A stretch of 52,129 bases of DNA from Acidobacteriota bacterium (GTDB lineage Bacteria; Acidobacteriota; Terriglobia; Terriglobales; Acidobacteriaceae), in assembly GCA_021793405.1 (NCBI GenBank), contig JAJYSV010000027.1, positions 1 to 52,129 of the forward strand. The letters run 5' to 3'. The notes under the pieces were generated by a model. That model ran no database searches, was not told where the DNA came from, and saw nothing but the letters and a program-made list of their open reading frames with translations. How positions within the stretch are numbered: the stretch's first letter is position 1; each line of letters begins with the position of its first letter. The translations under genes and the position numbers were made by a program. Positions 1 through 52,129 of this stretch are shown here, piece by piece.

Positions 1-259
1 CACGTGTGTGCTGATCGGAGGTAACGGAGATATTGCGTATGGACCGTTCACGATTCAATCGGGACAGACCTGGAGCTGTCCGGCAGGGCCAACCGTGATG
101 GCGGAGGATTATACCTATGGACAGACGCCCTCGAGTGCGCCTGTAGTAACTATTCAGGATACGATTCCCACGCCGACCGTGAGTTGTCTGGCATATTCGA
201 CGGCGACGGTCACGATTGGCGGAGGGTTCAGTCAAACATGCAACTTGAAAGGGCAGTGA
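1..259 (+). CDS. 3' end of an unidentified, probably surface/secreted protein (partial)
   Basis: The reading frame is open to the left edge and ends with TGA at 257-259, so only the last ~85 residues are present. They are rich in Thr, Ser, Gly, Val and Pro, with short beta-strand-like stretches (VVTIQDTIP, TVTIGGG) and two or three Cys residues. This composition is typical of the end of extracellular Ig-like or repeat-containing proteins. No family motif is recognisable and no function is proposed. The true start lies outside the window. Confidence 0.45.
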   Translation, partial: TCVLIGGNGDIAYGPFTIQSGQTWSCPAGPTVMAEDYTYGQTPSSAPVVTIQDTIPTPTVSCLAYSTATVTIGGGFSQTCNLKGQ

Positions 260-321
260 GACTCTAGGATACGTCTGCCAGCCTGCGACTCTCGCGAATA
301 TATTTTGAGTCGCGATGAAAC

Positions 322-1896
322 ATGTTTGCGAGGGGAACGCGGAACGGTATATTGACAATCATGGAGACTGAGATTTGGGGCGCATCCCCACATTCCGCTC
401 GCTTTGGATTGCCGCTGGTATGCGCCTTATTCGTTGCGCTTCTAGTTTTCCTGTTTCACGCGCCATACTCGCAAAGCAATTTCCTGTTGAGTGATTCGGC
501 GGACTACCTGCGTGCGGCCCAGGCCCCCTTCTTGGGAACGTATCTCGACACGAACAGCGCCACTCCAGTGCATCTTCTGTCGCTTCGCAACGACCCGGAG
601 TTTCGCGCTCATCCGTGGGACTATCTTTATTTCCATGGCGACAACGCTGCCATTCGTCATTTCCATGCTCCCTTCAGTTTCTATGCCATGCATGTTGTTT
701 CGCGGGTGAGTTCCGTCGACAGGAATCAACGCGTCCTGTCGTCGCTGGTGACGGCCGCGACGAGCGGGGTGATCGTGCTCGGGCTGTTCTGGTTTAGTGT
801 GCCCCTGCCAGTGGCTGGACTGCTCGCACTGGTTGCAGGAATCCAGAGCCGGTATACCGAAGTGAGTGCCGATCCTTCGCCGCACGGCTGGTACATGCTG
901 TTTGCAGTGCTTTTCCTCTTTACATTTGCGGAGTATGTCCGGAGTCGGCGGATGCCCACGTTGATGGTCTCGGTGGTGATTCTGGCGTTTGCGTTTGCCA
1001 CGCTGGAGTTCAGTCTCGAACTAATCGCATCCATTCCGGTGGCACTTGTCGTGCTGTGGCTGGAAGATCGAAGCCGGTTGCAAGACCCCAAGGATCTTTT
1101 GATTTCTATTTTGAAAGCAGTTCCTGTCTTTCTTCTAGCTACCTTTATCCTGTGGCCAGGCGGGTGGTTGCGCGGCGGATATCTGGAGAGTTATGGGGTT
1201 ACAGGGGCCACAGTGCTACTGCACAACAAGGCGGCGTTTGGCGAACGGCTGACCGTTTCCGACTTGTATACGAAGTTCTTCGCCGGGCATGAGGCATTGT
1301 TGTTGCTCTTCGCATTTTTCCTGGTAACTGCGGTCGTCCTGTTGTTTCGACGGAAACTTTCCATTGTTACTGTTGTGTTCACGAGTTACACTGTGGTGGC
1401 GTTGGGGCTGGGAATCGCGGACCATTTCCGGCTGGATACCTACCTCTCCGAGGCCCTCTTATTTCTTCTTATGACTGTGGCACTGCTTTTCAAGGATGTG
1501 CTGATGGAATCGGCGGCGAGCAAGCGGAAATATCTGATTGCCGCGGCTGTGCTTGTGCTGCTGGTGGTAGCGACGCAGGAGTGGTTCAGGCGTCCGTCCA
1601 TTGTGATGTACCGGCCCTGGCTGGGCCCCATTCTGAAAGGAGTAGCGGGGAAGGTTCCTTCCGGAGCGACCATTCTTGTGAACGACAATTGGGAAGCATA
1701 CTACGAGTATCTTCCCAACTACGATTACGAGCCGACTCTCTCCACCACTGACATGACTCCGCGTATTCCGACGCGTGCGAAGAATATTCAATATTTCCTG
1801 CTGTCAGGCAACATGCCAGGAATTCCCGACACTGAGTTACTCGAATCTTTTCCCACGAACGTCCCCGGGCGCAGGGTGAATCTTTACGGAAAATAA
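322..1896 (+). CDS. Polytopic membrane protein, GT-C-like glycosyltransferase
   Basis: A 524-residue integral membrane protein with about nine or ten hydrophobic segments spread from residue ~30 to ~420 and a soluble C-terminal ~100 residues. A loop after the first membrane segment carries the acidic motif DSADY, the position where GT-C enzymes (PMT/ArnT-type, polyprenyl-phosphate-sugar dependent) keep catalytic Asp/Glu. It would then transfer a sugar from a lipid carrier at the periplasmic face. That is inference from topology and one motif; an O-antigen-ligase-like or plain membrane protein is possible. ATG 322 and in-frame ATG 361 are both possible starts, and neither has a clear ribosome site. 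It precedes two family-2 glycosyltransferases on the same strand, which supports a role in surface glycan assembly. Confidence 0.7.
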   Translation: MFARGTRNGILTIMETEIWGASPHSARFGLPLVCALFVALLVFLFHAPYSQSNFLLSDSADYLRAAQAPFLGTYLDTNSATPVHLLSLRNDPEFRAHPWDYLYFHGDNAAIRHFHAPFSFYAMHVVSRVSSVDRNQRVLSSLVTAATSGVIVLGLFWFSVPLPVAGLLALVAGIQSRYTEVSADPSPHGWYMLFAVLFLFTFAEYVRSRRMPTLMVSVVILAFAFATLEFSLELIASIPVALVVLWLEDRSRLQDPKDLLISILKAVPVFLLATFILWPGGWLRGGYLESYGVTGATVLLHNKAAFGERLTVSDLYTKFFAGHEALLLLFAFFLVTAVVLLFRRKLSIVTVVFTSYTVVALGLGIADHFRLDTYLSEALLFLLMTVALLFKDVLMESAASKRKYLIAAAVLVLLVVATQEWFRRPSIVMYRPWLGPILKGVAGKVPSGATILVNDNWEAYYEYLPNYDYEPTLSTTDMTPRIPTRAKNIQYFLLSGNMPGIPDTELLESFPTNVPGRRVNLYGK

Positions 1897-2031
1897 ATAG
1901 AAACTGGAAAGCGCATCCGTGGTATCTGGATCGCGCATGGTATTGTACTCGGTCCAGATTGGGTACGCGCAAGAACATACCTCTCCACGCTTCAAGTTCA
2001 CAGGGTATGGCGAGGAAATAGAGAGGGCACG

Positions 2032-2967
2032 ATGACGAAACCAGAAATCTCGGTTGTGATTCCCACGTACAATCGCCAGCATCTGGTGATCGAGGCCGTG
2101 GAGAGCGTGCTGGCACAGACTTACTCCGACTTCGAAATCATCGTGGTCGATGATGGGTCAACGGACGATACTGCGGCCAAGCTGCGGCCTTATCTGGATC
2201 GGCTGCAGTATGTCGTGCAACAGAATCGTGGGGTGGCGGCGGCGAGAAACACGGGCATTCGGCGAGCGCAGGGAGAATTTATCTGTTTTCTGGATTCGGA
2301 TGATTTGTGGGAGCCAGGGAAGCTGGAAGCTCAACTGCGGTTCGCCAAGGACCATCCCGAATACGCCTTGATCTCAACCGAAATACGGGGTTTCGATGCG
2401 GATAAGAAATTTGTAGGACAAAGCAAGGCCAGCATGTATGAGATACGCAATGGGCTGGTTTCAGAACATTTACTTTTCGGAAATTGGATTCAGACTTCGA
2501 CAGTCATGGTGCGCGGAACATGTTTGGACGAAGTAGGATGGTTCGATGAAGATGTTGGCCAATTCGGAGAGGACTGGTTGCTGTGGATGCGGGTGGCATC
2601 GAAATTCCCCATCTATTTTCTGCCTGAGCCGCTTGTGTTGTACAGGTTTCATTCCGGGCAATTGACGCAATACCAGACGGAGGAACAATTTCGCTCCTTG
2701 ATGCGCTGCCTCGATAAACTATCCAGTGTGCGACCATTCCAGCAGAAGCCGCACCTTTTGCTGGAAGCGGAATACAGGATTTGCGTAGCCCGGGCGTGGC
2801 GCGACCGAACTTCGGGAGAATATGAGCGGGCGATGGCCAAACTGAAGCGTGCATACCAACTGCGGCGGTTTCCTATTGTCCCGGTTTGCCAGTTGGTGCG
2901 CACAGTTGCGGCAATGAAATTCGGAAGAAAGGGAATACAACCATCGTCGAGTAGCCCTCCGGCGTGA
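2032..2967 (+). CDS. Glycosyltransferase family 2
   Basis: A 311-residue GT-A fold glycosyltransferase expected to move a sugar from a nucleotide donor to a lipid-linked or glycan acceptor at the cytoplasmic face. The N-terminus shows the GT2 signature SVVIPTYNR, then the nucleotide-binding VVDDGSTDDT at about residues 41-50, the metal-binding FLDSDD near 87-92 and an ED pair (GEDWLLW) near 180 fitting the catalytic base region. No membrane segment is seen. The ATG is preceded by GAGAGGGC, a good ribosome site. It lies 135 bp after the membrane protein and 90 bp before another GT2. Donor and acceptor cannot be read from the sequence. Confidence 0.9.
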   Translation: MTKPEISVVIPTYNRQHLVIEAVESVLAQTYSDFEIIVVDDGSTDDTAAKLRPYLDRLQYVVQQNRGVAAARNTGIRRAQGEFICFLDSDDLWEPGKLEAQLRFAKDHPEYALISTEIRGFDADKKFVGQSKASMYEIRNGLVSEHLLFGNWIQTSTVMVRGTCLDEVGWFDEDVGQFGEDWLLWMRVASKFPIYFLPEPLVLYRFHSGQLTQYQTEEQFRSLMRCLDKLSSVRPFQQKPHLLLEAEYRICVARAWRDRTSGEYERAMAKLKRAYQLRRFPIVPVCQLVRTVAAMKFGRKGIQPSSSSPPA

Positions 2968-3057
2968 AGAGTGCGACGATGTCGGCTTTCAGCGAACCGA
3001 AGCTTCATCAACGGCAGCTTCTTATGCAATCTCCTATCGATACAATCTGAGGTCATC

Positions 3058-4002
3058 GTGGATCATCTTCAAATTGACGTCATCCTTGCTACCTATAATC
3101 GTTGCAAACAGCTACAAACCGCGCTCGACAGTCTGCTGAGAGCTCATATTCCAGCGGATCTCGACGTGACCATCGTTGTTGTCGACAATAATTCAACGGA
3201 TGACACGCGCGCCGTCGTGCAAGCTTATGAGCCGCAGTTCCAGAACCGCCTTAGATACATATTTGAAGGGCGCCAGGGAAAGTCCTTTGCACTGAACGCG
3301 GGTATTGCTGGAACCCATGGGAACCTGGTTGGGATGATCGACGATGATGAGCGAGTCGATGAGCGATGGTTTGACATCGTTCAAGAATGGTTCAGCAAAA
3401 GCGACGTCGATTTTATCGGCGGCCCGTGCAAGCCAAATTGGGAAATTCAGCCGCCTGAATGGGTACCCTACAACTATCCCGGTGTCATCGGAATCATCGA
3501 TGAAGTCCAGGAAGTTCGCACGTTTGGCCAGGATTATCACGGGATGCTGATGGGTGGGAATGCGGTGATCCGACGGTCCATCTTCGAGAAGGTAGGACTC
3601 TACTCACCACGGTTAGGACGAACCCACAAGCAATTGCTGAGTTGCGAAGATGAAGATATGTATGAGCGGCTGCTCGCGGCTGGAGCGCGCGGGAAATATG
3701 TGCCTGAGCTGATTATCTACCATTACATTCCCGCGTCGCGGCTGATGAAATCGTATTACAGGAAGTGGTTCTTCTGGCGTGGTGTGTCGAAGTTCGAGAT
3801 GAATCGACAGCGCCCAGAGCCGGTTCCGCACATTCTGGGAGTACCGCGGTATTTGTATGGGAGAGTTGTTCGCGACTCAATGCGGGCGCTGACGAAAGCC
3901 CTGTCGGGCAAATCCAGATCTTCGGAAATATTTTCCGCCGAGCTACGCTTGTGGGATCTGGCGGGGTGGTTGTACGGCGGTCGTCTTCATTCGAGCAAGT
4001 AG
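3058..4002 (+). CDS. Glycosyltransferase family 2
   Basis: A GT2 enzyme of 314 residues if translation starts at GTG 3058, which has GAGG five bases upstream. The frame is open further up to ATG 2971, but that extension (residues such as RRCRLSANRS) does not resemble the family, so GTG 3058 is preferred. Landmarks in order are VILATYNR, the nucleotide-binding VVVDNNSTDDT, the metal-binding MIDDDE and the acceptor-side SCEDEDMYERL. A basic, aromatic C-terminal section (SYYRKWFFWRG) may sit on the membrane. It is most similar in layout to GT2 proteins of exopolysaccharide loci. It converges on the next GT2, with only 40 bp between stops. Confidence 0.88.
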   Translation: MDHLQIDVILATYNRCKQLQTALDSLLRAHIPADLDVTIVVVDNNSTDDTRAVVQAYEPQFQNRLRYIFEGRQGKSFALNAGIAGTHGNLVGMIDDDERVDERWFDIVQEWFSKSDVDFIGGPCKPNWEIQPPEWVPYNYPGVIGIIDEVQEVRTFGQDYHGMLMGGNAVIRRSIFEKVGLYSPRLGRTHKQLLSCEDEDMYERLLAAGARGKYVPELIIYHYIPASRLMKSYYRKWFFWRGVSKFEMNRQRPEPVPHILGVPRYLYGRVVRDSMRALTKALSGKSRSSEIFSAELRLWDLAGWLYGGRLHSSK

Positions 4003-4042
4003 TTTCAATGCAGAGAGGAAACTGTTGCCGGCGGTTCGTGCA

Positions 4043-4888
4043 TCACGCCTTTGAGCAAATATGGCGTCGAAGATCGAGAGCCCATGCCGGACAGAAGGAA
4101 GCGACCGTATATCGGCAAAAGTCTCGCGTAGTGAGCCCCGCTTTCAGCAGTTGAGCCCGGGCAAATCTTAGTTTTCTCGCCGCGATCAAATCCGGGAGAT
4201 AAATTCGCCGCAGTTTCTGCTTCCGTCGCTTGATGATCCCTGGATCGAGGCCGGCCAATTCGCCAACCTTATCCACGTTGACCAGACAACCTATGAGCAT
4301 TCGTTCCGGGTTTCCTCCCAGGTGATTGGTATCCGGGGTAAACGAGTAATACTGGGGTGTCGTCACATAGTGATAGCCAGCCAGCAGGAATCGCAGCCAG
4401 AGGTTGTAGTCGTCAACGCCAATGAGTCGCCGGTCTTCATCAAATCCATGAAGCGATTCCAGAACGGAGCGGCGAATCATCGTACCGCTGGGATTGCCTC
4501 CGTAGTTGTGTTCCAGCATGTCTAAAAACGAGGCATTATCCATGTTGGGCGATTTTTTGCAGAAGACCGCGTCGACGTCCGCGGACGCCAGGCTCAGCTG
4601 TTTTTCAGATTTTTCCGGATACCAGGTGTCGTCGTGATCGAGGAACGCGATCCATTCGCCGCGAGCGTGGCTGATCCCGGTATTGCGGGCGGCAGCGGGG
4701 CCGCCGTTCCGGCGATGCATATATGTCACCGGGAATTTTCGCACAGCCTCCTCTGTGTTATCGGAGGATCCATCATCAACGACGATGATTTCGAGCGCCG
4801 GAACCGTCTGCGCCAAAACGCTCTCAATCGCATGATGGATAAACTTTCCAGCATTATACGCAGTGATAATCGCGGTATACGTCGGCAT
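4043..4888 (-). CDS. Glycosyltransferase family 2
   Basis: A 281-residue GT2 transferase. The reading frame begins at ATG 4906, but the internal ATG at 4888 (MPTYTAIITAYN) has GGAG at suitable distance and starts directly at the family core, so it is preferred. Motifs: IIVVDDGSSDNTEE for nucleotide binding, FLDHDDTWYP for metal binding and GVDDYNLWLRFL for the acceptor/catalytic segment. The C-terminal ~60 residues are basic and helical with no clear membrane span. It is transcribed leftward, away from the PaaK-like genes' direction of origin, and may be the last gene of that leftward unit (173 bp after the stop of the gene ending at 5062). Sugar specificity is unknown. Confidence 0.88.
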   Translation of the reverse strand: MPTYTAIITAYNAGKFIHHAIESVLAQTVPALEIIVVDDGSSDNTEEAVRKFPVTYMHRRNGGPAAARNTGISHARGEWIAFLDHDDTWYPEKSEKQLSLASADVDAVFCKKSPNMDNASFLDMLEHNYGGNPSGTMIRRSVLESLHGFDEDRRLIGVDDYNLWLRFLLAGYHYVTTPQYYSFTPDTNHLGGNPERMLIGCLVNVDKVGELAGLDPGIIKRRKQKLRRIYLPDLIAARKLRFARAQLLKAGLTTRDFCRYTVASFCPAWALDLRRHICSKA

Positions 4889-5061
4889 ACAGGACTCCAG
4901 TTTCATACGACCCGCATCGCTCCGGACGTTCAGAGAAATGTTGGTCAGGTGACGCTATTTGGTGCGATATCCGTAGCGAAGGGCATACGCACGCCTGAAC
5001 ATCGGCAGTTGTATTCAGCCATGTCGATCCGACTCCGCTTCATGTCCAGCCTAGCTGCTAT

Positions 5062-6522
5062 TTAGCTGGCGAGGTCTGATCGTGTTTTTGTTGTTGCCTC
5101 GGGCCGCTGCGGGGGCAGTGGTTCGTTTCGTTGCGGGGTCAATAAAGTATTTGCAAGGATGGAATCGGGCGGAGGAATCTCCGACACGCACAGGCGAATC
5201 TTGCCGGAGCGCTCGCGTGGAATGTCGGCCACCTGTTCCAGCGACCAGTGCATCGGCTGATTCATCAAGGCATCGATGGCGGTGCAGATCGATAACAACT
5301 CGGACTGCTTCGATTCCTCGTTTTCCTTGACCGCGAAGCGCAGGTGGATATGTTGCAGGCTTTTCTGCACAAATTGGACCTTAGCGATCGAGCGGAATGT
5401 ATGTCCCATCTGCGCCATCTGAGTGCCCAGCGTGATGCCGGGGATGATGCCGCCGTCGGCGAGAACGATGCCTTCGCAGACCCGTCCCAGAATCTTGCTG
5501 ACCAGCGGAAACCAGCGGCCACAGCTGCAGCGCTGCAGGCTCAAGGTCACGCAATCGCCTGTATCGTAGCGGACGAAGGGCTGTCCGTAATTCAGCAGAT
5601 CGGTGATGAGCAGGCGGTAGGCGGGGCCATCGGGAGTGTCGCCGATCGGATCAAACTCGACATAGGAGGACCAGGGATGGAAGTGCAGGCCTTCGTGATC
5701 CAGGCACTCGGCGGCAACCATGCCGACCTCACGGCTTCCATAGTGCATGGTCACGGGGACGCCAAAGACAGATTCGACGAGTTTGCGATTCTCGTCATTC
5801 ATTACTTCCGCGGTCGCAATCACGATGGTGGGCCGGTGCTTCGTTCCGCGTTTCCTTATATAGGCTGCAAAGGCCGCGAGGACAGTCGAGTAAGCATAGA
5901 GAACTTTTGGGTGGCGCGTCTCGTAACGCTCGCGGAACCGCTCAAGAATTTCATCGTTGATAATTCCGCTAGGCGCCGGGATGCACCGCATCAGCGTTTC
6001 TTCATACAGCCGCCAGCGCCAGCTGGGTTGCAGGGCCAGGTCGCGATGAGCGCCCCATAGCATCAGGACCGAATCGCCTGGATTGTATCCGGACCACGAA
6101 TTCAGTTGCAATTGAAGGGCGGTCTTGTTGCGGAGGCCTTCGATGTCGCGATAGAACTGGATCGGCGTGCTGGTGGTGCCGCTGCTGCCGGCGCGGCGCA
6201 AGTCCTCCAGCCGGTAGGCGCTGGAGAGCAGGGCACTGCCGCCATCGCGCAAATCGTCGCGCTTCAATACGGGAAGCGCTAAAGGGCGGTCGACGCGCGC
6301 GTCGGAGGGTCTGAAGCCGGCATCGTCAAACCGCTGCCGATAGAACGGAACCGTGTTGTAGGCATGCTCGAGGATGCGTTGCAGCCTTTGCTGTTGTACT
6401 GCACGCTGGTCCTTTTCAGAGCTGCGTTCAAAGCGTCGAATCGCGCGCAGGCGCGCGGGAAGGCCGGCATGGCGTTCCGGTTCGGCGAGCGGCAACAGCA
6501 TGTGGGTGTGGAAAATGCTCAT
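5062..6522 (-). CDS. PaaK/CapK-like AMP-forming ligase family protein (paralogue 1)
   Basis: A 486-residue protein of the phenylacetate-CoA ligase/CapK branch of adenylate-forming enzymes, common in capsule and EPS loci where its substrate is usually unknown. The family N-terminus is visible (LQRILEHAYNTVPFYRQRF), followed by the P-loop-like AGSSGTTSTPIQFYRD, the central YGSREVGMVAAE with FHPWSSYVEFD, a Cys-rich TGDCVTL...CSCGRWFPLV, and a C-terminal lid with RSGKIR holding the expected catalytic Lys. It would adenylate a carboxylic acid and perhaps transfer it to CoA or a carrier. ATG 6522 has GGGAG seven bases upstream. It is the third of three tandem paralogues. Confidence 0.82.
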   Translation of the reverse strand: MSIFHTHMLLPLAEPERHAGLPARLRAIRRFERSSEKDQRAVQQQRLQRILEHAYNTVPFYRQRFDDAGFRPSDARVDRPLALPVLKRDDLRDGGSALLSSAYRLEDLRRAGSSGTTSTPIQFYRDIEGLRNKTALQLQLNSWSGYNPGDSVLMLWGAHRDLALQPSWRWRLYEETLMRCIPAPSGIINDEILERFRERYETRHPKVLYAYSTVLAAFAAYIRKRGTKHRPTIVIATAEVMNDENRKLVESVFGVPVTMHYGSREVGMVAAECLDHEGLHFHPWSSYVEFDPIGDTPDGPAYRLLITDLLNYGQPFVRYDTGDCVTLSLQRCSCGRWFPLVSKILGRVCEGIVLADGGIIPGITLGTQMAQMGHTFRSIAKVQFVQKSLQHIHLRFAVKENEESKQSELLSICTAIDALMNQPMHWSLEQVADIPRERSGKIRLCVSEIPPPDSILANTLLTPQRNEPLPPQRPEATTKTRSDLAS

Positions 6523-6622
6523 CGAACTCTCCCGAAGAATGATACGAAATACGGCGCGTTCACGCCGCTTGCTGCAAACAGCTCGTTCGAGGCGAGTGGT
6601 TCCTCGGCTATAGTTGCGGGTC

Positions 6623-7831
6623 TCATGCGGACATCGCCCGGTTCTTTCGGAGAATCGCCTTCGCAGGACGTTTGCGCGCGCCCTTTACGGGGAGGATTGG
6701 AAGAAAGGACCGTGGCATCGGAGTAGGAGAATTGGTCAAGGCGATCCCCGGAACAATGGCGCCGTTGGCTAGGACAACGCCGTTCGTTATCTGCCCAACA
6801 ATTCGTCCGGCCAATGGGAACCATCTTCCACAGCTGCAAGTCTGGTCCGTCAACGTCACGCAGTCGCCAGTGTCATAGCGAATGAACGGCTGCCCATAAT
6901 TCAGGAGGTCGGTCACCAGCAGGCGGTACACGATTCCATCCGGGGAGTTTCCGACCGGATCGAATTCGACATACGATCCCCAGGGATGAAAATGCAGTCC
7001 CTCATGCTCAGAACATTCGGCGGCGATCATTCCCACATCGCGCCTGCCGTACTGATTGAACGGCTCGCTTTTGAACGCCGATCCGAGGAGCTGGCGGTGC
7101 AGCGGACTCAGGACTTCCGCGGTGGCGATGACAGCGTGCGGCCGATGGCGAACCCCATGCTCCATGAGGTACGCCGCGAATGCGGCCAGAACGGTTGCGC
7201 GACCGGTAAGAACGGTGGGGCACTGCTTTTCATACCGGAATCGCCATCGTTCCAGATCCTGCGGGGCAATCGTTCCAGGAGGAGGCGGCGTCTGCCGCAT
7301 GAAAACGCCTTCATCCATGCGCCATTTCCAATTGGACTCCCTCTGCGGGCTGGAGCCTTTGCCCCAGAGCATCATCGAGGAGTCACCGGGCTTGATTCCG
7401 GACCATTCATCGAGCTTGAGCTTCAAGGCCACCTTGTCGCGGATGCCTTCAATGTCGCGATAAAAACGGATCGGCACTCGAGTATTCCCACTGCTGGCGG
7501 TTACCCGAAGTTTATCCGGAGGGCAGGCAGTCGAGATGAGCCACGCCTCGGAGGCGCGAAGGTGCTCGCGAGTGAGAATCGGCAGAGGAAGCGGACGATC
7601 GATGCGCGCGTGGCGCGGGTGAAAGCCGGCATTGTCAAATTGTTTACGATAATAGGGAACCGTGGTGTACGCGTGTTCCAGCAGTTTTCGCAGCCGATCG
7701 AGCTGGATTTGTTGCTGCTGTTTCTCGGATATGCGTTCAAATTTTCCGATTCGACGCAAGCGTCCGGGCAGACCGGAATAGCGCTCCGGTTCGGACAAAG
7801 GCAGTACAAGATGTGTATGAAATATTCCCAT
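6623..7831 (-). CDS. PaaK/CapK-like protein lacking the C-terminal lid domain (paralogue 2)
   Basis: A 402-residue paralogue of the flanking gene, sharing nearly all landmarks: LLEHAYTTVPYYRKQF near the N-terminus, TASSGNTRVPIRFYRD, YGRRDVGMIAAE, FHPWGSYVEFD and TCSCGRWFPLA. After VVLANGAIVPGIAL the similarity stops, and a basic tail of ~35 residues ends the protein. The ~85-residue lid, which carries the SGK(I/Y)R lysine in the two neighbours, is absent. Only 100 bp remain before the next gene and no other frame there encodes it, so this is a deletion rather than a simple frameshift. The enzyme may be inactive, may do only part of the reaction, or may work with a paralogue. The start has GAGG five bases upstream. 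Confidence 0.78.
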   Translation of the reverse strand: MGIFHTHLVLPLSEPERYSGLPGRLRRIGKFERISEKQQQQIQLDRLRKLLEHAYTTVPYYRKQFDNAGFHPRHARIDRPLPLPILTREHLRASEAWLISTACPPDKLRVTASSGNTRVPIRFYRDIEGIRDKVALKLKLDEWSGIKPGDSSMMLWGKGSSPQRESNWKWRMDEGVFMRQTPPPPGTIAPQDLERWRFRYEKQCPTVLTGRATVLAAFAAYLMEHGVRHRPHAVIATAEVLSPLHRQLLGSAFKSEPFNQYGRRDVGMIAAECSEHEGLHFHPWGSYVEFDPVGNSPDGIVYRLLVTDLLNYGQPFIRYDTGDCVTLTDQTCSCGRWFPLAGRIVGQITNGVVLANGAIVPGIALTNSPTPMPRSFLPILPVKGARKRPAKAILRKNRAMSA

Positions 7832-7842
7832 AGGTCCTCTGT

Positions 7843-9258
7843 TTATTGGCTCACAGCGGTAGGGGTTGCCGCATCTTCACTCGTTTTGACAAACCGATAT
7901 TTTCCTGAGGGTTCGGAGGGAATCGAATCCGATTTGACGATCGTAAGACTGGTCTGGTCTTCCAGGTAAGGCAGCATGCGGCGGCGCAATTCCTGCTCGG
8001 TACGCGCGCCGTATCCGGTGCCCCCGACAACTTTCAAAGTAACGTGTTGCGGGTCGGGCTGAATAAACTGGACCTGGCGCACATCCTGCATATCCGCGGC
8101 CAGCAAAGCCAGTGAGGGGCCGGCAATCATTCGTCCACTGGGAAGCCGAAGAAAGTCGGACGTGCGGCCCTGGATGTTCCCAACCAGGGGCAGGGAACGT
8201 CCGCATGGGCACTGTATGTTCGCATCGAGCGACGCCAGATCGCCAATTTCATAACGAATGAGTGGCATGGAACGATTCAACAAATCGGTGACCAGCACGC
8301 GGCCCATACCAGAGGGCAGATTGGGGGCCGCTTCCACTTCCACCAGCAGCGCATCGGCGTTGACATGCAAGCCGCTATGGAATTCGCACTCGCTGGCGAT
8401 AACGCTGACTTCCCGACAACCGTAGCGATTGAAAACCTTGCCGCCGAAGGTTTCTTCCAGGACCTGGCGTTTCCCCGGCAGCAGCATCTCCGCACTGACG
8501 ATCATGGATTCAAACGCGATATCGTGAATCTTATTGGCGTTGCAGAATTCGGCGAAGAGGACAGCCGATTGGGCATAGGAAACCATGTATCGCGGTCGAT
8601 ACTTCCGGAGTATTTCGACGTACCGCATCATGGCTTCTTCGCTGACGGCGGCGGTGTGCAGCGTCAAGTTTCGATACAGAATTTTTTGCCGCCATTCTGG
8701 ATTCGGGTCGGGTTTGTCGCCCACATCGAATCGCGAGCCCCACAGATGGGCATACCAGTCGCCGATGCGCAGACCGGCCCAGGAATTGTGGCGGACGGTG
8801 CTTGCCATGCGGGAATCGAAGCGTTCCTTATCGACATAGAATTGCAGCGGGCTGCCGGTCGAGCCTCCGGTCTGGTTGCGTTCCCGTTTGCCGGCCGGAA
8901 CATTGCTGGAAACCAGCAGATCCTGATAGTCCTGAATATCGCGTTTGGTAAGCACGGGCAGCAGGCGCAGATCTTCATGGGTGCGAATGTCGAGCGGCGT
9001 GAGCCCGGCTTCCGTCATGCGGTGGCGATAGAAGGGAACATAGCGAAAGGCCGCGATCAACTGCTGGCGAAGGCGAAGCATCTGCAGCTTCCGCAGTTCA
9101 TCCGGATGCAGATACTGGTTGCGTTCAAACTCCCGCATGTAGCGGGAGAAGGCGGGGTGGGTCCTTTTCGCCCATAGCGGATGCACCACGTGGCGGATCA
9201 CGGCGCTGGCGAGGTCGGACTGGAACAGAGAAGTCGATCCGGTCGATTTGGTTGTCAT
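7843..9258 (-). CDS. PaaK/CapK-like AMP-forming ligase family protein (paralogue 3)
   Basis: A 471-residue member of the same ligase family. The frame extends upstream to 9480, but ATG 9258 overlaps the stop of the deacetylase gene as ATGA, so translational coupling sets the start. Motifs are RQQLIAAFRYVPFYRHRM, QTGGSTGSPLQFYVDKE, YGCREVSVIASE, CPCGRSLPLVGN and a C-terminal PSGKYRFVK carrying the lid lysine. It is more distant from the other two than they are from each other (different N-terminal 40 residues, and a Gly-rich loop reading GGSTGSP). Its coupling to a polysaccharide deacetylase indicates a job in modifying the surface glycan, for example activating an acyl substituent; this is inference. 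Confidence 0.82.
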   Translation of the reverse strand: MTTKSTGSTSLFQSDLASAVIRHVVHPLWAKRTHPAFSRYMREFERNQYLHPDELRKLQMLRLRQQLIAAFRYVPFYRHRMTEAGLTPLDIRTHEDLRLLPVLTKRDIQDYQDLLVSSNVPAGKRERNQTGGSTGSPLQFYVDKERFDSRMASTVRHNSWAGLRIGDWYAHLWGSRFDVGDKPDPNPEWRQKILYRNLTLHTAAVSEEAMMRYVEILRKYRPRYMVSYAQSAVLFAEFCNANKIHDIAFESMIVSAEMLLPGKRQVLEETFGGKVFNRYGCREVSVIASECEFHSGLHVNADALLVEVEAAPNLPSGMGRVLVTDLLNRSMPLIRYEIGDLASLDANIQCPCGRSLPLVGNIQGRTSDFLRLPSGRMIAGPSLALLAADMQDVRQVQFIQPDPQHVTLKVVGGTGYGARTEQELRRRMLPYLEDQTSLTIVKSDSIPSEPSGKYRFVKTSEDAATPTAVSQ

Positions 9259-10451
9259 CCTGCCACCTGTGCCACTGCTTCCACATGCTGAAAGGTTGAT
9301 TTGCGAGGGATGAATCCTTTGCCCGAGAGAAGGGCCTGGTGAGTATCGCGAACGGGCGCGAAACGAAATTGGGTCAGCAAGCGTTGCAGTTTGTCTTCCA
9401 TCAGGGTGGTTCCCCAGGTTTGGCGAACCGTGGATGGAAAGGAGAGCGGAATGTAAGGTTGGTACGGATCCAGTTCCCAAGGGTGCAGGTAGACCATCGC
9501 CGGCGTCTGCATTTCCTTTTCCCAGGCAACCAGGCCGCGGTGAATGTATTGATAGGGAAGGAGGCGTAAATAGGCGCCGCCGCCGATGGACAGGTTGCGG
9601 CCGGCAACTTTCCAGGTCGCAATCGGAAATTCCATGAGCTGGTTGTCAGCCACGGCGTATGCTCCCCGGCGCGCGGTGGGATTTCCGTAGAGCGGGTGGT
9701 GAACCGGATGGACGCTGGAGTCATAGCTGAAGCCAAGTTTGGCCAGAGCGTCGAAGGCCCATTCGCATCCAGGGGTGATGGAGAAGCAGGGCGCGCGATA
9801 CCCGAAGATCGGCTCCTGAATAATGGCTTCAATCACGTTTTTTGCCGTGGAGGTTGTTTCACAGAATTCAGCCTTGCTCATACGGCAAACCAACTGGTGG
9901 TCGAGGCTGTGGCAGCCGATTTCGTGGCCGCGTTGATGGATTTCGCGGACCAGGCGCGGGTAACGCTGGGCCACCCAGCCAAGGACAAAAAACGTCGCCC
10001 GTGTCTGATTGCGATCCAGCAGTTCCAGCAACCGATGCGTACTGGCCTCAATTCTTGAGGGCTGATGTTCCCACTGGGCAAAGGTGACGCCTTGGGAAGC
10101 AACTTCGGTATGGAAATAATCTTCCAGGTCGATGGTGAGCGCGTGGCAGGGACGGAGGCTCGAATCAAAGGAATATTTCCGGAGCACGCCGTCCCGTACG
10201 ATGGCGGGACGGTCATTGGTTGGCTCTTTCGGCTGGCTTGAAGAAACGGCTGCGGCTCGGGTTTCATTACGGTGCGAGCGGGAAGTGATTGCTGACCCGT
10301 ACCCAATGCAGAAGAGACCAAAGCTGAGCAGACCCAGAGGTTCAAAGTGGAGCGAATGAGAAAAGACAAGATTCAGAGCTATCGCTACCACCGACACCAC
10401 AACGAGGATGACAGTGGACTTGAATAGCGCGGAAGACCCATCGTGGTTCAT
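9255..10451 (-). CDS. XrtA/PEP-CTERM-type polysaccharide deacetylase, membrane anchored
   Basis: A 398-residue protein. The frame is open to 10820, but ATG 10451 has GGGG at ribosome-site distance and a sigma-54-like promoter lies 50 bp upstream, so the long extension is rejected. Residues ~8-30 and ~36-55 are hydrophobic anchors. The NodB-type domain follows, with TIDLEDYFH (residues 106-114) for metal binding, GHEIGCHSLDHQLV with the second metal-binding His pair, GYRAPCFSI, and a C-terminal YLHPWELDP typical of the DUF3473-containing deacetylases of exosortase-linked EPS loci. It should remove N-acetyl groups from the growing polymer at the periplasmic side. It is coupled by ATGA to the downstream PaaK-like gene. 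Confidence 0.87.
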   Translation of the reverse strand: MNHDGSSALFKSTVILVVVSVVAIALNLVFSHSLHFEPLGLLSFGLFCIGYGSAITSRSHRNETRAAAVSSSQPKEPTNDRPAIVRDGVLRKYSFDSSLRPCHALTIDLEDYFHTEVASQGVTFAQWEHQPSRIEASTHRLLELLDRNQTRATFFVLGWVAQRYPRLVREIHQRGHEIGCHSLDHQLVCRMSKAEFCETTSTAKNVIEAIIQEPIFGYRAPCFSITPGCEWAFDALAKLGFSYDSSVHPVHHPLYGNPTARRGAYAVADNQLMEFPIATWKVAGRNLSIGGGAYLRLLPYQYIHRGLVAWEKEMQTPAMVYLHPWELDPYQPYIPLSFPSTVRQTWGTTLMEDKLQRLLTQFRFAPVRDTHQALLSGKGFIPRKSTFQHVEAVAQVAG

Positions 10452-10887
10452 GAATGCCCCTTCGACGTTGAGCGTGTAGAGTGTGCTCGATGAACATGAA
10501 TGCAACTGCGGGGCCAAACTCTCACAACCCAGGAGAACGCGTGATTTCATGATGTACCGTGAGACTGTGCAAGGTGCGGAAGAAGGATCACGAAAGGACC
10601 ATGATTCTGTGTGCAGGAATTTGCACTGTGGGAGGGATCGCGGCGCACAGTTTTCCCATCGGATTGGCCGACCGGACAGCCATGGCAAGGGGACGGAACG
10701 ATACGGCGGACTCCAGTCCGCGGGCGCAGACGAAGGGTTCTTGGACAAGACTGCGTATGGAGGCGAGGAGGTCTGTGCAGCGAGGGCGGATTTTCTGTCG
10801 CCAGAGAACGGATCGATCATCGAGCAACTCGCTATAGCGAGCTGCTCTGTCTGGGTGGGCTGCGAAGGTCCTGATTGAAAACTTGCG
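10452..10887. other. 436-bp intergenic region with two palindromes and a sigma-54 site
   Basis: No gene is supported here. Besides the minus-strand sigma-54 element, two inverted repeats stand out. One, at 10706-10721, is a perfect 7-bp-arm palindrome (GCGGACT, two bases, AGTCCGC) about 190 bp upstream of the -24 box, a usual distance for an enhancer-binding activator. The other, at 10822-10847, has 12-bp arms with one mismatch around a central AT and lies 40 bp past the stop of the upstream 155-aa gene. The latter could be a terminator without a T tract or a second activator site. Confidence 0.45.
10501..10517 (-). promoter_or_regulatory. Predicted sigma-54 (-24/-12) promoter of the deacetylase/PaaK operon
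   Basis: Read on the minus strand the site is TTGGCCCCGCAGTTGCA. It has the GG and GC dinucleotides exactly ten bases apart, TTGGC in the -24 box and a perfect TTGCA in the -12 box. A start of transcription near 10490 would give a leader of about 40 bases before ATG 10451. Two activators of RpoN are encoded within 4 kb. Matching was by eye to the published consensus. Confidence 0.7.
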
Positions 10888-11355
10888 CTATGCGACTTCG
10901 AGCTGCGACGATTGTTCTTCCAACAGGCCGATAATCTGAAAACTGCGCAACGAGCCTTTCGGAAGAAACAGACAGCGGTTGTTGGTCAGCTCGTCGACAG
11001 GAAAGAGACGGAATGCATTCTTGATGAGAAGGTCGATGTCGTTGGAGACTCGACCTTCCATGATTTCTCCATCCTGAAACGTTACCCGCACCCACAGGTA
11101 GGGATGAATGGAGAGAGAGTCGAAGAACCGGACATCCTGCTGGCTGGGGCTGCCGGTAAAACTGTGGACAAAGAAGACTGCTTTGGCATCCTCGAGATTG
11201 AAGGTCACGGCCGGACTGCCGTTCTCCGGTTCGATGGTCATGCTGATGGGAAGATCGCTGGGTATCGCCGACGGTTGAATGGAGGAATCGTCGGCTCGAT
11301 AGTGTCCGCGGAGGATGGTCGAATTTTTCAGATGAACAACGACGTTATGGAGCAT
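10888..11355 (-). CDS. Conserved-looking 155-residue protein of unknown function
   Basis: A soluble protein of 155 residues starting at ATG 11355, which has GAGAGG six bases upstream; an open frame further upstream to 11493 overlaps the regulator gene and is not used. It appears to be beta-rich, with two similar sections: HLKNSTILRGHY near the N-terminus and VTFQDGEIMEGRVSND in the second half. Both have the pattern (V/L)-x-(F/L)-x-(D/N)-x-x-(I/L)-x-(E/R)-G. Such DG-x-x-x-x-G strand pairs occur in small barrel domains (Sm-like, PilZ-like or DUF6982-type), but no assignment is certain. It follows the response regulator by 35 bp, so it is probably co-transcribed and may modulate it. Confidence 0.65.
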   Translation of the reverse strand: MLHNVVVHLKNSTILRGHYRADDSSIQPSAIPSDLPISMTIEPENGSPAVTFNLEDAKAVFFVHSFTGSPSQQDVRFFDSLSIHPYLWVRVTFQDGEIMEGRVSNDIDLLIKNAFRLFPVDELTNNRCLFLPKGSLRSFQIIGLLEEQSSQLEVA

Positions 11356-11390
11356 GATGACCTCTCGTTCACTGCAACACGTTTGAAACT

Positions 11391-12800
11391 CTAGGCAGAT
11401 TGCGCCGGAGCGGACAAATTGTATTGCCGGATCTTGTAAAGAAGCGCCTTGTAGCTGATGTTCAGGCGCGCGGCCGCAATGCGGCGATTCCATTTGGTTT
11501 CCGCCAATGTGTCGCGGATGGCCTGCATTTCCGCCTGGTCTTTCAATCCGCGGACCATGGATTTCAGATCGGGGCTGGTGGTTGCCGTGACCATGCTGGC
11601 GCGCTCTTGGACAGGTAGAAAGTAGCCTGGAATTTTCGACTCCAGGTCAGCAAGCGCGGCGGGTTCATCGCGAATCACCAGGTACCGTTTCACAAAGTTG
11701 CCCAACTCGCGTAGATTGCCCGGCCAATGGTAGGCGATGCAGGCGGCGATCATCTGCGGGGAGAAGTTGACCGGTTTGAGTTCGTGGAACGCCGCCAGTT
11801 GCTGGGACATTTGCGTCAGCACGTAAGGAATTTCCTCGCGCCGCTCCCGCAGCGGCGGAATATGAAGGATAAAGGTGCTCAAGCGGTAATAGAGATCCTC
11901 GCGAAATGTTTTGTCTGTGAGCGCCTTTTGAATATCGATATTGGTGGCGGCGAGAATGCGGGCGTTGGTCCGTTTTTCTCCGCGGCCACCCAGTCGCGAG
12001 AAGGTGCCATCCTGCAGGACGTGGAGCAGTTTGGCCTGCAATTGCGGGCTCATTTCTCCGATCTCGTCCAACAGCAAAGTGCCCTTGTCGCAGATTTCAA
12101 ATTTGCCTGGCTTGGACTTGGTAGCTCCAGTGAAGGCGCCGGCCTCGTAGCCGAACAACTCGCTTTCCAGCAGATCGACGGGCAACGCGGCGCAGTTGAT
12201 CTTGAGCCATTCCTCGTTGGCGCGACGGGAGAGCCGGTGAATCAGACGGGCGACTACCTCTTTGCCGACCCCGCTTTCGCCGGTGATCAATACGGGAATA
12301 TCAGCATGGGCGATGGCGGCGGCTTGATCGTAGATCTTCTTCATGGCGGGCGTAGCGGCCAGGAAAAACGTACCGTTGCCAAGGTCTTCCCGGATAATGC
12401 TGCTGTTGGAGACTTGCGCAGCCGCGCTTAGAATGCGATCACGAACACGGCGAAGAATGGCATCGAGTTGATGCTTGAGGAATGGCTTGGGGAGTACGTC
12501 GTAGACTCCCTCGCGGGCGGCTGTCAGGAAGCCGGACCGATTGCCAGCGGGGATCAAAAGAACTACGCTGAGCCGTGGATGCATCTGACCGATCTTGGTC
12601 AGCAACGACTCCATGTTGATGCCTGGAAGCGTTGTATCGATCAAGAGCAGATCGCAGGCGGCCGCGGTGCGACAAGTGTCGGTGATGTCCAGCGCCTGCG
12701 GCGACTCGACCGTACAGTCGAGAGATTCCAATAGATTCTGTATGTAGCCACGTACCTGTATCTCATCTTCGACGAGCACCACGCGCAGTCGCTGACCCAT
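11391..12800 (-). CDS. NtrC-family sigma-54-dependent response regulator
   Basis: A 469-residue three-domain activator. The receiver (residues 1-120) has the acidic pair E11-D12, a phospho-acceptor D55 in LLLIDTTLPG and the Lys of PKPF, but the usual switch Thr/Ser after the fourth strand reads as VVLLIPAG, so the switch residue seems replaced. The AAA+ domain (about 145-385) has Walker A GESGVGKE, the sigma-54-contacting GAFTGA, Walker B LLLDEIGEM and an arginine-finger region FREDLYYRL. The C-terminal Fis-type helix-turn-helix includes WNRRIAAARLNISYKALLYK. No histidine kinase is adjacent. It heads a leftward unit and resembles PrsR-type regulators of exosortase-linked EPS loci; that link is inference. 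Confidence 0.9.
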   Translation of the reverse strand: MGQRLRVVLVEDEIQVRGYIQNLLESLDCTVESPQALDITDTCRTAAACDLLLIDTTLPGINMESLLTKIGQMHPRLSVVLLIPAGNRSGFLTAAREGVYDVLPKPFLKHQLDAILRRVRDRILSAAAQVSNSSIIREDLGNGTFFLAATPAMKKIYDQAAAIAHADIPVLITGESGVGKEVVARLIHRLSRRANEEWLKINCAALPVDLLESELFGYEAGAFTGATKSKPGKFEICDKGTLLLDEIGEMSPQLQAKLLHVLQDGTFSRLGGRGEKRTNARILAATNIDIQKALTDKTFREDLYYRLSTFILHIPPLRERREEIPYVLTQMSQQLAAFHELKPVNFSPQMIAACIAYHWPGNLRELGNFVKRYLVIRDEPAALADLESKIPGYFLPVQERASMVTATTSPDLKSMVRGLKDQAEMQAIRDTLAETKWNRRIAAARLNISYKALLYKIRQYNLSAPAQSA

Positions 12801-13281
12801 ATAGACACCATCCCTACAGATTTTTCGACAATCACCCCGTCAATGGAACGCGGAATGTATTGTTCGTCTGGGGATTTCCAGTGCACGATGGAGGAGAAAA
12901 CGATCGTCGCAACTATAAGATATCGGGATCCCAGACAGAAAAGTCGTACAAGAAGGCCCACTAGATGTTTACGAATAACAGAGACTCGTCTAGTCGGCGG
13001 AGAAAGGACAGCAAAGTATTGCACAGTCGCCAGCAAATTCCCAATTTCTTACCTGCGCCATGAGATGTGCTGTTTGCACAATTCGTTGCCTGCAGGAAAT
13101 GAATTGGTTTTTCTGGAAGAGGCTACGGAGGTTCAGGCAGGCTATATTTTTGCTTTTTCGCTTGAGCATCGTTCCCCTCCTCTTCATTGTTCAGACGTTT
13201 GCACTTCCGTGGTGTCTCGCGCGCGTCCGTTACTCAACTGATTCTGCATGTTCACAATGCAATTGACAAGAGCCTTTTAGT

Positions 13282-13326
13282 AACCGCAAAAAGGGTACCC
13301 CGGGGGGTAACCTTTTTGCGGTTTTT
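13282..13326 (+). terminator. Strong hairpin, intrinsic-terminator-like
   Basis: The arms 13282-13301 and 13304-13323 are complementary over 20 positions with a single mismatch. The stem includes a run of A in the left arm and T in the right arm (AACCGCAAAAAGG and CCTTTTTGCGGTT) with a C/G-rich tip. On the plus strand the right arm runs into TTTTTC, a short U tract. No gene is seen on the plus strand immediately upstream, so the terminated transcript could be an unrecognised small RNA or a long leader. On the minus strand it would insulate the region from the EPS operon. Confidence 0.55.
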
Positions 13327-13660
13327 CGGTCCCCGCCCGGACCGCAGGCGCATTGGTTCCGGGCCACTGGAAAGCGCGGGTCAAGTGCCCCGATTCTATT
13401 CATTCCTTTACTCATCTCGCTCCAAGGATCTGCCTTTCTCGAGAGTGTGAAAACTTTTACCCAATGCGAAGATAACTTCCTATGCCTTTTGGGGGAACAC
13501 GGTTGCGCGGACGCGTCATCCAGCATGGGGACCTCGCCTCGAATGGGCCGAAGAGGGCAGGTGCTGAAAAATTATGAGAATCGATGTCCCGCTGGATTGA
13601 CAGGTGGTTTCGGCCGAACGGACTGCCCGCCGAAGGGGCGGGAGGCGGAAGCCGTTCTGT

Positions 13661-13677
13661 TTGGCGTCATACGTGCA
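13661..13677 (+). promoter_or_regulatory. Predicted sigma-54 (-24/-12) promoter of the EPS operon
   Basis: The sequence TTGGCGTCATACGTGCA has GG at 13663-13664 and GC at 13675-13676 with ten bases between, TTGGC as -24 box and GTGCA as -12 box. Transcription would start near 13688, fifteen bases before ATG 13703 of the activator gene. The operon would thus be led by a sigma-54 activator gene that itself has a sigma-54 promoter, an autoregulatory arrangement. Fit to the consensus is fair, one base off in the -12 box. Confidence 0.55.
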
Positions 13678-13702
13678 TGGTTAGGGGCCGAGTGGAAAAA
13701 CC

Positions 13703-14728
13703 ATGCAACTAATTTCACCAACATTCTCGTCCATGCCGGAGCTACTGGGAACCTCCCCGGCGATGTCGGCTGTGCGCCATCAGGTGGAATTGGCAGCGTC
13801 GGCGGGCATGCCTGTATTGATTACAGGCGAAAGCGGCACCGGGAAGAACGTGGTTGCCCAGAATCTGCACATGCTGTCCGGGCGTCGGGACAGGGCATTT
13901 GTGCAGGTGAATTGTCCTTCCCTGCCGCATACGCTGATTGAAAGCGAGCTGTTCGGCTACGAGCAAGGCGCGTTTACGGGAGCGAACCATACCCGCAACG
14001 GGAAGGTGGAACAAGCGCAGAATGGCACGCTGTTCCTGGATGAAATTGGCGATCTGGATGCGTCAGTGCAAGCGAAACTGCTGCAGGTGCTGCAGGATTT
14101 CCGATTCAGCCGTCTCGGCGGAACGGAAGAGCGGGTTGTGGATATCTGGCTGATCTGCGCCACCCATCGCAACCTGCAGGCGGACATTAAAGCCGGCCGG
14201 TTCCGCTCCGACTTGTATTACCGCATCAATGTTGTCTCGATCGAGTTGCCGTCTCTGCGGGACCATCGTTCCGATGTACCGCTGCTGTTAAACCATTTTC
14301 TGCGCCACTATGAGCTGAAGTTTGGCCGTTCGCTCGATCCGCTCTCCAGCTCGGTGCGCAAACTGCTTGAGTCGTACCACTGGCCCGGGAACGTGCGGGA
14401 ACTGGAGAACCTGGTAAAGCGCTACGTGGTGCTGGGGACGGAACAGGCGATTGTAGAGGCGCTGAACGGCAGCGATACAACCTCCGCACTGTCGCCCTTT
14501 ATTCCTGACAGCAGTCTTCCACTGCGAATCCAGACCCAGCGGGCGGTGCGTGTGATGGAGCGGCAGATCATATTGCGCGCCTTGAACGAGCACCGGTGGA
14601 ACCGCAGGAAGACCGCCCAGTCGCTCGATATCAGCTATCGGGCACTGCTCTACAAGATCAAGGATGCTGGCCTACCCCGACTGCGGCAGACAGGCTCTGG
14701 CGCAAGTTCCCCTGAGGAGAATCAATGA
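13703..14728 (+). CDS. Receiver-less sigma-54 activator (bacterial enhancer-binding protein)
   Basis: A 341-residue protein that starts almost directly with the AAA+ domain: Walker A TGESGTGK (41-48), the sigma-54 loop GAFTGA (89-94), Walker B LFLDEIGDL near 110-118 and the sensor segment FRSDLYYRINVV. The C-terminal Fis-type helix-turn-helix (about 296-318) contains WNRRKTAQSLDISYRALLYK and is nearly the same as that of the divergent response regulator, so the two may recognise related sites. Without a receiver domain its activity must be set by expression level or a partner. Its stop overlaps the start of the export gene (ATGA), making it the first gene of the EPS operon. ATG 13730 is an alternative start. 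Confidence 0.88.
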   Translation: MQLISPTFSSMPELLGTSPAMSAVRHQVELAASAGMPVLITGESGTGKNVVAQNLHMLSGRRDRAFVQVNCPSLPHTLIESELFGYEQGAFTGANHTRNGKVEQAQNGTLFLDEIGDLDASVQAKLLQVLQDFRFSRLGGTEERVVDIWLICATHRNLQADIKAGRFRSDLYYRINVVSIELPSLRDHRSDVPLLLNHFLRHYELKFGRSLDPLSSSVRKLLESYHWPGNVRELENLVKRYVVLGTEQAIVEALNGSDTTSALSPFIPDSSLPLRIQTQRAVRVMERQIILRALNEHRWNRRKTAQSLDISYRALLYKIKDAGLPRLRQTGSGASSPEENQ

Positions 14729-15438
14729 AGAGTGGAAAACAAACACTGGGCCGAATGTCGCAATTCGCGATTGCCGTTGCGATGGTGGGTTTGACTTGCG
14801 GCTATTCGCATGGCCAGGCGGAGCCATCTCCCAGCCAGGTATTCAACACGCCCGACAATACGCCTGCGGCGCCGGTCGGCACCTCGTTCAAGACGCAGGC
14901 AGGCCAGACGGCATTGGCGCGGCCGGATACGCGGGTAACGCCAATCGTGGGCTCCAAGTATCGGATAGGCGCGGACGATGTGCTGACCATCAATGTATGG
15001 CATGAGCCGGAAGTGTCGCGCAATGTCCCAGTACGGCCCGATGGAAAAATTTCTCTTCCTCTGGTGGGAGATGTGCAGGCCGCCGGTCTGACGCCGACGG
15101 AACTGCAAAATGAGCTGGAGGCGAGCTTCACGAAATATCTGACGGATCCCGATGTGAGCGTGATTGTCGCCGAGATTCGCAGTCAGCGGGTCAATGTTCT
15201 GGGTCAGGTTCAGCGTCCAGGGACATATGCCTTGATTCCTCCGATGAGCGTCATTGATGCGATTGCGACGGCGGGTGGATTGAGGGAATTCGCAAAGCCG
15301 AAGAAGATGTATGTCTTGCGCGTCTTGCCCAACGGTCAACAGGAGCGGCTGAAGTTTGAATACGGCAACGTGCTGAAGGGCAAGAAGGGCAGCAGGGACA
15401 TCCTGCTGCAGACCCGTGACACCGTGGTGGTTCCATGA
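14725..15438 (+). CDS. Polysaccharide biosynthesis/export protein (Wza-like, with SLBB domain)
   Basis: A 237-residue exported protein. Residues ~10-31 form a signal peptide ending near SHGQA; no clear lipobox is seen, though a Cys occurs at TCGYS. A Poly_export domain follows (about 75-165), with YRIGADDVLTINVWHEPE and RPDGKISLPLVGDVQAAGLT. An SLBB-type domain closes it (about 168-237), with VNVLGQVQRPGTYAL and the end RDTVVVP. It should form the periplasmic/outer-membrane channel for polymer export. It is shorter than E. coli Wza (~380) and matches the short form found in exosortase-linked EPS loci. GAGGAG precedes the ATG, and both ends overlap neighbouring genes by ATGA. Confidence 0.9.
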   Translation: MKSGKQTLGRMSQFAIAVAMVGLTCGYSHGQAEPSPSQVFNTPDNTPAAPVGTSFKTQAGQTALARPDTRVTPIVGSKYRIGADDVLTINVWHEPEVSRNVPVRPDGKISLPLVGDVQAAGLTPTELQNELEASFTKYLTDPDVSVIVAEIRSQRVNVLGQVQRPGTYALIPPMSVIDAIATAGGLREFAKPKKMYVLRVLPNGQQERLKFEYGNVLKGKKGSRDILLQTRDTVVVP

Positions 15439-16832
15439 GAGATTGGCGGAGGTTGGCACGGGGTAGGAAGGTGGGACCATTGGCCACGATGCTGTGCCTG
15501 GCCGTCGGGCTGCTGCTGATGCCGGTGGATCGGGTCATGGCGCAGGCGGTTCCGGCCGGGAGCGGGGACACCAATCCTGCCGACCAGCCGCTGCCCGGGC
15601 AAGATCTGGGATCGGGCCTGACGCTCAACCAGGGAGTGAACGCGATCAATGCGGAGAATGAGTCGTTCGATCGCTTTGGTTTGGGCCTGGCGGCATCAGG
15701 AGGTGAGATTACGAATTTCTTTGGTACCCAGACGAACCAACAGAACGCGACGTATGCGCAGTTTATGGCCGACGCGGGCGTGATCCTGCGTACCAGCCGG
15801 ACGACGTTTTTTGCGCTGTATCAGCCCCAATACAATGTCTATCCGCAGTTTTCGGAGGTGAACAACTATGGGCAATCCATGTTTGTGAATTTTGCCCACG
15901 CCATGACGGAGCGCACGGCAATTGGATGGAACACAACTGCGGCCCGCTACCTGAGTCTCAACCAATTTCTGCCCCAGTCGCTTGGCATAGGAGGAATCGG
16001 AGTGGTGGTCCCGACGCTAGGGGTGCAATTGCGAGAGAACAGCTTTGAACTGACGAACGCCGCCGCCAGTCTCAGTTTGCGGCATTTGTACAGCTCGCAG
16101 ACGACGTTCACCGCGACGCTGACCGGCGCCTATTTCCTGATGGCTCCGTCCGAAGTCACGGGGGCGAACCCCGGCATTTCGGAGCGGTTGATTACCGGCG
16201 GCGCGGACCTCCGGCTGGAGTATCAATGGACGCCGCGAAATACCGTCGGTGTCGAGGCGACCCCCATCTACGTGTACGGCATATCTCCGAGCGGGCATCA
16301 GGCCGCGGAGACATTGCAAGCGACCTACCAACGGCAGTTGAGTGCCACTTGGACGGCGCGGGTGGGCGCGGGTCCCTTCTGGCTACAGTCGTCGTACCCG
16401 CAATTCGGTAGTTCGCAGATCACCAGCTATGCGGTGAGCGCATCGCTGAGCCGACAAGTCCGGCAGTCGCAATTCGCAGTCGGTTACAATCGCGCCCTTT
16501 TAGTGAATTTTCTTGAGCCAGCGACGGTGGCGAATTCTTTCAGTTCGAACGCTCGTATCCCGTTTGGTAGAAAGTGGATCCTAACCGGGGCAGGGTCGTA
16601 TTTCCACGAAGCCGGCAGCGGATCGTATGGCCCCGGTCACTTCTATGGCGGATCAGCACAAATGGGCTATCAGGTTACACGCAAGATGCAACTTTTCGCT
16701 CTCTATTCTGTCAATGCCGAAACTTTCCCAACCGGCGTAGCGCTGCAAACGTATGGGTTTACGCAGAACTGGTTCGGCGGCGGAATTCGATTCAACCTTG
16801 GCAATGCAACCGCCCCTGGAGGTGCGCAGTAA
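15435..16832 (+). CDS. Outer-membrane beta-barrel protein of the EPS operon
   Basis: A 465-residue protein with a signal peptide (hydrophobic core GPLATMLCLAVGLLLM, then cleavage near VMAQA). The rest alternates polar and hydrophobic residues with many aromatic strand ends, such as TFFALYQPQYNVYPQF, SYAVSASLSRQVRQSQFAVGY and a final WFGGGIRFNLG. This pattern fits a barrel of about 14-18 strands. By place it corresponds to the barrel proteins encoded between the export protein and Wzz in exosortase-type EPS loci and may form the outer-membrane pore. It starts in an ATGA overlap and its stop overlaps the next start (TAATG). Confidence 0.8.
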   Translation: MRDWRRLARGRKVGPLATMLCLAVGLLLMPVDRVMAQAVPAGSGDTNPADQPLPGQDLGSGLTLNQGVNAINAENESFDRFGLGLAASGGEITNFFGTQTNQQNATYAQFMADAGVILRTSRTTFFALYQPQYNVYPQFSEVNNYGQSMFVNFAHAMTERTAIGWNTTAARYLSLNQFLPQSLGIGGIGVVVPTLGVQLRENSFELTNAAASLSLRHLYSSQTTFTATLTGAYFLMAPSEVTGANPGISERLITGGADLRLEYQWTPRNTVGVEATPIYVYGISPSGHQAAETLQATYQRQLSATWTARVGAGPFWLQSSYPQFGSSQITSYAVSASLSRQVRQSQFAVGYNRALLVNFLEPATVANSFSSNARIPFGRKWILTGAGSYFHEAGSGSYGPGHFYGGSAQMGYQVTRKMQLFALYSVNAETFPTGVALQTYGFTQNWFGGGIRFNLGNATAPGGAQ

Positions 16833-18316
16833 TGGAACGCAAACCACCCTCGTCGCCCGGCGAGATTCTCTCCGTCATACAGCGCCGGAAATACTGGATA
16901 CTCATTCCTTCTGTCATCTTGATTGCGGGGGGACTGATGGTGACGCCGCTGGTGCCGCGCACCTACAAATCGACTACCACCATCATGGTGACGGCGCGGA
17001 GCCTTCCCTCTGTCTACGTGAAATCGGCCGACAATAACCGCGAAGACACTCGCCTCGAGGAGATCAATCTGCAAGTGATGACTGGGAGAGGGTTTCCCGA
17101 GATCATCGAGAAGTACAATCTCTACCCCAAGCTGCGCAAGAAGGCCAGCATGACTCGACTGGTTGCCGCGATGCGCAAGAACATCTCCGTACAGGAGGTG
17201 CCGGATGCGAGCGACGGAAGGGGTGGAGTCCTGGCATTCACGATTTCCTATATTGGTCAAACTCCGCAGCAGGCGCAAGAGGTGACCAAAGCGCTGGCGC
17301 AATTATTCATGGACGAAAATCTGCGAGAGGGTCGGGAGCGGAGCCAGGAGGCTTACGCTTTTCTGACCTCGCAGCTGAATGCGGCGGCCGAGCGATTGAC
17401 AGCGCAGCAGGCGAAGATCCAGGCATTCAAGATGTCGCACTTGGATAGTTTGCCCGAGCAGGCGCAGGCGAACATGCAGATGATCAGCCAGACGCAGGCC
17501 GCGCTGCAAACCAACGAGGATGCGCTCACTCAGGCGAACCAACAGCGCGTGTACTTGCAGTCCGTGCTGAACGTGAAACAAAACGGCGACCAGGGGATAT
17601 CTGCTCCGCCGCCAGCCACACCGTTGCAAGTGGAACTGGCACAGAAACAGCAGGAGCTGCGTGCCGACCTGCTGAAATATACGCCTCTGTATCCAGACGT
17701 GGTGCGATTGAAGCATGACATCGCTGTATTGAAGGATGAGATCAAGAATGCTCCTCCGACGACGAGTGCCACGTTTGTCGCGCAGGCGCCGCAATTGACC
17801 GGGCCTTCCATGAACGATCAGCTTAGAAGCCAGCTGATTGCGTTGAATGTGGACATCAAGGCGCGGCAAGCCCGTCAACAGCAGTTGGAACAGCGGCTTG
17901 CCCAGCTGCAGGGATCGGTCGGCGGGTTGCCGGCGGTGCAGACGCAGTTTGCCGCACTGAACAGCGACTACGAGGAAATGCAGAAGAATTACAACGCATT
18001 GCTGGAGCAGCAGCAGGAAGCGGCCATGGTGACGGCGTTAGGTCAACGCGATCAAGCCCAGCAGTTCGCTGTGGCCGAACCTGCGAATCTTCCAGTGCTG
18101 CCGTTTAGCCCGAATCCATTGCTGTTGAACATGGCTGTGGTGTTGCTGGCACTGCTCGTAGGATTCATCTTCGCGCTGGTGGTGGAGATCGGCGACGACA
18201 CGATGCATGATTCCGACGAAGTGGCTGCCTATCTGAAGTTGCCGGTGATGGTCGCTCTGCCCAAATTCTCGAAACTTGCCGATGGCACATGGGGCGCGGC
18301 CACGCTCAAAAGCTAG
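16832..18316 (+). CDS. Wzz/GNVR-type chain-length determinant protein
   Basis: A 494-residue inner-membrane polysaccharide co-polymerase. The frame is open from 16574, but ATG 16832 overlaps the previous stop as TAATG and starts the family sequence, so it is used. A membrane helix at about 23-45 (KYWILIPSVILIAGG) is followed by a long periplasmic part rich in Gln and predicted coiled coil (about 150-260 and 330-400). A second membrane helix lies near 425-447 (LLNMAVVLLALLVGFIFALV). No Walker motifs are present because the kinase is a separate downstream gene. It should set polymer length and couple export to the kinase. Confidence 0.9.
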   Translation: MERKPPSSPGEILSVIQRRKYWILIPSVILIAGGLMVTPLVPRTYKSTTTIMVTARSLPSVYVKSADNNREDTRLEEINLQVMTGRGFPEIIEKYNLYPKLRKKASMTRLVAAMRKNISVQEVPDASDGRGGVLAFTISYIGQTPQQAQEVTKALAQLFMDENLREGRERSQEAYAFLTSQLNAAAERLTAQQAKIQAFKMSHLDSLPEQAQANMQMISQTQAALQTNEDALTQANQQRVYLQSVLNVKQNGDQGISAPPPATPLQVELAQKQQELRADLLKYTPLYPDVVRLKHDIAVLKDEIKNAPPTTSATFVAQAPQLTGPSMNDQLRSQLIALNVDIKARQARQQQLEQRLAQLQGSVGGLPAVQTQFAALNSDYEEMQKNYNALLEQQQEAAMVTALGQRDQAQQFAVAEPANLPVLPFSPNPLLLNMAVVLLALLVGFIFALVVEIGDDTMHDSDEVAAYLKLPVMVALPKFSKLADGTWGAATLKS

Positions 18317-18332
18317 GGATTTCCACCCTAGC
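18312..18332 (+). repeat. Stem-loop at the wzz-like stop codon
   Basis: GCTAGGG and CCCTAGC form perfect 7-bp arms around a 7-base loop. The left arm includes the TAG stop of the chain-length gene, and the hairpin lies 42 bases before the kinase start. There is no U tract, so it is unlikely to terminate. It could stabilise the upstream message or lower kinase expression. Confidence 0.4.
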
Positions 18333-18373
18333 GGCTACATCAGACAGGGAAGCGAGATCAGGGAGAACTACCG

Positions 18374-19231
18374 ATGACTATGACGAATATTCAGCAGGAA
18401 GGTGCCGCAGTGAAGCCAATCGAACCGACAATCAAATCCGCGCCTGAACCCGCTGTTCCTTATCCGCGTCCGATCAGCGACACGGAGCTGGCGGTACGGC
18501 ATGTGGATCTCGCCAAGGTAAGCGAGTCGCTGGTCACGCTGGCGCCCGCCGGGGCGGCTCTTAACCCGAAACAGCAGGTGATGGCGGAACAGTTCCGTCT
18601 GCTGCGAACTCGGGTGAAGGCTCTGAGCAAAGATTTTCAACTGCAGACCATGCTGATTACGAGCACCTTGTCTGGCGAAGGGAAGACTACGGTGGCGGCC
18701 AATCTGGCTGGGTCGCTGAGCGGTGTCGAGGGACTACGCGTGCTGCTGATCGACTTCGATCTGCGGCGGCCCTGCTTGCACACAATCTTCGGCGTTGAGC
18801 CAGACCGGCTTTCCTGGACCTCATGGCTGGAAGGGAAGACGCCGTGGCAGCGCGCCATCTACCAGGTCAATCGGAGATTGGACGTACTGTTCGGCTTCGA
18901 TCCACTGGAGGAGCCGGATCTGCTGCTGCAGAGCAGCCGATTGGAGAAGCTGCTGAACGAGATGAAAGCCCAGTACGACGTGATGATTCTGGATTCGGCA
19001 CCCATGCTGGCCGTGGCCGATACACACTCCCTGGTGCCGCTGGTGGACTGCGCGCTCTTTGTTGTGAATGCCGACAATACGCCGATCCACGGCGCGCGGG
19101 AGGCATTGAGCATGCTGCAGGATAAGGTGGCGGGCTGCGTGGTGAATCGCATTCAACATCTGAAGAGCGAAGACTACTATCGCAATTCCGGGTACGGCTA
19201 CGGATACGGATCGAAGCGCAAGGAGAGCTGA
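18374..19231 (+). CDS. BY-type tyrosine autokinase (CpsD/CapB family)
   Basis: A 285-residue cytoplasmic kinase that pairs with the chain-length protein to control polymerisation and export. It has Walker A SGEGKTT (K104), the BY-kinase Walker A' LLIDFDLRRP (D127, D129), Walker B VMILDSAP (D207) and a C-terminal tyrosine cluster of five Tyr within DYYRNSGYGYGYG, the autophosphorylation tail. An N-terminal ~70-residue Pro-rich part probably contacts the co-polymerase. GGGAG precedes ATG 18374. Its separation from the membrane component is the Gram-positive-like layout that is also usual in exosortase-linked EPS loci. Confidence 0.92.
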   Translation: MTMTNIQQEGAAVKPIEPTIKSAPEPAVPYPRPISDTELAVRHVDLAKVSESLVTLAPAGAALNPKQQVMAEQFRLLRTRVKALSKDFQLQTMLITSTLSGEGKTTVAANLAGSLSGVEGLRVLLIDFDLRRPCLHTIFGVEPDRLSWTSWLEGKTPWQRAIYQVNRRLDVLFGFDPLEEPDLLLQSSRLEKLLNEMKAQYDVMILDSAPMLAVADTHSLVPLVDCALFVVNADNTPIHGAREALSMLQDKVAGCVVNRIQHLKSEDYYRNSGYGYGYGSKRKES

Positions 19232-19232
19232 C

Positions 19233-20618
19233 ATGTTTCGCATGTTCAACCTGTATGTGCCGGCCAGCAAATTGCTCTTGATGATGGCCGATGCCATGCT
19301 ACTGGCGACGGGATGCTTTCTGTTGTTTCGACCGCTGGCTCCCGCGGGCACGCTGGCCGACGTGCAGCTCTATGTCGTAGTCCTGTTGGTTGCCATGGTC
19401 GGGATATGGTCGTTTTATTTTTCCGATCTCTATGAGAATGCAACGCTGCGCAGCAAGCAAACGGTTTTGGTGTCGGGCCTGCGCGGGCTGGGGTTGAGCG
19501 CATTGCTGCTGACGCCGCTGGTCTGGCTGTTGGCGCGCAATCGCCTGACGCACGATCATTTCATCGAGCCTATGCTGGCATTGATTCTGATTGTGTTGTA
19601 TCTGCAGCGCCGGCTCTCCGACTGGTGGCAACGCAGAATGAGCAGCGGCGAACGGGTGCTGCTGGTTGGCTCCGGGGTGACGGTGCAGTTGCTGGCCGAG
19701 CAATTGGCAGGGAGATGCGGCCTGCCGTTGAAGCTGGCGGGAGTTGTGCTCGACCATACTCGACCGCTGCCGCAGGATTTTCGATTTGCCGTGGTGGGAA
19801 ATGTGGACCGTCTGCGCGACTTGGCCCGTTCGTTTCGTCCGGATCGGATCGTGATCAGTTCCGAGATTGGCGTATCTACAGTGTCAGTGGCCGACTTGCT
19901 AGCATTACGACGCATTGGCATTCGCGTGCAGGACGCGGGGGAGTTGTACGAATCGGTGACTGGCCGCGTTCCGGTCGAATCGGTTCGGTCGAATGGGTTG
20001 GCCTTCGGGGCCGCTCTGGTTCCTACGCCCATGAAACGGTCGTTCCATCGAGCCGCCAGTATTCTAGCGGCTGCGGTATTGACGATTTTGTTAGCGCCTA
20101 TCGGAATGTTGATCGCAATTGCCGTGAAGCTTGAATCCGAAGGGCCGGTCTTCTACACGCAGGAGCGTGTTGGTTTGGGAGGGCGCACGTTTCGCGTGAT
20201 CAAGTTCCGCTCCATGCGTCAGGATGCGGAGAGCGCCTCGGGGCCAGTCTGGGCCACCACCAAAGATGCGCGGGTGACTCGGGTTGGGGCTCTACTGCGG
20301 AAGCTGCGTCTGGATGAACTGCCGCAGGTGATCAATGTGCTGTTCGGCGAGATGTGCCTGGTGGGCCCTCGTCCGGAGAGGCCGCATTTCGTGCGGATGC
20401 TGGAAGTGAAGCTTCCCTACTACGATCTGCGCCATTGCATTCCACCGGGGATTACCGGCTGGGCGCAAGTATGCGCGGACTATGGGTCGAATGTAGAGGA
20501 ATCGCGCACCAAGCTGGAGTACGACTTGTTTTATGTGAAGAATGCTTCGCTGCTGTTCGATCTGTTGATTCTTTTCAAGACGGTGAAGATTGTCCTGTGC
20601 GGACGTGGGTCTCGCTGA
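19233..20618 (+). CDS. Initiating sugar transferase (polyprenyl-phosphate sugar-phosphotransferase, EpsB/WbaP type)
   Basis: A 461-residue membrane enzyme that transfers a sugar-1-phosphate from a nucleotide sugar to undecaprenyl phosphate, the first step of EPS repeat-unit assembly. Four hydrophobic segments lie in the first ~125 residues, then a Rossmann-like CoA-binding-type region ([18 protein letters not shown]), a fifth membrane segment ([19 protein letters not shown]) and the conserved C-terminal catalytic domain with [32 protein letters not shown] and GPRPERP. AAGGAG precedes the ATG, one base after the kinase stop. Sugar specificity (Glc, Gal or HexNAc) is not readable. Confidence 0.92.
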
Positions 20619-20677
20619 TTCCGCCGCTTCCCAGGGGCGCAGATGGCAGTGCCGCAAGGGCAACAAGGGAGAACGAT

Positions 20678-21838
20678 TTGTCACGCATACTGCATTTGAT
20701 CGCGAGCGATTCTGTCGGTGGCCCGGAGAAGCAGCTGCTGCATCACGCCCGGGATACACGAAATGCGGGTTATGAAGTTATCCTGGGCAGTTTTCAAGAC
20801 GATGCGGCGCCACCGGAACTTTTGACATACGCCAGTCGTTACGGCATCGAGACGGTCTCTGTTCCAGGAGGAATTCGCCCCGGCCTAGTCGACGATCTGG
20901 CGCAATACCTGCGCAGCGGGCAGATTGATCTGCTGTGTACGCACGGCTACAAGGCTACTGTCGTCGGTCACTTCGCGGCCAAGCATGCCAATATTCCGTG
21001 GGTGCCGTTCGTACGCGATTTCACGGCGGAAACCTGGCAGGTGACATTATATGAACGCCTGGAGCGCAGTCTGCTGACCCGCTGTCCGTGGGTGGTCTGC
21101 ATTTCTCCGGCACAGGCCCGCGAGTTGGGCCGGATGCGACGCGGGCGGCGTTCGCCGCTGGTGATTCAGAACGCGGTGCTCGCTCCCCGAGAGACAGGTT
21201 TGTCACAAGAGCCGAGGCCAAATCGGGAGGAACTTGGGTTTTCGGGCCGCTCCTTTGTATTTGGCGCGGCCGGACGCTTTAGCCGCGAAAAGGGACATCG
21301 CTATCTGCTGGACGCGTTCGCCCTGCTGCACCGGATGCTGCCCGGCCAGGCGATGGAGTTGGTGCTGTTGGGAGAAGGCCGTGAAGAGACGGCACTGCGC
21401 GCACAGGCGCGTCGACTGGGAATTGAGCAACGAGTCTGTTTCGCCGGTTTTCAACGCAGAGCCGCGGCGTGGATGAAAGTCATGGATTGCCTGGTGCAGC
21501 CGTCGTTGACGGATGGGATGCCCAACTCGGTTCTGGAAGCGATGTTGCTGGGAGTTCCGGTGATCGCAACCAACGTGGGAGGCATTCCCGACGTGATTCA
21601 GGACGGACAGACTGGCCTGCTGGTAGAACCGAGCGCAGCGATTCCCATGGCCGAGGCGATGAAGAAGATGGTGCGTTCCTCAGCCTTGCGCAACCGGCTC
21701 GCATCGGAAGCCAAGCATCGCGTCAAGGAGGATTTCTCTCCCCAGCGTCAGCGAGATCTGTTGGAAATGCTTTACAAGACGATGTTAGGGGATGCATTTG
21801 CGCTCGAGCTGGAGGAGTCGGCGAATGTCGTTGCCTAA
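20678..21838 (+). CDS. Glycosyltransferase family 4 (GT-B) of the EPS operon
   Basis: A 386-residue GT-B enzyme if started at TTG 20678, which has GGGAG eight bases upstream; the start is backed by a paralogue at 47.7-48.9 kb whose N-terminus aligns from this point. The frame is open upstream to 20354, but that part overlaps the previous gene. The N-terminal domain carries LHLIASDSVGGPEKQ. The C-terminal nucleotide-binding domain has FGAAGRFSREKGH, VQPSLTDGMPNSVLEAM and GVPVIATNVGGIPD, the GPGTF and EX7E landmarks of GT4. It is a cytoplasmic retaining transferase; the donor is unknown. It overlaps the next gene by 14 bp. Confidence 0.87.
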   Translation: MSRILHLIASDSVGGPEKQLLHHARDTRNAGYEVILGSFQDDAAPPELLTYASRYGIETVSVPGGIRPGLVDDLAQYLRSGQIDLLCTHGYKATVVGHFAAKHANIPWVPFVRDFTAETWQVTLYERLERSLLTRCPWVVCISPAQARELGRMRRGRRSPLVIQNAVLAPRETGLSQEPRPNREELGFSGRSFVFGAAGRFSREKGHRYLLDAFALLHRMLPGQAMELVLLGEGREETALRAQARRLGIEQRVCFAGFQRRAAAWMKVMDCLVQPSLTDGMPNSVLEAMLLGVPVIATNVGGIPDVIQDGQTGLLVEPSAAIPMAEAMKKMVRSSALRNRLASEAKHRVKEDFSPQRQRDLLEMLYKTMLGDAFALELEESANVVA

Positions 21839-22883
21839 GATTTCCGTGATCCTGCCGGTGCGCAATGAAGTTCGCAGCATTGGACACCTGCTGGATCAGC
21901 TGGTGCAGCAGGAGTATCCCGCAGAGCGCTACGAGATTCTAGTCGCCGACGGACGTTCGAACGATGGAACGCGCGAGGCGGTGGAGTCCAAGTCGAGAGC
22001 AGCGGCGGTTGCCATCCGAGTGGTGGATAACCCAGGCATCCGTTCCGGCGCCGGGCGCAACGCGGGCGTAGCGGCAGCGACCGGAGAAATCATTCTCTTT
22101 ATAGACGGGCATTGTGAAATTCCATCTCCGCGTCTGCTGGCGGACACCGTTCTCCTCTTGGAAGAGACCGGGGCGGATTGTTTGTGTCGTCCTCAACCCC
22201 TGATCGCTTTTTCTCCGCAAGGCGTGGGCAGAATCATCGCCGATGCGCGCGCGTCGACTCTGGGCCATGGGCGCGATTCTCTCATCTATGACATGACCCA
22301 CGCGGGCTTTGTCGATCCCGCGAGTTCTGGCGCGACCTATCGCCGGGCCATTTTTGAAAAGTTGGGCGGATATGACGAAACTTTCGACGCCTGCGAAGAT
22401 GTGGAGTTCAACACCCGGGTGGCAGAGGCTGGCCACAAGGCGTACACAGATCCCAGGCTGAGCGTGTATTACGAGCCGCGCAACAGTTTTTCTGGACTTT
22501 TTCGCCAGATGATGCGGTATGGCGTGGGCCGTGTGCGCCTGGCGCGCAAGCATCCGCAGTCCGCTTCGCGCTCACAATGGGCGCCCGCGGTCCTGCTGGC
22601 GATGCTGGCCGTTGGGGTTCTCTCATCGGTCCTTGCCATCGCATGGGGAAACTGGATGTTGGCGATTCCGGCCGTTCCGGCGGCGATGTTCCTGCTGATT
22701 ATCGTGGCGGCGTCATTCGACCTGGGACGGCGACATGGCTGGAAACATGCCGTACTGGGTCCGTTTGCGTATGGCTGCATCTATTTTGGTCTGGGCGCGG
22801 GTATGTGGGCCGAGGTGATTGGCATGACGCGCCCTACGCTGCGCATCTCGAACGCTTCGACCATTCCGCTGGCCGGCGGCTGA
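21825..22883 (+). CDS. Glycosyltransferase family 2, ExoA-like, with C-terminal membrane segments
   Basis: A 352-residue GT2 started at ATG 21825 (GGAGG nine bases upstream) inside the end of the previous gene. Motifs: SVILPVRNE, ILVADGRSNDGT, the GAGRNAG loop, LFIDGH in place of the usual DxD, and CEDVEFNTRVAEAGH. Two or three hydrophobic segments from ~255 to ~330 anchor it. The arrangement is that of ExoA-like transferases that extend lipid-linked EPS repeat units, often adding a beta-linked glucose; the linkage here is inference. It is the last gene of the packed EPS operon and converges on a deacetylase gene 21 bp away. Confidence 0.87.
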   Translation: MSLPKISVILPVRNEVRSIGHLLDQLVQQEYPAERYEILVADGRSNDGTREAVESKSRAAAVAIRVVDNPGIRSGAGRNAGVAAATGEIILFIDGHCEIPSPRLLADTVLLLEETGADCLCRPQPLIAFSPQGVGRIIADARASTLGHGRDSLIYDMTHAGFVDPASSGATYRRAIFEKLGGYDETFDACEDVEFNTRVAEAGHKAYTDPRLSVYYEPRNSFSGLFRQMMRYGVGRVRLARKHPQSASRSQWAPAVLLAMLAVGVLSSVLAIAWGNWMLAIPAVPAAMFLLIIVAASFDLGRRHGWKHAVLGPFAYGCIYFGLGAGMWAEVIGMTRPTLRISNASTIPLAGG

Positions 22884-22904
22884 CGGCTCCAAAACTAGGA
22901 TCGG

Positions 22905-23939
22905 TTAGAACGAGACAGCGGATCGGAGCCCGGAGGTGAGGAAATACACCGAGGCGCGACTGGTCGAGAGCTGCGCGCCAGCATTGGTGACGGTCGTGTT
23001 ATCCACCGGAATGCGGGGAATCGCGAGCGGGTTGGAGCGTCGCGTCACAAAGCCGGGACAGGTTGCGAGCGCCGCTTTGAAGCCCATGGATCGCACCATG
23101 TCCTGCACTCTGCGGTTATACATGCCATTGGGGTACGCCAAGATCTCAGAGACCGCGCCGGTATGCTGCCACAATGCGGTACGGGAGTCTTCTAGTTCCT
23201 GGCGGATATCACGATCGGTTTCCGAAGAAAGGGTGGCGTGGCGGCTGGTGTGCGAAGCCACGTGAATCAGCCCGGTGCGGGTCATGACGCGGACTTGTTC
23301 CCACGTCAAAAACCGCTGCGATTTGAGGGGCGGAATCTGATACCGCTGCTCCAGATGATCGAGCAGGAGAAGGCGAGCGTTTAAGGGCATCCGCTTCAAT
23401 TCATCCGACCAATATTGTTGCCGGGGCTGGAGGTGCAGATTCTTATTTTTTCCCATGCCCCAGTGATGCAGGTCGACGACCAGCTCTTCCAGCGTGGATT
23501 GCGATGCGCATTGGGTCCAAAGGCGGGCAAAACGCTCTTCCGGCAGCAATTGCGGCGTATTCAGAAGTCCCGTGCAGGCGAAGATCGTGGCCGGCGTCTG
23601 GTAGGCGAGCAGGTGAGGAAAGGCGATGCGGTAGTTGTCTTCCCAGCCATCGTCAAAGGTGATGGCAACCTTTGGATGGCCATGGTTTCCTGCGGGATTG
23701 TCCAGTAAATCCTGGAGGTGGACGACTTCATACTCCTGCCGCAGGAGCTGCAGCAGGGATACGAACGCCGGTTCGCTCAGGACAAGATGGGGGTTATAGC
23801 AAAGATTTTGCTCGTCGCATGGGAGTACGCGATGGAGCGCGAGGACCAACCCGCTGCCGGCTGCAATCGCGCGACGCGCCAGGCCAATCATCCCCGTCCA
23901 TTCCAATAGTGCGCTGACAGCCTTCATTTTTCCTGGCAT
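22905..23939 (-). CDS. Polysaccharide deacetylase (NodB-homology domain)
   Basis: A 344-residue carbohydrate esterase of family CE4 if started at ATG 23939; in-frame ATGs at 23978 and 23927 and an open frame to 24059 leave the start uncertain. The metal site is visible as ITFDDGWEDNY (residues 93-103) and IHVASHTSRHATL, and the catalytic base region as LAYPNGMYNRRV. It should remove acetyl groups from HexNAc residues of an extracellular or periplasmic glycan. No strong signal peptide is seen, although a hydrophobic stretch (GSGLVLALH) lies near the N-terminus. It is unlike the XrtA-type deacetylase at 9.3-10.5 kb, so the locus carries two deacetylases of different branches. Confidence 0.82.
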   Translation of the reverse strand: MPGKMKAVSALLEWTGMIGLARRAIAAGSGLVLALHRVLPCDEQNLCYNPHLVLSEPAFVSLLQLLRQEYEVVHLQDLLDNPAGNHGHPKVAITFDDGWEDNYRIAFPHLLAYQTPATIFACTGLLNTPQLLPEERFARLWTQCASQSTLEELVVDLHHWGMGKNKNLHLQPRQQYWSDELKRMPLNARLLLLDHLEQRYQIPPLKSQRFLTWEQVRVMTRTGLIHVASHTSRHATLSSETDRDIRQELEDSRTALWQHTGAVSEILAYPNGMYNRRVQDMVRSMGFKAALATCPGFVTRRSNPLAIPRIPVDNTTVTNAGAQLSTSRASVYFLTSGLRSAVSF

Positions 23940-24146
23940 ATCTTCTTTCGGGTTTGGGGAAACCAAAGAGGGGGCCATCGGTATCTTCAAGGAAGTAGCA
24001 CGTGGAGTGCCAAGTCTGAAAACGCACGTGGTTACACCGGTAACCTCGGAATGTAGCACATGGAATAGCAGTCAGAACGGAAAACAAGTTGAGCAATGTG
24101 CAATCTGCTGCACATGGTGTGGCGTCGATAGGCTGGAACCGGTCTT

Positions 24147-24184
24147 ACATTCCCGGATGAGGCAATGGCCGAATCCGGGAATGT
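24147..24184. repeat. Inverted repeat with perfect 12-bp arms
   Basis: The arms ACATTCCCGGAT and ATCCGGGAATGT are exactly complementary and separated by 14 bases. There is no T run on either side, which speaks against an intrinsic terminator. It lies about 210 bp upstream of the deacetylase start at 23939 and may be a regulator-binding site or an RNA stem. Confidence 0.5.
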
Positions 24185-24501
24185 CGCCTGCTGAGCGGTT
24201 TCAGCACATCTATCGCTGCCAGTTTGTAGTTGCCTGTGCGCGATTCCGGGCAATCTCTTAGGAAGGTAAGACAGTGTCAGCCGGGCGGTTCATGAAACGG
24301 CCACGGAATTGCATTAGGGAGGGTGCACCACAGTTGGCGTCGCAGTGTCTCAGAGCGCGTCGGCAAGGATGTAGTCCTGGCTCATCTTGACACGGTCCGC
24401 CCGTGGCTGGGATGGACCTGGGGCTGGAGAATCGTTGGCCTGTTCTGGGGGTGGCATTGCTGCGCTTTCAGTAGGTGTTTGTTGATAGAAGGGATAGTTA
24501 C

Positions 24502-24597
24502 GTGACACTACTACAGCTGATGTTACTTCCGTCCGCGGTTGCGGGTCTTGTGTTAGTTGCCTGCATGGTCGTTCAAAGCGTTCGTCGCGAATGGTAG
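24502..24597 (+). CDS. Candidate 31-residue single-pass membrane peptide
   Basis: A GTG start with AAGGGA eight bases upstream opens 31 codons ending in TAG. The product is a single hydrophobic helix (LMLLPSAVAGLVLVACMVV) followed by QSVRREW, a positive cytoplasmic-side end expected for an N-out orientation. Length, ribosome site and topology look like a real bacterial small membrane protein. No family is recognised. It stands alone 180 bp before the acyltransferase gene on the same strand and might act on one of the membrane EPS enzymes. Chance cannot be excluded for so short a frame. Confidence 0.4.
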   Translation: MTLLQLMLLPSAVAGLVLVACMVVQSVRREW

Positions 24598-24779
24598 CTG
24601 CCACCGTGGGACAATGATCGATCGCGCCATGGTGCGTTTGGATGCTACTACAACCGGTTCTGGGGTGGTGCTGGAAAGGCTACCCCGGATCTTTTTTCCG
24701 GCATCCTAACGGTCAATACAATTTGTTCTGAGGATGTCGCAGTTTGTTTCAGTACCGATCTCATCTTGAAGGAGTTGGA

Positions 24780-25454
24780 ATGTTCCGCCAGAAAGTGAAA
24801 TCCTTGATTTACGGGATCAGCTGGATTGTGACGTCCCCTTTCTGGCTGGTGGAAAAGATTTCGCGGCGTCTTGCCGGCCGCGACGTATGGTTCGTGACGC
24901 AAAGCGAGATTCTGAGTCTATTGCCAGGAAAGCTAGGCCGGCTGCTACGGAATGCATACTATACGGCCACCTTGGAATCCTGCCCGTACCATGTTTGTTT
25001 GCAGTTCGGATGTTTATTCGCCTACTCCCGCGTGCGTGTTGGGCAGAATGTGTATCTGGGACTGCACAGCAAGGTTGGGCTGGTCGACATCGGGGACGGC
25101 ACCATTATTTCGGACGACGTTCAATTGCTCAGCGGAGCGCATCAGCATTCGACGGCGGAGTCTACGGATGGCGTCTCCTCTTCGTCGGATATAAAAAAGA
25201 ACATCCAATCCGATCTGGAGCCGGAAAGAATTTCGATAGGGCGCGATTGCTGGATTGGCACGCGGGCGATCGTAATGGCGGATATTGGCGATAACTGCAT
25301 CATTGGCGCGGGTTCGGTGGTGACTCGGCCGATTCCGTCCAATAGTGTTGCTGTGGGTGTGCCGGCGCGCGTGATTCGGAACCAGATGAGCGGTTCTGGG
25401 TCCAATCAAACTTCCGTCGATGCCGAGCGCGATCTGGCTTCTGCGCGGTTTTAG
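24780..25454 (+). CDS. Hexapeptide-repeat (LbetaH) acyltransferase
   Basis: A 224-residue left-handed beta-helix transferase started at ATG 24780 with AAGGAG seven bases upstream. An N-terminal hydrophobic stretch (LIYGISWIVTSPFWLVEK) may attach it to the membrane. Imperfect hexapeptide turns follow: VRVGQNVYLGLHSKVGLVDIG, the catalytic-type His in GAHQH, then ISIGRDCWIGTRAIVMADIG and IIGAGSVVTRPIP. The family (WcaF/NodL/Vat-like) moves acetyl from acetyl-CoA to a sugar hydroxyl. It is likely the O-acetylase of the EPS, opposed by the nearby deacetylases acting on other groups; this pairing is inference. Confidence 0.85.
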   Translation: MFRQKVKSLIYGISWIVTSPFWLVEKISRRLAGRDVWFVTQSEILSLLPGKLGRLLRNAYYTATLESCPYHVCLQFGCLFAYSRVRVGQNVYLGLHSKVGLVDIGDGTIISDDVQLLSGAHQHSTAESTDGVSSSSDIKKNIQSDLEPERISIGRDCWIGTRAIVMADIGDNCIIGAGSVVTRPIPSNSVAVGVPARVIRNQMSGSGSNQTSVDAERDLASARF

Positions 25455-25465
25455 GAGAAAGAGCA

Positions 25466-26650
25466 GTGTCAACAACTGTGCTGGAGATCCCCGGGGCGAT
25501 TGCGACTGGAGAGAGAAGAGTCAAGGCCTTGAAGCCACGCATTCTCTTCTTGATTGATGAAATCGGCGGCATCGCTGAGGGCGGAACGGAACGGCAGGTG
25601 CTGCAGTTGATCGAAATGGCGCGGAGGCTGGGTTATGAGCCGCGCCTGGCGGTACTGCGTGGGACCGAATGGTTGACGGAGGAAGAGGCGGGCTGTCCGG
25701 TGCACTCCGCCGGCGTGCATAGCCTGCTGCGTCCCTCGGGATGGCGGGCCTGTCTGGAGCTGGTGCGCTGGATGCGACGCCAGCGGATCAAGCTGGTGCA
25801 GACATTTTTCATCGAATGCAACATTCTTGGGCCATGGCTGGCTCGGCTGGCGGGTGTGCCGGTCGTGATCGGCTCGCGGCGAAATTTAAATGAGTGGATG
25901 GGTCCGGCGACTCGCCAGATTCAGCGTCTGGCCAATTTATCCGCGGACTGTATTCTGGCCAACAGCAAAATCGCCGCGCAGTCGATTCAAGGCGCGGAGC
26001 GTGTGCCGCAGCGTAAATTGCGCGTGGCCTACAACGGCATCGACCTGGCTAAGTTTTCGAAACTGAACCAACTACGGGATCAAGCCCGGCGAATGCTGGG
26101 AATCGCCGAGGATGAAGTGCTTGTCGGCAATATCTCCTGCATGCGCGAGGTGAAGGGAATTCCGCAATTTGTGGACGCGGCCCGCATCGTGCTGGCCACT
26201 GACCCGCGGATGCGATTTGTGGTTGTCGGAGACGGCCAGGAATATGCTCAAGTAGTGGAACGGATTCGGCGGTATGGGCTGGAGGATCGAATCCATCTTG
26301 CCGGCGCGCAGGTGGATGTTATGCCCTATCTGGCGGCAATGGACATTGGCGTGCTTAGTTCTTTGGCGGAAGGATTTTCCAACTCCCTGCTGGAATACAT
26401 GGCCAGCGGACTGCCGTCGGTGGCGACGGATGTAGGAGGCAATCGGGAAGCGTTGGAAGAGACCGGCGTACTGGTGCCGCCCGACGATCCGGCGGCCCTG
26501 GCCGAAGCGATCCTTCGCCTGCGCGGGTCTGCATTGCGGCAGCAGATGGGCCAAGCGGCACGGCAGCGTGTCGAACAGTTCAGTCTGGCACGCGCCGAGA
26601 AGCGAATGGAAGAAATTTACGGCGAATTGCTGCAAGCAAAGGGAAATTAA
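25466..26650 (+). CDS. Glycosyltransferase family 4 (GT-B)
   Basis: A 394-residue GT-B transferase starting at GTG 25466 with AGGAG upstream, 11 bp after the acyltransferase. The N-terminal domain has LIDEIGGIAEGGTERQVLQL, the usual opening of WaaG/RfaG-like GT4 proteins. The donor domain has VGNISCMREVKGIPQFVDA, VVVGDGQE, the IGVLSSLAEGFSNSLLEYMA segment with the EX7E pair, and GLPSVATDVGGNREAL. It is cytoplasmic, with a retaining mechanism. It probably adds one residue of the EPS repeat unit. Donor unknown. Confidence 0.88.
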   Translation: MSTTVLEIPGAIATGERRVKALKPRILFLIDEIGGIAEGGTERQVLQLIEMARRLGYEPRLAVLRGTEWLTEEEAGCPVHSAGVHSLLRPSGWRACLELVRWMRRQRIKLVQTFFIECNILGPWLARLAGVPVVIGSRRNLNEWMGPATRQIQRLANLSADCILANSKIAAQSIQGAERVPQRKLRVAYNGIDLAKFSKLNQLRDQARRMLGIAEDEVLVGNISCMREVKGIPQFVDAARIVLATDPRMRFVVVGDGQEYAQVVERIRRYGLEDRIHLAGAQVDVMPYLAAMDIGVLSSLAEGFSNSLLEYMASGLPSVATDVGGNREALEETGVLVPPDDPAALAEAILRLRGSALRQQMGQAARQRVEQFSLARAEKRMEEIYGELLQAKGN

Positions 26651-26680
26651 CTGCGAGAGATTGAAGGAGAAACGACCGGT

Positions 26681-28123
26681 ATGGAACAATTTGACAAAAA
26701 TAAGGATGCGGCTGCATACCGATTCACTGCACCTGTGGGTACGGCCACGGCGGAGACCGGCGCGGCGACTGCCGAGTCCAGTACGGACTTGCTGATGCGG
26801 ACCATCCAGGATCGCACCGGCCAGGTCGGCGTGGTCGGGCTTGGATATGTGGGCTTGCCGCTCGCGATGCTGTTCGCCCGCGCCGGTTTTCCGGTCACCG
26901 GATTCGATGTGGACCGCAGCAAGGTGAACAAGCTGAACGCGGGCTCTTCCTATATTCAGCGCATCCTGCCGGAAGAGATTGCGCAATTACGCGAGTCGGG
27001 ATTCAAAGCCAGCGCCGAATATGCGGACGTCAGCAAGATGCAGGCCATCATCATTTGCGTGCCGACGCCGCTCGATGAGCATCAGGGGCCGGACCTTCGC
27101 TTTATTGAAGACACAGCCCGCTCCTTGTCACCGCATCTTCGCGCTGGACAATTGGTGATTCTGGAAAGCACAACCTATCCGGGCACAACGGAAGAAGTGT
27201 TGATTCCGCTGTTGGAAGCGCACAATCCCGAAGGTCTCCATTGCTATCGGGAGGGTCTCGATCCGGCCAAATGCTTTTATGTGGCCTATTCTCCTGAGCG
27301 CGAAGATCCGGGCAATGTGACGGTGGAGCGAAGCGACATCCCCAAGGTGGTCGGAGCGTCGACGAAGGAGTCGGGGGACTTGGCGGCTGCGTTTTACGGC
27401 AGCATTTTCCATCGCATCATTCGCGTCTCGAGTCCGGCGGCGGCGGAGATGACCAAGCTGCTGGAAAACATCTACCGGTGCGTGAATATCGCGCTGGTGA
27501 ACGAACTGAAACTGCTGTGCCTGCGGATGGGGCTGGATATCTGGGAGATTATCGACGCGGCTGCCACCAAGCCGTTTGGATTCCAGCCGTTTTATCCCGG
27601 CCCGGGGCTGGGAGGGCACTGCATCCCGATCGATCCTTTTTATCTTTCCTGGAAGGCGAAGGAGCTGGACTTCAGCACTCGCTTCATTGAATTGGCGGGC
27701 GAGGTAAACACTTCCATGCCCTACCATGTGGTCGAGTCAGTGACAGCTGCGTTGAACGACCGCAGCAAGCCGTTGAAGGGCAGCCGCATTCTAGTTCTGG
27801 GGCTGTCTTACAAGAAAGATATCGACGACCTGCGCGAGTCGCCTTCGTTGACATTGATCGAACAACTGCGCCGCCGCGGAGCCCTGGTCGACTACAACGA
27901 CCCATACTTCCCAACGGTGGGTCATGGGCGTCATTATGCTCTCAACATGACGTCTGTTGCCTTGGATACAATCCGCGACTACGATTGCGTGCTGATTGCC
28001 ACCGACCACTCCGACTACGACTATGAGCAGATTGCACGGGAAGCGCAGTTGGTTGTCGATACGCGCAATGCGACTGGCCGTATCGCGGATGCGGAGCTGC
28101 AGAAGAAGATTATTCGCTGTTAG
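26681..28123 (+). CDS. Nucleotide-sugar dehydrogenase (UDP-GlcNAc/ManNAc 6-dehydrogenase type)
   Basis: A 480-residue NAD-dependent enzyme that oxidises C6 of a UDP-sugar twice to give a uronic acid for the polymer. The Rossmann start GLGYVGLPLA lies near residue 52, preceded by an unusual ~45-residue Ala/Thr-rich N-terminal extension. Other family landmarks are CVPTPLDEHQ, STTYPGTTEE, SPEREDPGN, the helix KLLENIYRCVNIALVNEL and the catalytic GGHCIPIDPFYLSWK with Cys314. The last motif form is closest to WbpA/UDP-GlcNAc 6-dehydrogenases rather than UDP-Glc dehydrogenases, so a GlcNAcA-type product is favoured. It is the last gene before a terminator. Confidence 0.9.
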   Translation: MEQFDKNKDAAAYRFTAPVGTATAETGAATAESSTDLLMRTIQDRTGQVGVVGLGYVGLPLAMLFARAGFPVTGFDVDRSKVNKLNAGSSYIQRILPEEIAQLRESGFKASAEYADVSKMQAIIICVPTPLDEHQGPDLRFIEDTARSLSPHLRAGQLVILESTTYPGTTEEVLIPLLEAHNPEGLHCYREGLDPAKCFYVAYSPEREDPGNVTVERSDIPKVVGASTKESGDLAAAFYGSIFHRIIRVSSPAAAEMTKLLENIYRCVNIALVNELKLLCLRMGLDIWEIIDAAATKPFGFQPFYPGPGLGGHCIPIDPFYLSWKAKELDFSTRFIELAGEVNTSMPYHVVESVTAALNDRSKPLKGSRILVLGLSYKKDIDDLRESPSLTLIEQLRRRGALVDYNDPYFPTVGHGRHYALNMTSVALDTIRDYDCVLIATDHSDYDYEQIAREAQLVVDTRNATGRIADAELQKKIIRC

Positions 28124-28180
28124 TAGCGTCAGTCGCGATTGTTGGCACAGAGGCTAACGTATTGCTTCCGTGACGCACAC

Positions 28181-28232
28181 CAACTGCCTTCCGCGCTGCC
28201 CAATCAGGCGACCGGGAGGCAGTTGCTATTTT
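28181..28232 (+). terminator. Rho-independent terminator after the UDP-sugar dehydrogenase
   Basis: CAACTGCCTTCCG (28181-28193) pairs with CGGGAGGCAGTTG (28213-28225) over 13 bp with one G-U pair, and the stem is followed by CTATTTT. It lies 58 bp past the stop of the dehydrogenase gene and separates the EPS block from the NRPS-PKS block. Confidence 0.75.
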
Positions 28233-28364
28233 GGCTGTATCTTGCTGATTTTTCGTTCAGGTGACATTGTTCCCCAGGTGAAGGAAGAATAGGAAAAACT
28301 TTTCACACTTGTTATTAAAATGGGAACTCTTTTTGCTGGAATGGGAGCAATTCTGTATTTCATC

Positions 28365-28388
28365 CGGGAAAGTTATTCAACTTCCCCG
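28365..28388. promoter_or_regulatory. Inverted repeat upstream of the NRPS-PKS promoter
   Basis: GGGAAAGTT, four bases, AACTTCCCC forms an imperfect inverted repeat (AAGTT/AACTT exact; the outer GGGAA/TTCCC pairs through a one-base bulge). It is 40 bp upstream of the sigma-54-like -24 box. An activator site or an accidental repeat in an A/T-rich leader are both possible. Confidence 0.3.
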
Positions 28389-28427
28389 ATGTTTCTGAAT
28401 ATTCACGGAGAGGGGGCCAGCGTGAGG

Positions 28428-28444
28428 TTGGCATCCCACGTGCA
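28428..28444 (+). promoter_or_regulatory. Predicted sigma-54 (-24/-12) promoter of the NRPS-PKS operon
   Basis: The element TTGGCATCCCACGTGCA has GG at 28430-28431 and GC at 28442-28443 with ten bases between, a -24 box of TTGGCA and a -12 box of GTGCA, the same -12 form as at 13661-13677. It predicts a transcript start near 28455 and a leader of about 30 bases before GTG 28487. The region 28233-28427 upstream holds no gene and is A/T-rich, fitting a regulatory region. Confidence 0.6.
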
Positions 28445-28486
28445 GTTCAAGTAGCCGAAAACTGGAAGCCCTGGAGCGGTAGGCTT

Positions 28487-30565
28487 GTGAATCTCGATGC
28501 CTTGACGATCGGCTGGTACGACGCGTCGGATAAGGAAAACCTGCGGGAGCGTGCCTGTCCGTCGGCGTCCATTTCAGTCCTTACGGCGGCGCCGGGAGAT
28601 CTTCCGTGGAACGGAACTGTGCTGGAGCTTTTTTCGCAGAGCGCCCATCGTTTTTCCGGCTCCGTCGCACTCGCCTATGCGGAGCAATCGATTACCTACG
28701 GGGAATTGTGGAATTTTGCCGATGCCTTCCGCGGTCGCCTGGTCACTCAGGGAATCCAGCCGGGAGACCTGGTGGGAGTTGTTGCCGGTCGATCGCCAGC
28801 CACCATCGCTGCGATCCTCGGCATCGTGATGGCGGGCGGGTGTTACATGCCCATCGAGATCGAGGAATTTTCCGCCGCTGTTTTGGGGCAGATTCGGGAA
28901 TCGAGCGGTCTGCGATTCTGGATCGCAGATGCGAAGTTCCGGCAAATTGCCGACCCGGCGCTGTGGGAAGGATGCTCTGTTCTGGCTGTGGATGAGGTTG
29001 CGTGCCCGGAGGGTGCCGAGATGGCTCAGATCCCGGCAGTCGAGATCTGCGGGGAAAGTCCGCTGTACGTAATGTTCACTTCCGGTTCGACTGGATTGCC
29101 GAAGGGCGTGCTGGTCCCTCATCGGGCTGTGGTGCGATTGGTGGTTGGCCAGCAATTTATCGAGTTTGCGCCGACGCACACATTTTTGCTGCATTCCCCG
29201 CTGTCTTTCGACGCGTCTACGCTGGAATTCTGGGGCAGCTTGCTGCATGGTTCTCGGCTGGTTCTGGCCCCGGCGGGGCAACTGGGGCTGGATGACTATA
29301 CGCAACTGATCCGGAAGCAGGGCGTGACGACGCTGTGGTTGACCGCTGCGATGTTTCATCTTGCAGCCGAGCACACGCCGGGAATGTTTGCGCCGCTGAG
29401 GCAGCTTCTGTTTGGGGGCGATGTCATCTCGCCGCGCCATGTGGAGCGGATGCGCAACTTGTACCCCGCCTTGCGCATGGTCAACGGATACGGTCCAACG
29501 GAAAACACGACGTTCACCTGCTGCTACCAGGTACCCAGCGACTATCGCGCGGAGGGTTCGCTGCCCATCGGATTGCCGATTACGCACACCACGGTTCACA
29601 TTTTGGATGCCGAACATGCGTCGGTCGCACCCGGGCAATCGGGGGAATTGGCGGCGGGGGGCGCGGGTGTGGCGTTGGGATATCTGGGGCGGCCGGATGC
29701 TACGGGGGAACGATTTATCCCGGATACATTTTCCAGCCGTCGCGGAGCGATGCTGTACCTGACCGGCGACCGCGCCGTGGAGCGGCCCGATGGAACGATT
29801 GAGTTTCTGGGCCGGATGGATCGCCAGGTGAAAATTGCCGGGCATCGGGTGGAATTGGCGGCAGTAGAGAACGCGCTATCGGAGTCGCCTTGGGTGGTGA
29901 GCGCCGCAGTGGTCGTGTTGACCGTGCCGTCCGGAGAAAAGCAGTTGGTCGCGTGCGTCGCTTTAGCGAGCCCGATCGAGAACGCAGAACTTGCATTGCG
30001 CGCGTGGGTGCAAGCGCGGCTTTCTCGCACATCGACACCGCAGCACTGGGTGTTTCTGGAGAAGTTGCCGATCAACGCGAATGGCAAACTGGATCGCGTT
30101 GCCTTACAGAATATTTGCGAAGCTCGACTGCTTGTTTCTGCGCTTGGCAATCCGGTTTCCGCAGCTGCGAAAGATGAATCTTCCGCAGCCAGCGCAGGTG
30201 CGGCGGATGAAAACCACATCACGAATCGTCTGCAGGGAATGTGGGCAATGCTGCTGGGCCGCGCTTCCGTTGGAGCGGATGAAAACTTCTTCGACCTGGG
30301 CGGCACGTCGCTGCTGTTGATCGAGATGCATGCCAGACTCAAGGCGCAATTCGCCTCCACCCCATCGCTAGTCGAGATGTTTGAATTTCCGACACCGCGC
30401 AGGTTGGCCCAGCGACTTTTCCAAGGTCAGCAATGGAAGGGTGACATGGCAACCGCGGACCATCGCGGTCAACGCCAGCGCGCAGCCATGTTGGCGAGAC
30501 GGCCAGGATTCAGCGCAATGAAGACACCCGCGGTGGGCAGTGCCAGAGAGGATGGAACTCGTTGA
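28487..30565 (+). CDS. NRPS loading module, A-T (valine-like pocket)
   Basis: A 692-residue nonribosomal peptide synthetase with one adenylation domain (about 40-545) and one thiolation domain (about 575-645). Core motifs: YVMFTSGSTGLPKG from residue 194, LSFDASTLEFW, NGYGPTENTT, YLTGDRA and NANGKLDR with the A10 Lys; the carrier site is DLGGTSLL with Ser608. Lining the pocket up by eye against GrsA gives DALWLGGTFK, close to the published valine code DAFWIGGTFK. There is no condensation domain, so it should load a free amino acid and start the line, handing it to the KS of the next protein. GTG start with GGAG 12 bases upstream; the stop overlaps the next start (TTGA). Confidence 0.9.
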   Translation: MNLDALTIGWYDASDKENLRERACPSASISVLTAAPGDLPWNGTVLELFSQSAHRFSGSVALAYAEQSITYGELWNFADAFRGRLVTQGIQPGDLVGVVAGRSPATIAAILGIVMAGGCYMPIEIEEFSAAVLGQIRESSGLRFWIADAKFRQIADPALWEGCSVLAVDEVACPEGAEMAQIPAVEICGESPLYVMFTSGSTGLPKGVLVPHRAVVRLVVGQQFIEFAPTHTFLLHSPLSFDASTLEFWGSLLHGSRLVLAPAGQLGLDDYTQLIRKQGVTTLWLTAAMFHLAAEHTPGMFAPLRQLLFGGDVISPRHVERMRNLYPALRMVNGYGPTENTTFTCCYQVPSDYRAEGSLPIGLPITHTTVHILDAEHASVAPGQSGELAAGGAGVALGYLGRPDATGERFIPDTFSSRRGAMLYLTGDRAVERPDGTIEFLGRMDRQVKIAGHRVELAAVENALSESPWVVSAAVVVLTVPSGEKQLVACVALASPIENAELALRAWVQARLSRTSTPQHWVFLEKLPINANGKLDRVALQNICEARLLVSALGNPVSAAAKDESSAASAGAADENHITNRLQGMWAMLLGRASVGADENFFDLGGTSLLLIEMHARLKAQFASTPSLVEMFEFPTPRRLAQRLFQGQQWKGDMATADHRGQRQRAAMLARRPGFSAMKTPAVGSAREDGTR

Positions 30566-33500
30566 GCGATACTCAGCAAAACGCGGTGGCCATTATCGGG
30601 ATTGCGGGCCGTTTTCCGGGTGCGGAAAATGTGGAGCAGTTATGGCAGAACCTGTGCGCCGGTCGGGAGTCCATTCGCACGATTCCAGAGTGGGAACTGG
30701 AAGATGGCCTGACGGCGACGCAGCGGAGCCGGGGAAAATATGTTGCGGCGCGAGCGGTGCTCAAAGATGTCGACTTATTCGATGCGGAATTCTTTCACAT
30801 TCTGCCGCGTGAAGCCGAAGTGACCGATCCGCAGCAACGCGTGCTGATGGAGTGCGCGTGGGAAGCGCTGGAAGATGCCGGCTACGATCCGGCGCGGATT
30901 GCGGGCAACGTTGGCGTGTTCGCCGGATCCAGTATCAACACCTATCTCCTGCTGCACCTTGCTTCGGATCCCTCGTTTCGCGAGGAATTCACGCGCTCCT
31001 ATCAAGTGGGTTCCTTCCCGACGCTGGTCGGCAATGGGCACGACTTTTTGGCGACGCGCATCAGTTACAAGCTGAACCTGCGCGGGCCGGCGATGACGGT
31101 GCAGTCCGCATGTTCGACGTCGCTGCTGGCGGTGGCGCAGGCATGGCAGAGCCTAGTGAACTACCAGTCGGACCTGGCGCTGGCGGGTGGCGTGTCCATT
31201 TCTTTTCCGCAGAAGCGCGGATATTTTTATCAGGATGGCGGCATGGTTTCTGTGGACGGCCACTGCCGTCCGTTCGATGCTGCCGCGACCGGAACGGTTT
31301 TTGGCGGCGGCGCCGGCATGGTCCTGCTGAAGCGCGCCGAAGAAGCAATTGCCGATGGGGACCATATTTACGCGCTGCTGCTGGGTGCCGGGGTCAACAA
31401 CGACGGATCGGATAAAGTCGGCTATGCCGCTCCCAGCCGCAAAGGGCAGACCGATGCCATTGCGATGGCATACGCGGTGGCGGGTGTCGATCCGGCGTCT
31501 GTCGATTATGTCGAATGCCACGGTACCGGCACTCCGCTGGGCGATCCAATCGAAGTGGCAGCATTGGCGGAGGCGTTCGGAGCGGGTGCGCCGCGTACGG
31601 CTCCGTGTCTCCTGAGTTCCGTGAAGGGAAATATTGGGCATCTGGATGTGGCGGCGGGAGTGACGGGCCTGGTGAAGGCGGCGTTGTCGCTCGATCGCGA
31701 GCGAATTCCTGGAACGCTCCACTACAGCGAGCCGAACCCGCGATTGGATCTTCCGAAGCTGCCGTTCATTGTTGCCAGTACGGCAACCGAATGGCCCAGA
31801 GGTCGAGCGATTCGGCGGGCTGGAGTCAGCGCCTTCGGCTTTGGCGGCACCAATGTTCACGTGGTGCTGGAGGAAGCTCCAGTGGTAACGACGAGCGCTG
31901 CGCAACGTCCGCAGCAACTGCTTTGTATGGCGGCGCGCACGTCTACCGCGCTGGAAGCGCAATGTGCCCGCCTGGCGGACTCTATGGAGCGGGCCGATCC
32001 GGTGACATTTTCTTTGCCCGATGTAGCCTATACGCTGGCAGTCGGCCGCCGCGCCTTTGCCCATCGCCTGGCGGTCGTCGCTAATACCCGTGAGGAATGC
32101 ATCGCACGGCTTCGAAATCTGGACGCGCTGCGGTCGCGCGCGGCGATTGCGAAGGAAGCGCCTCGCGTTGCCATGTTGTTTCCGGGGCAAGGCACGCAAC
32201 ATCCGGGCATGGCCGAGGATATCTATCGCACGGAACCATTCTATCGAGAGATCGTGGATCGTTGCTGCAAGCATCTGGTGTCTCTGGCCGGCTTGGATCT
32301 GTTGCCGGTGCTGTTTCCGAAGATTGCTGATCCGAATGATAGCAAGGCGTGGGACGATGCAGCGCAAGCGCTGGAGCAGACTCGCTACGCGCAACCGGCG
32401 CTGTTCGTCACCAGCTACGCCCTGGCGAAGCTCTGGATGCACTGGGGTGTGCAGCCGGCTTGTCTGGTCGGACACAGTGTTGGAGAGTTAGTTGCCGCCT
32501 GCCTTGCCGGGGTCTTCTCACTCGAAGACGCGCTGCTCTTTGTTGCGCGTCGAGGCGAATGGATGCAGGAGCTGCCGACGGGAAGCATGTTGGCGGTGCG
32601 TATGCAATCGCAAGAGTTACAAAAGATTCTGCCAGCCAATCTTTCCGTCGCGGCGGTCAATTCTCCAACACTGACGGTCGCATCCGGACCAACCGCTGAG
32701 GTCGATCTGCTGGCGAAGCAGTTGGAGCGTGAACATATTGCATGTCGTCGGCTGCGTACCTCGCATGCGTTCCATTCTGCGATGGTGGACCCCATTGTAG
32801 AGCGTCTTCGCGCCGCGCTCAGTTCGATGGAATTGAATGAACCGAAACTGGAAATACTCTCGACGGTGACGGGCGATACATTGACGCATGCCGAAGCCAC
32901 ATCGCCGGAATACTGGGCCCGGCATAGCCGCGTCGCGGTGAATTTCAGCGCAGCGGCGAATACGCTGGTGCGCGAAGGATTTGAAATCCTGCTTGAAGCT
33001 GGAGCCGGAGACACTCTGATCACGCTGGTTCGACAGCACTTGCCACGTGGAAGTAAGACGATGGTCGCATTCCCCTCGCTACCCGCGGAGAGCCTCCACC
33101 CGGCGGGTCCGCAGAAATCATCGTGGGACATATTGGCTGGCACCGTGGGCGCATTATGGTCGCACGGAATCCCGGTGGATTGGGATGCCTACTATGCCGG
33201 TGAACATCGAAGGCGCGTCGCGTTGCCGACGTACCCATTCGAGCGCAAGCGGCACTGGGTGGAGGCGAAAAGGGAGTTGCGTGCGACGGATGCGCCATTC
33301 GTCGCCGAGCCAACGGAGGCCCCACCATTGAAAATAGTTGAGAACATCCCGCCAGAAGAGGGGAGCGGAATTGACATGAATTTGAATGTTTCGGAGAAAG
33401 TAATGACACCAACTGCGAATGCAACGATAGACAACGCGACAGCGACAATCATCGAAGGTCGGAGCGCACAAATCTGCCGGGGACTTGTCAGTCTGGTGGA

Positions 33501-36500
33501 AGATCTTTCCGGTTTGGAGTTGACTGCGGAGCAGTATGATTTGAGCTTTCTCGAATTGGGATTCGATTCTCTCTTTTTGACCCAAGTGGCTCAAAAGATA
33601 CAGAACAAGTACGCGGTGAAGATCGCTTTCCGCCAATTGCTCGACAATCTCAGCTCCATTCGGCTGGTCGCGGAATATCTCGACGCGCAGATGCCGCAAA
33701 CTTCGATGCCAACGGCACCGGTCAATCAAGTCCAGGAAACTCTGGCCAATCAGCCACGTCCGGCTGCGGCTGCCGACGCAACCGGAGTGCATGGATCATT
33801 GGCAGAAGTTCCGCCGAATGGATCGCCCGTTGAAGGCGCGCGGTCCGGCTTCGTGGCGGATGGACAAATTGCGATCCTGATGCAGCAACAACTACAAGCA
33901 GTCACGCAATTGATACAGTCTCAGTTGCAGATTTTAAGTGGCGGGCAGACTGCCAGCGTCGCAGCATCGAGAGCTATTGCGCCGACCCAGCATTTTGTGG
34001 AGAAATCCTCGGCAGCAACGCGGGCGGAGGAGCCGGTGGCAAGCGCACCTCCTCCGCCCACGCCGGCCGAAGGAAAAATGCTTTGTAAACAGTCAGCTTC
34101 GAGCGGCCAGCATGCGATGACCGCGGAGCAGCAGCGCTTTCTGGAGCAGCTTATCGAGCGCTACTGCAAAAAAACCGCCCAGTCGAAATCCTTCGCGCAG
34201 CAGCATCGTCGCACCCTCGCCGATCCGCGCGGAGTCAACGGGTTCCGGCCGGAATGGAAGGAAATGGTCTACAGTCTCGTCTCCCCTCGCAGCAAGGGAT
34301 CGAAGTTTTGGGACATTGATGGCAATGAATATATCGATCTGGTCAATGGCTTTGGGCCCACGATGTTTGGGCACGCTCCCGACTTCGTCGTCAAGGCGCT
34401 TCAGGAGCAGATACAAGAGGGTTTCGCGATCGGACCGCAAACCCCGTTGGCTGGCAGAGCCGCGAATCTCCTGACTGAACTGACCGGCACGGAGCGAGTG
34501 ACATTTTGCAACACAGGCTCTGAGGCGGTGATGGCAGCGATGCGTGTGGCCCGAACGGTTACCGGCAGAGATAGAGTTGTATTTTTTGCCGGCGATTATC
34601 ACGGGCAGTTTGACGAAGTACTGGTCAAGCAGTTGAAGCGGAAAGGCGACTTTCTGACGCAGCCTGCGGCTCCGGGAATTCCTCGCGAGAATCTTGGCAA
34701 TGTTACGGTACTCGACTACGGCACGGAGGAATCCCTCCGCTACATTGAGCGACACGCGAGTGAGTTGGCGGCGGTGTTGGTCGAACCTGTCCAGAGCCGC
34801 CACCCAAAGGTGCAGCCCAAGGAATTTTTGTCTCGCGTACGGGAGATTACAAGGCAGTCCGGGACTGCATTCATTTTTGACGAGGTTGTCACCGGGTTTC
34901 GGATTCATCCACGCGGGGCGCAGGGCTACTACGGCATCGACGCCGATCTGGTGACCTACGGCAAGGTCGTCGGCGGTGGAATGCCGATCGGCATACTGGC
35001 GGGCAGAGCCGCATTCATGGACGCGCTCGACGGCGGCCCATGGGAGTTTGGCGATGCCTCGGTACCTGAAGCCGGAGTTACTTTCTTTGCCGGTACGTTT
35101 GTTCGGCATCCGCTGACGATGGCCGCACTGTGCGCGACATTGGAGCATATTCGCGATGCGGGGGAGGCTCTGTACGATACGCTCAACGAGCGTGCGTCGC
35201 GCTTTGGCATGCGGCTGAATGAGGTGTTTACCCGCCTGGGAGTTCCGCTGCAGCTTGAGACCTGCGGCAGCGTCATGTATGTTGGAGTCCCTTTAGACGT
35301 GCGCTTCGGGGGGCTGTTGTTCTATCTGCTGCGCGAGAAAGGTATCTTCGCTCTGGAAGGATTTCCACTGTACCTGACCACGGAGCACAGCGACGCAGAT
35401 GTGGATCGGATCCTGCGCGCGTTCGAAGAAAGCATCGTCGAGATGCAATCGTGCGGATTTTTCCCGGGGCATCTCGGGGTCGGAGGGATGCCTTCCGTGT
35501 TGGCTTCCGCGCCGCAACCGGAGAAAGAAACTGTAGCGGTTACAGAAATCCCTCTGACCGAGCCGCAATTGGAAATCATGCTGGCTGCCCAGGTCTCTGA
35601 CGATGCCAATTGCGCATTCAATGAGTCGTTTCGCCTGAGTCTTGACGGGGCGCTGGATGTGGAAACGCTGAAGCTGGCTTGGCGATCTCTGGTGGATCGG
35701 CATGATGCGTTGCGCATGTCTCTGGTGACGGCGGGCGATCGAATGCGAATCCATCGTGACCGCCTGATTGCCATGCAGGATGTGGATCTTTCCGGCCATT
35801 CAGCCAGCGCGCAGCAAGATTTACTCGACACGATGATCATCGCGGAAGGAAAGCAGCCCTTTGAATTGGTCCAGGGTCCTCTGGTACGCGCCCAGCTGGT
35901 AAAGCTGGCGCCGGAGAAGCATTTGCTGTTGATCACGGCGCACCACTTGATCTGCGACGGATGGACGGTCAACGTGCTGGTTGATGAACTTGGAAAAATG
36001 TATTCGGCGGCGCTTCACCATAGATCGCCGGAACTGTCTCCTGTCTTGCCATTTTCTCAATATGCACTCGACGTTCAGCAGTCGCAATGGCGAGAGCAGC
36101 AGGAAAGCGATCTTGCATACTGGAAGCAGCAGTTGACACCTGAGCCGGAATTGCTGACGCTGCCGAGCGATCGCAGCCATCCCGCAGCTCGCAGCTTTGA
36201 AGGATCCACCTACATTGCGGAGTTCCCGAAAGCGTTTGTAGCTGCGCTGCGCAAGGCTGGCGCGCAGTCTGGTTGCACGCTGTTCACGACGCTGCTTGCG
36301 GGCTGGCAGATTTTGCTGTGGAGATTGAGCGGCAACCTGGACCCGGTCACGCTGATTCCGTCTGCGGCGCAGTCGCTGATGGATGACAAGGTTCTGGTGG
36401 GTCATTGTGTTCATTTGTTGCCGATTCGGGCGGCACTCACACCCGAAATGGCCGCCGCAGACTATATGCGCGCGTTGAAGCCGGCCGTGCTCGATGCCTA

Positions 36501-38712
36501 CGAGCACCAGCACGCCACCTACGGCAGCATCGTACGGGCGCTGACGCCGCGACGCGAGTCCGGCCGACTGCCGCTAAGTGAAATTCAGTTCAACCTGGAA
36601 CAAGTGGGCCGGTGCGCTTCCTTTGAAAGCATTCAGACAGAAGTTCGGGCGAATGGAAAGCGCGCGGTCAACTTCGACCTTTTCCTGAACATCGTCGATA
36701 CCGGAAATGGATTGCGGCTGGAGTGTGATTACAGCACGGGACTATATGACGAATCCACGGTTGCGTGTTGGATCCGCTGCTATCGTGCTCTGCTGGAGTC
36801 GATGATTTCCAATCCGGCGCAAAGTGTCGCCAAACTGGAGATTCTCGGACCCGAACTCCGGACCTATTTATTGGAAACCTGTAATGCAACAGCCACTGCG
36901 ACGAATGCTGCGGAAAATGTTCCGGAACTGATTCATGCAGCTTTTGCATCTATGCCGGAGCAGCTAGCTGCGGACTTTTATGGCATGGAGCTCACGCGCG
37001 CGCAGTTGACGGAGCAGAGTGATCGCCTGGCGTCATGGTTAATGCGCAATGGAGCCGGACTCGGATCCCTGGTTGGCATCTATATGGACCGCTCGCTGGA
37101 CATGCTGGTGGCGATGCTGGGAGTGATGAAGGCGGGCGCGGCATATGTGCCGCTCGATCCCATGTTTCCGCCGGCCCGCATCGCTCAAATCGTGGAGGAG
37201 ACAAATGTGCCTGTGATGATTACACTCTCCGGCCATTTGGATGCGCTGCCACAATCGCAAGCCAAAGTGATCGCCCTGGATACGGAAGCAGACAAGCTGG
37301 CGGTGGAACCGAAGGTTGCGCTGCCGAAGATTTCCGCCGACGCGCGCGCGTATGTGATTTTCACGTCCGGGTCGACAGGTCGGCCCAAGGGAGTCGAGGT
37401 CTGCCATGGATCCGTAGTCAATCTACTGGCGGATACGGCGCAACGCCTGGAAATGAAACCGCAGGACCGGCTGCTTGCTGTTACAACCTTGTCATTCGAT
37501 ATAGCGGTGCTGGAAATGCTGTTGCCGCTAGTGTCGGGAGGAACCGTGGTGATTGCGCATCGCGACGACGTGGCGGACGGCGCGCAGTTAGTGGAACTGT
37601 TGCAGGCGACGCGCGCGACTGTGCTGCAGGCCACTCCAGTGACATGGAGAATGCTGACCGAGCAGGGATTTCAACCTCCCGCCGGCTTCAAGATGTTGTG
37701 TGGCGGCGAGGCGTGGACGCCGGCGATGGCCGATCAGTTACTGGTCAGCGGCGGGCGTCTGTGGAATATGTACGGGCCGACGGAAACGACGGTGTGGTCC
37801 TCGATCACGGAAGTGAAACGAGGGGCGACCCGCATGACTATCGGGCCACCGATCGCCAACACCCGATTCTATGTGCTGGATCGAGCCTTGCAGTTGGTCC
37901 CGCCGGGTGTATCCGGGGAACTGTTGATCGCAGGGGATGGGGTGGCGCGAGGATATTTCAATCGCCCGGAATTGACGGCAGAGAAGTTTCTGCTGGATCC
38001 CTTCAAGCCCGGAGAGCGGATGTACCGCACCGGAGATGAGGTTCGCCAACTGCCGGATGGCCGCATTGAGTTCCTTGGCCGGCTGGATCAGCAGATCAAG
38101 CTGCGCGGCTTCCGCATAGAACTGGGCGACGTGGAAACGGCTCTGCGAGGTTTGCCCGGCGTTCGCGACGCGGTTGCCGTGCTGCGGCCCGATGCCAGCG
38201 GGGAGGCGATTCTGGTTGGTTACTATACGGGCGGTGACAATTCCACTCAAGCAGAATTGAAGCGGGCGCTCGGCAGCCAACTGCCCGCATACATGATACC
38301 GACGATTCTGAAGCCGCTGGACAAGCTGCCTCTGACACCGAACGGCAAGATCGATCGTCGCGCGCTGCCGGAGCCGCGTGCAGGCGCGGAGGTCGAGAAA
38401 GCGGAGTTCTTTGAGCCGGGCACGCGGACAGAAACAATTCTGGCGGAGATTTTTTGCGAGGTCCTGGGATGTTCGCGTATTAGTATTCGAACCAGCCTCC
38501 TCGATCAGGGCGCGGACTCCTTACGCATGTTTCAGATTGCCTCGCGCGCACATCGCCGCGGATTCGCGGTGAGCGCGAAGCAGTTAATGCAGTTGCATAC
38601 GGTGGAAGCGGTAGCCGCGGCCATCGACGCAAGCGAAAGCAGCCTGCAGGCGGTACCGGTGTCTGCGGTGCGGTTAGAGCGGGTATCGAGAGAAAATTAT
38701 CGGGTTGGTTAG
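30562..38712 (+). CDS. Hybrid PKS-NRPS: KS-AT-ACP-aminotransferase-C-A-T (malonyl, glycine-like)
   Basis: A 2716-residue protein starting at TTG 30562 inside the previous stop. Domains: KS (about 8-430) with Cys184, His320 and His360; AT (about 535-850) with GHSVGE Ser639 and HAFH at 735-738, the malonyl-CoA form; ACP with LGFDSL Ser1003; a ~200-residue Gln/Ala/Pro linker; a class III PLP aminotransferase (about 1215-1640) with TYGKVVGGGMPIG, Lys1468; a C domain with HHLICDG at 1794-1800; an A domain (about 2130-2620), YVIFTSGSTGRPKG from 2264; and a T domain with GADSL. No KR, DH, ER or methyltransferase fits between AT and ACP. The second A pocket reads DILQLGMVWK, close to the glycine code DILQLGLIWK. 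The KS-AT-ACP-AMT-C-A-T order is that of MycA/iturin-type beta-amino acid synthases, without their acyl-ligase start. Confidence 0.93.
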   Translation: MSDTQQNAVAIIGIAGRFPGAENVEQLWQNLCAGRESIRTIPEWELEDGLTATQRSRGKYVAARAVLKDVDLFDAEFFHILPREAEVTDPQQRVLMECAWEALEDAGYDPARIAGNVGVFAGSSINTYLLLHLASDPSFREEFTRSYQVGSFPTLVGNGHDFLATRISYKLNLRGPAMTVQSACSTSLLAVAQAWQSLVNYQSDLALAGGVSISFPQKRGYFYQDGGMVSVDGHCRPFDAAATGTVFGGGAGMVLLKRAEEAIADGDHIYALLLGAGVNNDGSDKVGYAAPSRKGQTDAIAMAYAVAGVDPASVDYVECHGTGTPLGDPIEVAALAEAFGAGAPRTAPCLLSSVKGNIGHLDVAAGVTGLVKAALSLDRERIPGTLHYSEPNPRLDLPKLPFIVASTATEWPRGRAIRRAGVSAFGFGGTNVHVVLEEAPVVTTSAAQRPQQLLCMAARTSTALEAQCARLADSMERADPVTFSLPDVAYTLAVGRRAFAHRLAVVANTREECIARLRNLDALRSRAAIAKEAPRVAMLFPGQGTQHPGMAEDIYRTEPFYREIVDRCCKHLVSLAGLDLLPVLFPKIADPNDSKAWDDAAQALEQTRYAQPALFVTSYALAKLWMHWGVQPACLVGHSVGELVAACLAGVFSLEDALLFVARRGEWMQELPTGSMLAVRMQSQELQKILPANLSVAAVNSPTLTVASGPTAEVDLLAKQLEREHIACRRLRTSHAFHSAMVDPIVERLRAALSSMELNEPKLEILSTVTGDTLTHAEATSPEYWARHSRVAVNFSAAANTLVREGFEILLEAGAGDTLITLVRQHLPRGSKTMVAFPSLPAESLHPAGPQKSSWDILAGTVGALWSHGIPVDWDAYYAGEHRRRVALPTYPFERKRHWVEAKRELRATDAPFVAEPTEAPPLKIVENIPPEEGSGIDMNLNVSEKVMTPTANATIDNATATIIEGRSAQICRGLVSLVEDLSGLELTAEQYDLSFLELGFDSLFLTQVAQKIQNKYAVKIAFRQLLDNLSSIRLVAEYLDAQMPQTSMPTAPVNQVQETLANQPRPAAAADATGVHGSLAEVPPNGSPVEGARSGFVADGQIAILMQQQLQAVTQLIQSQLQILSGGQTASVAASRAIAPTQHFVEKSSAATRAEEPVASAPPPPTPAEGKMLCKQSASSGQHAMTAEQQRFLEQLIERYCKKTAQSKSFAQQHRRTLADPRGVNGFRPEWKEMVYSLVSPRSKGSKFWDIDGNEYIDLVNGFGPTMFGHAPDFVVKALQEQIQEGFAIGPQTPLAGRAANLLTELTGTERVTFCNTGSEAVMAAMRVARTVTGRDRVVFFAGDYHGQFDEVLVKQLKRKGDFLTQPAAPGIPRENLGNVTVLDYGTEESLRYIERHASELAAVLVEPVQSRHPKVQPKEFLSRVREITRQSGTAFIFDEVVTGFRIHPRGAQGYYGIDADLVTYGKVVGGGMPIGILAGRAAFMDALDGGPWEFGDASVPEAGVTFFAGTFVRHPLTMAALCATLEHIRDAGEALYDTLNERASRFGMRLNEVFTRLGVPLQLETCGSVMYVGVPLDVRFGGLLFYLLREKGIFALEGFPLYLTTEHSDADVDRILRAFEESIVEMQSCGFFPGHLGVGGMPSVLASAPQPEKETVAVTEIPLTEPQLEIMLAAQVSDDANCAFNESFRLSLDGALDVETLKLAWRSLVDRHDALRMSLVTAGDRMRIHRDRLIAMQDVDLSGHSASAQQDLLDTMIIAEGKQPFELVQGPLVRAQLVKLAPEKHLLLITAHHLICDGWTVNVLVDELGKMYSAALHHRSPELSPVLPFSQYALDVQQSQWREQQESDLAYWKQQLTPEPELLTLPSDRSHPAARSFEGSTYIAEFPKAFVAALRKAGAQSGCTLFTTLLAGWQILLWRLSGNLDPVTLIPSAAQSLMDDKVLVGHCVHLLPIRAALTPEMAAADYMRALKPAVLDAYEHQHATYGSIVRALTPRRESGRLPLSEIQFNLEQVGRCASFESIQTEVRANGKRAVNFDLFLNIVDTGNGLRLECDYSTGLYDESTVACWIRCYRALLESMISNPAQSVAKLEILGPELRTYLLETCNATATATNAAENVPELIHAAFASMPEQLAADFYGMELTRAQLTEQSDRLASWLMRNGAGLGSLVGIYMDRSLDMLVAMLGVMKAGAAYVPLDPMFPPARIAQIVEETNVPVMITLSGHLDALPQSQAKVIALDTEADKLAVEPKVALPKISADARAYVIFTSGSTGRPKGVEVCHGSVVNLLADTAQRLEMKPQDRLLAVTTLSFDIAVLEMLLPLVSGGTVVIAHRDDVADGAQLVELLQATRATVLQATPVTWRMLTEQGFQPPAGFKMLCGGEAWTPAMADQLLVSGGRLWNMYGPTETTVWSSITEVKRGATRMTIGPPIANTRFYVLDRALQLVPPGVSGELLIAGDGVARGYFNRPELTAEKFLLDPFKPGERMYRTGDEVRQLPDGRIEFLGRLDQQIKLRGFRIELGDVETALRGLPGVRDAVAVLRPDASGEAILVGYYTGGDNSTQAELKRALGSQLPAYMIPTILKPLDKLPLTPNGKIDRRALPEPRAGAEVEKAEFFEPGTRTETILAEIFCEVLGCSRISIRTSLLDQGADSLRMFQIASRAHRRGFAVSAKQLMQLHTVEAVAAAIDASESSLQAVPVSAVRLERVSRENYRVG

Positions 38713-38780
38713 GCAGGAGAAGGAAAAAACGTCAAGCAACAACGGGATTTCTATTCCATGGTTGCTTATAGAGCCAGTAC

Positions 38781-41700
38781 TTGAATCGGGATTATAAGAA
38801 CGTGTCGACCTTGGTGAGCTTGTCAAAATCTACGAACGAAGAAGCGATGGCTGGCGCGATCTACGCGATGCCCGCCACGCCGATCCAGGTGCGCCTGTGG
38901 AATCTGAACAAGGTGACGCCGGATCCGGCGTGGAACATCGCGGTTCGCTTTCGTTTGTCCGGGCCGCTGGATCGAGACAAGTTCGAACACGCGATGCAGA
39001 CGCTGACAACCCGTCACGAGGCTCTAAGGACGTCATTTGAAATGCAGTCGGGAGCTGTGATTGAACGGATCGCCGCACAGGTCACGCTGCCGGTGGAGTG
39101 GTGCGATCTGCGTTCCATGCACGCCGAAGCGCAAGCCGCCGAGGTCGCGCATCTATCGCTTGACCATGCGAGCCAGATCATGTCGCTGCAGCACGCTCCA
39201 CTGTTGCGGGTCCGAGTGCTGCGATTGGCCGAGGAGGAGAACATCCTGGTCTGGAACGCTCATCACAGTATTTGCGATGGGTGGTCAGTAGGGCTGCTGG
39301 CGAGCGATCTGATGGATTGCTACGGTGAATTGCTGCACGGCAGCGAACCTGCGGTCCGCGATTCGCTCGACTATGGCGATTATGCGGTCTGGCTCGACGC
39401 GCAACGTAAGACTCCCGAATATGAAGCGCACAGGAGTTACTGGAAACAGCGCCTTCAGGGACTTCGTGTTTCCGCGTTACCGGCCGCATGGCGCAATTCC
39501 GAAAGCACAGGGGATGCTGCCGCGATTCAATCCGTTCTGTTGCCGCGCACACTGACGGACTCAATTCTTTCAATCGCGCAGCGGCACGATTCGACATTTT
39601 TCCATGCTGTGCTCGCAGCGTTCGCACTTCTGATGCGGGTGCATCAATCATCGACAGAGGTCGTCGTGGAAACGCCGATCAGCGGGCGCGATCAATCGGA
39701 ACTCGAAGGGGTTGTCGGAGCATTTGTGAATACGCTGGCGTTGCGCGTCGGCGTAGACGCCGACATGCGGTTCAGCAGCCTCCTGCACGACGTTCGCGAT
39801 CTGGTTGCCGATTCTTTCGAGCACGCGCAGTTCCGATATGAGGATTTGCTGGCCGATCTGGAACAAGACGGCACGATTGCATCGTCGGAAAAGCCGCTGA
39901 CTCCCGTGGCCTTCATTTGTCAGCAGGATTTTGTCCGCCCCATCACCGCAGGCGGGATCGATCTGACAGCCGTACCATCGGTGAGCCCGGGCGCGCTTCG
40001 TCCACTCACGGTGTTCATGGTCGAGCGTGCCGACGGATGGCGTCTTTCCTGTGAAGTTGACAACCGGATCGTGTCTCGGGCGGCCGGTTCTGTTCTGCTG
40101 GAAGACTTCCAGCGATTGCTGCGGGGAATCGTCGCGACTCCAGAGGGACTGACAGCACAGCTTGTCACACAAGCTGGTCTTGCGCCCATGGATTCTGTGG
40201 AGGCAAGCGTCGGTGAGGGCGATTGGCCGGCGAGCGGCAACCTTGCGGCGAGGAAAGAAAATGCGCACGGTGGGGTCAGAATTCCCGCGACAGAATTTCA
40301 GCAGCGCTTCTGGCGGCTGGACTCGCTGAACCGCGGGGGAATTGCCTTCCACGTGCGGATCCGTCTGGAGTTGAAGGGTGTATGCAATGTGGAGGCGCTG
40401 GCCGAGGCGATCGCGCACGTGGCTCGCCGGAATGAGATTTTGCGGACGACACTGGAAGAGACAGACGACCAGATCTGGCAGGTGATTCACCCGGAGTTAC
40501 CGATTGACTTTCAGTTTCAAGTCTCCGAGACATTGGCTCCGGATGCATTGCGTTCCCCCGCCCAGCGGCTCGCCGATCAAGCGATTCTAGATCGCGAGGG
40601 ACAGGAGGGATTTTCTCTGTCGAACGGACCGCTGTTCCGCGTGCGCGTGCTGCAGCTCGAAGCAGATCGCATCTGGCTGGCGATTACGCTCTCCCACGGA
40701 ATTGTCGATGGCTGGTCGAGCGGACTTTTCCTGCAACAGTTGCAGCAGGCGTATGAACAGATTGTTTTTGGCGGGAAAGGCGAGAAAGTCTCGCCGGTGC
40801 AATTTTCCGTGTATGCGCGAATGGAACAGAAGTTGTTGGCCAGCCCCGAAAAGGACCGCAGGCTGGCGTGGTGGCAGGAATATCTCGGCGGAGTTTGGTC
40901 ACCACTCGAGTTGCCGCGAGACACCGCGGAATCTGTAGACGACGTCGGAGATGCTCGCGCACGGCTTGAGGTTGCGATTCTGGATCGCGAGACGGTGGCA
41001 AAGGTGCGGAGTTTTGCGCGCGAATGCCAGACGACGGTATTCGCAGTGTACGGAGCGTTGTTCCAGTCGCTGTTGTTCCGGTATAGCCGGCAAAACGACA
41101 TACTCTTTTTGACACCGCACGCGAATCGCACCGACAATACGGAAACGATTATGGGACCGCTGGCGGGTCCTATCTGTTTGACGGCGCACATCGGCGCCGA
41201 GACAACGTTCCGCGAACTGGTGACGCGGTTCGGACAGGAATCGATGGACGCGATGGAGCACGCTCTGCCGCTGAACCTGATTACTCCACTGGTCGATATG
41301 CGGGTGGGACGGCAATATCACCCGCTGAATCAGATCACGTTTTTCTATCAACGGGCGTTTGTGCATGACATGGAATGGAAGGATCTGCGAGTTGCATCGT
41401 TGCCAGACGTTCCATCTGTGACCGGCAGTGAGTGGCAATTGGGCGTGGTGGAGAGGGATGCGGGGATGTTTCTGGAGTTCCTGTACGATACGACGCTGTA
41501 TTCGCAGGCAACGATTCAGACGGTTCAGCGACACTACGCGCATCTGCTGGCCCACGCCGTGAAGACACCCGATACAGCGCTGTCGCAGCTCGAAATTCTA
41601 ACTCCAGAGGAGAAGGACCAATATTCCCGCGCCAAGTCGCTGCCGCCGGTGATGGAAAGTCTGTTGCAGCGCAAACCGGTGGTTGCCGCGGAAACGGCTG

Positions 41701-42914
41701 CGCCGGTTGAGCGGGAAACCGTTGCGCCGGCCAGAAGGGACGCGGCTACTCAAAGCGAGCGCGACATGCTGCGCATATGGCGGCAGGTTCTGAAAATCGA
41801 AGACCTGGATATGGAGTCGAACTTCTTCGATCTCGGGGGACACTCGCTGTTACTGGCCAGACTCCAGATCGTGATGAAGCGCGAGTTTAATGTGCAATTG
41901 ACGGCGGCGGAGGTATTCCGGCAACCGACGATTGGCACCCTGGCGGCATGGTTGGAGCAGGCGCGATCGACGACACCGACGGCAAAGCCGTCTTCCTCGC
42001 GTCCATGGGAACAGAATCCGCACATTGTGCCGATCCAGCCGCTTGGCGCAGGTCACCCCATCTTTGTAATCTCGCAAAGCATGATCTTTCGCACCTTCGC
42101 CGCGGAGTTGGGTACGGACCAGCCCGTGTACGCGGTACAAACGCTCGAACAGGATGCCGCGACCATGGCTTCAGCCACTTTCGAGCAGATGGTCGATTTC
42201 TATGTTCGACTGATCCGTGAAGTGCAACCGTCGGGGCCCTATCGAGTGGCAGGCTGGTGCGTTTCCGGATGGATTGCCTACGGCGTGGCTCGTCGACTGG
42301 AACAACTGGGAGAACAGATTGAGATGGTGCTGATTCTCGATGCGTGGGCCCCCGACTATTGGAGCGGCCAGCCGTTGATGCGTCGTCAGGTCATGCTGAC
42401 CATCTATCATGGGCTGCGGCTTCGGCGAAAGATTCGTCCTCCGAGCCAAATCGGTCAGCCGCAATCGAGTTCCTTCCGGAGAAGCCTGCAGGAGTTCGCC
42501 GTGGCGGCGGGAAAATTAATAGCGCATGTTTTGCGTTTGCAGACTCCCGCAGAGACGGGTCAGGCAGAGGAAGCGAGGCTCGACAATCAATTGCAGGAGA
42601 CTGCGCGGCACGCTTCCAGGTCCGGGCCTCTTGTGGGCCAAGCCCTGGTGCTTCGCAGTGAAGAGGAACCGGGGGGGCCAATGCTGGCCGACGATATGGG
42701 CTGGTCCCACGTGATCGGCAGACCGGTGCGGGTGGACGTAGTGCCGGGCAATCATCACGAGATTTTTAATCTTCCTGGGGCGCGGATGATGGCCCTTCGT
42801 GTCCGCGAAATGTTGGGTGTGGCCCCGATTTCTCTTCAGGGGAAAAAAGCCCCGGCGAGCAACGTTCCACCACCTCAGATTCGTAACGGCAGCGTGCCAC
42901 GGGTGGAGGGTTAA
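38781..42914 (+). CDS. NRPS terminal protein, C-C-T-TE without an A domain
   Basis: A 1377-residue protein. The first condensation domain (about 25-470) has intact HHSICDG (H161, H162, D166). The second (about 500-960) reads SHGIVDG, keeping the catalytic second His (H639) and D643 but with Ser638 for the first His. A thiolation domain has LGGHSL (Ser1022) and a type I thioesterase follows (about 1075-1345). The thioesterase nucleophile motif is GWCVSG with Cys1160 instead of Ser; a late His in GNHHEIFN fits the triad. No A-domain motif occurs, so the T domain must be loaded in trans or stay unloaded while a C domain transfers the chain. TTG 38781 is used; ATG 38847 is an alternative, and ribosome sites are poor for both. 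The stop overlaps the hydrolase start (TAATG). Confidence 0.9.
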   Translation: MNRDYKNVSTLVSLSKSTNEEAMAGAIYAMPATPIQVRLWNLNKVTPDPAWNIAVRFRLSGPLDRDKFEHAMQTLTTRHEALRTSFEMQSGAVIERIAAQVTLPVEWCDLRSMHAEAQAAEVAHLSLDHASQIMSLQHAPLLRVRVLRLAEEENILVWNAHHSICDGWSVGLLASDLMDCYGELLHGSEPAVRDSLDYGDYAVWLDAQRKTPEYEAHRSYWKQRLQGLRVSALPAAWRNSESTGDAAAIQSVLLPRTLTDSILSIAQRHDSTFFHAVLAAFALLMRVHQSSTEVVVETPISGRDQSELEGVVGAFVNTLALRVGVDADMRFSSLLHDVRDLVADSFEHAQFRYEDLLADLEQDGTIASSEKPLTPVAFICQQDFVRPITAGGIDLTAVPSVSPGALRPLTVFMVERADGWRLSCEVDNRIVSRAAGSVLLEDFQRLLRGIVATPEGLTAQLVTQAGLAPMDSVEASVGEGDWPASGNLAARKENAHGGVRIPATEFQQRFWRLDSLNRGGIAFHVRIRLELKGVCNVEALAEAIAHVARRNEILRTTLEETDDQIWQVIHPELPIDFQFQVSETLAPDALRSPAQRLADQAILDREGQEGFSLSNGPLFRVRVLQLEADRIWLAITLSHGIVDGWSSGLFLQQLQQAYEQIVFGGKGEKVSPVQFSVYARMEQKLLASPEKDRRLAWWQEYLGGVWSPLELPRDTAESVDDVGDARARLEVAILDRETVAKVRSFARECQTTVFAVYGALFQSLLFRYSRQNDILFLTPHANRTDNTETIMGPLAGPICLTAHIGAETTFRELVTRFGQESMDAMEHALPLNLITPLVDMRVGRQYHPLNQITFFYQRAFVHDMEWKDLRVASLPDVPSVTGSEWQLGVVERDAGMFLEFLYDTTLYSQATIQTVQRHYAHLLAHAVKTPDTALSQLEILTPEEKDQYSRAKSLPPVMESLLQRKPVVAAETAAPVERETVAPARRDAATQSERDMLRIWRQVLKIEDLDMESNFFDLGGHSLLLARLQIVMKREFNVQLTAAEVFRQPTIGTLAAWLEQARSTTPTAKPSSSRPWEQNPHIVPIQPLGAGHPIFVISQSMIFRTFAAELGTDQPVYAVQTLEQDAATMASATFEQMVDFYVRLIREVQPSGPYRVAGWCVSGWIAYGVARRLEQLGEQIEMVLILDAWAPDYWSGQPLMRRQVMLTIYHGLRLRRKIRPPSQIGQPQSSSFRRSLQEFAVAAGKLIAHVLRLQTPAETGQAEEARLDNQLQETARHASRSGPLVGQALVLRSEEEPGGPMLADDMGWSHVIGRPVRVDVVPGNHHEIFNLPGARMMALRVREMLGVAPISLQGKKAPASNVPPPQIRNGSVPRVEG

Positions 42915-44335
42915 TGCGCCCACTCGAACTGGCCGGATTCCTGCTTGCGACTCTGCCCGTGCTGGCGATGCTGGCACTGCTCCCGATACAGGCGGGCCTC
43001 GCAGCCGCAGCGGTGTCGTGCGGAATCCTGCTGGCGGCGGCCGTGTGGCTGGGCGCGTACTGGCAATTGATTCCGCTCTATGTGGGCGTGGCGCTTGGGC
43101 TGTCATTGCTGCTGTGGATGAAGCAGCAGCGGCCGCGCTGGATTCGCGTCACGGTTGCGGCATCCGTGACGTGCCTGCTGGTTCTGACTGCGGCGTTGAC
43201 GCATATCCTTCCCATGTTTTCTCTGCCGAGACCGAGTGGCTCGTATGCAGTCGGCACTCGGGTCGTGCATCTCGTCGATCCGGTTCGGATGGAGACTCAT
43301 GTCGCGGGGACGCCTCGACCGCGCGAAATCATGGTCCAGGTATGGTATCCAGCGACGCCGCACGGTCAGCATCTCGCAAGCTATCGAAGGCGCCGCGAGA
43401 CGACTTGGCTATCCAGCTACATGGAAGTGCTGTGGACGCATTCGTATCAAAATGCCCCAGTGGCGACGAGCGGAGCGCCTTTCCCGGTGCTGCTGTTCAA
43501 CCCGGCGTGGGGTGGACAGCGTACGCAAAATACGTATCAGGTGGAAGATCTGGCCAGCCATGGGTTCATCGTGGCCGGGGTGGATCATCCGTACAACTCG
43601 GGACCGATAGCGTTTCCGGATGGCCGCATTATTCGACCTGGAGGCATGCGTGATATTTCTGACTTCCGCAATACCACGGTCGCGCAGCAATTTGCCATTG
43701 GCGACACGGAGGTACGGATTGAGGCGGGAGATGATGTTCTGGCGCTGAATTATTTGTCCGGAGCCGACTTGGATCCGAAAAGCTCGTGGTTTCATCGTGT
43801 CAATGCCGACGATGCCGGTGCTTTCGGGCACTCATTCGGCGGAGCGGTTGCGGCGCAGGTCTGCTACGAGGACCCCAGGGTAAAGGCGGCGCTGAACGAG
43901 GATGGTTGGGGGTTTGGCGATGTAGCAACGCACGGGTTGGATAAGCCATATTTCGTCTTGAACGACGACCCGGGGAAAGTTCCCGCGCAATTGAACCCGA
44001 CCGATGTGCAGGCTCGCCGAGAGACCGAGCTGGACGATGAAGATAGTGACAACCTGAAGCGATCGATGCATCGATACGGAGGGTATCTCCTAACGATTCT
44101 GGGATCGAAGCATGAAGATTTTTCCGACCGTCCACTGTATTCCCCCCTACGCCGGTTGACCGACGCTGGAACGATTTCTCCGCAACGCATGCATGCAATC
44201 GTCGAAGCGTATACTCTGCAATTTTTTTCGCATACTTTGCTTGGCAAGGCAGCCCCATTGCTTGCCGCGAACCACAGCCCTTACAAGGAGGTGCAGTTTG
44301 AGAACTGGTTCGTCAAGAATGCATCGACCCGCTAA
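42914..44335 (+). CDS. Membrane-anchored alpha/beta hydrolase (PAF-acetylhydrolase-like)
   Basis: A 473-residue protein. The first ~115 residues hold about four hydrophobic helices. A PAF-AH/dienelactone-hydrolase-like domain follows, with PVLLFNPAWGG for the oxyanion side, GFIVAGVDHPYN, the nucleophile elbow GHSFGG (Ser307), an Asp in FVLNDDPG or LNEDGWG, and a His in LGSKHEDFSD for the triad. It starts in a TAATG overlap with the synthetase, so it is translationally coupled and belongs to the biosynthetic operon. Possible roles are hydrolysis or editing of the product, self-protection by cleaving it, or release. The membrane part suggests action at or across the inner membrane. The role is inference. 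Confidence 0.82.
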   Translation: MRPLELAGFLLATLPVLAMLALLPIQAGLAAAAVSCGILLAAAVWLGAYWQLIPLYVGVALGLSLLLWMKQQRPRWIRVTVAASVTCLLVLTAALTHILPMFSLPRPSGSYAVGTRVVHLVDPVRMETHVAGTPRPREIMVQVWYPATPHGQHLASYRRRRETTWLSSYMEVLWTHSYQNAPVATSGAPFPVLLFNPAWGGQRTQNTYQVEDLASHGFIVAGVDHPYNSGPIAFPDGRIIRPGGMRDISDFRNTTVAQQFAIGDTEVRIEAGDDVLALNYLSGADLDPKSSWFHRVNADDAGAFGHSFGGAVAAQVCYEDPRVKAALNEDGWGFGDVATHGLDKPYFVLNDDPGKVPAQLNPTDVQARRETELDDEDSDNLKRSMHRYGGYLLTILGSKHEDFSDRPLYSPLRRLTDAGTISPQRMHAIVEAYTLQFFSHTLLGKAAPLLAANHSPYKEVQFENWFVKNASTR

Positions 44336-44345
44336 GGGAACGTTC

Positions 44346-45098
44346 CTACGCGCCGAGCCGGAAACATTGGAGAGAGGATCTCTCAAACTTTCCCGTTGCG
44401 TCTCGGAGCGCGAGGGTTCCAACGATGTCTTCGGCAGGACTCAGCTCGACCAGCAGCCAACCAGCCGCGATGGGCGCTTGCGGACGCAGGCCAAGCAATG
44501 CCGCGGGACGCTGCGGATGGACTTCGACGTCAAAGCCGTCGAGCGGCAGGTTGAGGCCGAGACCCTCGCCCTTGAGCAGCGCTTCCTTGCTGGTCCAGCA
44601 GCGATAAAAGCCTGGCAGCCATTGCTCCGGGAGAAGAGTTCGCAGGGTGAGCAACTCGCGCGAGGAGAAATGGTGTTCGGCGACATCGGCATCGATCGGG
44701 CGGATGCGCTCCATGTCGATTCCCAGCTCATAGTCGCGGCTGACGGCAAGCGCCGCGATTCCCGCGCTGTGGGTCAGATTGAATCGGATGCGCTGCGGGT
44801 TTTTTTCGGGCTCGATTTGCGGCTTGCCGTAGGCGTTGGTCGAAAACGATATCTCCGCACCGCTGAGACCGAGATAGCCGCCGAGCAGCGACCGCATCGC
44901 GGAGTGGGCGCGGACATAGCGGTCGCGATCCTGCGGGAACACGAATCGCTGAGCCCGACCAGTCTCTGCCTCGCTGAGAATTTCCCAGTCACGCGGCAGG
45001 GGCGGGAAGTCGAGATCCCACGCCCACACGTGGACCTGATTCGCGGAGAGCGGCGGAACGGGTTCGGTGCGCGGCCAGAAATAGTTTTGTGCATTCAT
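44346..45098 (-). CDS. Sfp-type 4'-phosphopantetheinyl transferase
   Basis: A 250-residue enzyme if started at ATG 45098; the frame is open to TTG 45164 and no start has a clear ribosome site. Family motifs are QVHVWAWDLD, FNLTHSAGIAALAVS, the Mg-binding LGIDMERI (D128, E130) and CWTSKEALLKGEG (168-179), and the two-domain length is that of Sfp rather than AcpS. It converts carrier domains to their holo form by adding phosphopantetheine from CoA. With three T/ACP serines and one more ACP in the line, it is the expected helper gene. It converges on the hydrolase with 10 bp between and diverges from the oxygenase gene. Confidence 0.9.
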   Translation of the reverse strand: MNAQNYFWPRTEPVPPLSANQVHVWAWDLDFPPLPRDWEILSEAETGRAQRFVFPQDRDRYVRAHSAMRSLLGGYLGLSGAEISFSTNAYGKPQIEPEKNPQRIRFNLTHSAGIAALAVSRDYELGIDMERIRPIDADVAEHHFSSRELLTLRTLLPEQWLPGFYRCWTSKEALLKGEGLGLNLPLDGFDVEVHPQRPAALLGLRPQAPIAAGWLLVELSPAEDIVGTLALRDATGKFERSSLQCFRLGA

Positions 45099-45195
45099 TC
45101 GCGTGTTCGTTCGATGCAGCGGTTTCGGCAGATCCCTCGCTGCCGGTTCCAGCTGATAATCCAAAACTCAATTCAGTTGCTAGCTTCAGAGAAAA

Positions 45196-45213
45196 TGCCG
45201 ATGTCAATCGGCA
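45196..45213. promoter_or_regulatory. Inverted repeat just upstream of the JmjC-type oxygenase gene
   Basis: TGCCGAT and ATCGGCA are exact 7-bp arms four bases apart. The repeat ends 16 bases before ATG 45229 and four bases before the ribosome site GAGGTGA, between divergent genes. It may be an operator or a leader hairpin that hides the ribosome site. Confidence 0.4.
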
Positions 45214-45228
45214 GTACGAGGTGACAGT

Positions 45229-46170
45229 ATGTCAACGACAACAAGTACCATGGCCCCGCCAATTGTGAAAGAAGTTTCCCACGCGCCAGAACGCCTTTAT
45301 ACCGCAGATAGGGCGAAATTCGCAGAGAATTTCAACAAGCGCCCGTTCCTTCTGGAGCATTCGCTCAGCAATCATCCGGCATTTACTATGGATCGCTTGC
45401 ATAGCCTGCTGGAGCGCTCGTTGCCGATCCCAAACAAAGTGTATTGGAATGCGGGCAAAAAGCGCATCGACCAACGCTGGAAGGATCGGCCGGGCCGTGA
45501 TTTTTCCATTGAAGAGGCATTTCGCCGTATTCGTGAGACCGACGCCTGGATCATTATCTTTGGCGCGGATCGCGATCCCGAGATCCATGATTTGCTGGAG
45601 CAAGGGCTGGCCGAAGTGCAGGAGATGACGGGGATTCCCCTGAGTCGCGAGGAAAAAAGCAGGCAGTCGATCATCTTTATCACTTCGCCGCATCGCATCA
45701 CGGAGTACCACATCGACAAGGAATGCAGCCTGCTGCTGCAGATCCATGGGAAAAAGACCATCCATGTGTTCGATCAAACCGATCGGGAAGTGTTGACGGA
45801 AGAAGAACTGGAGAGCTTCTGGAGTTTCGACAACAACGCCGCGACCTATAAGGCGCATCTGCAGAATCGCGCCACATCGTTTTTGCTGGAGCCGGGAAAG
45901 GCGGTGCATATTCCAATAAATGCTCCGCACTGGCTGGAAAATGGCGACGATATTTCGGTGTCTATCAATCAGAATTTTGAATACAAGAATGACCGGTTGG
46001 CAAATATTTATCGGGCCAACTATTACATTCGCAAGATGGGGATGAAGCCATTGCCGCCGGGACAGTCTCGCCTGCGTGATCGGATGAAGGGTCAAGGCAT
46101 GCGTCTGCCGGTTGCGCTGGCACGGGAATTGCGGGAATTGAAGGACAAAATGGAGAGGAGAAAGTCATGA
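45229..46170 (+). CDS. JmjC/cupin-8-type Fe(II) oxygenase
   Basis: A 313-residue soluble protein with a good ribosome site (GAGGTGA). A double-stranded beta-helix oxygenase core is indicated by YHIDKECSLLLQIHGKK, where H161 and D163 would bind iron and a following Lys would hold 2-oxoglutarate, and by VHIPINAPHW, whose H234 would be the third ligand. This HxD...H arrangement is that of cupin-8/JmjC hydroxylases; homologues sit beside NRPS genes as beta-hydroxylases of carrier-bound amino acids or as protein hydroxylases. A tailoring oxidation of the NRPS-PKS product is the favoured guess. The last ~70 residues are basic and helical. Substrate unknown. Confidence 0.75.
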   Translation: MSTTTSTMAPPIVKEVSHAPERLYTADRAKFAENFNKRPFLLEHSLSNHPAFTMDRLHSLLERSLPIPNKVYWNAGKKRIDQRWKDRPGRDFSIEEAFRRIRETDAWIIIFGADRDPEIHDLLEQGLAEVQEMTGIPLSREEKSRQSIIFITSPHRITEYHIDKECSLLLQIHGKKTIHVFDQTDREVLTEEELESFWSFDNNAATYKAHLQNRATSFLLEPGKAVHIPINAPHWLENGDDISVSINQNFEYKNDRLANIYRANYYIRKMGMKPLPPGQSRLRDRMKGQGMRLPVALARELRELKDKMERRKS

Positions 46171-46391
46171 CGCTTACCAATTTTTGTTTTTGGACTGCGA
46201 TGGCAGTTTCGATCCAGGCTTGCCGCAGGATTCTTGCTAGGAGATGCCAGCCGAAGGTTTTTGTGGCAGGACCTGCCAGAGGCTGAACCCGCGTCGATTC
46301 CGCGCGCGGGCCATATTCCTCAGCGTGTTCTTTGAAGTTAAATCACTCAATCCGCGGATTGAGGTAATCCACGGAGCTGGCAAATCGATTT

Positions 46392-47633
46392 ATGACCCCA
46401 TTCCTCATACAGATGCGACACAGTGTGGCGCTGGGGTTCGGTCTAGCGTCGATTGCGATTGCAGTATTTGCGTTGCTGGGCACGCTGTATGCGCTAGCGT
46501 TCGCGGTGATCGGAATTTTTGTTTCACGAAGAAAAAGTCAGGATCGAGTAACCTCCTCTCCCGCTGAAATGGATGCGTTCACGACAAATTTTCTGGTGGT
46601 GATTCCGGCGCACAATGAAAGTTCGGGACTGACAGCCACGGTTCAGAGTGTCCTGGGGCAGAATTATCCTCATCTGCGGTGCGTTGTGATTGCGGACAAC
46701 TGTACCGATGACACTGCGGACATGGCCAGGGCGGCGGGTGCGCACGATGTTCTTATCCGAACCGATCTTGACAAGCGAGGCAAGGGGCAGGCGCTGACCT
46801 GGATGTTCGATCTGGCGCAAAGCTGGACCTGGGATGCTGTATGCGTGATTGATGCCGATAGCGTTGTGGACCCAGGATTCTTTGCCGCGTTCGATGCTTC
46901 TTTTCGAGCCGGCCACGCGGTTGTGCAGGCCCGCTACGACTTCTTTCCCGCCGCGGACAGAAAAAACTGGCTGCAGCAATTCAGTGCCGTCAGCAAAGCG
47001 GGAGAGAATAGCTTTATCGCTCGTTCGCGGGAGAGGCTTGGGCTGTCTCAACTACTGATGGGCAATGGATTTTTTGTGTCGAGGCCAGTGCTGGAGCGTG
47101 TGCCCTGGCTCGCTCACTCTATCGTAGAAGATGCCGAATATGCGCTGCTGCTGGGGCGGCAAGGCATTGCCGTGCACTACCAGGAGCGGGCGCGCTTGTG
47201 GTCCCGGCAGGCAACCAGTGTTCGCGACGTTCAGCCCCAGCGTGTGCGCTGGGCTTCCGGCATCTGGCAACTCTTCCACAAGGCTATTCCGGTTTTGTTG
47301 GCGACGGCGTGGCGTGAACGCAGTTGGCGCGCGCTGGAAGAGATTGTGATGCTCTTGATGACGAGCCGCACGGTCCTGATTTATCTGTGGTTCTTGTCGT
47401 TTGCGATGAGTTTGACCGCGCCGTCTCTATTCCCATTGACGTGGAGCTTATTGGCGGGCGTGGCGATTCTGCAATTCGTTTATCTGATGCTGATGTTCCG
47501 CTTCGCCTGCGATCGCCCGGTCCCCATGGCTGGGGCGCTGCTGCTGCCGTATTATGTGTTCGTCATCTTGTCGTCGCAGGTTTTGGCATTGAGCGGCGTC
47601 AATCGCCATCTATGGTGGCGAACCAGCCGATAG
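46392..47633 (+). CDS. Membrane glycosyltransferase family 2 (N-acetylglucosaminyltransferase-like)
   Basis: A 413-residue processive-type GT2. An N-terminal double hydrophobic segment (about 10-43) precedes the catalytic domain, with FLVVIPAHNES, VVIADNCTDDT, the CVIDADSVV metal site, a VEDAEYALLL acidic pair and QPQRVRWASG, the (Q/R)xxRW motif of processive enzymes. Three more membrane helices end the protein (about 325-405). The layout matches PgaC/NodC-like and cellulose/hyaluronan-type synthases, although here it is shorter. It might build a HexNAc polymer, which would give a target for the deacetylases. Start at ATG 46392; the ribosome site is weak and ATG 46410 is an alternative. Confidence 0.84.
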   Translation: MTPFLIQMRHSVALGFGLASIAIAVFALLGTLYALAFAVIGIFVSRRKSQDRVTSSPAEMDAFTTNFLVVIPAHNESSGLTATVQSVLGQNYPHLRCVVIADNCTDDTADMARAAGAHDVLIRTDLDKRGKGQALTWMFDLAQSWTWDAVCVIDADSVVDPGFFAAFDASFRAGHAVVQARYDFFPAADRKNWLQQFSAVSKAGENSFIARSRERLGLSQLLMGNGFFVSRPVLERVPWLAHSIVEDAEYALLLGRQGIAVHYQERARLWSRQATSVRDVQPQRVRWASGIWQLFHKAIPVLLATAWRERSWRALEEIVMLLMTSRTVLIYLWFLSFAMSLTAPSLFPLTWSLLAGVAILQFVYLMLMFRFACDRPVPMAGALLLPYYVFVILSSQVLALSGVNRHLWWRTSR

Positions 47634-47715
47634 AACAATGTTGCGGTCGTGCAGGAACCACAATATCCTTCACTTCGCTACGCTTCGTTCGGGAAGACAA
47701 TCGCCCAATTGTATC

Positions 47716-48912
47716 TCATACACCCACGGAGAACCCCCGCCAGGTCGTAAGCGGCTGGCGGTCGCCGCGAAACACTTCTTCGTAAAGTTCAATCAATTTT
47801 TGCCGCTGATAGGCTGGGAAATACTCGCGGATCAATTCGTCCCCGCCGGCCGTCAATTGGCGGCGCAGCTCTGGATGGAGCCACATCGTTTTCATGGCGG
47901 CTGCGAGCCGGGGTATATTCGCCGATGGGACGAGCAGGCCATTTCTGCCGTCGACGATGAGGTCGGGAATTCCTCCCACCGCACTGGCAATCACCGGAAC
48001 TTTCAGGCAAAGCGCTTCCAGCACAGTATTCGGGGTGCCTTCAGTCAGGGAGGGTTGAACTACGCAATCGAGGAGTCGCATCCATTCCGTGCAGTTGCCC
48101 TGGAACCCGGCGAAATACACTTTTTCGCGAATTCCAAGCTGCGACGCCTGTTGTTCCAGCGGCTTTTGCTCGTGCCCATCGCCGACGACGATGAGAAACA
48201 ATGGAGCATTGGCAGGCGCCTTTGCGCATAGCTGGTGAAATGCGGAAATCATGAAGCGATGGCCTTTTTCCTGGCTCAACCGGCCAACCGATCCGAAGAC
48301 GAACGCATTGTCTGGGATGCCAATACTGCTTCTGGAGGCCGGTTCGCCGTCGTGCTGGCGAGAATAGGGCGGCAGCATCGCATTCTTGACGACAATCGGA
48401 GCGGGGCGATTTCCCCGCAAAGCAGCAATCTGCTCCGCCTGCTTTTCTGAGACGCACACAACCCTTTGGGCGCGTTTGAGCGCCTGGCGCTCGAGCATTT
48501 CGTAGAAGATGACGCGCATGTTCTCCGCTGTGAAGCCGCGCACAAAGGCGACATGCAAGGTATTTGTCGCTCGCGCAGCCAAATACCCCACTACATTTGC
48601 CTTAAAGCCATGGGTGCAGAGAAGAGATCCCTTTCGGCCCGACAAGATCCGCGACAGTTGAGAAACCAGATCGAGGCGAACGCCGCCGGGCAGGCACACC
48701 GTGGGAATGTTCCGCTGCTCGGCGGCGACCAGGAGTTCCGGCCTTTCTCTCAAATCGTGAAACGATCCGATGGCGAGGCGGTACTCGCTATCCTGCATGT
48801 CCTCCGCATGATGCAGGATCTGCTTTTCCGGGCCGCCGACCAGATTGCTGCCAATCAAATGGAGCACGTCGTGCTTCCCGCGAATGCCTGCATTGTCAGG
48901 ATTCATTGCCAT
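47716..48912 (-). CDS. Glycosyltransferase family 4, paralogue of the EPS-operon GT4
   Basis: A 398-residue GT-B transferase whose N-terminus (VLHLIGSNLVGGPEKQILHH) and much of its length match the GT4 at 20.7-21.8 kb, including TVCLPGGVRLDL against the other copy's VSVPGGIRPGL and LLCTHGFKANVVGYLA. Donor-domain motifs are FGSVGRLSQEKGH, VQPSLTEGTPNTVLEAL and VPVIASAVGGIPDL. ATG 48912 is given; ATG 48906 overlaps the stop of the upstream ATP-grasp gene as ATGA and is equally likely. It forms a leftward pair with that gene. Its presence on the far side of the NRPS-PKS block from its paralogue suggests duplication within the locus. Confidence 0.87.
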   Translation of the reverse strand: MAMNPDNAGIRGKHDVLHLIGSNLVGGPEKQILHHAEDMQDSEYRLAIGSFHDLRERPELLVAAEQRNIPTVCLPGGVRLDLVSQLSRILSGRKGSLLCTHGFKANVVGYLAARATNTLHVAFVRGFTAENMRVIFYEMLERQALKRAQRVVCVSEKQAEQIAALRGNRPAPIVVKNAMLPPYSRQHDGEPASRSSIGIPDNAFVFGSVGRLSQEKGHRFMISAFHQLCAKAPANAPLFLIVVGDGHEQKPLEQQASQLGIREKVYFAGFQGNCTEWMRLLDCVVQPSLTEGTPNTVLEALCLKVPVIASAVGGIPDLIVDGRNGLLVPSANIPRLAAAMKTMWLHPELRRQLTAGGDELIREYFPAYQRQKLIELYEEVFRGDRQPLTTWRGFSVGV

Positions 48913-50135
48913 GGCCGAGACAATCCTAACCTAGAAAATAGACGCATCCACTTTTCTTGAGACGAGATTCGAAGCTCTCTCATGCCCAACTGCACCAGAT
49001 CGGGCTCATCCGCAGGGATGTCGAGGTAGGAGGATTGAAACAACTCGCTCGAGGTGTCCCCCAGCCACGCATGTGGAAACAGGGCGATGGTATCGCCGGA
49101 TAGCTGAATGGGTGAGAGGGAAACGTGCTGTCCAGTCAGGGTCATGCATAGAGAAGAGATCAAATCGCGTCCGGGCCCGAGCGGCAAGGAACAGGTTTGG
49201 GTGGCTCTGGCGTTCATTTCAATCAGATAGGCGTTCCCCTGGCGGGAATCGATCATAAAGTCAAAGCCGGCAAACCCAGAAAACCCTAACCTGCGTACAA
49301 TTTTCTGAACCATTTCCAGCCTCTCTCGATTTTCCTGCAGGCGTACGACTGTCGCGGGGCCTTTCGGTTTTGAGGTCTGTAACACTTCCACATCGATGCT
49401 GGCCAGGACTTTGCCCTGCCAGCAGGCAACCGCAAGGTTGGCGTCGGGTCCGGGCACAAAAGCTTGGATGCTCACCTCGCGCTGCTGTTGCATGAGCCAC
49501 GGCACAATGCAATTCGAATCGCGGTCCAAGAAAGTACGCTTGGCGGCAACTATGGTAGCCAGCGGAGCACGCAGAGTTTTATAGGCGCGCAAGGCCTCAG
49601 GCAAGGAGTACACAATTTTCACCCCTTCGCCGCCCGAGGTGCCATCCGCCTTGAGCACGGCTGGAAATCCGTACCGAGACAGCCAGTGTTCGACCTGGTC
49701 GGTGGAAGCGACTGTCGTGGTCTCCGGGATACGAATGCCCTCTTCGCGCATCAGGGCCATGAATTTTTCTCTGGATTCGGTAATGGGATAGCTTTCCGGA
49801 GCGCCGAGGGAAGTCTGCAGGACCTGGCAAATCGCGCGCGAAGCAGGATCCCCGGCCTGCGAAGAGACGGCATAGATGCCATGCAAATGCCTCATTGCAA
49901 TGTCATCGCAGGGAATGATGATGTCGGGTTGCGAGGTGAGAATTGCGGTTCGAATGGAACGCTGGGGAGATGTGCCGCGATATCGGTAGCGGTTGTGAAT
50001 TGCGTGGGTCGAGAATACCGCGTGGTTCGAAGGGCAGACGATATCGACATCGCAGCCCGCCGCAGCCAGGGCCATGGCCAGCCGCGCCGTCGAGAACCAT
50101 CGGCAAGTCGTTGCCACCAAAACTTTCGTTGCCAT
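48903..50135 (-). CDS. ATP-grasp superfamily ligase
   Basis: A 410-residue ATP-grasp protein. The N-terminal ~115 residues form a pre-ATP-grasp Rossmann-like part (VLVATTCRWFSTARLAMALA, IIIPCDD). The ATP-binding part has SREKFMALMREEGIRIPET, FPAVLKADGTSGGEGV for phosphate contact, the strand REVSIQAFVPG and the metal-binding FDFMID...YLIEMNARATQ. Such carboxylate-amine ligases join an acid (through an acyl-phosphate) to an amine, as in peptide or cofactor tailoring. It is translationally coupled to a GT4 and divergent from an FAD enzyme. A role in glycan substitution or in peptide tailoring is possible and cannot be decided here. AAGG precedes the start. Confidence 0.82.
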   Translation of the reverse strand: MATKVLVATTCRWFSTARLAMALAAAGCDVDIVCPSNHAVFSTHAIHNRYRYRGTSPQRSIRTAILTSQPDIIIPCDDIAMRHLHGIYAVSSQAGDPASRAICQVLQTSLGAPESYPITESREKFMALMREEGIRIPETTTVASTDQVEHWLSRYGFPAVLKADGTSGGEGVKIVYSLPEALRAYKTLRAPLATIVAAKRTFLDRDSNCIVPWLMQQQREVSIQAFVPGPDANLAVACWQGKVLASIDVEVLQTSKPKGPATVVRLQENRERLEMVQKIVRRLGFSGFAGFDFMIDSRQGNAYLIEMNARATQTCSLPLGPGRDLISSLCMTLTGQHVSLSPIQLSGDTIALFPHAWLGDTSSELFQSSYLDIPADEPDLVQLGMRELRISSQEKWMRLFSRLGLSRPWQ

Positions 50136-50360
50136 GCAAATACCTTGAAGGCCCGCCTATTGAGGGACCGATTATGGTGAATGTATGATTGCAATAAGAA
50201 TCGCTCATCAGATTTTACTGGAGTCAGTTCCAGGGGGAATGTTTCGCGCCTTCGGGTCTGTTCCGCGATATGAAGACCCAGACCTTGAAAACTGGAAGAC
50301 TCCGAGTGCAACGCTGGAAAAGCGATTGACTTCCGCCGGATAGATGCAGGACCATCCAAG

Positions 50361-51593
50361 ATGAACCCCACCATCCAAGTTGCGATTGTTGGAGCCGGGC
50401 CCTACGGCTTGTCGATTGCCGCCCATCTGCAGGCGCGGGGCATATCCTGCGGCATTTTCGGCCGCTCCATGGAAGTATGGCGGCTCCACATGCCCAAGGG
50501 AATGCTACTGAAGTCCGATGGCTTTGCATCGAATCTGTCCGATCCAACCGGCAGTTTTACCCTGAAGCATTTCTGCCAGATGCGCGGGATTCCGTATGAA
50601 GATACCCGCCTGCCCGTGCCGATTGAGGTGTTTATCGAATATGCTCTCGCGTTTCAAGAGAGATTTGCGCCTCAATTGGATTCCAGACTTGTCGCCGGGA
50701 TCGCGCGCGCGGGAGATCACTATCGACTTCGACTGGAAGATGGCGCGGAGGTGACGGCGCGGACCGTGGTGCTGGCGGTCGGAATCAGTCACTTTTCTTA
50801 TGTGCCGGAATCGTTGGCCCATTTGCCGGCAGAGTTGCTGTCGCACAGTTCGGCGCACCATGACTGCTCCGTGCTTCGAGGCAGAGACGTCACCATTCTT
50901 GGTGCGGGAGCCTCCGCAGTCGACATCGCCGCGCTGATGCATGAAAGCGGAGTGAAAGTTTCTCTGGTGGCCAGGTCATCGAAGATCCGGTTTCACGATC
51001 CCCCCGGGGCGAGTCCGCGTTCGCTGTGGCAGCGCGTGCGAAATCCTACTTCTGGATTGGGTCCGGGCTGGAAGTCCCGGTTCTATACGGATGCTCCGGG
51101 GATGTTCCGGTATTTTCCTGAAGAGCTTCGGATGCGAATTGTGCAGAACCACCTGGGTCCGGCCCCAGGATGGCCAATGAGGAAGCGAGTCGAAGGGAAA
51201 GTTCCCATGCTGCTGGGGTACGCCATTGCGCGGGCGGAGGCATGGAATGGAGGAGTGCGCTTGTTTTTAGCTGCGGAAGATGGCCATATCCGCGAGCATG
51301 AAACAGAGCATGTTGTTGCCGCCACGGGATACAAGCCGGATATCCGGCGGCTGGATTTCCTGGATGTTGCGATCCGGAACGAACTGCGCACCGTCGGAAA
51401 TGCGCCGGAGTTGTCCGCGGATTTTCAATCGTCGTTGCCTGGGCTATATTTTGTAGGGATTGCAGCGGCGAACAACTTTGGTCCCATGATGCGATTTGCC
51501 TACGGGGCCGACTACACGGCGCGTCGCGTTGCCGGTCATCTGCAGAAACAAATGAATAAACGGGCCTCCCGCGATTCGGAAGAAGACTTCTGA
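50361..51593 (+). CDS. FAD/NAD(P)-binding oxidoreductase, flavin monooxygenase-like
   Basis: A 410-residue flavoprotein with two dinucleotide folds: VAIVGAGPYGLSIAAHL for FAD at the N-terminus and VTILGAGASAVDIAALM for NAD(P) near residue 180, then VVAATGYKPD and a C-terminal GLYFVGIAAANNFGP that closes the FAD site. The order resembles class B monooxygenases and lysine/ornithine N-hydroxylases, but the exact FxGxxxHxxx(Y/F)/D BVMO fingerprint is not seen. It could hydroxylate an amine or act as a simple oxidoreductase. The 225-bp gap to the divergent ATP-grasp gene probably carries both promoters, with no clear box found. It converges on the metalloprotease relic with 8 bp between stops. Confidence 0.82.
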   Translation: MNPTIQVAIVGAGPYGLSIAAHLQARGISCGIFGRSMEVWRLHMPKGMLLKSDGFASNLSDPTGSFTLKHFCQMRGIPYEDTRLPVPIEVFIEYALAFQERFAPQLDSRLVAGIARAGDHYRLRLEDGAEVTARTVVLAVGISHFSYVPESLAHLPAELLSHSSAHHDCSVLRGRDVTILGAGASAVDIAALMHESGVKVSLVARSSKIRFHDPPGASPRSLWQRVRNPTSGLGPGWKSRFYTDAPGMFRYFPEELRMRIVQNHLGPAPGWPMRKRVEGKVPMLLGYAIARAEAWNGGVRLFLAAEDGHIREHETEHVVAATGYKPDIRRLDFLDVAIRNELRTVGNAPELSADFQSSLPGLYFVGIAAANNFGPMMRFAYGADYTARRVAGHLQKQMNKRASRDSEEDF

Positions 51594-51601
51594 TTTCTGA
51601 A

Positions 51602-52029
51602 TCATTTGTTTTTGGCAGTGACAACGGGTACACGCGCATCGGCAGGGTTCTGATTCGATGCGGTGAGGGCTCTTCTGCCATCGGAGCCGGCAGCGGCACA
51701 AGATTGCTGGCCACCAGCACCAGTTTGTAGATTGCCAGCCAGTGTCCAACGCCCGGGACGGTCCACAACGCCGCCGCAACCAGCGCATTCATCAAGGGCC
51801 GCTCAGCGCGATCGCGAGCGTCGTCAAGAGACGCGCGCCTCGGCTTACGCCGGATATACAACCCCCGCAGATAGAGGCCGATCTCGCGGACTTTAACCCG
51901 CAGGACCCGCACCGCCAGCAGATGCCCGCATTCGTGCAGCAGCAGGCTTGCCAGCGTGAGCCAGCCCAGCAGCAGCAGGCCCGAGAGAGTGTGCCTATTG
52001 AGGGCAATTATATACTTGCCGCACAAAGG
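51602..52029 (-). pseudogene. M50-type (site-2-protease-like) metalloprotease with a -1 frameshift
   Basis: The N-terminal frame encodes a membrane helix running into the zinc motif LLLHECGHLLAVRVL, then further hydrophobic stretches and SNLVPLP, where the family has its second zinc-ligand region (an NxxPxxxxDG pattern). The frame in hand then departs into PMAEEPSPHR. Shifting by one base at about 51686-51691 (forward GCCGG) restores GSDGRRAL, exactly the missing DG motif, and a natural stop at 51602-51604, eight bases from the convergent FAD gene. So one base is missing, either in the genome or in the sequence. Unshifted, the frame runs on antisense to the FAD gene until 51046. The start is uncertain (TTG 52029, or GTG 52074 further up). 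Confidence 0.68.
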
Positions 52030-52050
52030 ACGGCAGGTAGACAATGAAGC

Positions 52051-52129
52051 ATGGCACAATGGCGGGCTGACCACAAGATCGAGATTGTCGGCGTGGGAGT
52101 TGCCATGCTAACAACTCTTGCTCAAATCT
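52051..52129 (+). CDS. Start of an unidentified rightward gene (partial)
   Basis: ATG 52051 opens a frame that continues past the right edge, giving MAQWRADHKIEIVGVGVAM and then a further Leu/Thr/Ala stretch. A short charged start followed by a hydrophobic run looks like a first membrane helix. It is divergent from the metalloprotease relic. Too little is present to name it; ATG 52105 in the same frame is an alternative start. Confidence 0.35.
   Translation, partial: MAQWRADHKIEIVGVGVAMLTTLAQI

Follow-up and report, generated by a model that had tools for sequence, protein, structure and literature searches.

What does a compact hybrid NRPS-PKS cluster make when it lies in an exopolysaccharide (EPS) region, and does its product have anything to do with the polysaccharide? 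The locus that raises this question was found in a stretch of 52,129 nucleotides from a soil bacterium of the Acidobacteriota (contig JAJYSV010000027.1; the whole stretch is termed the window herein).

Three synthase genes lie on the plus strand. The first (28487..30565) encodes a loading NRPS with an A domain (28631-30088) and a T domain (30227-30418). The second (30562..38712) encodes a hybrid NRPS-PKS with KS (30580-31725), AT (32176-33036), ACP (33532-33690), class III AMT (34276-35349), C (35542-36855), A (36949-38349), and T (38440-38625) domains, and the third (38781..42914, with a start possibly anywhere in 38781-38868) encodes C1 (38868-40160), C2 (about 40281-41645), T (41769-41954), and TE (42078-42767) domains. 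Pfam searches confirmed the order A-T / KS-AT-ACP-AMT-C-A-T / C-C-T-TE given in the initial annotation, which had also described the three genes as overlapping; genes 1 and 2 do share 4 nt, and genes 3 and 4 share 1 nt, but gene 3 begins downstream of the end of gene 2 (38712 versus 38781 or later). Catalytic residues are present in the hybrid protein (KS C184/H320/H360, AT S639, and AMT K1468), as are the carrier serines and A-domain motifs of the synthases. The C-domain motifs read HHLICDG and HHSICDG, and SHGIVDG in C2, where the second His is retained. The KS, AT, and A motifs are thus intact, and the lesions that the initial annotation had named as evidence against its reading were not seen. 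Relatives with 65 to 86% identity occur in five other genomes, so the cluster is not a product of chance; the hybrid NRPS-PKS is real and, judged from its sequence, looks intact.

The loader scored 347.9 bits against an amino acid adenylation cutoff of 317.4, and its code, DALWLGGTF(K), is one that we take to specify Val. The only other A domain, that of the hybrid protein, has the code DILQLGMVW, presumably for Gly; by Pfam, the third gene has no A domain. The AT motif HAFH is presumably of the malonyl type, and the closest PDB match to the AMT is MycA (6kfm; 427 bits, E value of 8e-127). The codes suggest Val, a malonyl extension, MycA-type beta-amination yielding a 3,4-diamino acid, and then Gly. 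The expected product is a small peptide rich in amines. An amino acid loader feeding a MycA-like beta-aminating module, as first annotated, is therefore supported, and since the line has both, a small polar peptide is a better guess than a lipopeptide.

Downstream, the hydrolase, activator, and JmjC/cupin oxygenase of the initial annotation were all recovered. The first is a PAF-AH/alpha-beta hydrolase-domain protein (42914..44335, plus strand; Pfam) with a GHSFG motif and about four transmembrane segments by hydropathy, homologues of which adjoin clusters in Bradyrhizobium, Labrys, and Acidobacteriota. The activator is a phosphopantetheinyl transferase of the ACPS superfamily (44346..45164) on the minus strand (Pfam and NCBIfam; the top NCBIfam match, HetI, is under its cutoff). 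The third (45229..46170, plus strand) matched Cupin_8 weakly (27.1 bits against a cutoff of 27.4), and phmmer found no match for it among PDB sequences. An AlphaFold model built with an alignment (pLDDT of 85.8; a single-sequence fold gave only 36) matched the structures of the JmjC hydroxylases YcfD, FIH, and NO66, and H161, D163, H234, and K176 were invariant across 12 aligned rows, which represent 11 distinct genes since two of them are the same Caballeronia gene. Alignment and model together contain the HxD...H triad, the 2OG Lys, and the double-stranded beta-helix fold, and the product is thus a predicted JmjC Fe/2OG oxygenase. Pfam revealed no transporter gene between the synthases and the JmjC gene in the window.

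The neighbouring EPS locus was confirmed by Pfam on the window ORFs. Its core (14725..22883, plus strand) encodes a Poly_export/SLBB outer membrane exporter, a Wzz-type copolymerase (a weak match, 26.1 against 25.5 bits), a BcsQ-like ATPase, a priming sugar transferase (19233-20618), and GT4 and GT2 glycosyltransferases, and includes one plus-strand ORF without a Pfam match (15435-16832). Immediately upstream of the loader are genes for a hexapeptide transferase, a GT4, and a UDP-glucose dehydrogenase (24744..28123, plus strand); the dehydrogenase is retained there in genomes G008 and G002, and genes of its family adjoin the Bradyrhizobium clusters too. Beyond the JmjC gene follow a GT2 (46392..47633, plus strand), a GT4 (47716-48912, minus strand), and an ATP-grasp ligase (48903-50135, minus strand), all identified by Pfam. 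A GT2 near the ATP-grasp gene also occurs in G006, G144, and G301, and in the last two, the ATP-grasp homologue is near the cluster. Neither a Wzx flippase nor a Wzy polymerase was matched by Pfam among the window ORFs scanned; the ORF at 322-1896 has about eight transmembrane segments by hydropathy. We know of no structure for the polysaccharide itself.

Two terms of the initial annotation, "orphan" and "self-contained," had to be given up: related A-T/KS-AT-T-AMT/C-A-T clusters are widespread across many phyla, and an EPS locus recurs with them in many, though not all, lineages. In Bradyrhizobium rifense and B. centrolobii, the first four genes are in the window's order. The window AMT is 72 to 83% identical to those of Acidobacteria (60% for one short Terriglobia contig) and 50 to 60% identical to those of loci in other phyla, versus 44.9% to BamA. 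A Gly-like (DILQ) code was found in 48 of 74 next A domains of related clusters, while the first A code varies among what we take to be Val-, Leu-, Thr-, and Pro-like types and the third protein varies among C-C-T-TE, C-T-TE, C-A-T-TE, and C-TE. Because clusters of the same type recur in EPS regions of unrelated bacteria, the product may belong to, or be made together with, the sugar coat. Titles and abstract openings retrieved in a literature search contained no description of such an EPS-partnered beta-aminated peptide.

How tight is this association? A PF02397 priming sugar transferase was located within 30 kb of the cluster in at least 29 of 50 named genomes, with 2.1 expected (distances were transcribed by hand, linked and control counts are lower bounds, and the nearer of two AMT clusters was counted in G109). 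Linkage was seen for at least 15 of 17 members of the window's AMT clade (support of 99) and at least 14 of 33 outside it. Since many of the 50 genomes are congeneric, we place more weight on the genus-level groups, with at least 21 of 40 linked, and on an NRPS control. For the latter, 27 genomes were chosen from the 50 (holding 22 of the at least 29 linked ones), and other C-domain matches were grouped by us into 16 loci, excluding C20 of G091, which carries its own AMT; at least 2 of the 16 were near PF02397, and those two belong to the EPS locus of Bradyrhizobium. When 16 other Acidobacteriota were taken as a hold-out, only 3 were linked within 30 kb (2 of 7 genera; about 0.7 expected); the strength of linkage therefore differs among lineages, being high in some and low in others. 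Seven hold-out neighbourhoods were read (the 3 linked and 4 of the 13 unlinked), the wider search for EPS genes coming after the failed PF02397 test: G338 and G146 had no EPS-like genes within the 40 and 20 kb read, and G308 and G354 had some, mostly weak matches. For close reading, nine named neighbourhoods were selected, all from linked genomes. Of 50 plasmid records, 4 annotated ones were read; three (two from Rhizobium and one from Aliiroseovarius) have the cluster amid flippase, export, glycosyltransferase, and DegT aminotransferase genes, and in the fourth, from Spirosoma linguale, it adjoins copper genes. In those first three, EPS-linked plasmids, the annotation places no exporter of the small-molecule kind beside the synthases; one has a UgpC ATPase about 13 kb away.

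Among ten genomes of the window's genus, an orthologue of the priming transferase (82 to 95% identity) was present in all five that have NRPS genes, one of these sets being degenerate, and in no other. The ATP-grasp gene was found in four of these five (carrier G002 has no match) and in none of the other five, and the JmjC gene in the four that show no visible degradation of the synthase. G009 has kept its EPS priming gene, while its NRPS is truncated, the JmjC gene was not found, and the ATP-grasp gene has a stop.

The releasing thioesterase has a Cys nucleophile (GWCVSG; at about 42258) instead of Ser, as do 21 of 23 TEs in the window's AMT clade, the window counted. Ser is found in both Bradyrhizobium clusters and in the hold-out genomes G301, G308, and G338, so Cys is not essential. 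PMC11298585 describes Cys nucleophiles in the thioesterases ObiF, SulM, and AB3403, a Gln-Cys-Asn motif in SulM, and a relocated Asp in ObiF and SulM. Compared with what is described there, the window TE shares the Cys-for-Ser replacement but not the Gln-Cys-Asn motif, and its Asp, instead of being relocated, follows the Cys closely (LILDAW, as judged by alignment with AB3403).

Our preferred reading, to which we give somewhat less than even confidence, is that the cluster is an intact NRPS-PKS for a short beta-aminated peptide, working in partnership with the Wzx/Wzy-type EPS locus around it, the peptide most likely being amide-linked to an EPS sugar. From the observed domains, motifs, recurring EPS context, and co-inheritance, we infer the following chemistry and attachment. 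Val would be loaded by the A-T protein and malonyl added by KS-AT; as there is no KR, the beta-ketone would pass to the MycA-type AMT, giving 3,4-diamino-5-methylhexanoyl. Gly would be joined by C-A-T, and C-C-T-TE may add or transfer one further unit, loaded by no local A domain. On the TE, the departing chain would form an acyl-S-Cys enzyme, which lends itself to aminolysis, and the JmjC enzyme may hydroxylate the peptide. Through the action of the Cys-TE, of C2, or of the ATP-grasp ligase, the peptide would most likely become joined by an amide bond to one of the sugars in the EPS repeat and exit the cell with the EPS. The complete domains and motifs, the AMT's proximity to MycA, the PF02397 linkage in the 50 genomes and the AMT clade relative to the NRPS control, the co-inheritance and G009 pattern, the three EPS-context plasmids, the lack of a transporter gene between the synthases and JmjC, and the Cys TEs all count for this partnership. 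Counting against it are the hold-out, the lower linkage outside the clade, the copper genes of S. linguale, the Ser TEs, G002, and the lack of a recognised flippase in the window ORFs scanned. Its extension across phyla, to a class of NRPS-PKSs placing beta-aminated (vicinal-diamine) peptides covalently on Wzx/Wzy-dependent EPS as a positively charged nonribosomal side group, is more tentative, and we consider it rather doubtful.

It is quite possible, instead, that the product is a free small molecule (an antibiotic, protease inhibitor, metal binder, or signal) with nothing placed on sugar, its genes travelling and being regulated with EPS genes as both serve surface or biofilm life. A complete assembly line with a TE would suit such a product, a vicinal diamine could bind metals, copper genes adjoin one cluster, LuxR-type and response regulators occur near some loci, and priming transferases are missing nearby in at most 21 of the 50 and in 13 of the 16 hold-out loci. 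Against a free product, no exporter gene separates the synthases from JmjC in the window, and the three EPS-linked plasmids have no annotated small-molecule exporter beside theirs; DegT genes are interleaved in those three plasmids, the ATP-grasp and glycosyltransferase genes follow in the window, and G009 lost or damaged its NRPS, JmjC, and ATP-grasp genes while keeping the EPS priming gene. That EPS loci are mere integration hotspots, with the synthase as unrelated cargo, appears improbable: such loci are variable, the distribution is patchy, with linkage changing 10 times over the AMT tree among the matches listed, and the hold-out gave only 3 of 16, but other NRPS loci of the same genomes are seldom found there, which weakens a simple hotspot, the linkage recurs over the genus-level groups, and the genes for JmjC, ATP-grasp, and the priming transferase follow the distribution of the NRPS within the genus. 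It is very improbable that the cluster is a further source of an already known beta-amino lipopeptide or cyanopeptide (iturin or microcystin type), because the AMT, although homologous to MycA, is closer to those of the related loci than to BamA, and the amino acid loader, single ACP before the AMT, lack of a C-methyltransferase, and only two A domains argue against such a product.

Were the product part of the coat, as we prefer, nonribosomal chemistry would be a general route to amine decoration of bacterial polysaccharides, charge, adhesion, and metal binding would change, and a large, unassigned set of NRPS-PKS clusters otherwise read as makers of free metabolites would be explained. Even for a free product, the linkage points to a place to look, the matrix of biofilms formed by rhizobia, Acidobacteria, and other bacteria.

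Among known systems, the MycA and BamA modules (mycosubtilin and bacillomycin) have the order KS-AT-ACP-AMT followed by C-A-T, which the window shares. The window differs from them in its amino acid A-T loader in place of a fatty-acyl ligase, its single ACP, its short line in place of several peptide modules, and its EPS context. McyE and NdaF (microcystin and nodularin) likewise carry KS-AT-ACP-AMT-C-A-T on one polypeptide, with a C-methyltransferase between AT and ACP; Pfam found no methyltransferase domain in the window synthases, and the starter differs. Close counterparts are the A-T/KS-AT-T-AMT/C-A-T/(C)T-TE clusters such as those of Bradyrhizobium (L035 and L036) and Rhizobium (CCGE532 and SL42), which have the window's domain order and first-gene order and are often linked to EPS genes.

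The cluster at 28.4 to 46.2 kb was found by Pfam to encode A-T, KS-AT-ACP-AMT-C-A-T and C-C-T-TE synthases followed by a hydrolase, a PPTase (minus strand) and a Cupin_8 protein, as the initial annotation had described. The overlap it had given for the three synthase genes holds for the first and second (4 nt); the second and third do not overlap. The catalytic motifs are present, and the inactivating KS, AT or A lesions that it had named as counterevidence were therefore not found; the NRPS-PKS assembly line as such has good support. The proposed JmjC identity of the Cupin_8 protein became firmer, with the HxD...H motif and a Lys invariant across an alignment of 12 rows, which represent 11 distinct genes, a confident predicted structure (pLDDT 85.8) and JmjC-type proteins, including YcfD, FIH and NO66, among the top PDB matches. 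The window is contig C128 of a 4.6-Mb Acidobacteriota draft genome, which also carries a second large hybrid NRPS-PKS region (contig C29, ∼35.9 to 62 kb; loci L030/L031), whose best KS-AT is 49% identical to that of the window.

The adenylation codes, read per position with GrsA numbering, are DALWLGGTF(K) for A1 and DILQLGMVW(K) for A2, which we take to specify Val and Gly, respectively, and the AT carries HAFH, presumably marking a malonyl type. No KR, DH or ER domain was found in the cluster by Pfam, and the closest PDB match of the AMT is the MycA aminotransferase. Together, these features lead us to expect 3,4-diamino-5-methylhexanoyl-Gly as the predicted core product.

Scanning genomes with the AMT alignment confirmed at least 519 stretches coding for a relative. 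In the best 80 loci among these, which were retained, the order KS-AT-T-AMT is kept as far as the contig covers it, in one frame or split, and a DILQ (Gly-like) code occurs in 48 of the 74 loci having a next A domain. The AMT tree places the window within a 34-row set (support, 99) alongside Alphaproteobacteria, two Betaproteobacteria, two Gammaproteobacteria and other Acidobacteriota. The window's arrangement, A-T / KS-AT-T-AMT-C-A-T / C-C-T-TE / PAFAH, is shared by Bradyrhizobium rifense and B. centrolobii, and Cupin_8/JmjC and PPTase genes also flank the B. rifense cluster.

Within the window, EPS genes lie on both sides of the cluster, encoding an exporter, a Wzz-type copolymerase, a priming transferase, several glycosyltransferases and a UDP-glucose dehydrogenase. 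At 5062 to 9480, two proteins of 402 and 486 amino acids with similar N termini and a 545-amino-acid protein have no Pfam match; homologues of the last lie beside Rhodanobacter and Luteibacter clusters. Linkage was scored as an AMT cluster within 30 kb of a PF02397 priming transferase, among the PF02397 matches listed for 50 named genomes. At least 29 of the 50 were linked (2.1 expected given gene number and genome size), in at least 21 of 40 genus-level groups by our own count: at least 15 of 17 in the window's AMT clade (exceptions among the matches listed, Marinobacterium and Reyranella) and at least 14 of 33 outside it. As a control, at least 2 of 16 other condensation-domain loci (27 of the 50 genomes) were linked, the two lying within the EPS locus of Bradyrhizobium. 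In both Bradyrhizobium genomes, a second NRPS (∼2,100 amino acids) is located at the opposite side of this locus (G061, C78, 109 to 114 kb; G062, C34, 54 to 59 kb). Homologues of the window's Wzz-type protein occur in 8 of 9 neighborhoods checked, all from linked genomes, the exception being Caballeronia.

Three of four annotated plasmid records (two Rhizobium, one Aliiroseovarius) have the cluster amid EPS-type genes (pyruvyl transferase, GH16, flippase, sugar transferase, Wzz, export and DegT, not all in each). Copper-resistance genes rather than EPS genes surround a related adenylation/AMT synthase gene on Spirosoma linguale pSLIN02. In Rhizobium (L132, 27175 to 28776), a protein with the glycan-related GINT1_N domain follows C-T-TE in place of the window's PAF-AH hydrolase; 4 of 53 pooled cluster-flank proteins match this domain.

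An AMT relative was present in 17 of 297 sampled genomes, the window's own included, and the other 16 Acidobacteriota served as a hold-out. Only three (G144, G301 and G246) had PF02397 within 30 kb (∼0.7 expected by the same formula). Overall, the window's genus and the Alphaproteobacteria show strong EPS linkage, which is patchy elsewhere. A post hoc search for other EPS genes covered neighborhoods of 20 to 40 kb in seven hold-out genomes, the linked three and G308, G354, G338 and G146. G144 and G301 have ATP-grasp beside GT2/GT4, like the window; G308 and G354, both unlinked, have glycosyltransferase-like genes nearby, and G354 an export gene, mostly as weak matches; G338 and G146 have neither kind in the stretch read.

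Among 10 genomes of the genus, several of them incomplete, an orthologue of the priming transferase (82 to 95%) occurs in exactly the five genomes with NRPS genes (G000, the window's own, and G002, G006, G008 and G009); of the other five, four have only 35 to 37% paralogues and G001 none. ATP-grasp occurs in four of the five carriers (absent from G002) and none of the others, and JmjC in the four carriers without visible synthase degradation; UDP-glucose dehydrogenase is found in 7 of 10, carriers and noncarriers alike. The G009 synthase is a fused remnant (L029, C260, 11017 to 17023) comprising the AMT end, a C domain (HHLICGG), A, T and T-TE; read by eye, it forms one frame ending in the last hydrolase residues, with a P450-like coding end upstream. 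In G009, JmjC was not found and the ATP-grasp gene is interrupted by an internal stop, whereas the priming transferase remains 95% identical to the window's; this pattern, from one draft genome, fits a polysaccharide add-on lost as a set.

Recurrence and co-inheritance support a putative partnership of the NRPS-PKS with EPS; no description of such a link was found in a search judged on titles and abstract openings and covering mostly literature outside subscription journals. We infer that the peptide may be covalently attached to the EPS, because Pfam found no gene for an exporter in the interval from the synthases to JmjC in the window, the TE has a cysteine nucleophile (GWCVSG), and sugar-linked partners are present (ATP-grasp in the window, DegT aminotransferase in three plasmids). 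The last T has no A domain locally to load it. In four loci (L066, L070, L074 and L086), the third protein is a C-TE in which no T motif was detected, and the terminal carrier may therefore be dispensable. Within the window's AMT clade, 21 of the 23 TEs, that of the window among them, have cysteine; serine occurs in both Bradyrhizobium, G301, G308, G338 and most loci outside the clade. The top PDB match of the window TE is AB3403. According to one report, cysteine-nucleophile TEs are less common, and ObiF, SulM and AB3403 have this residue (PMC11298585), as does the TE of the window.
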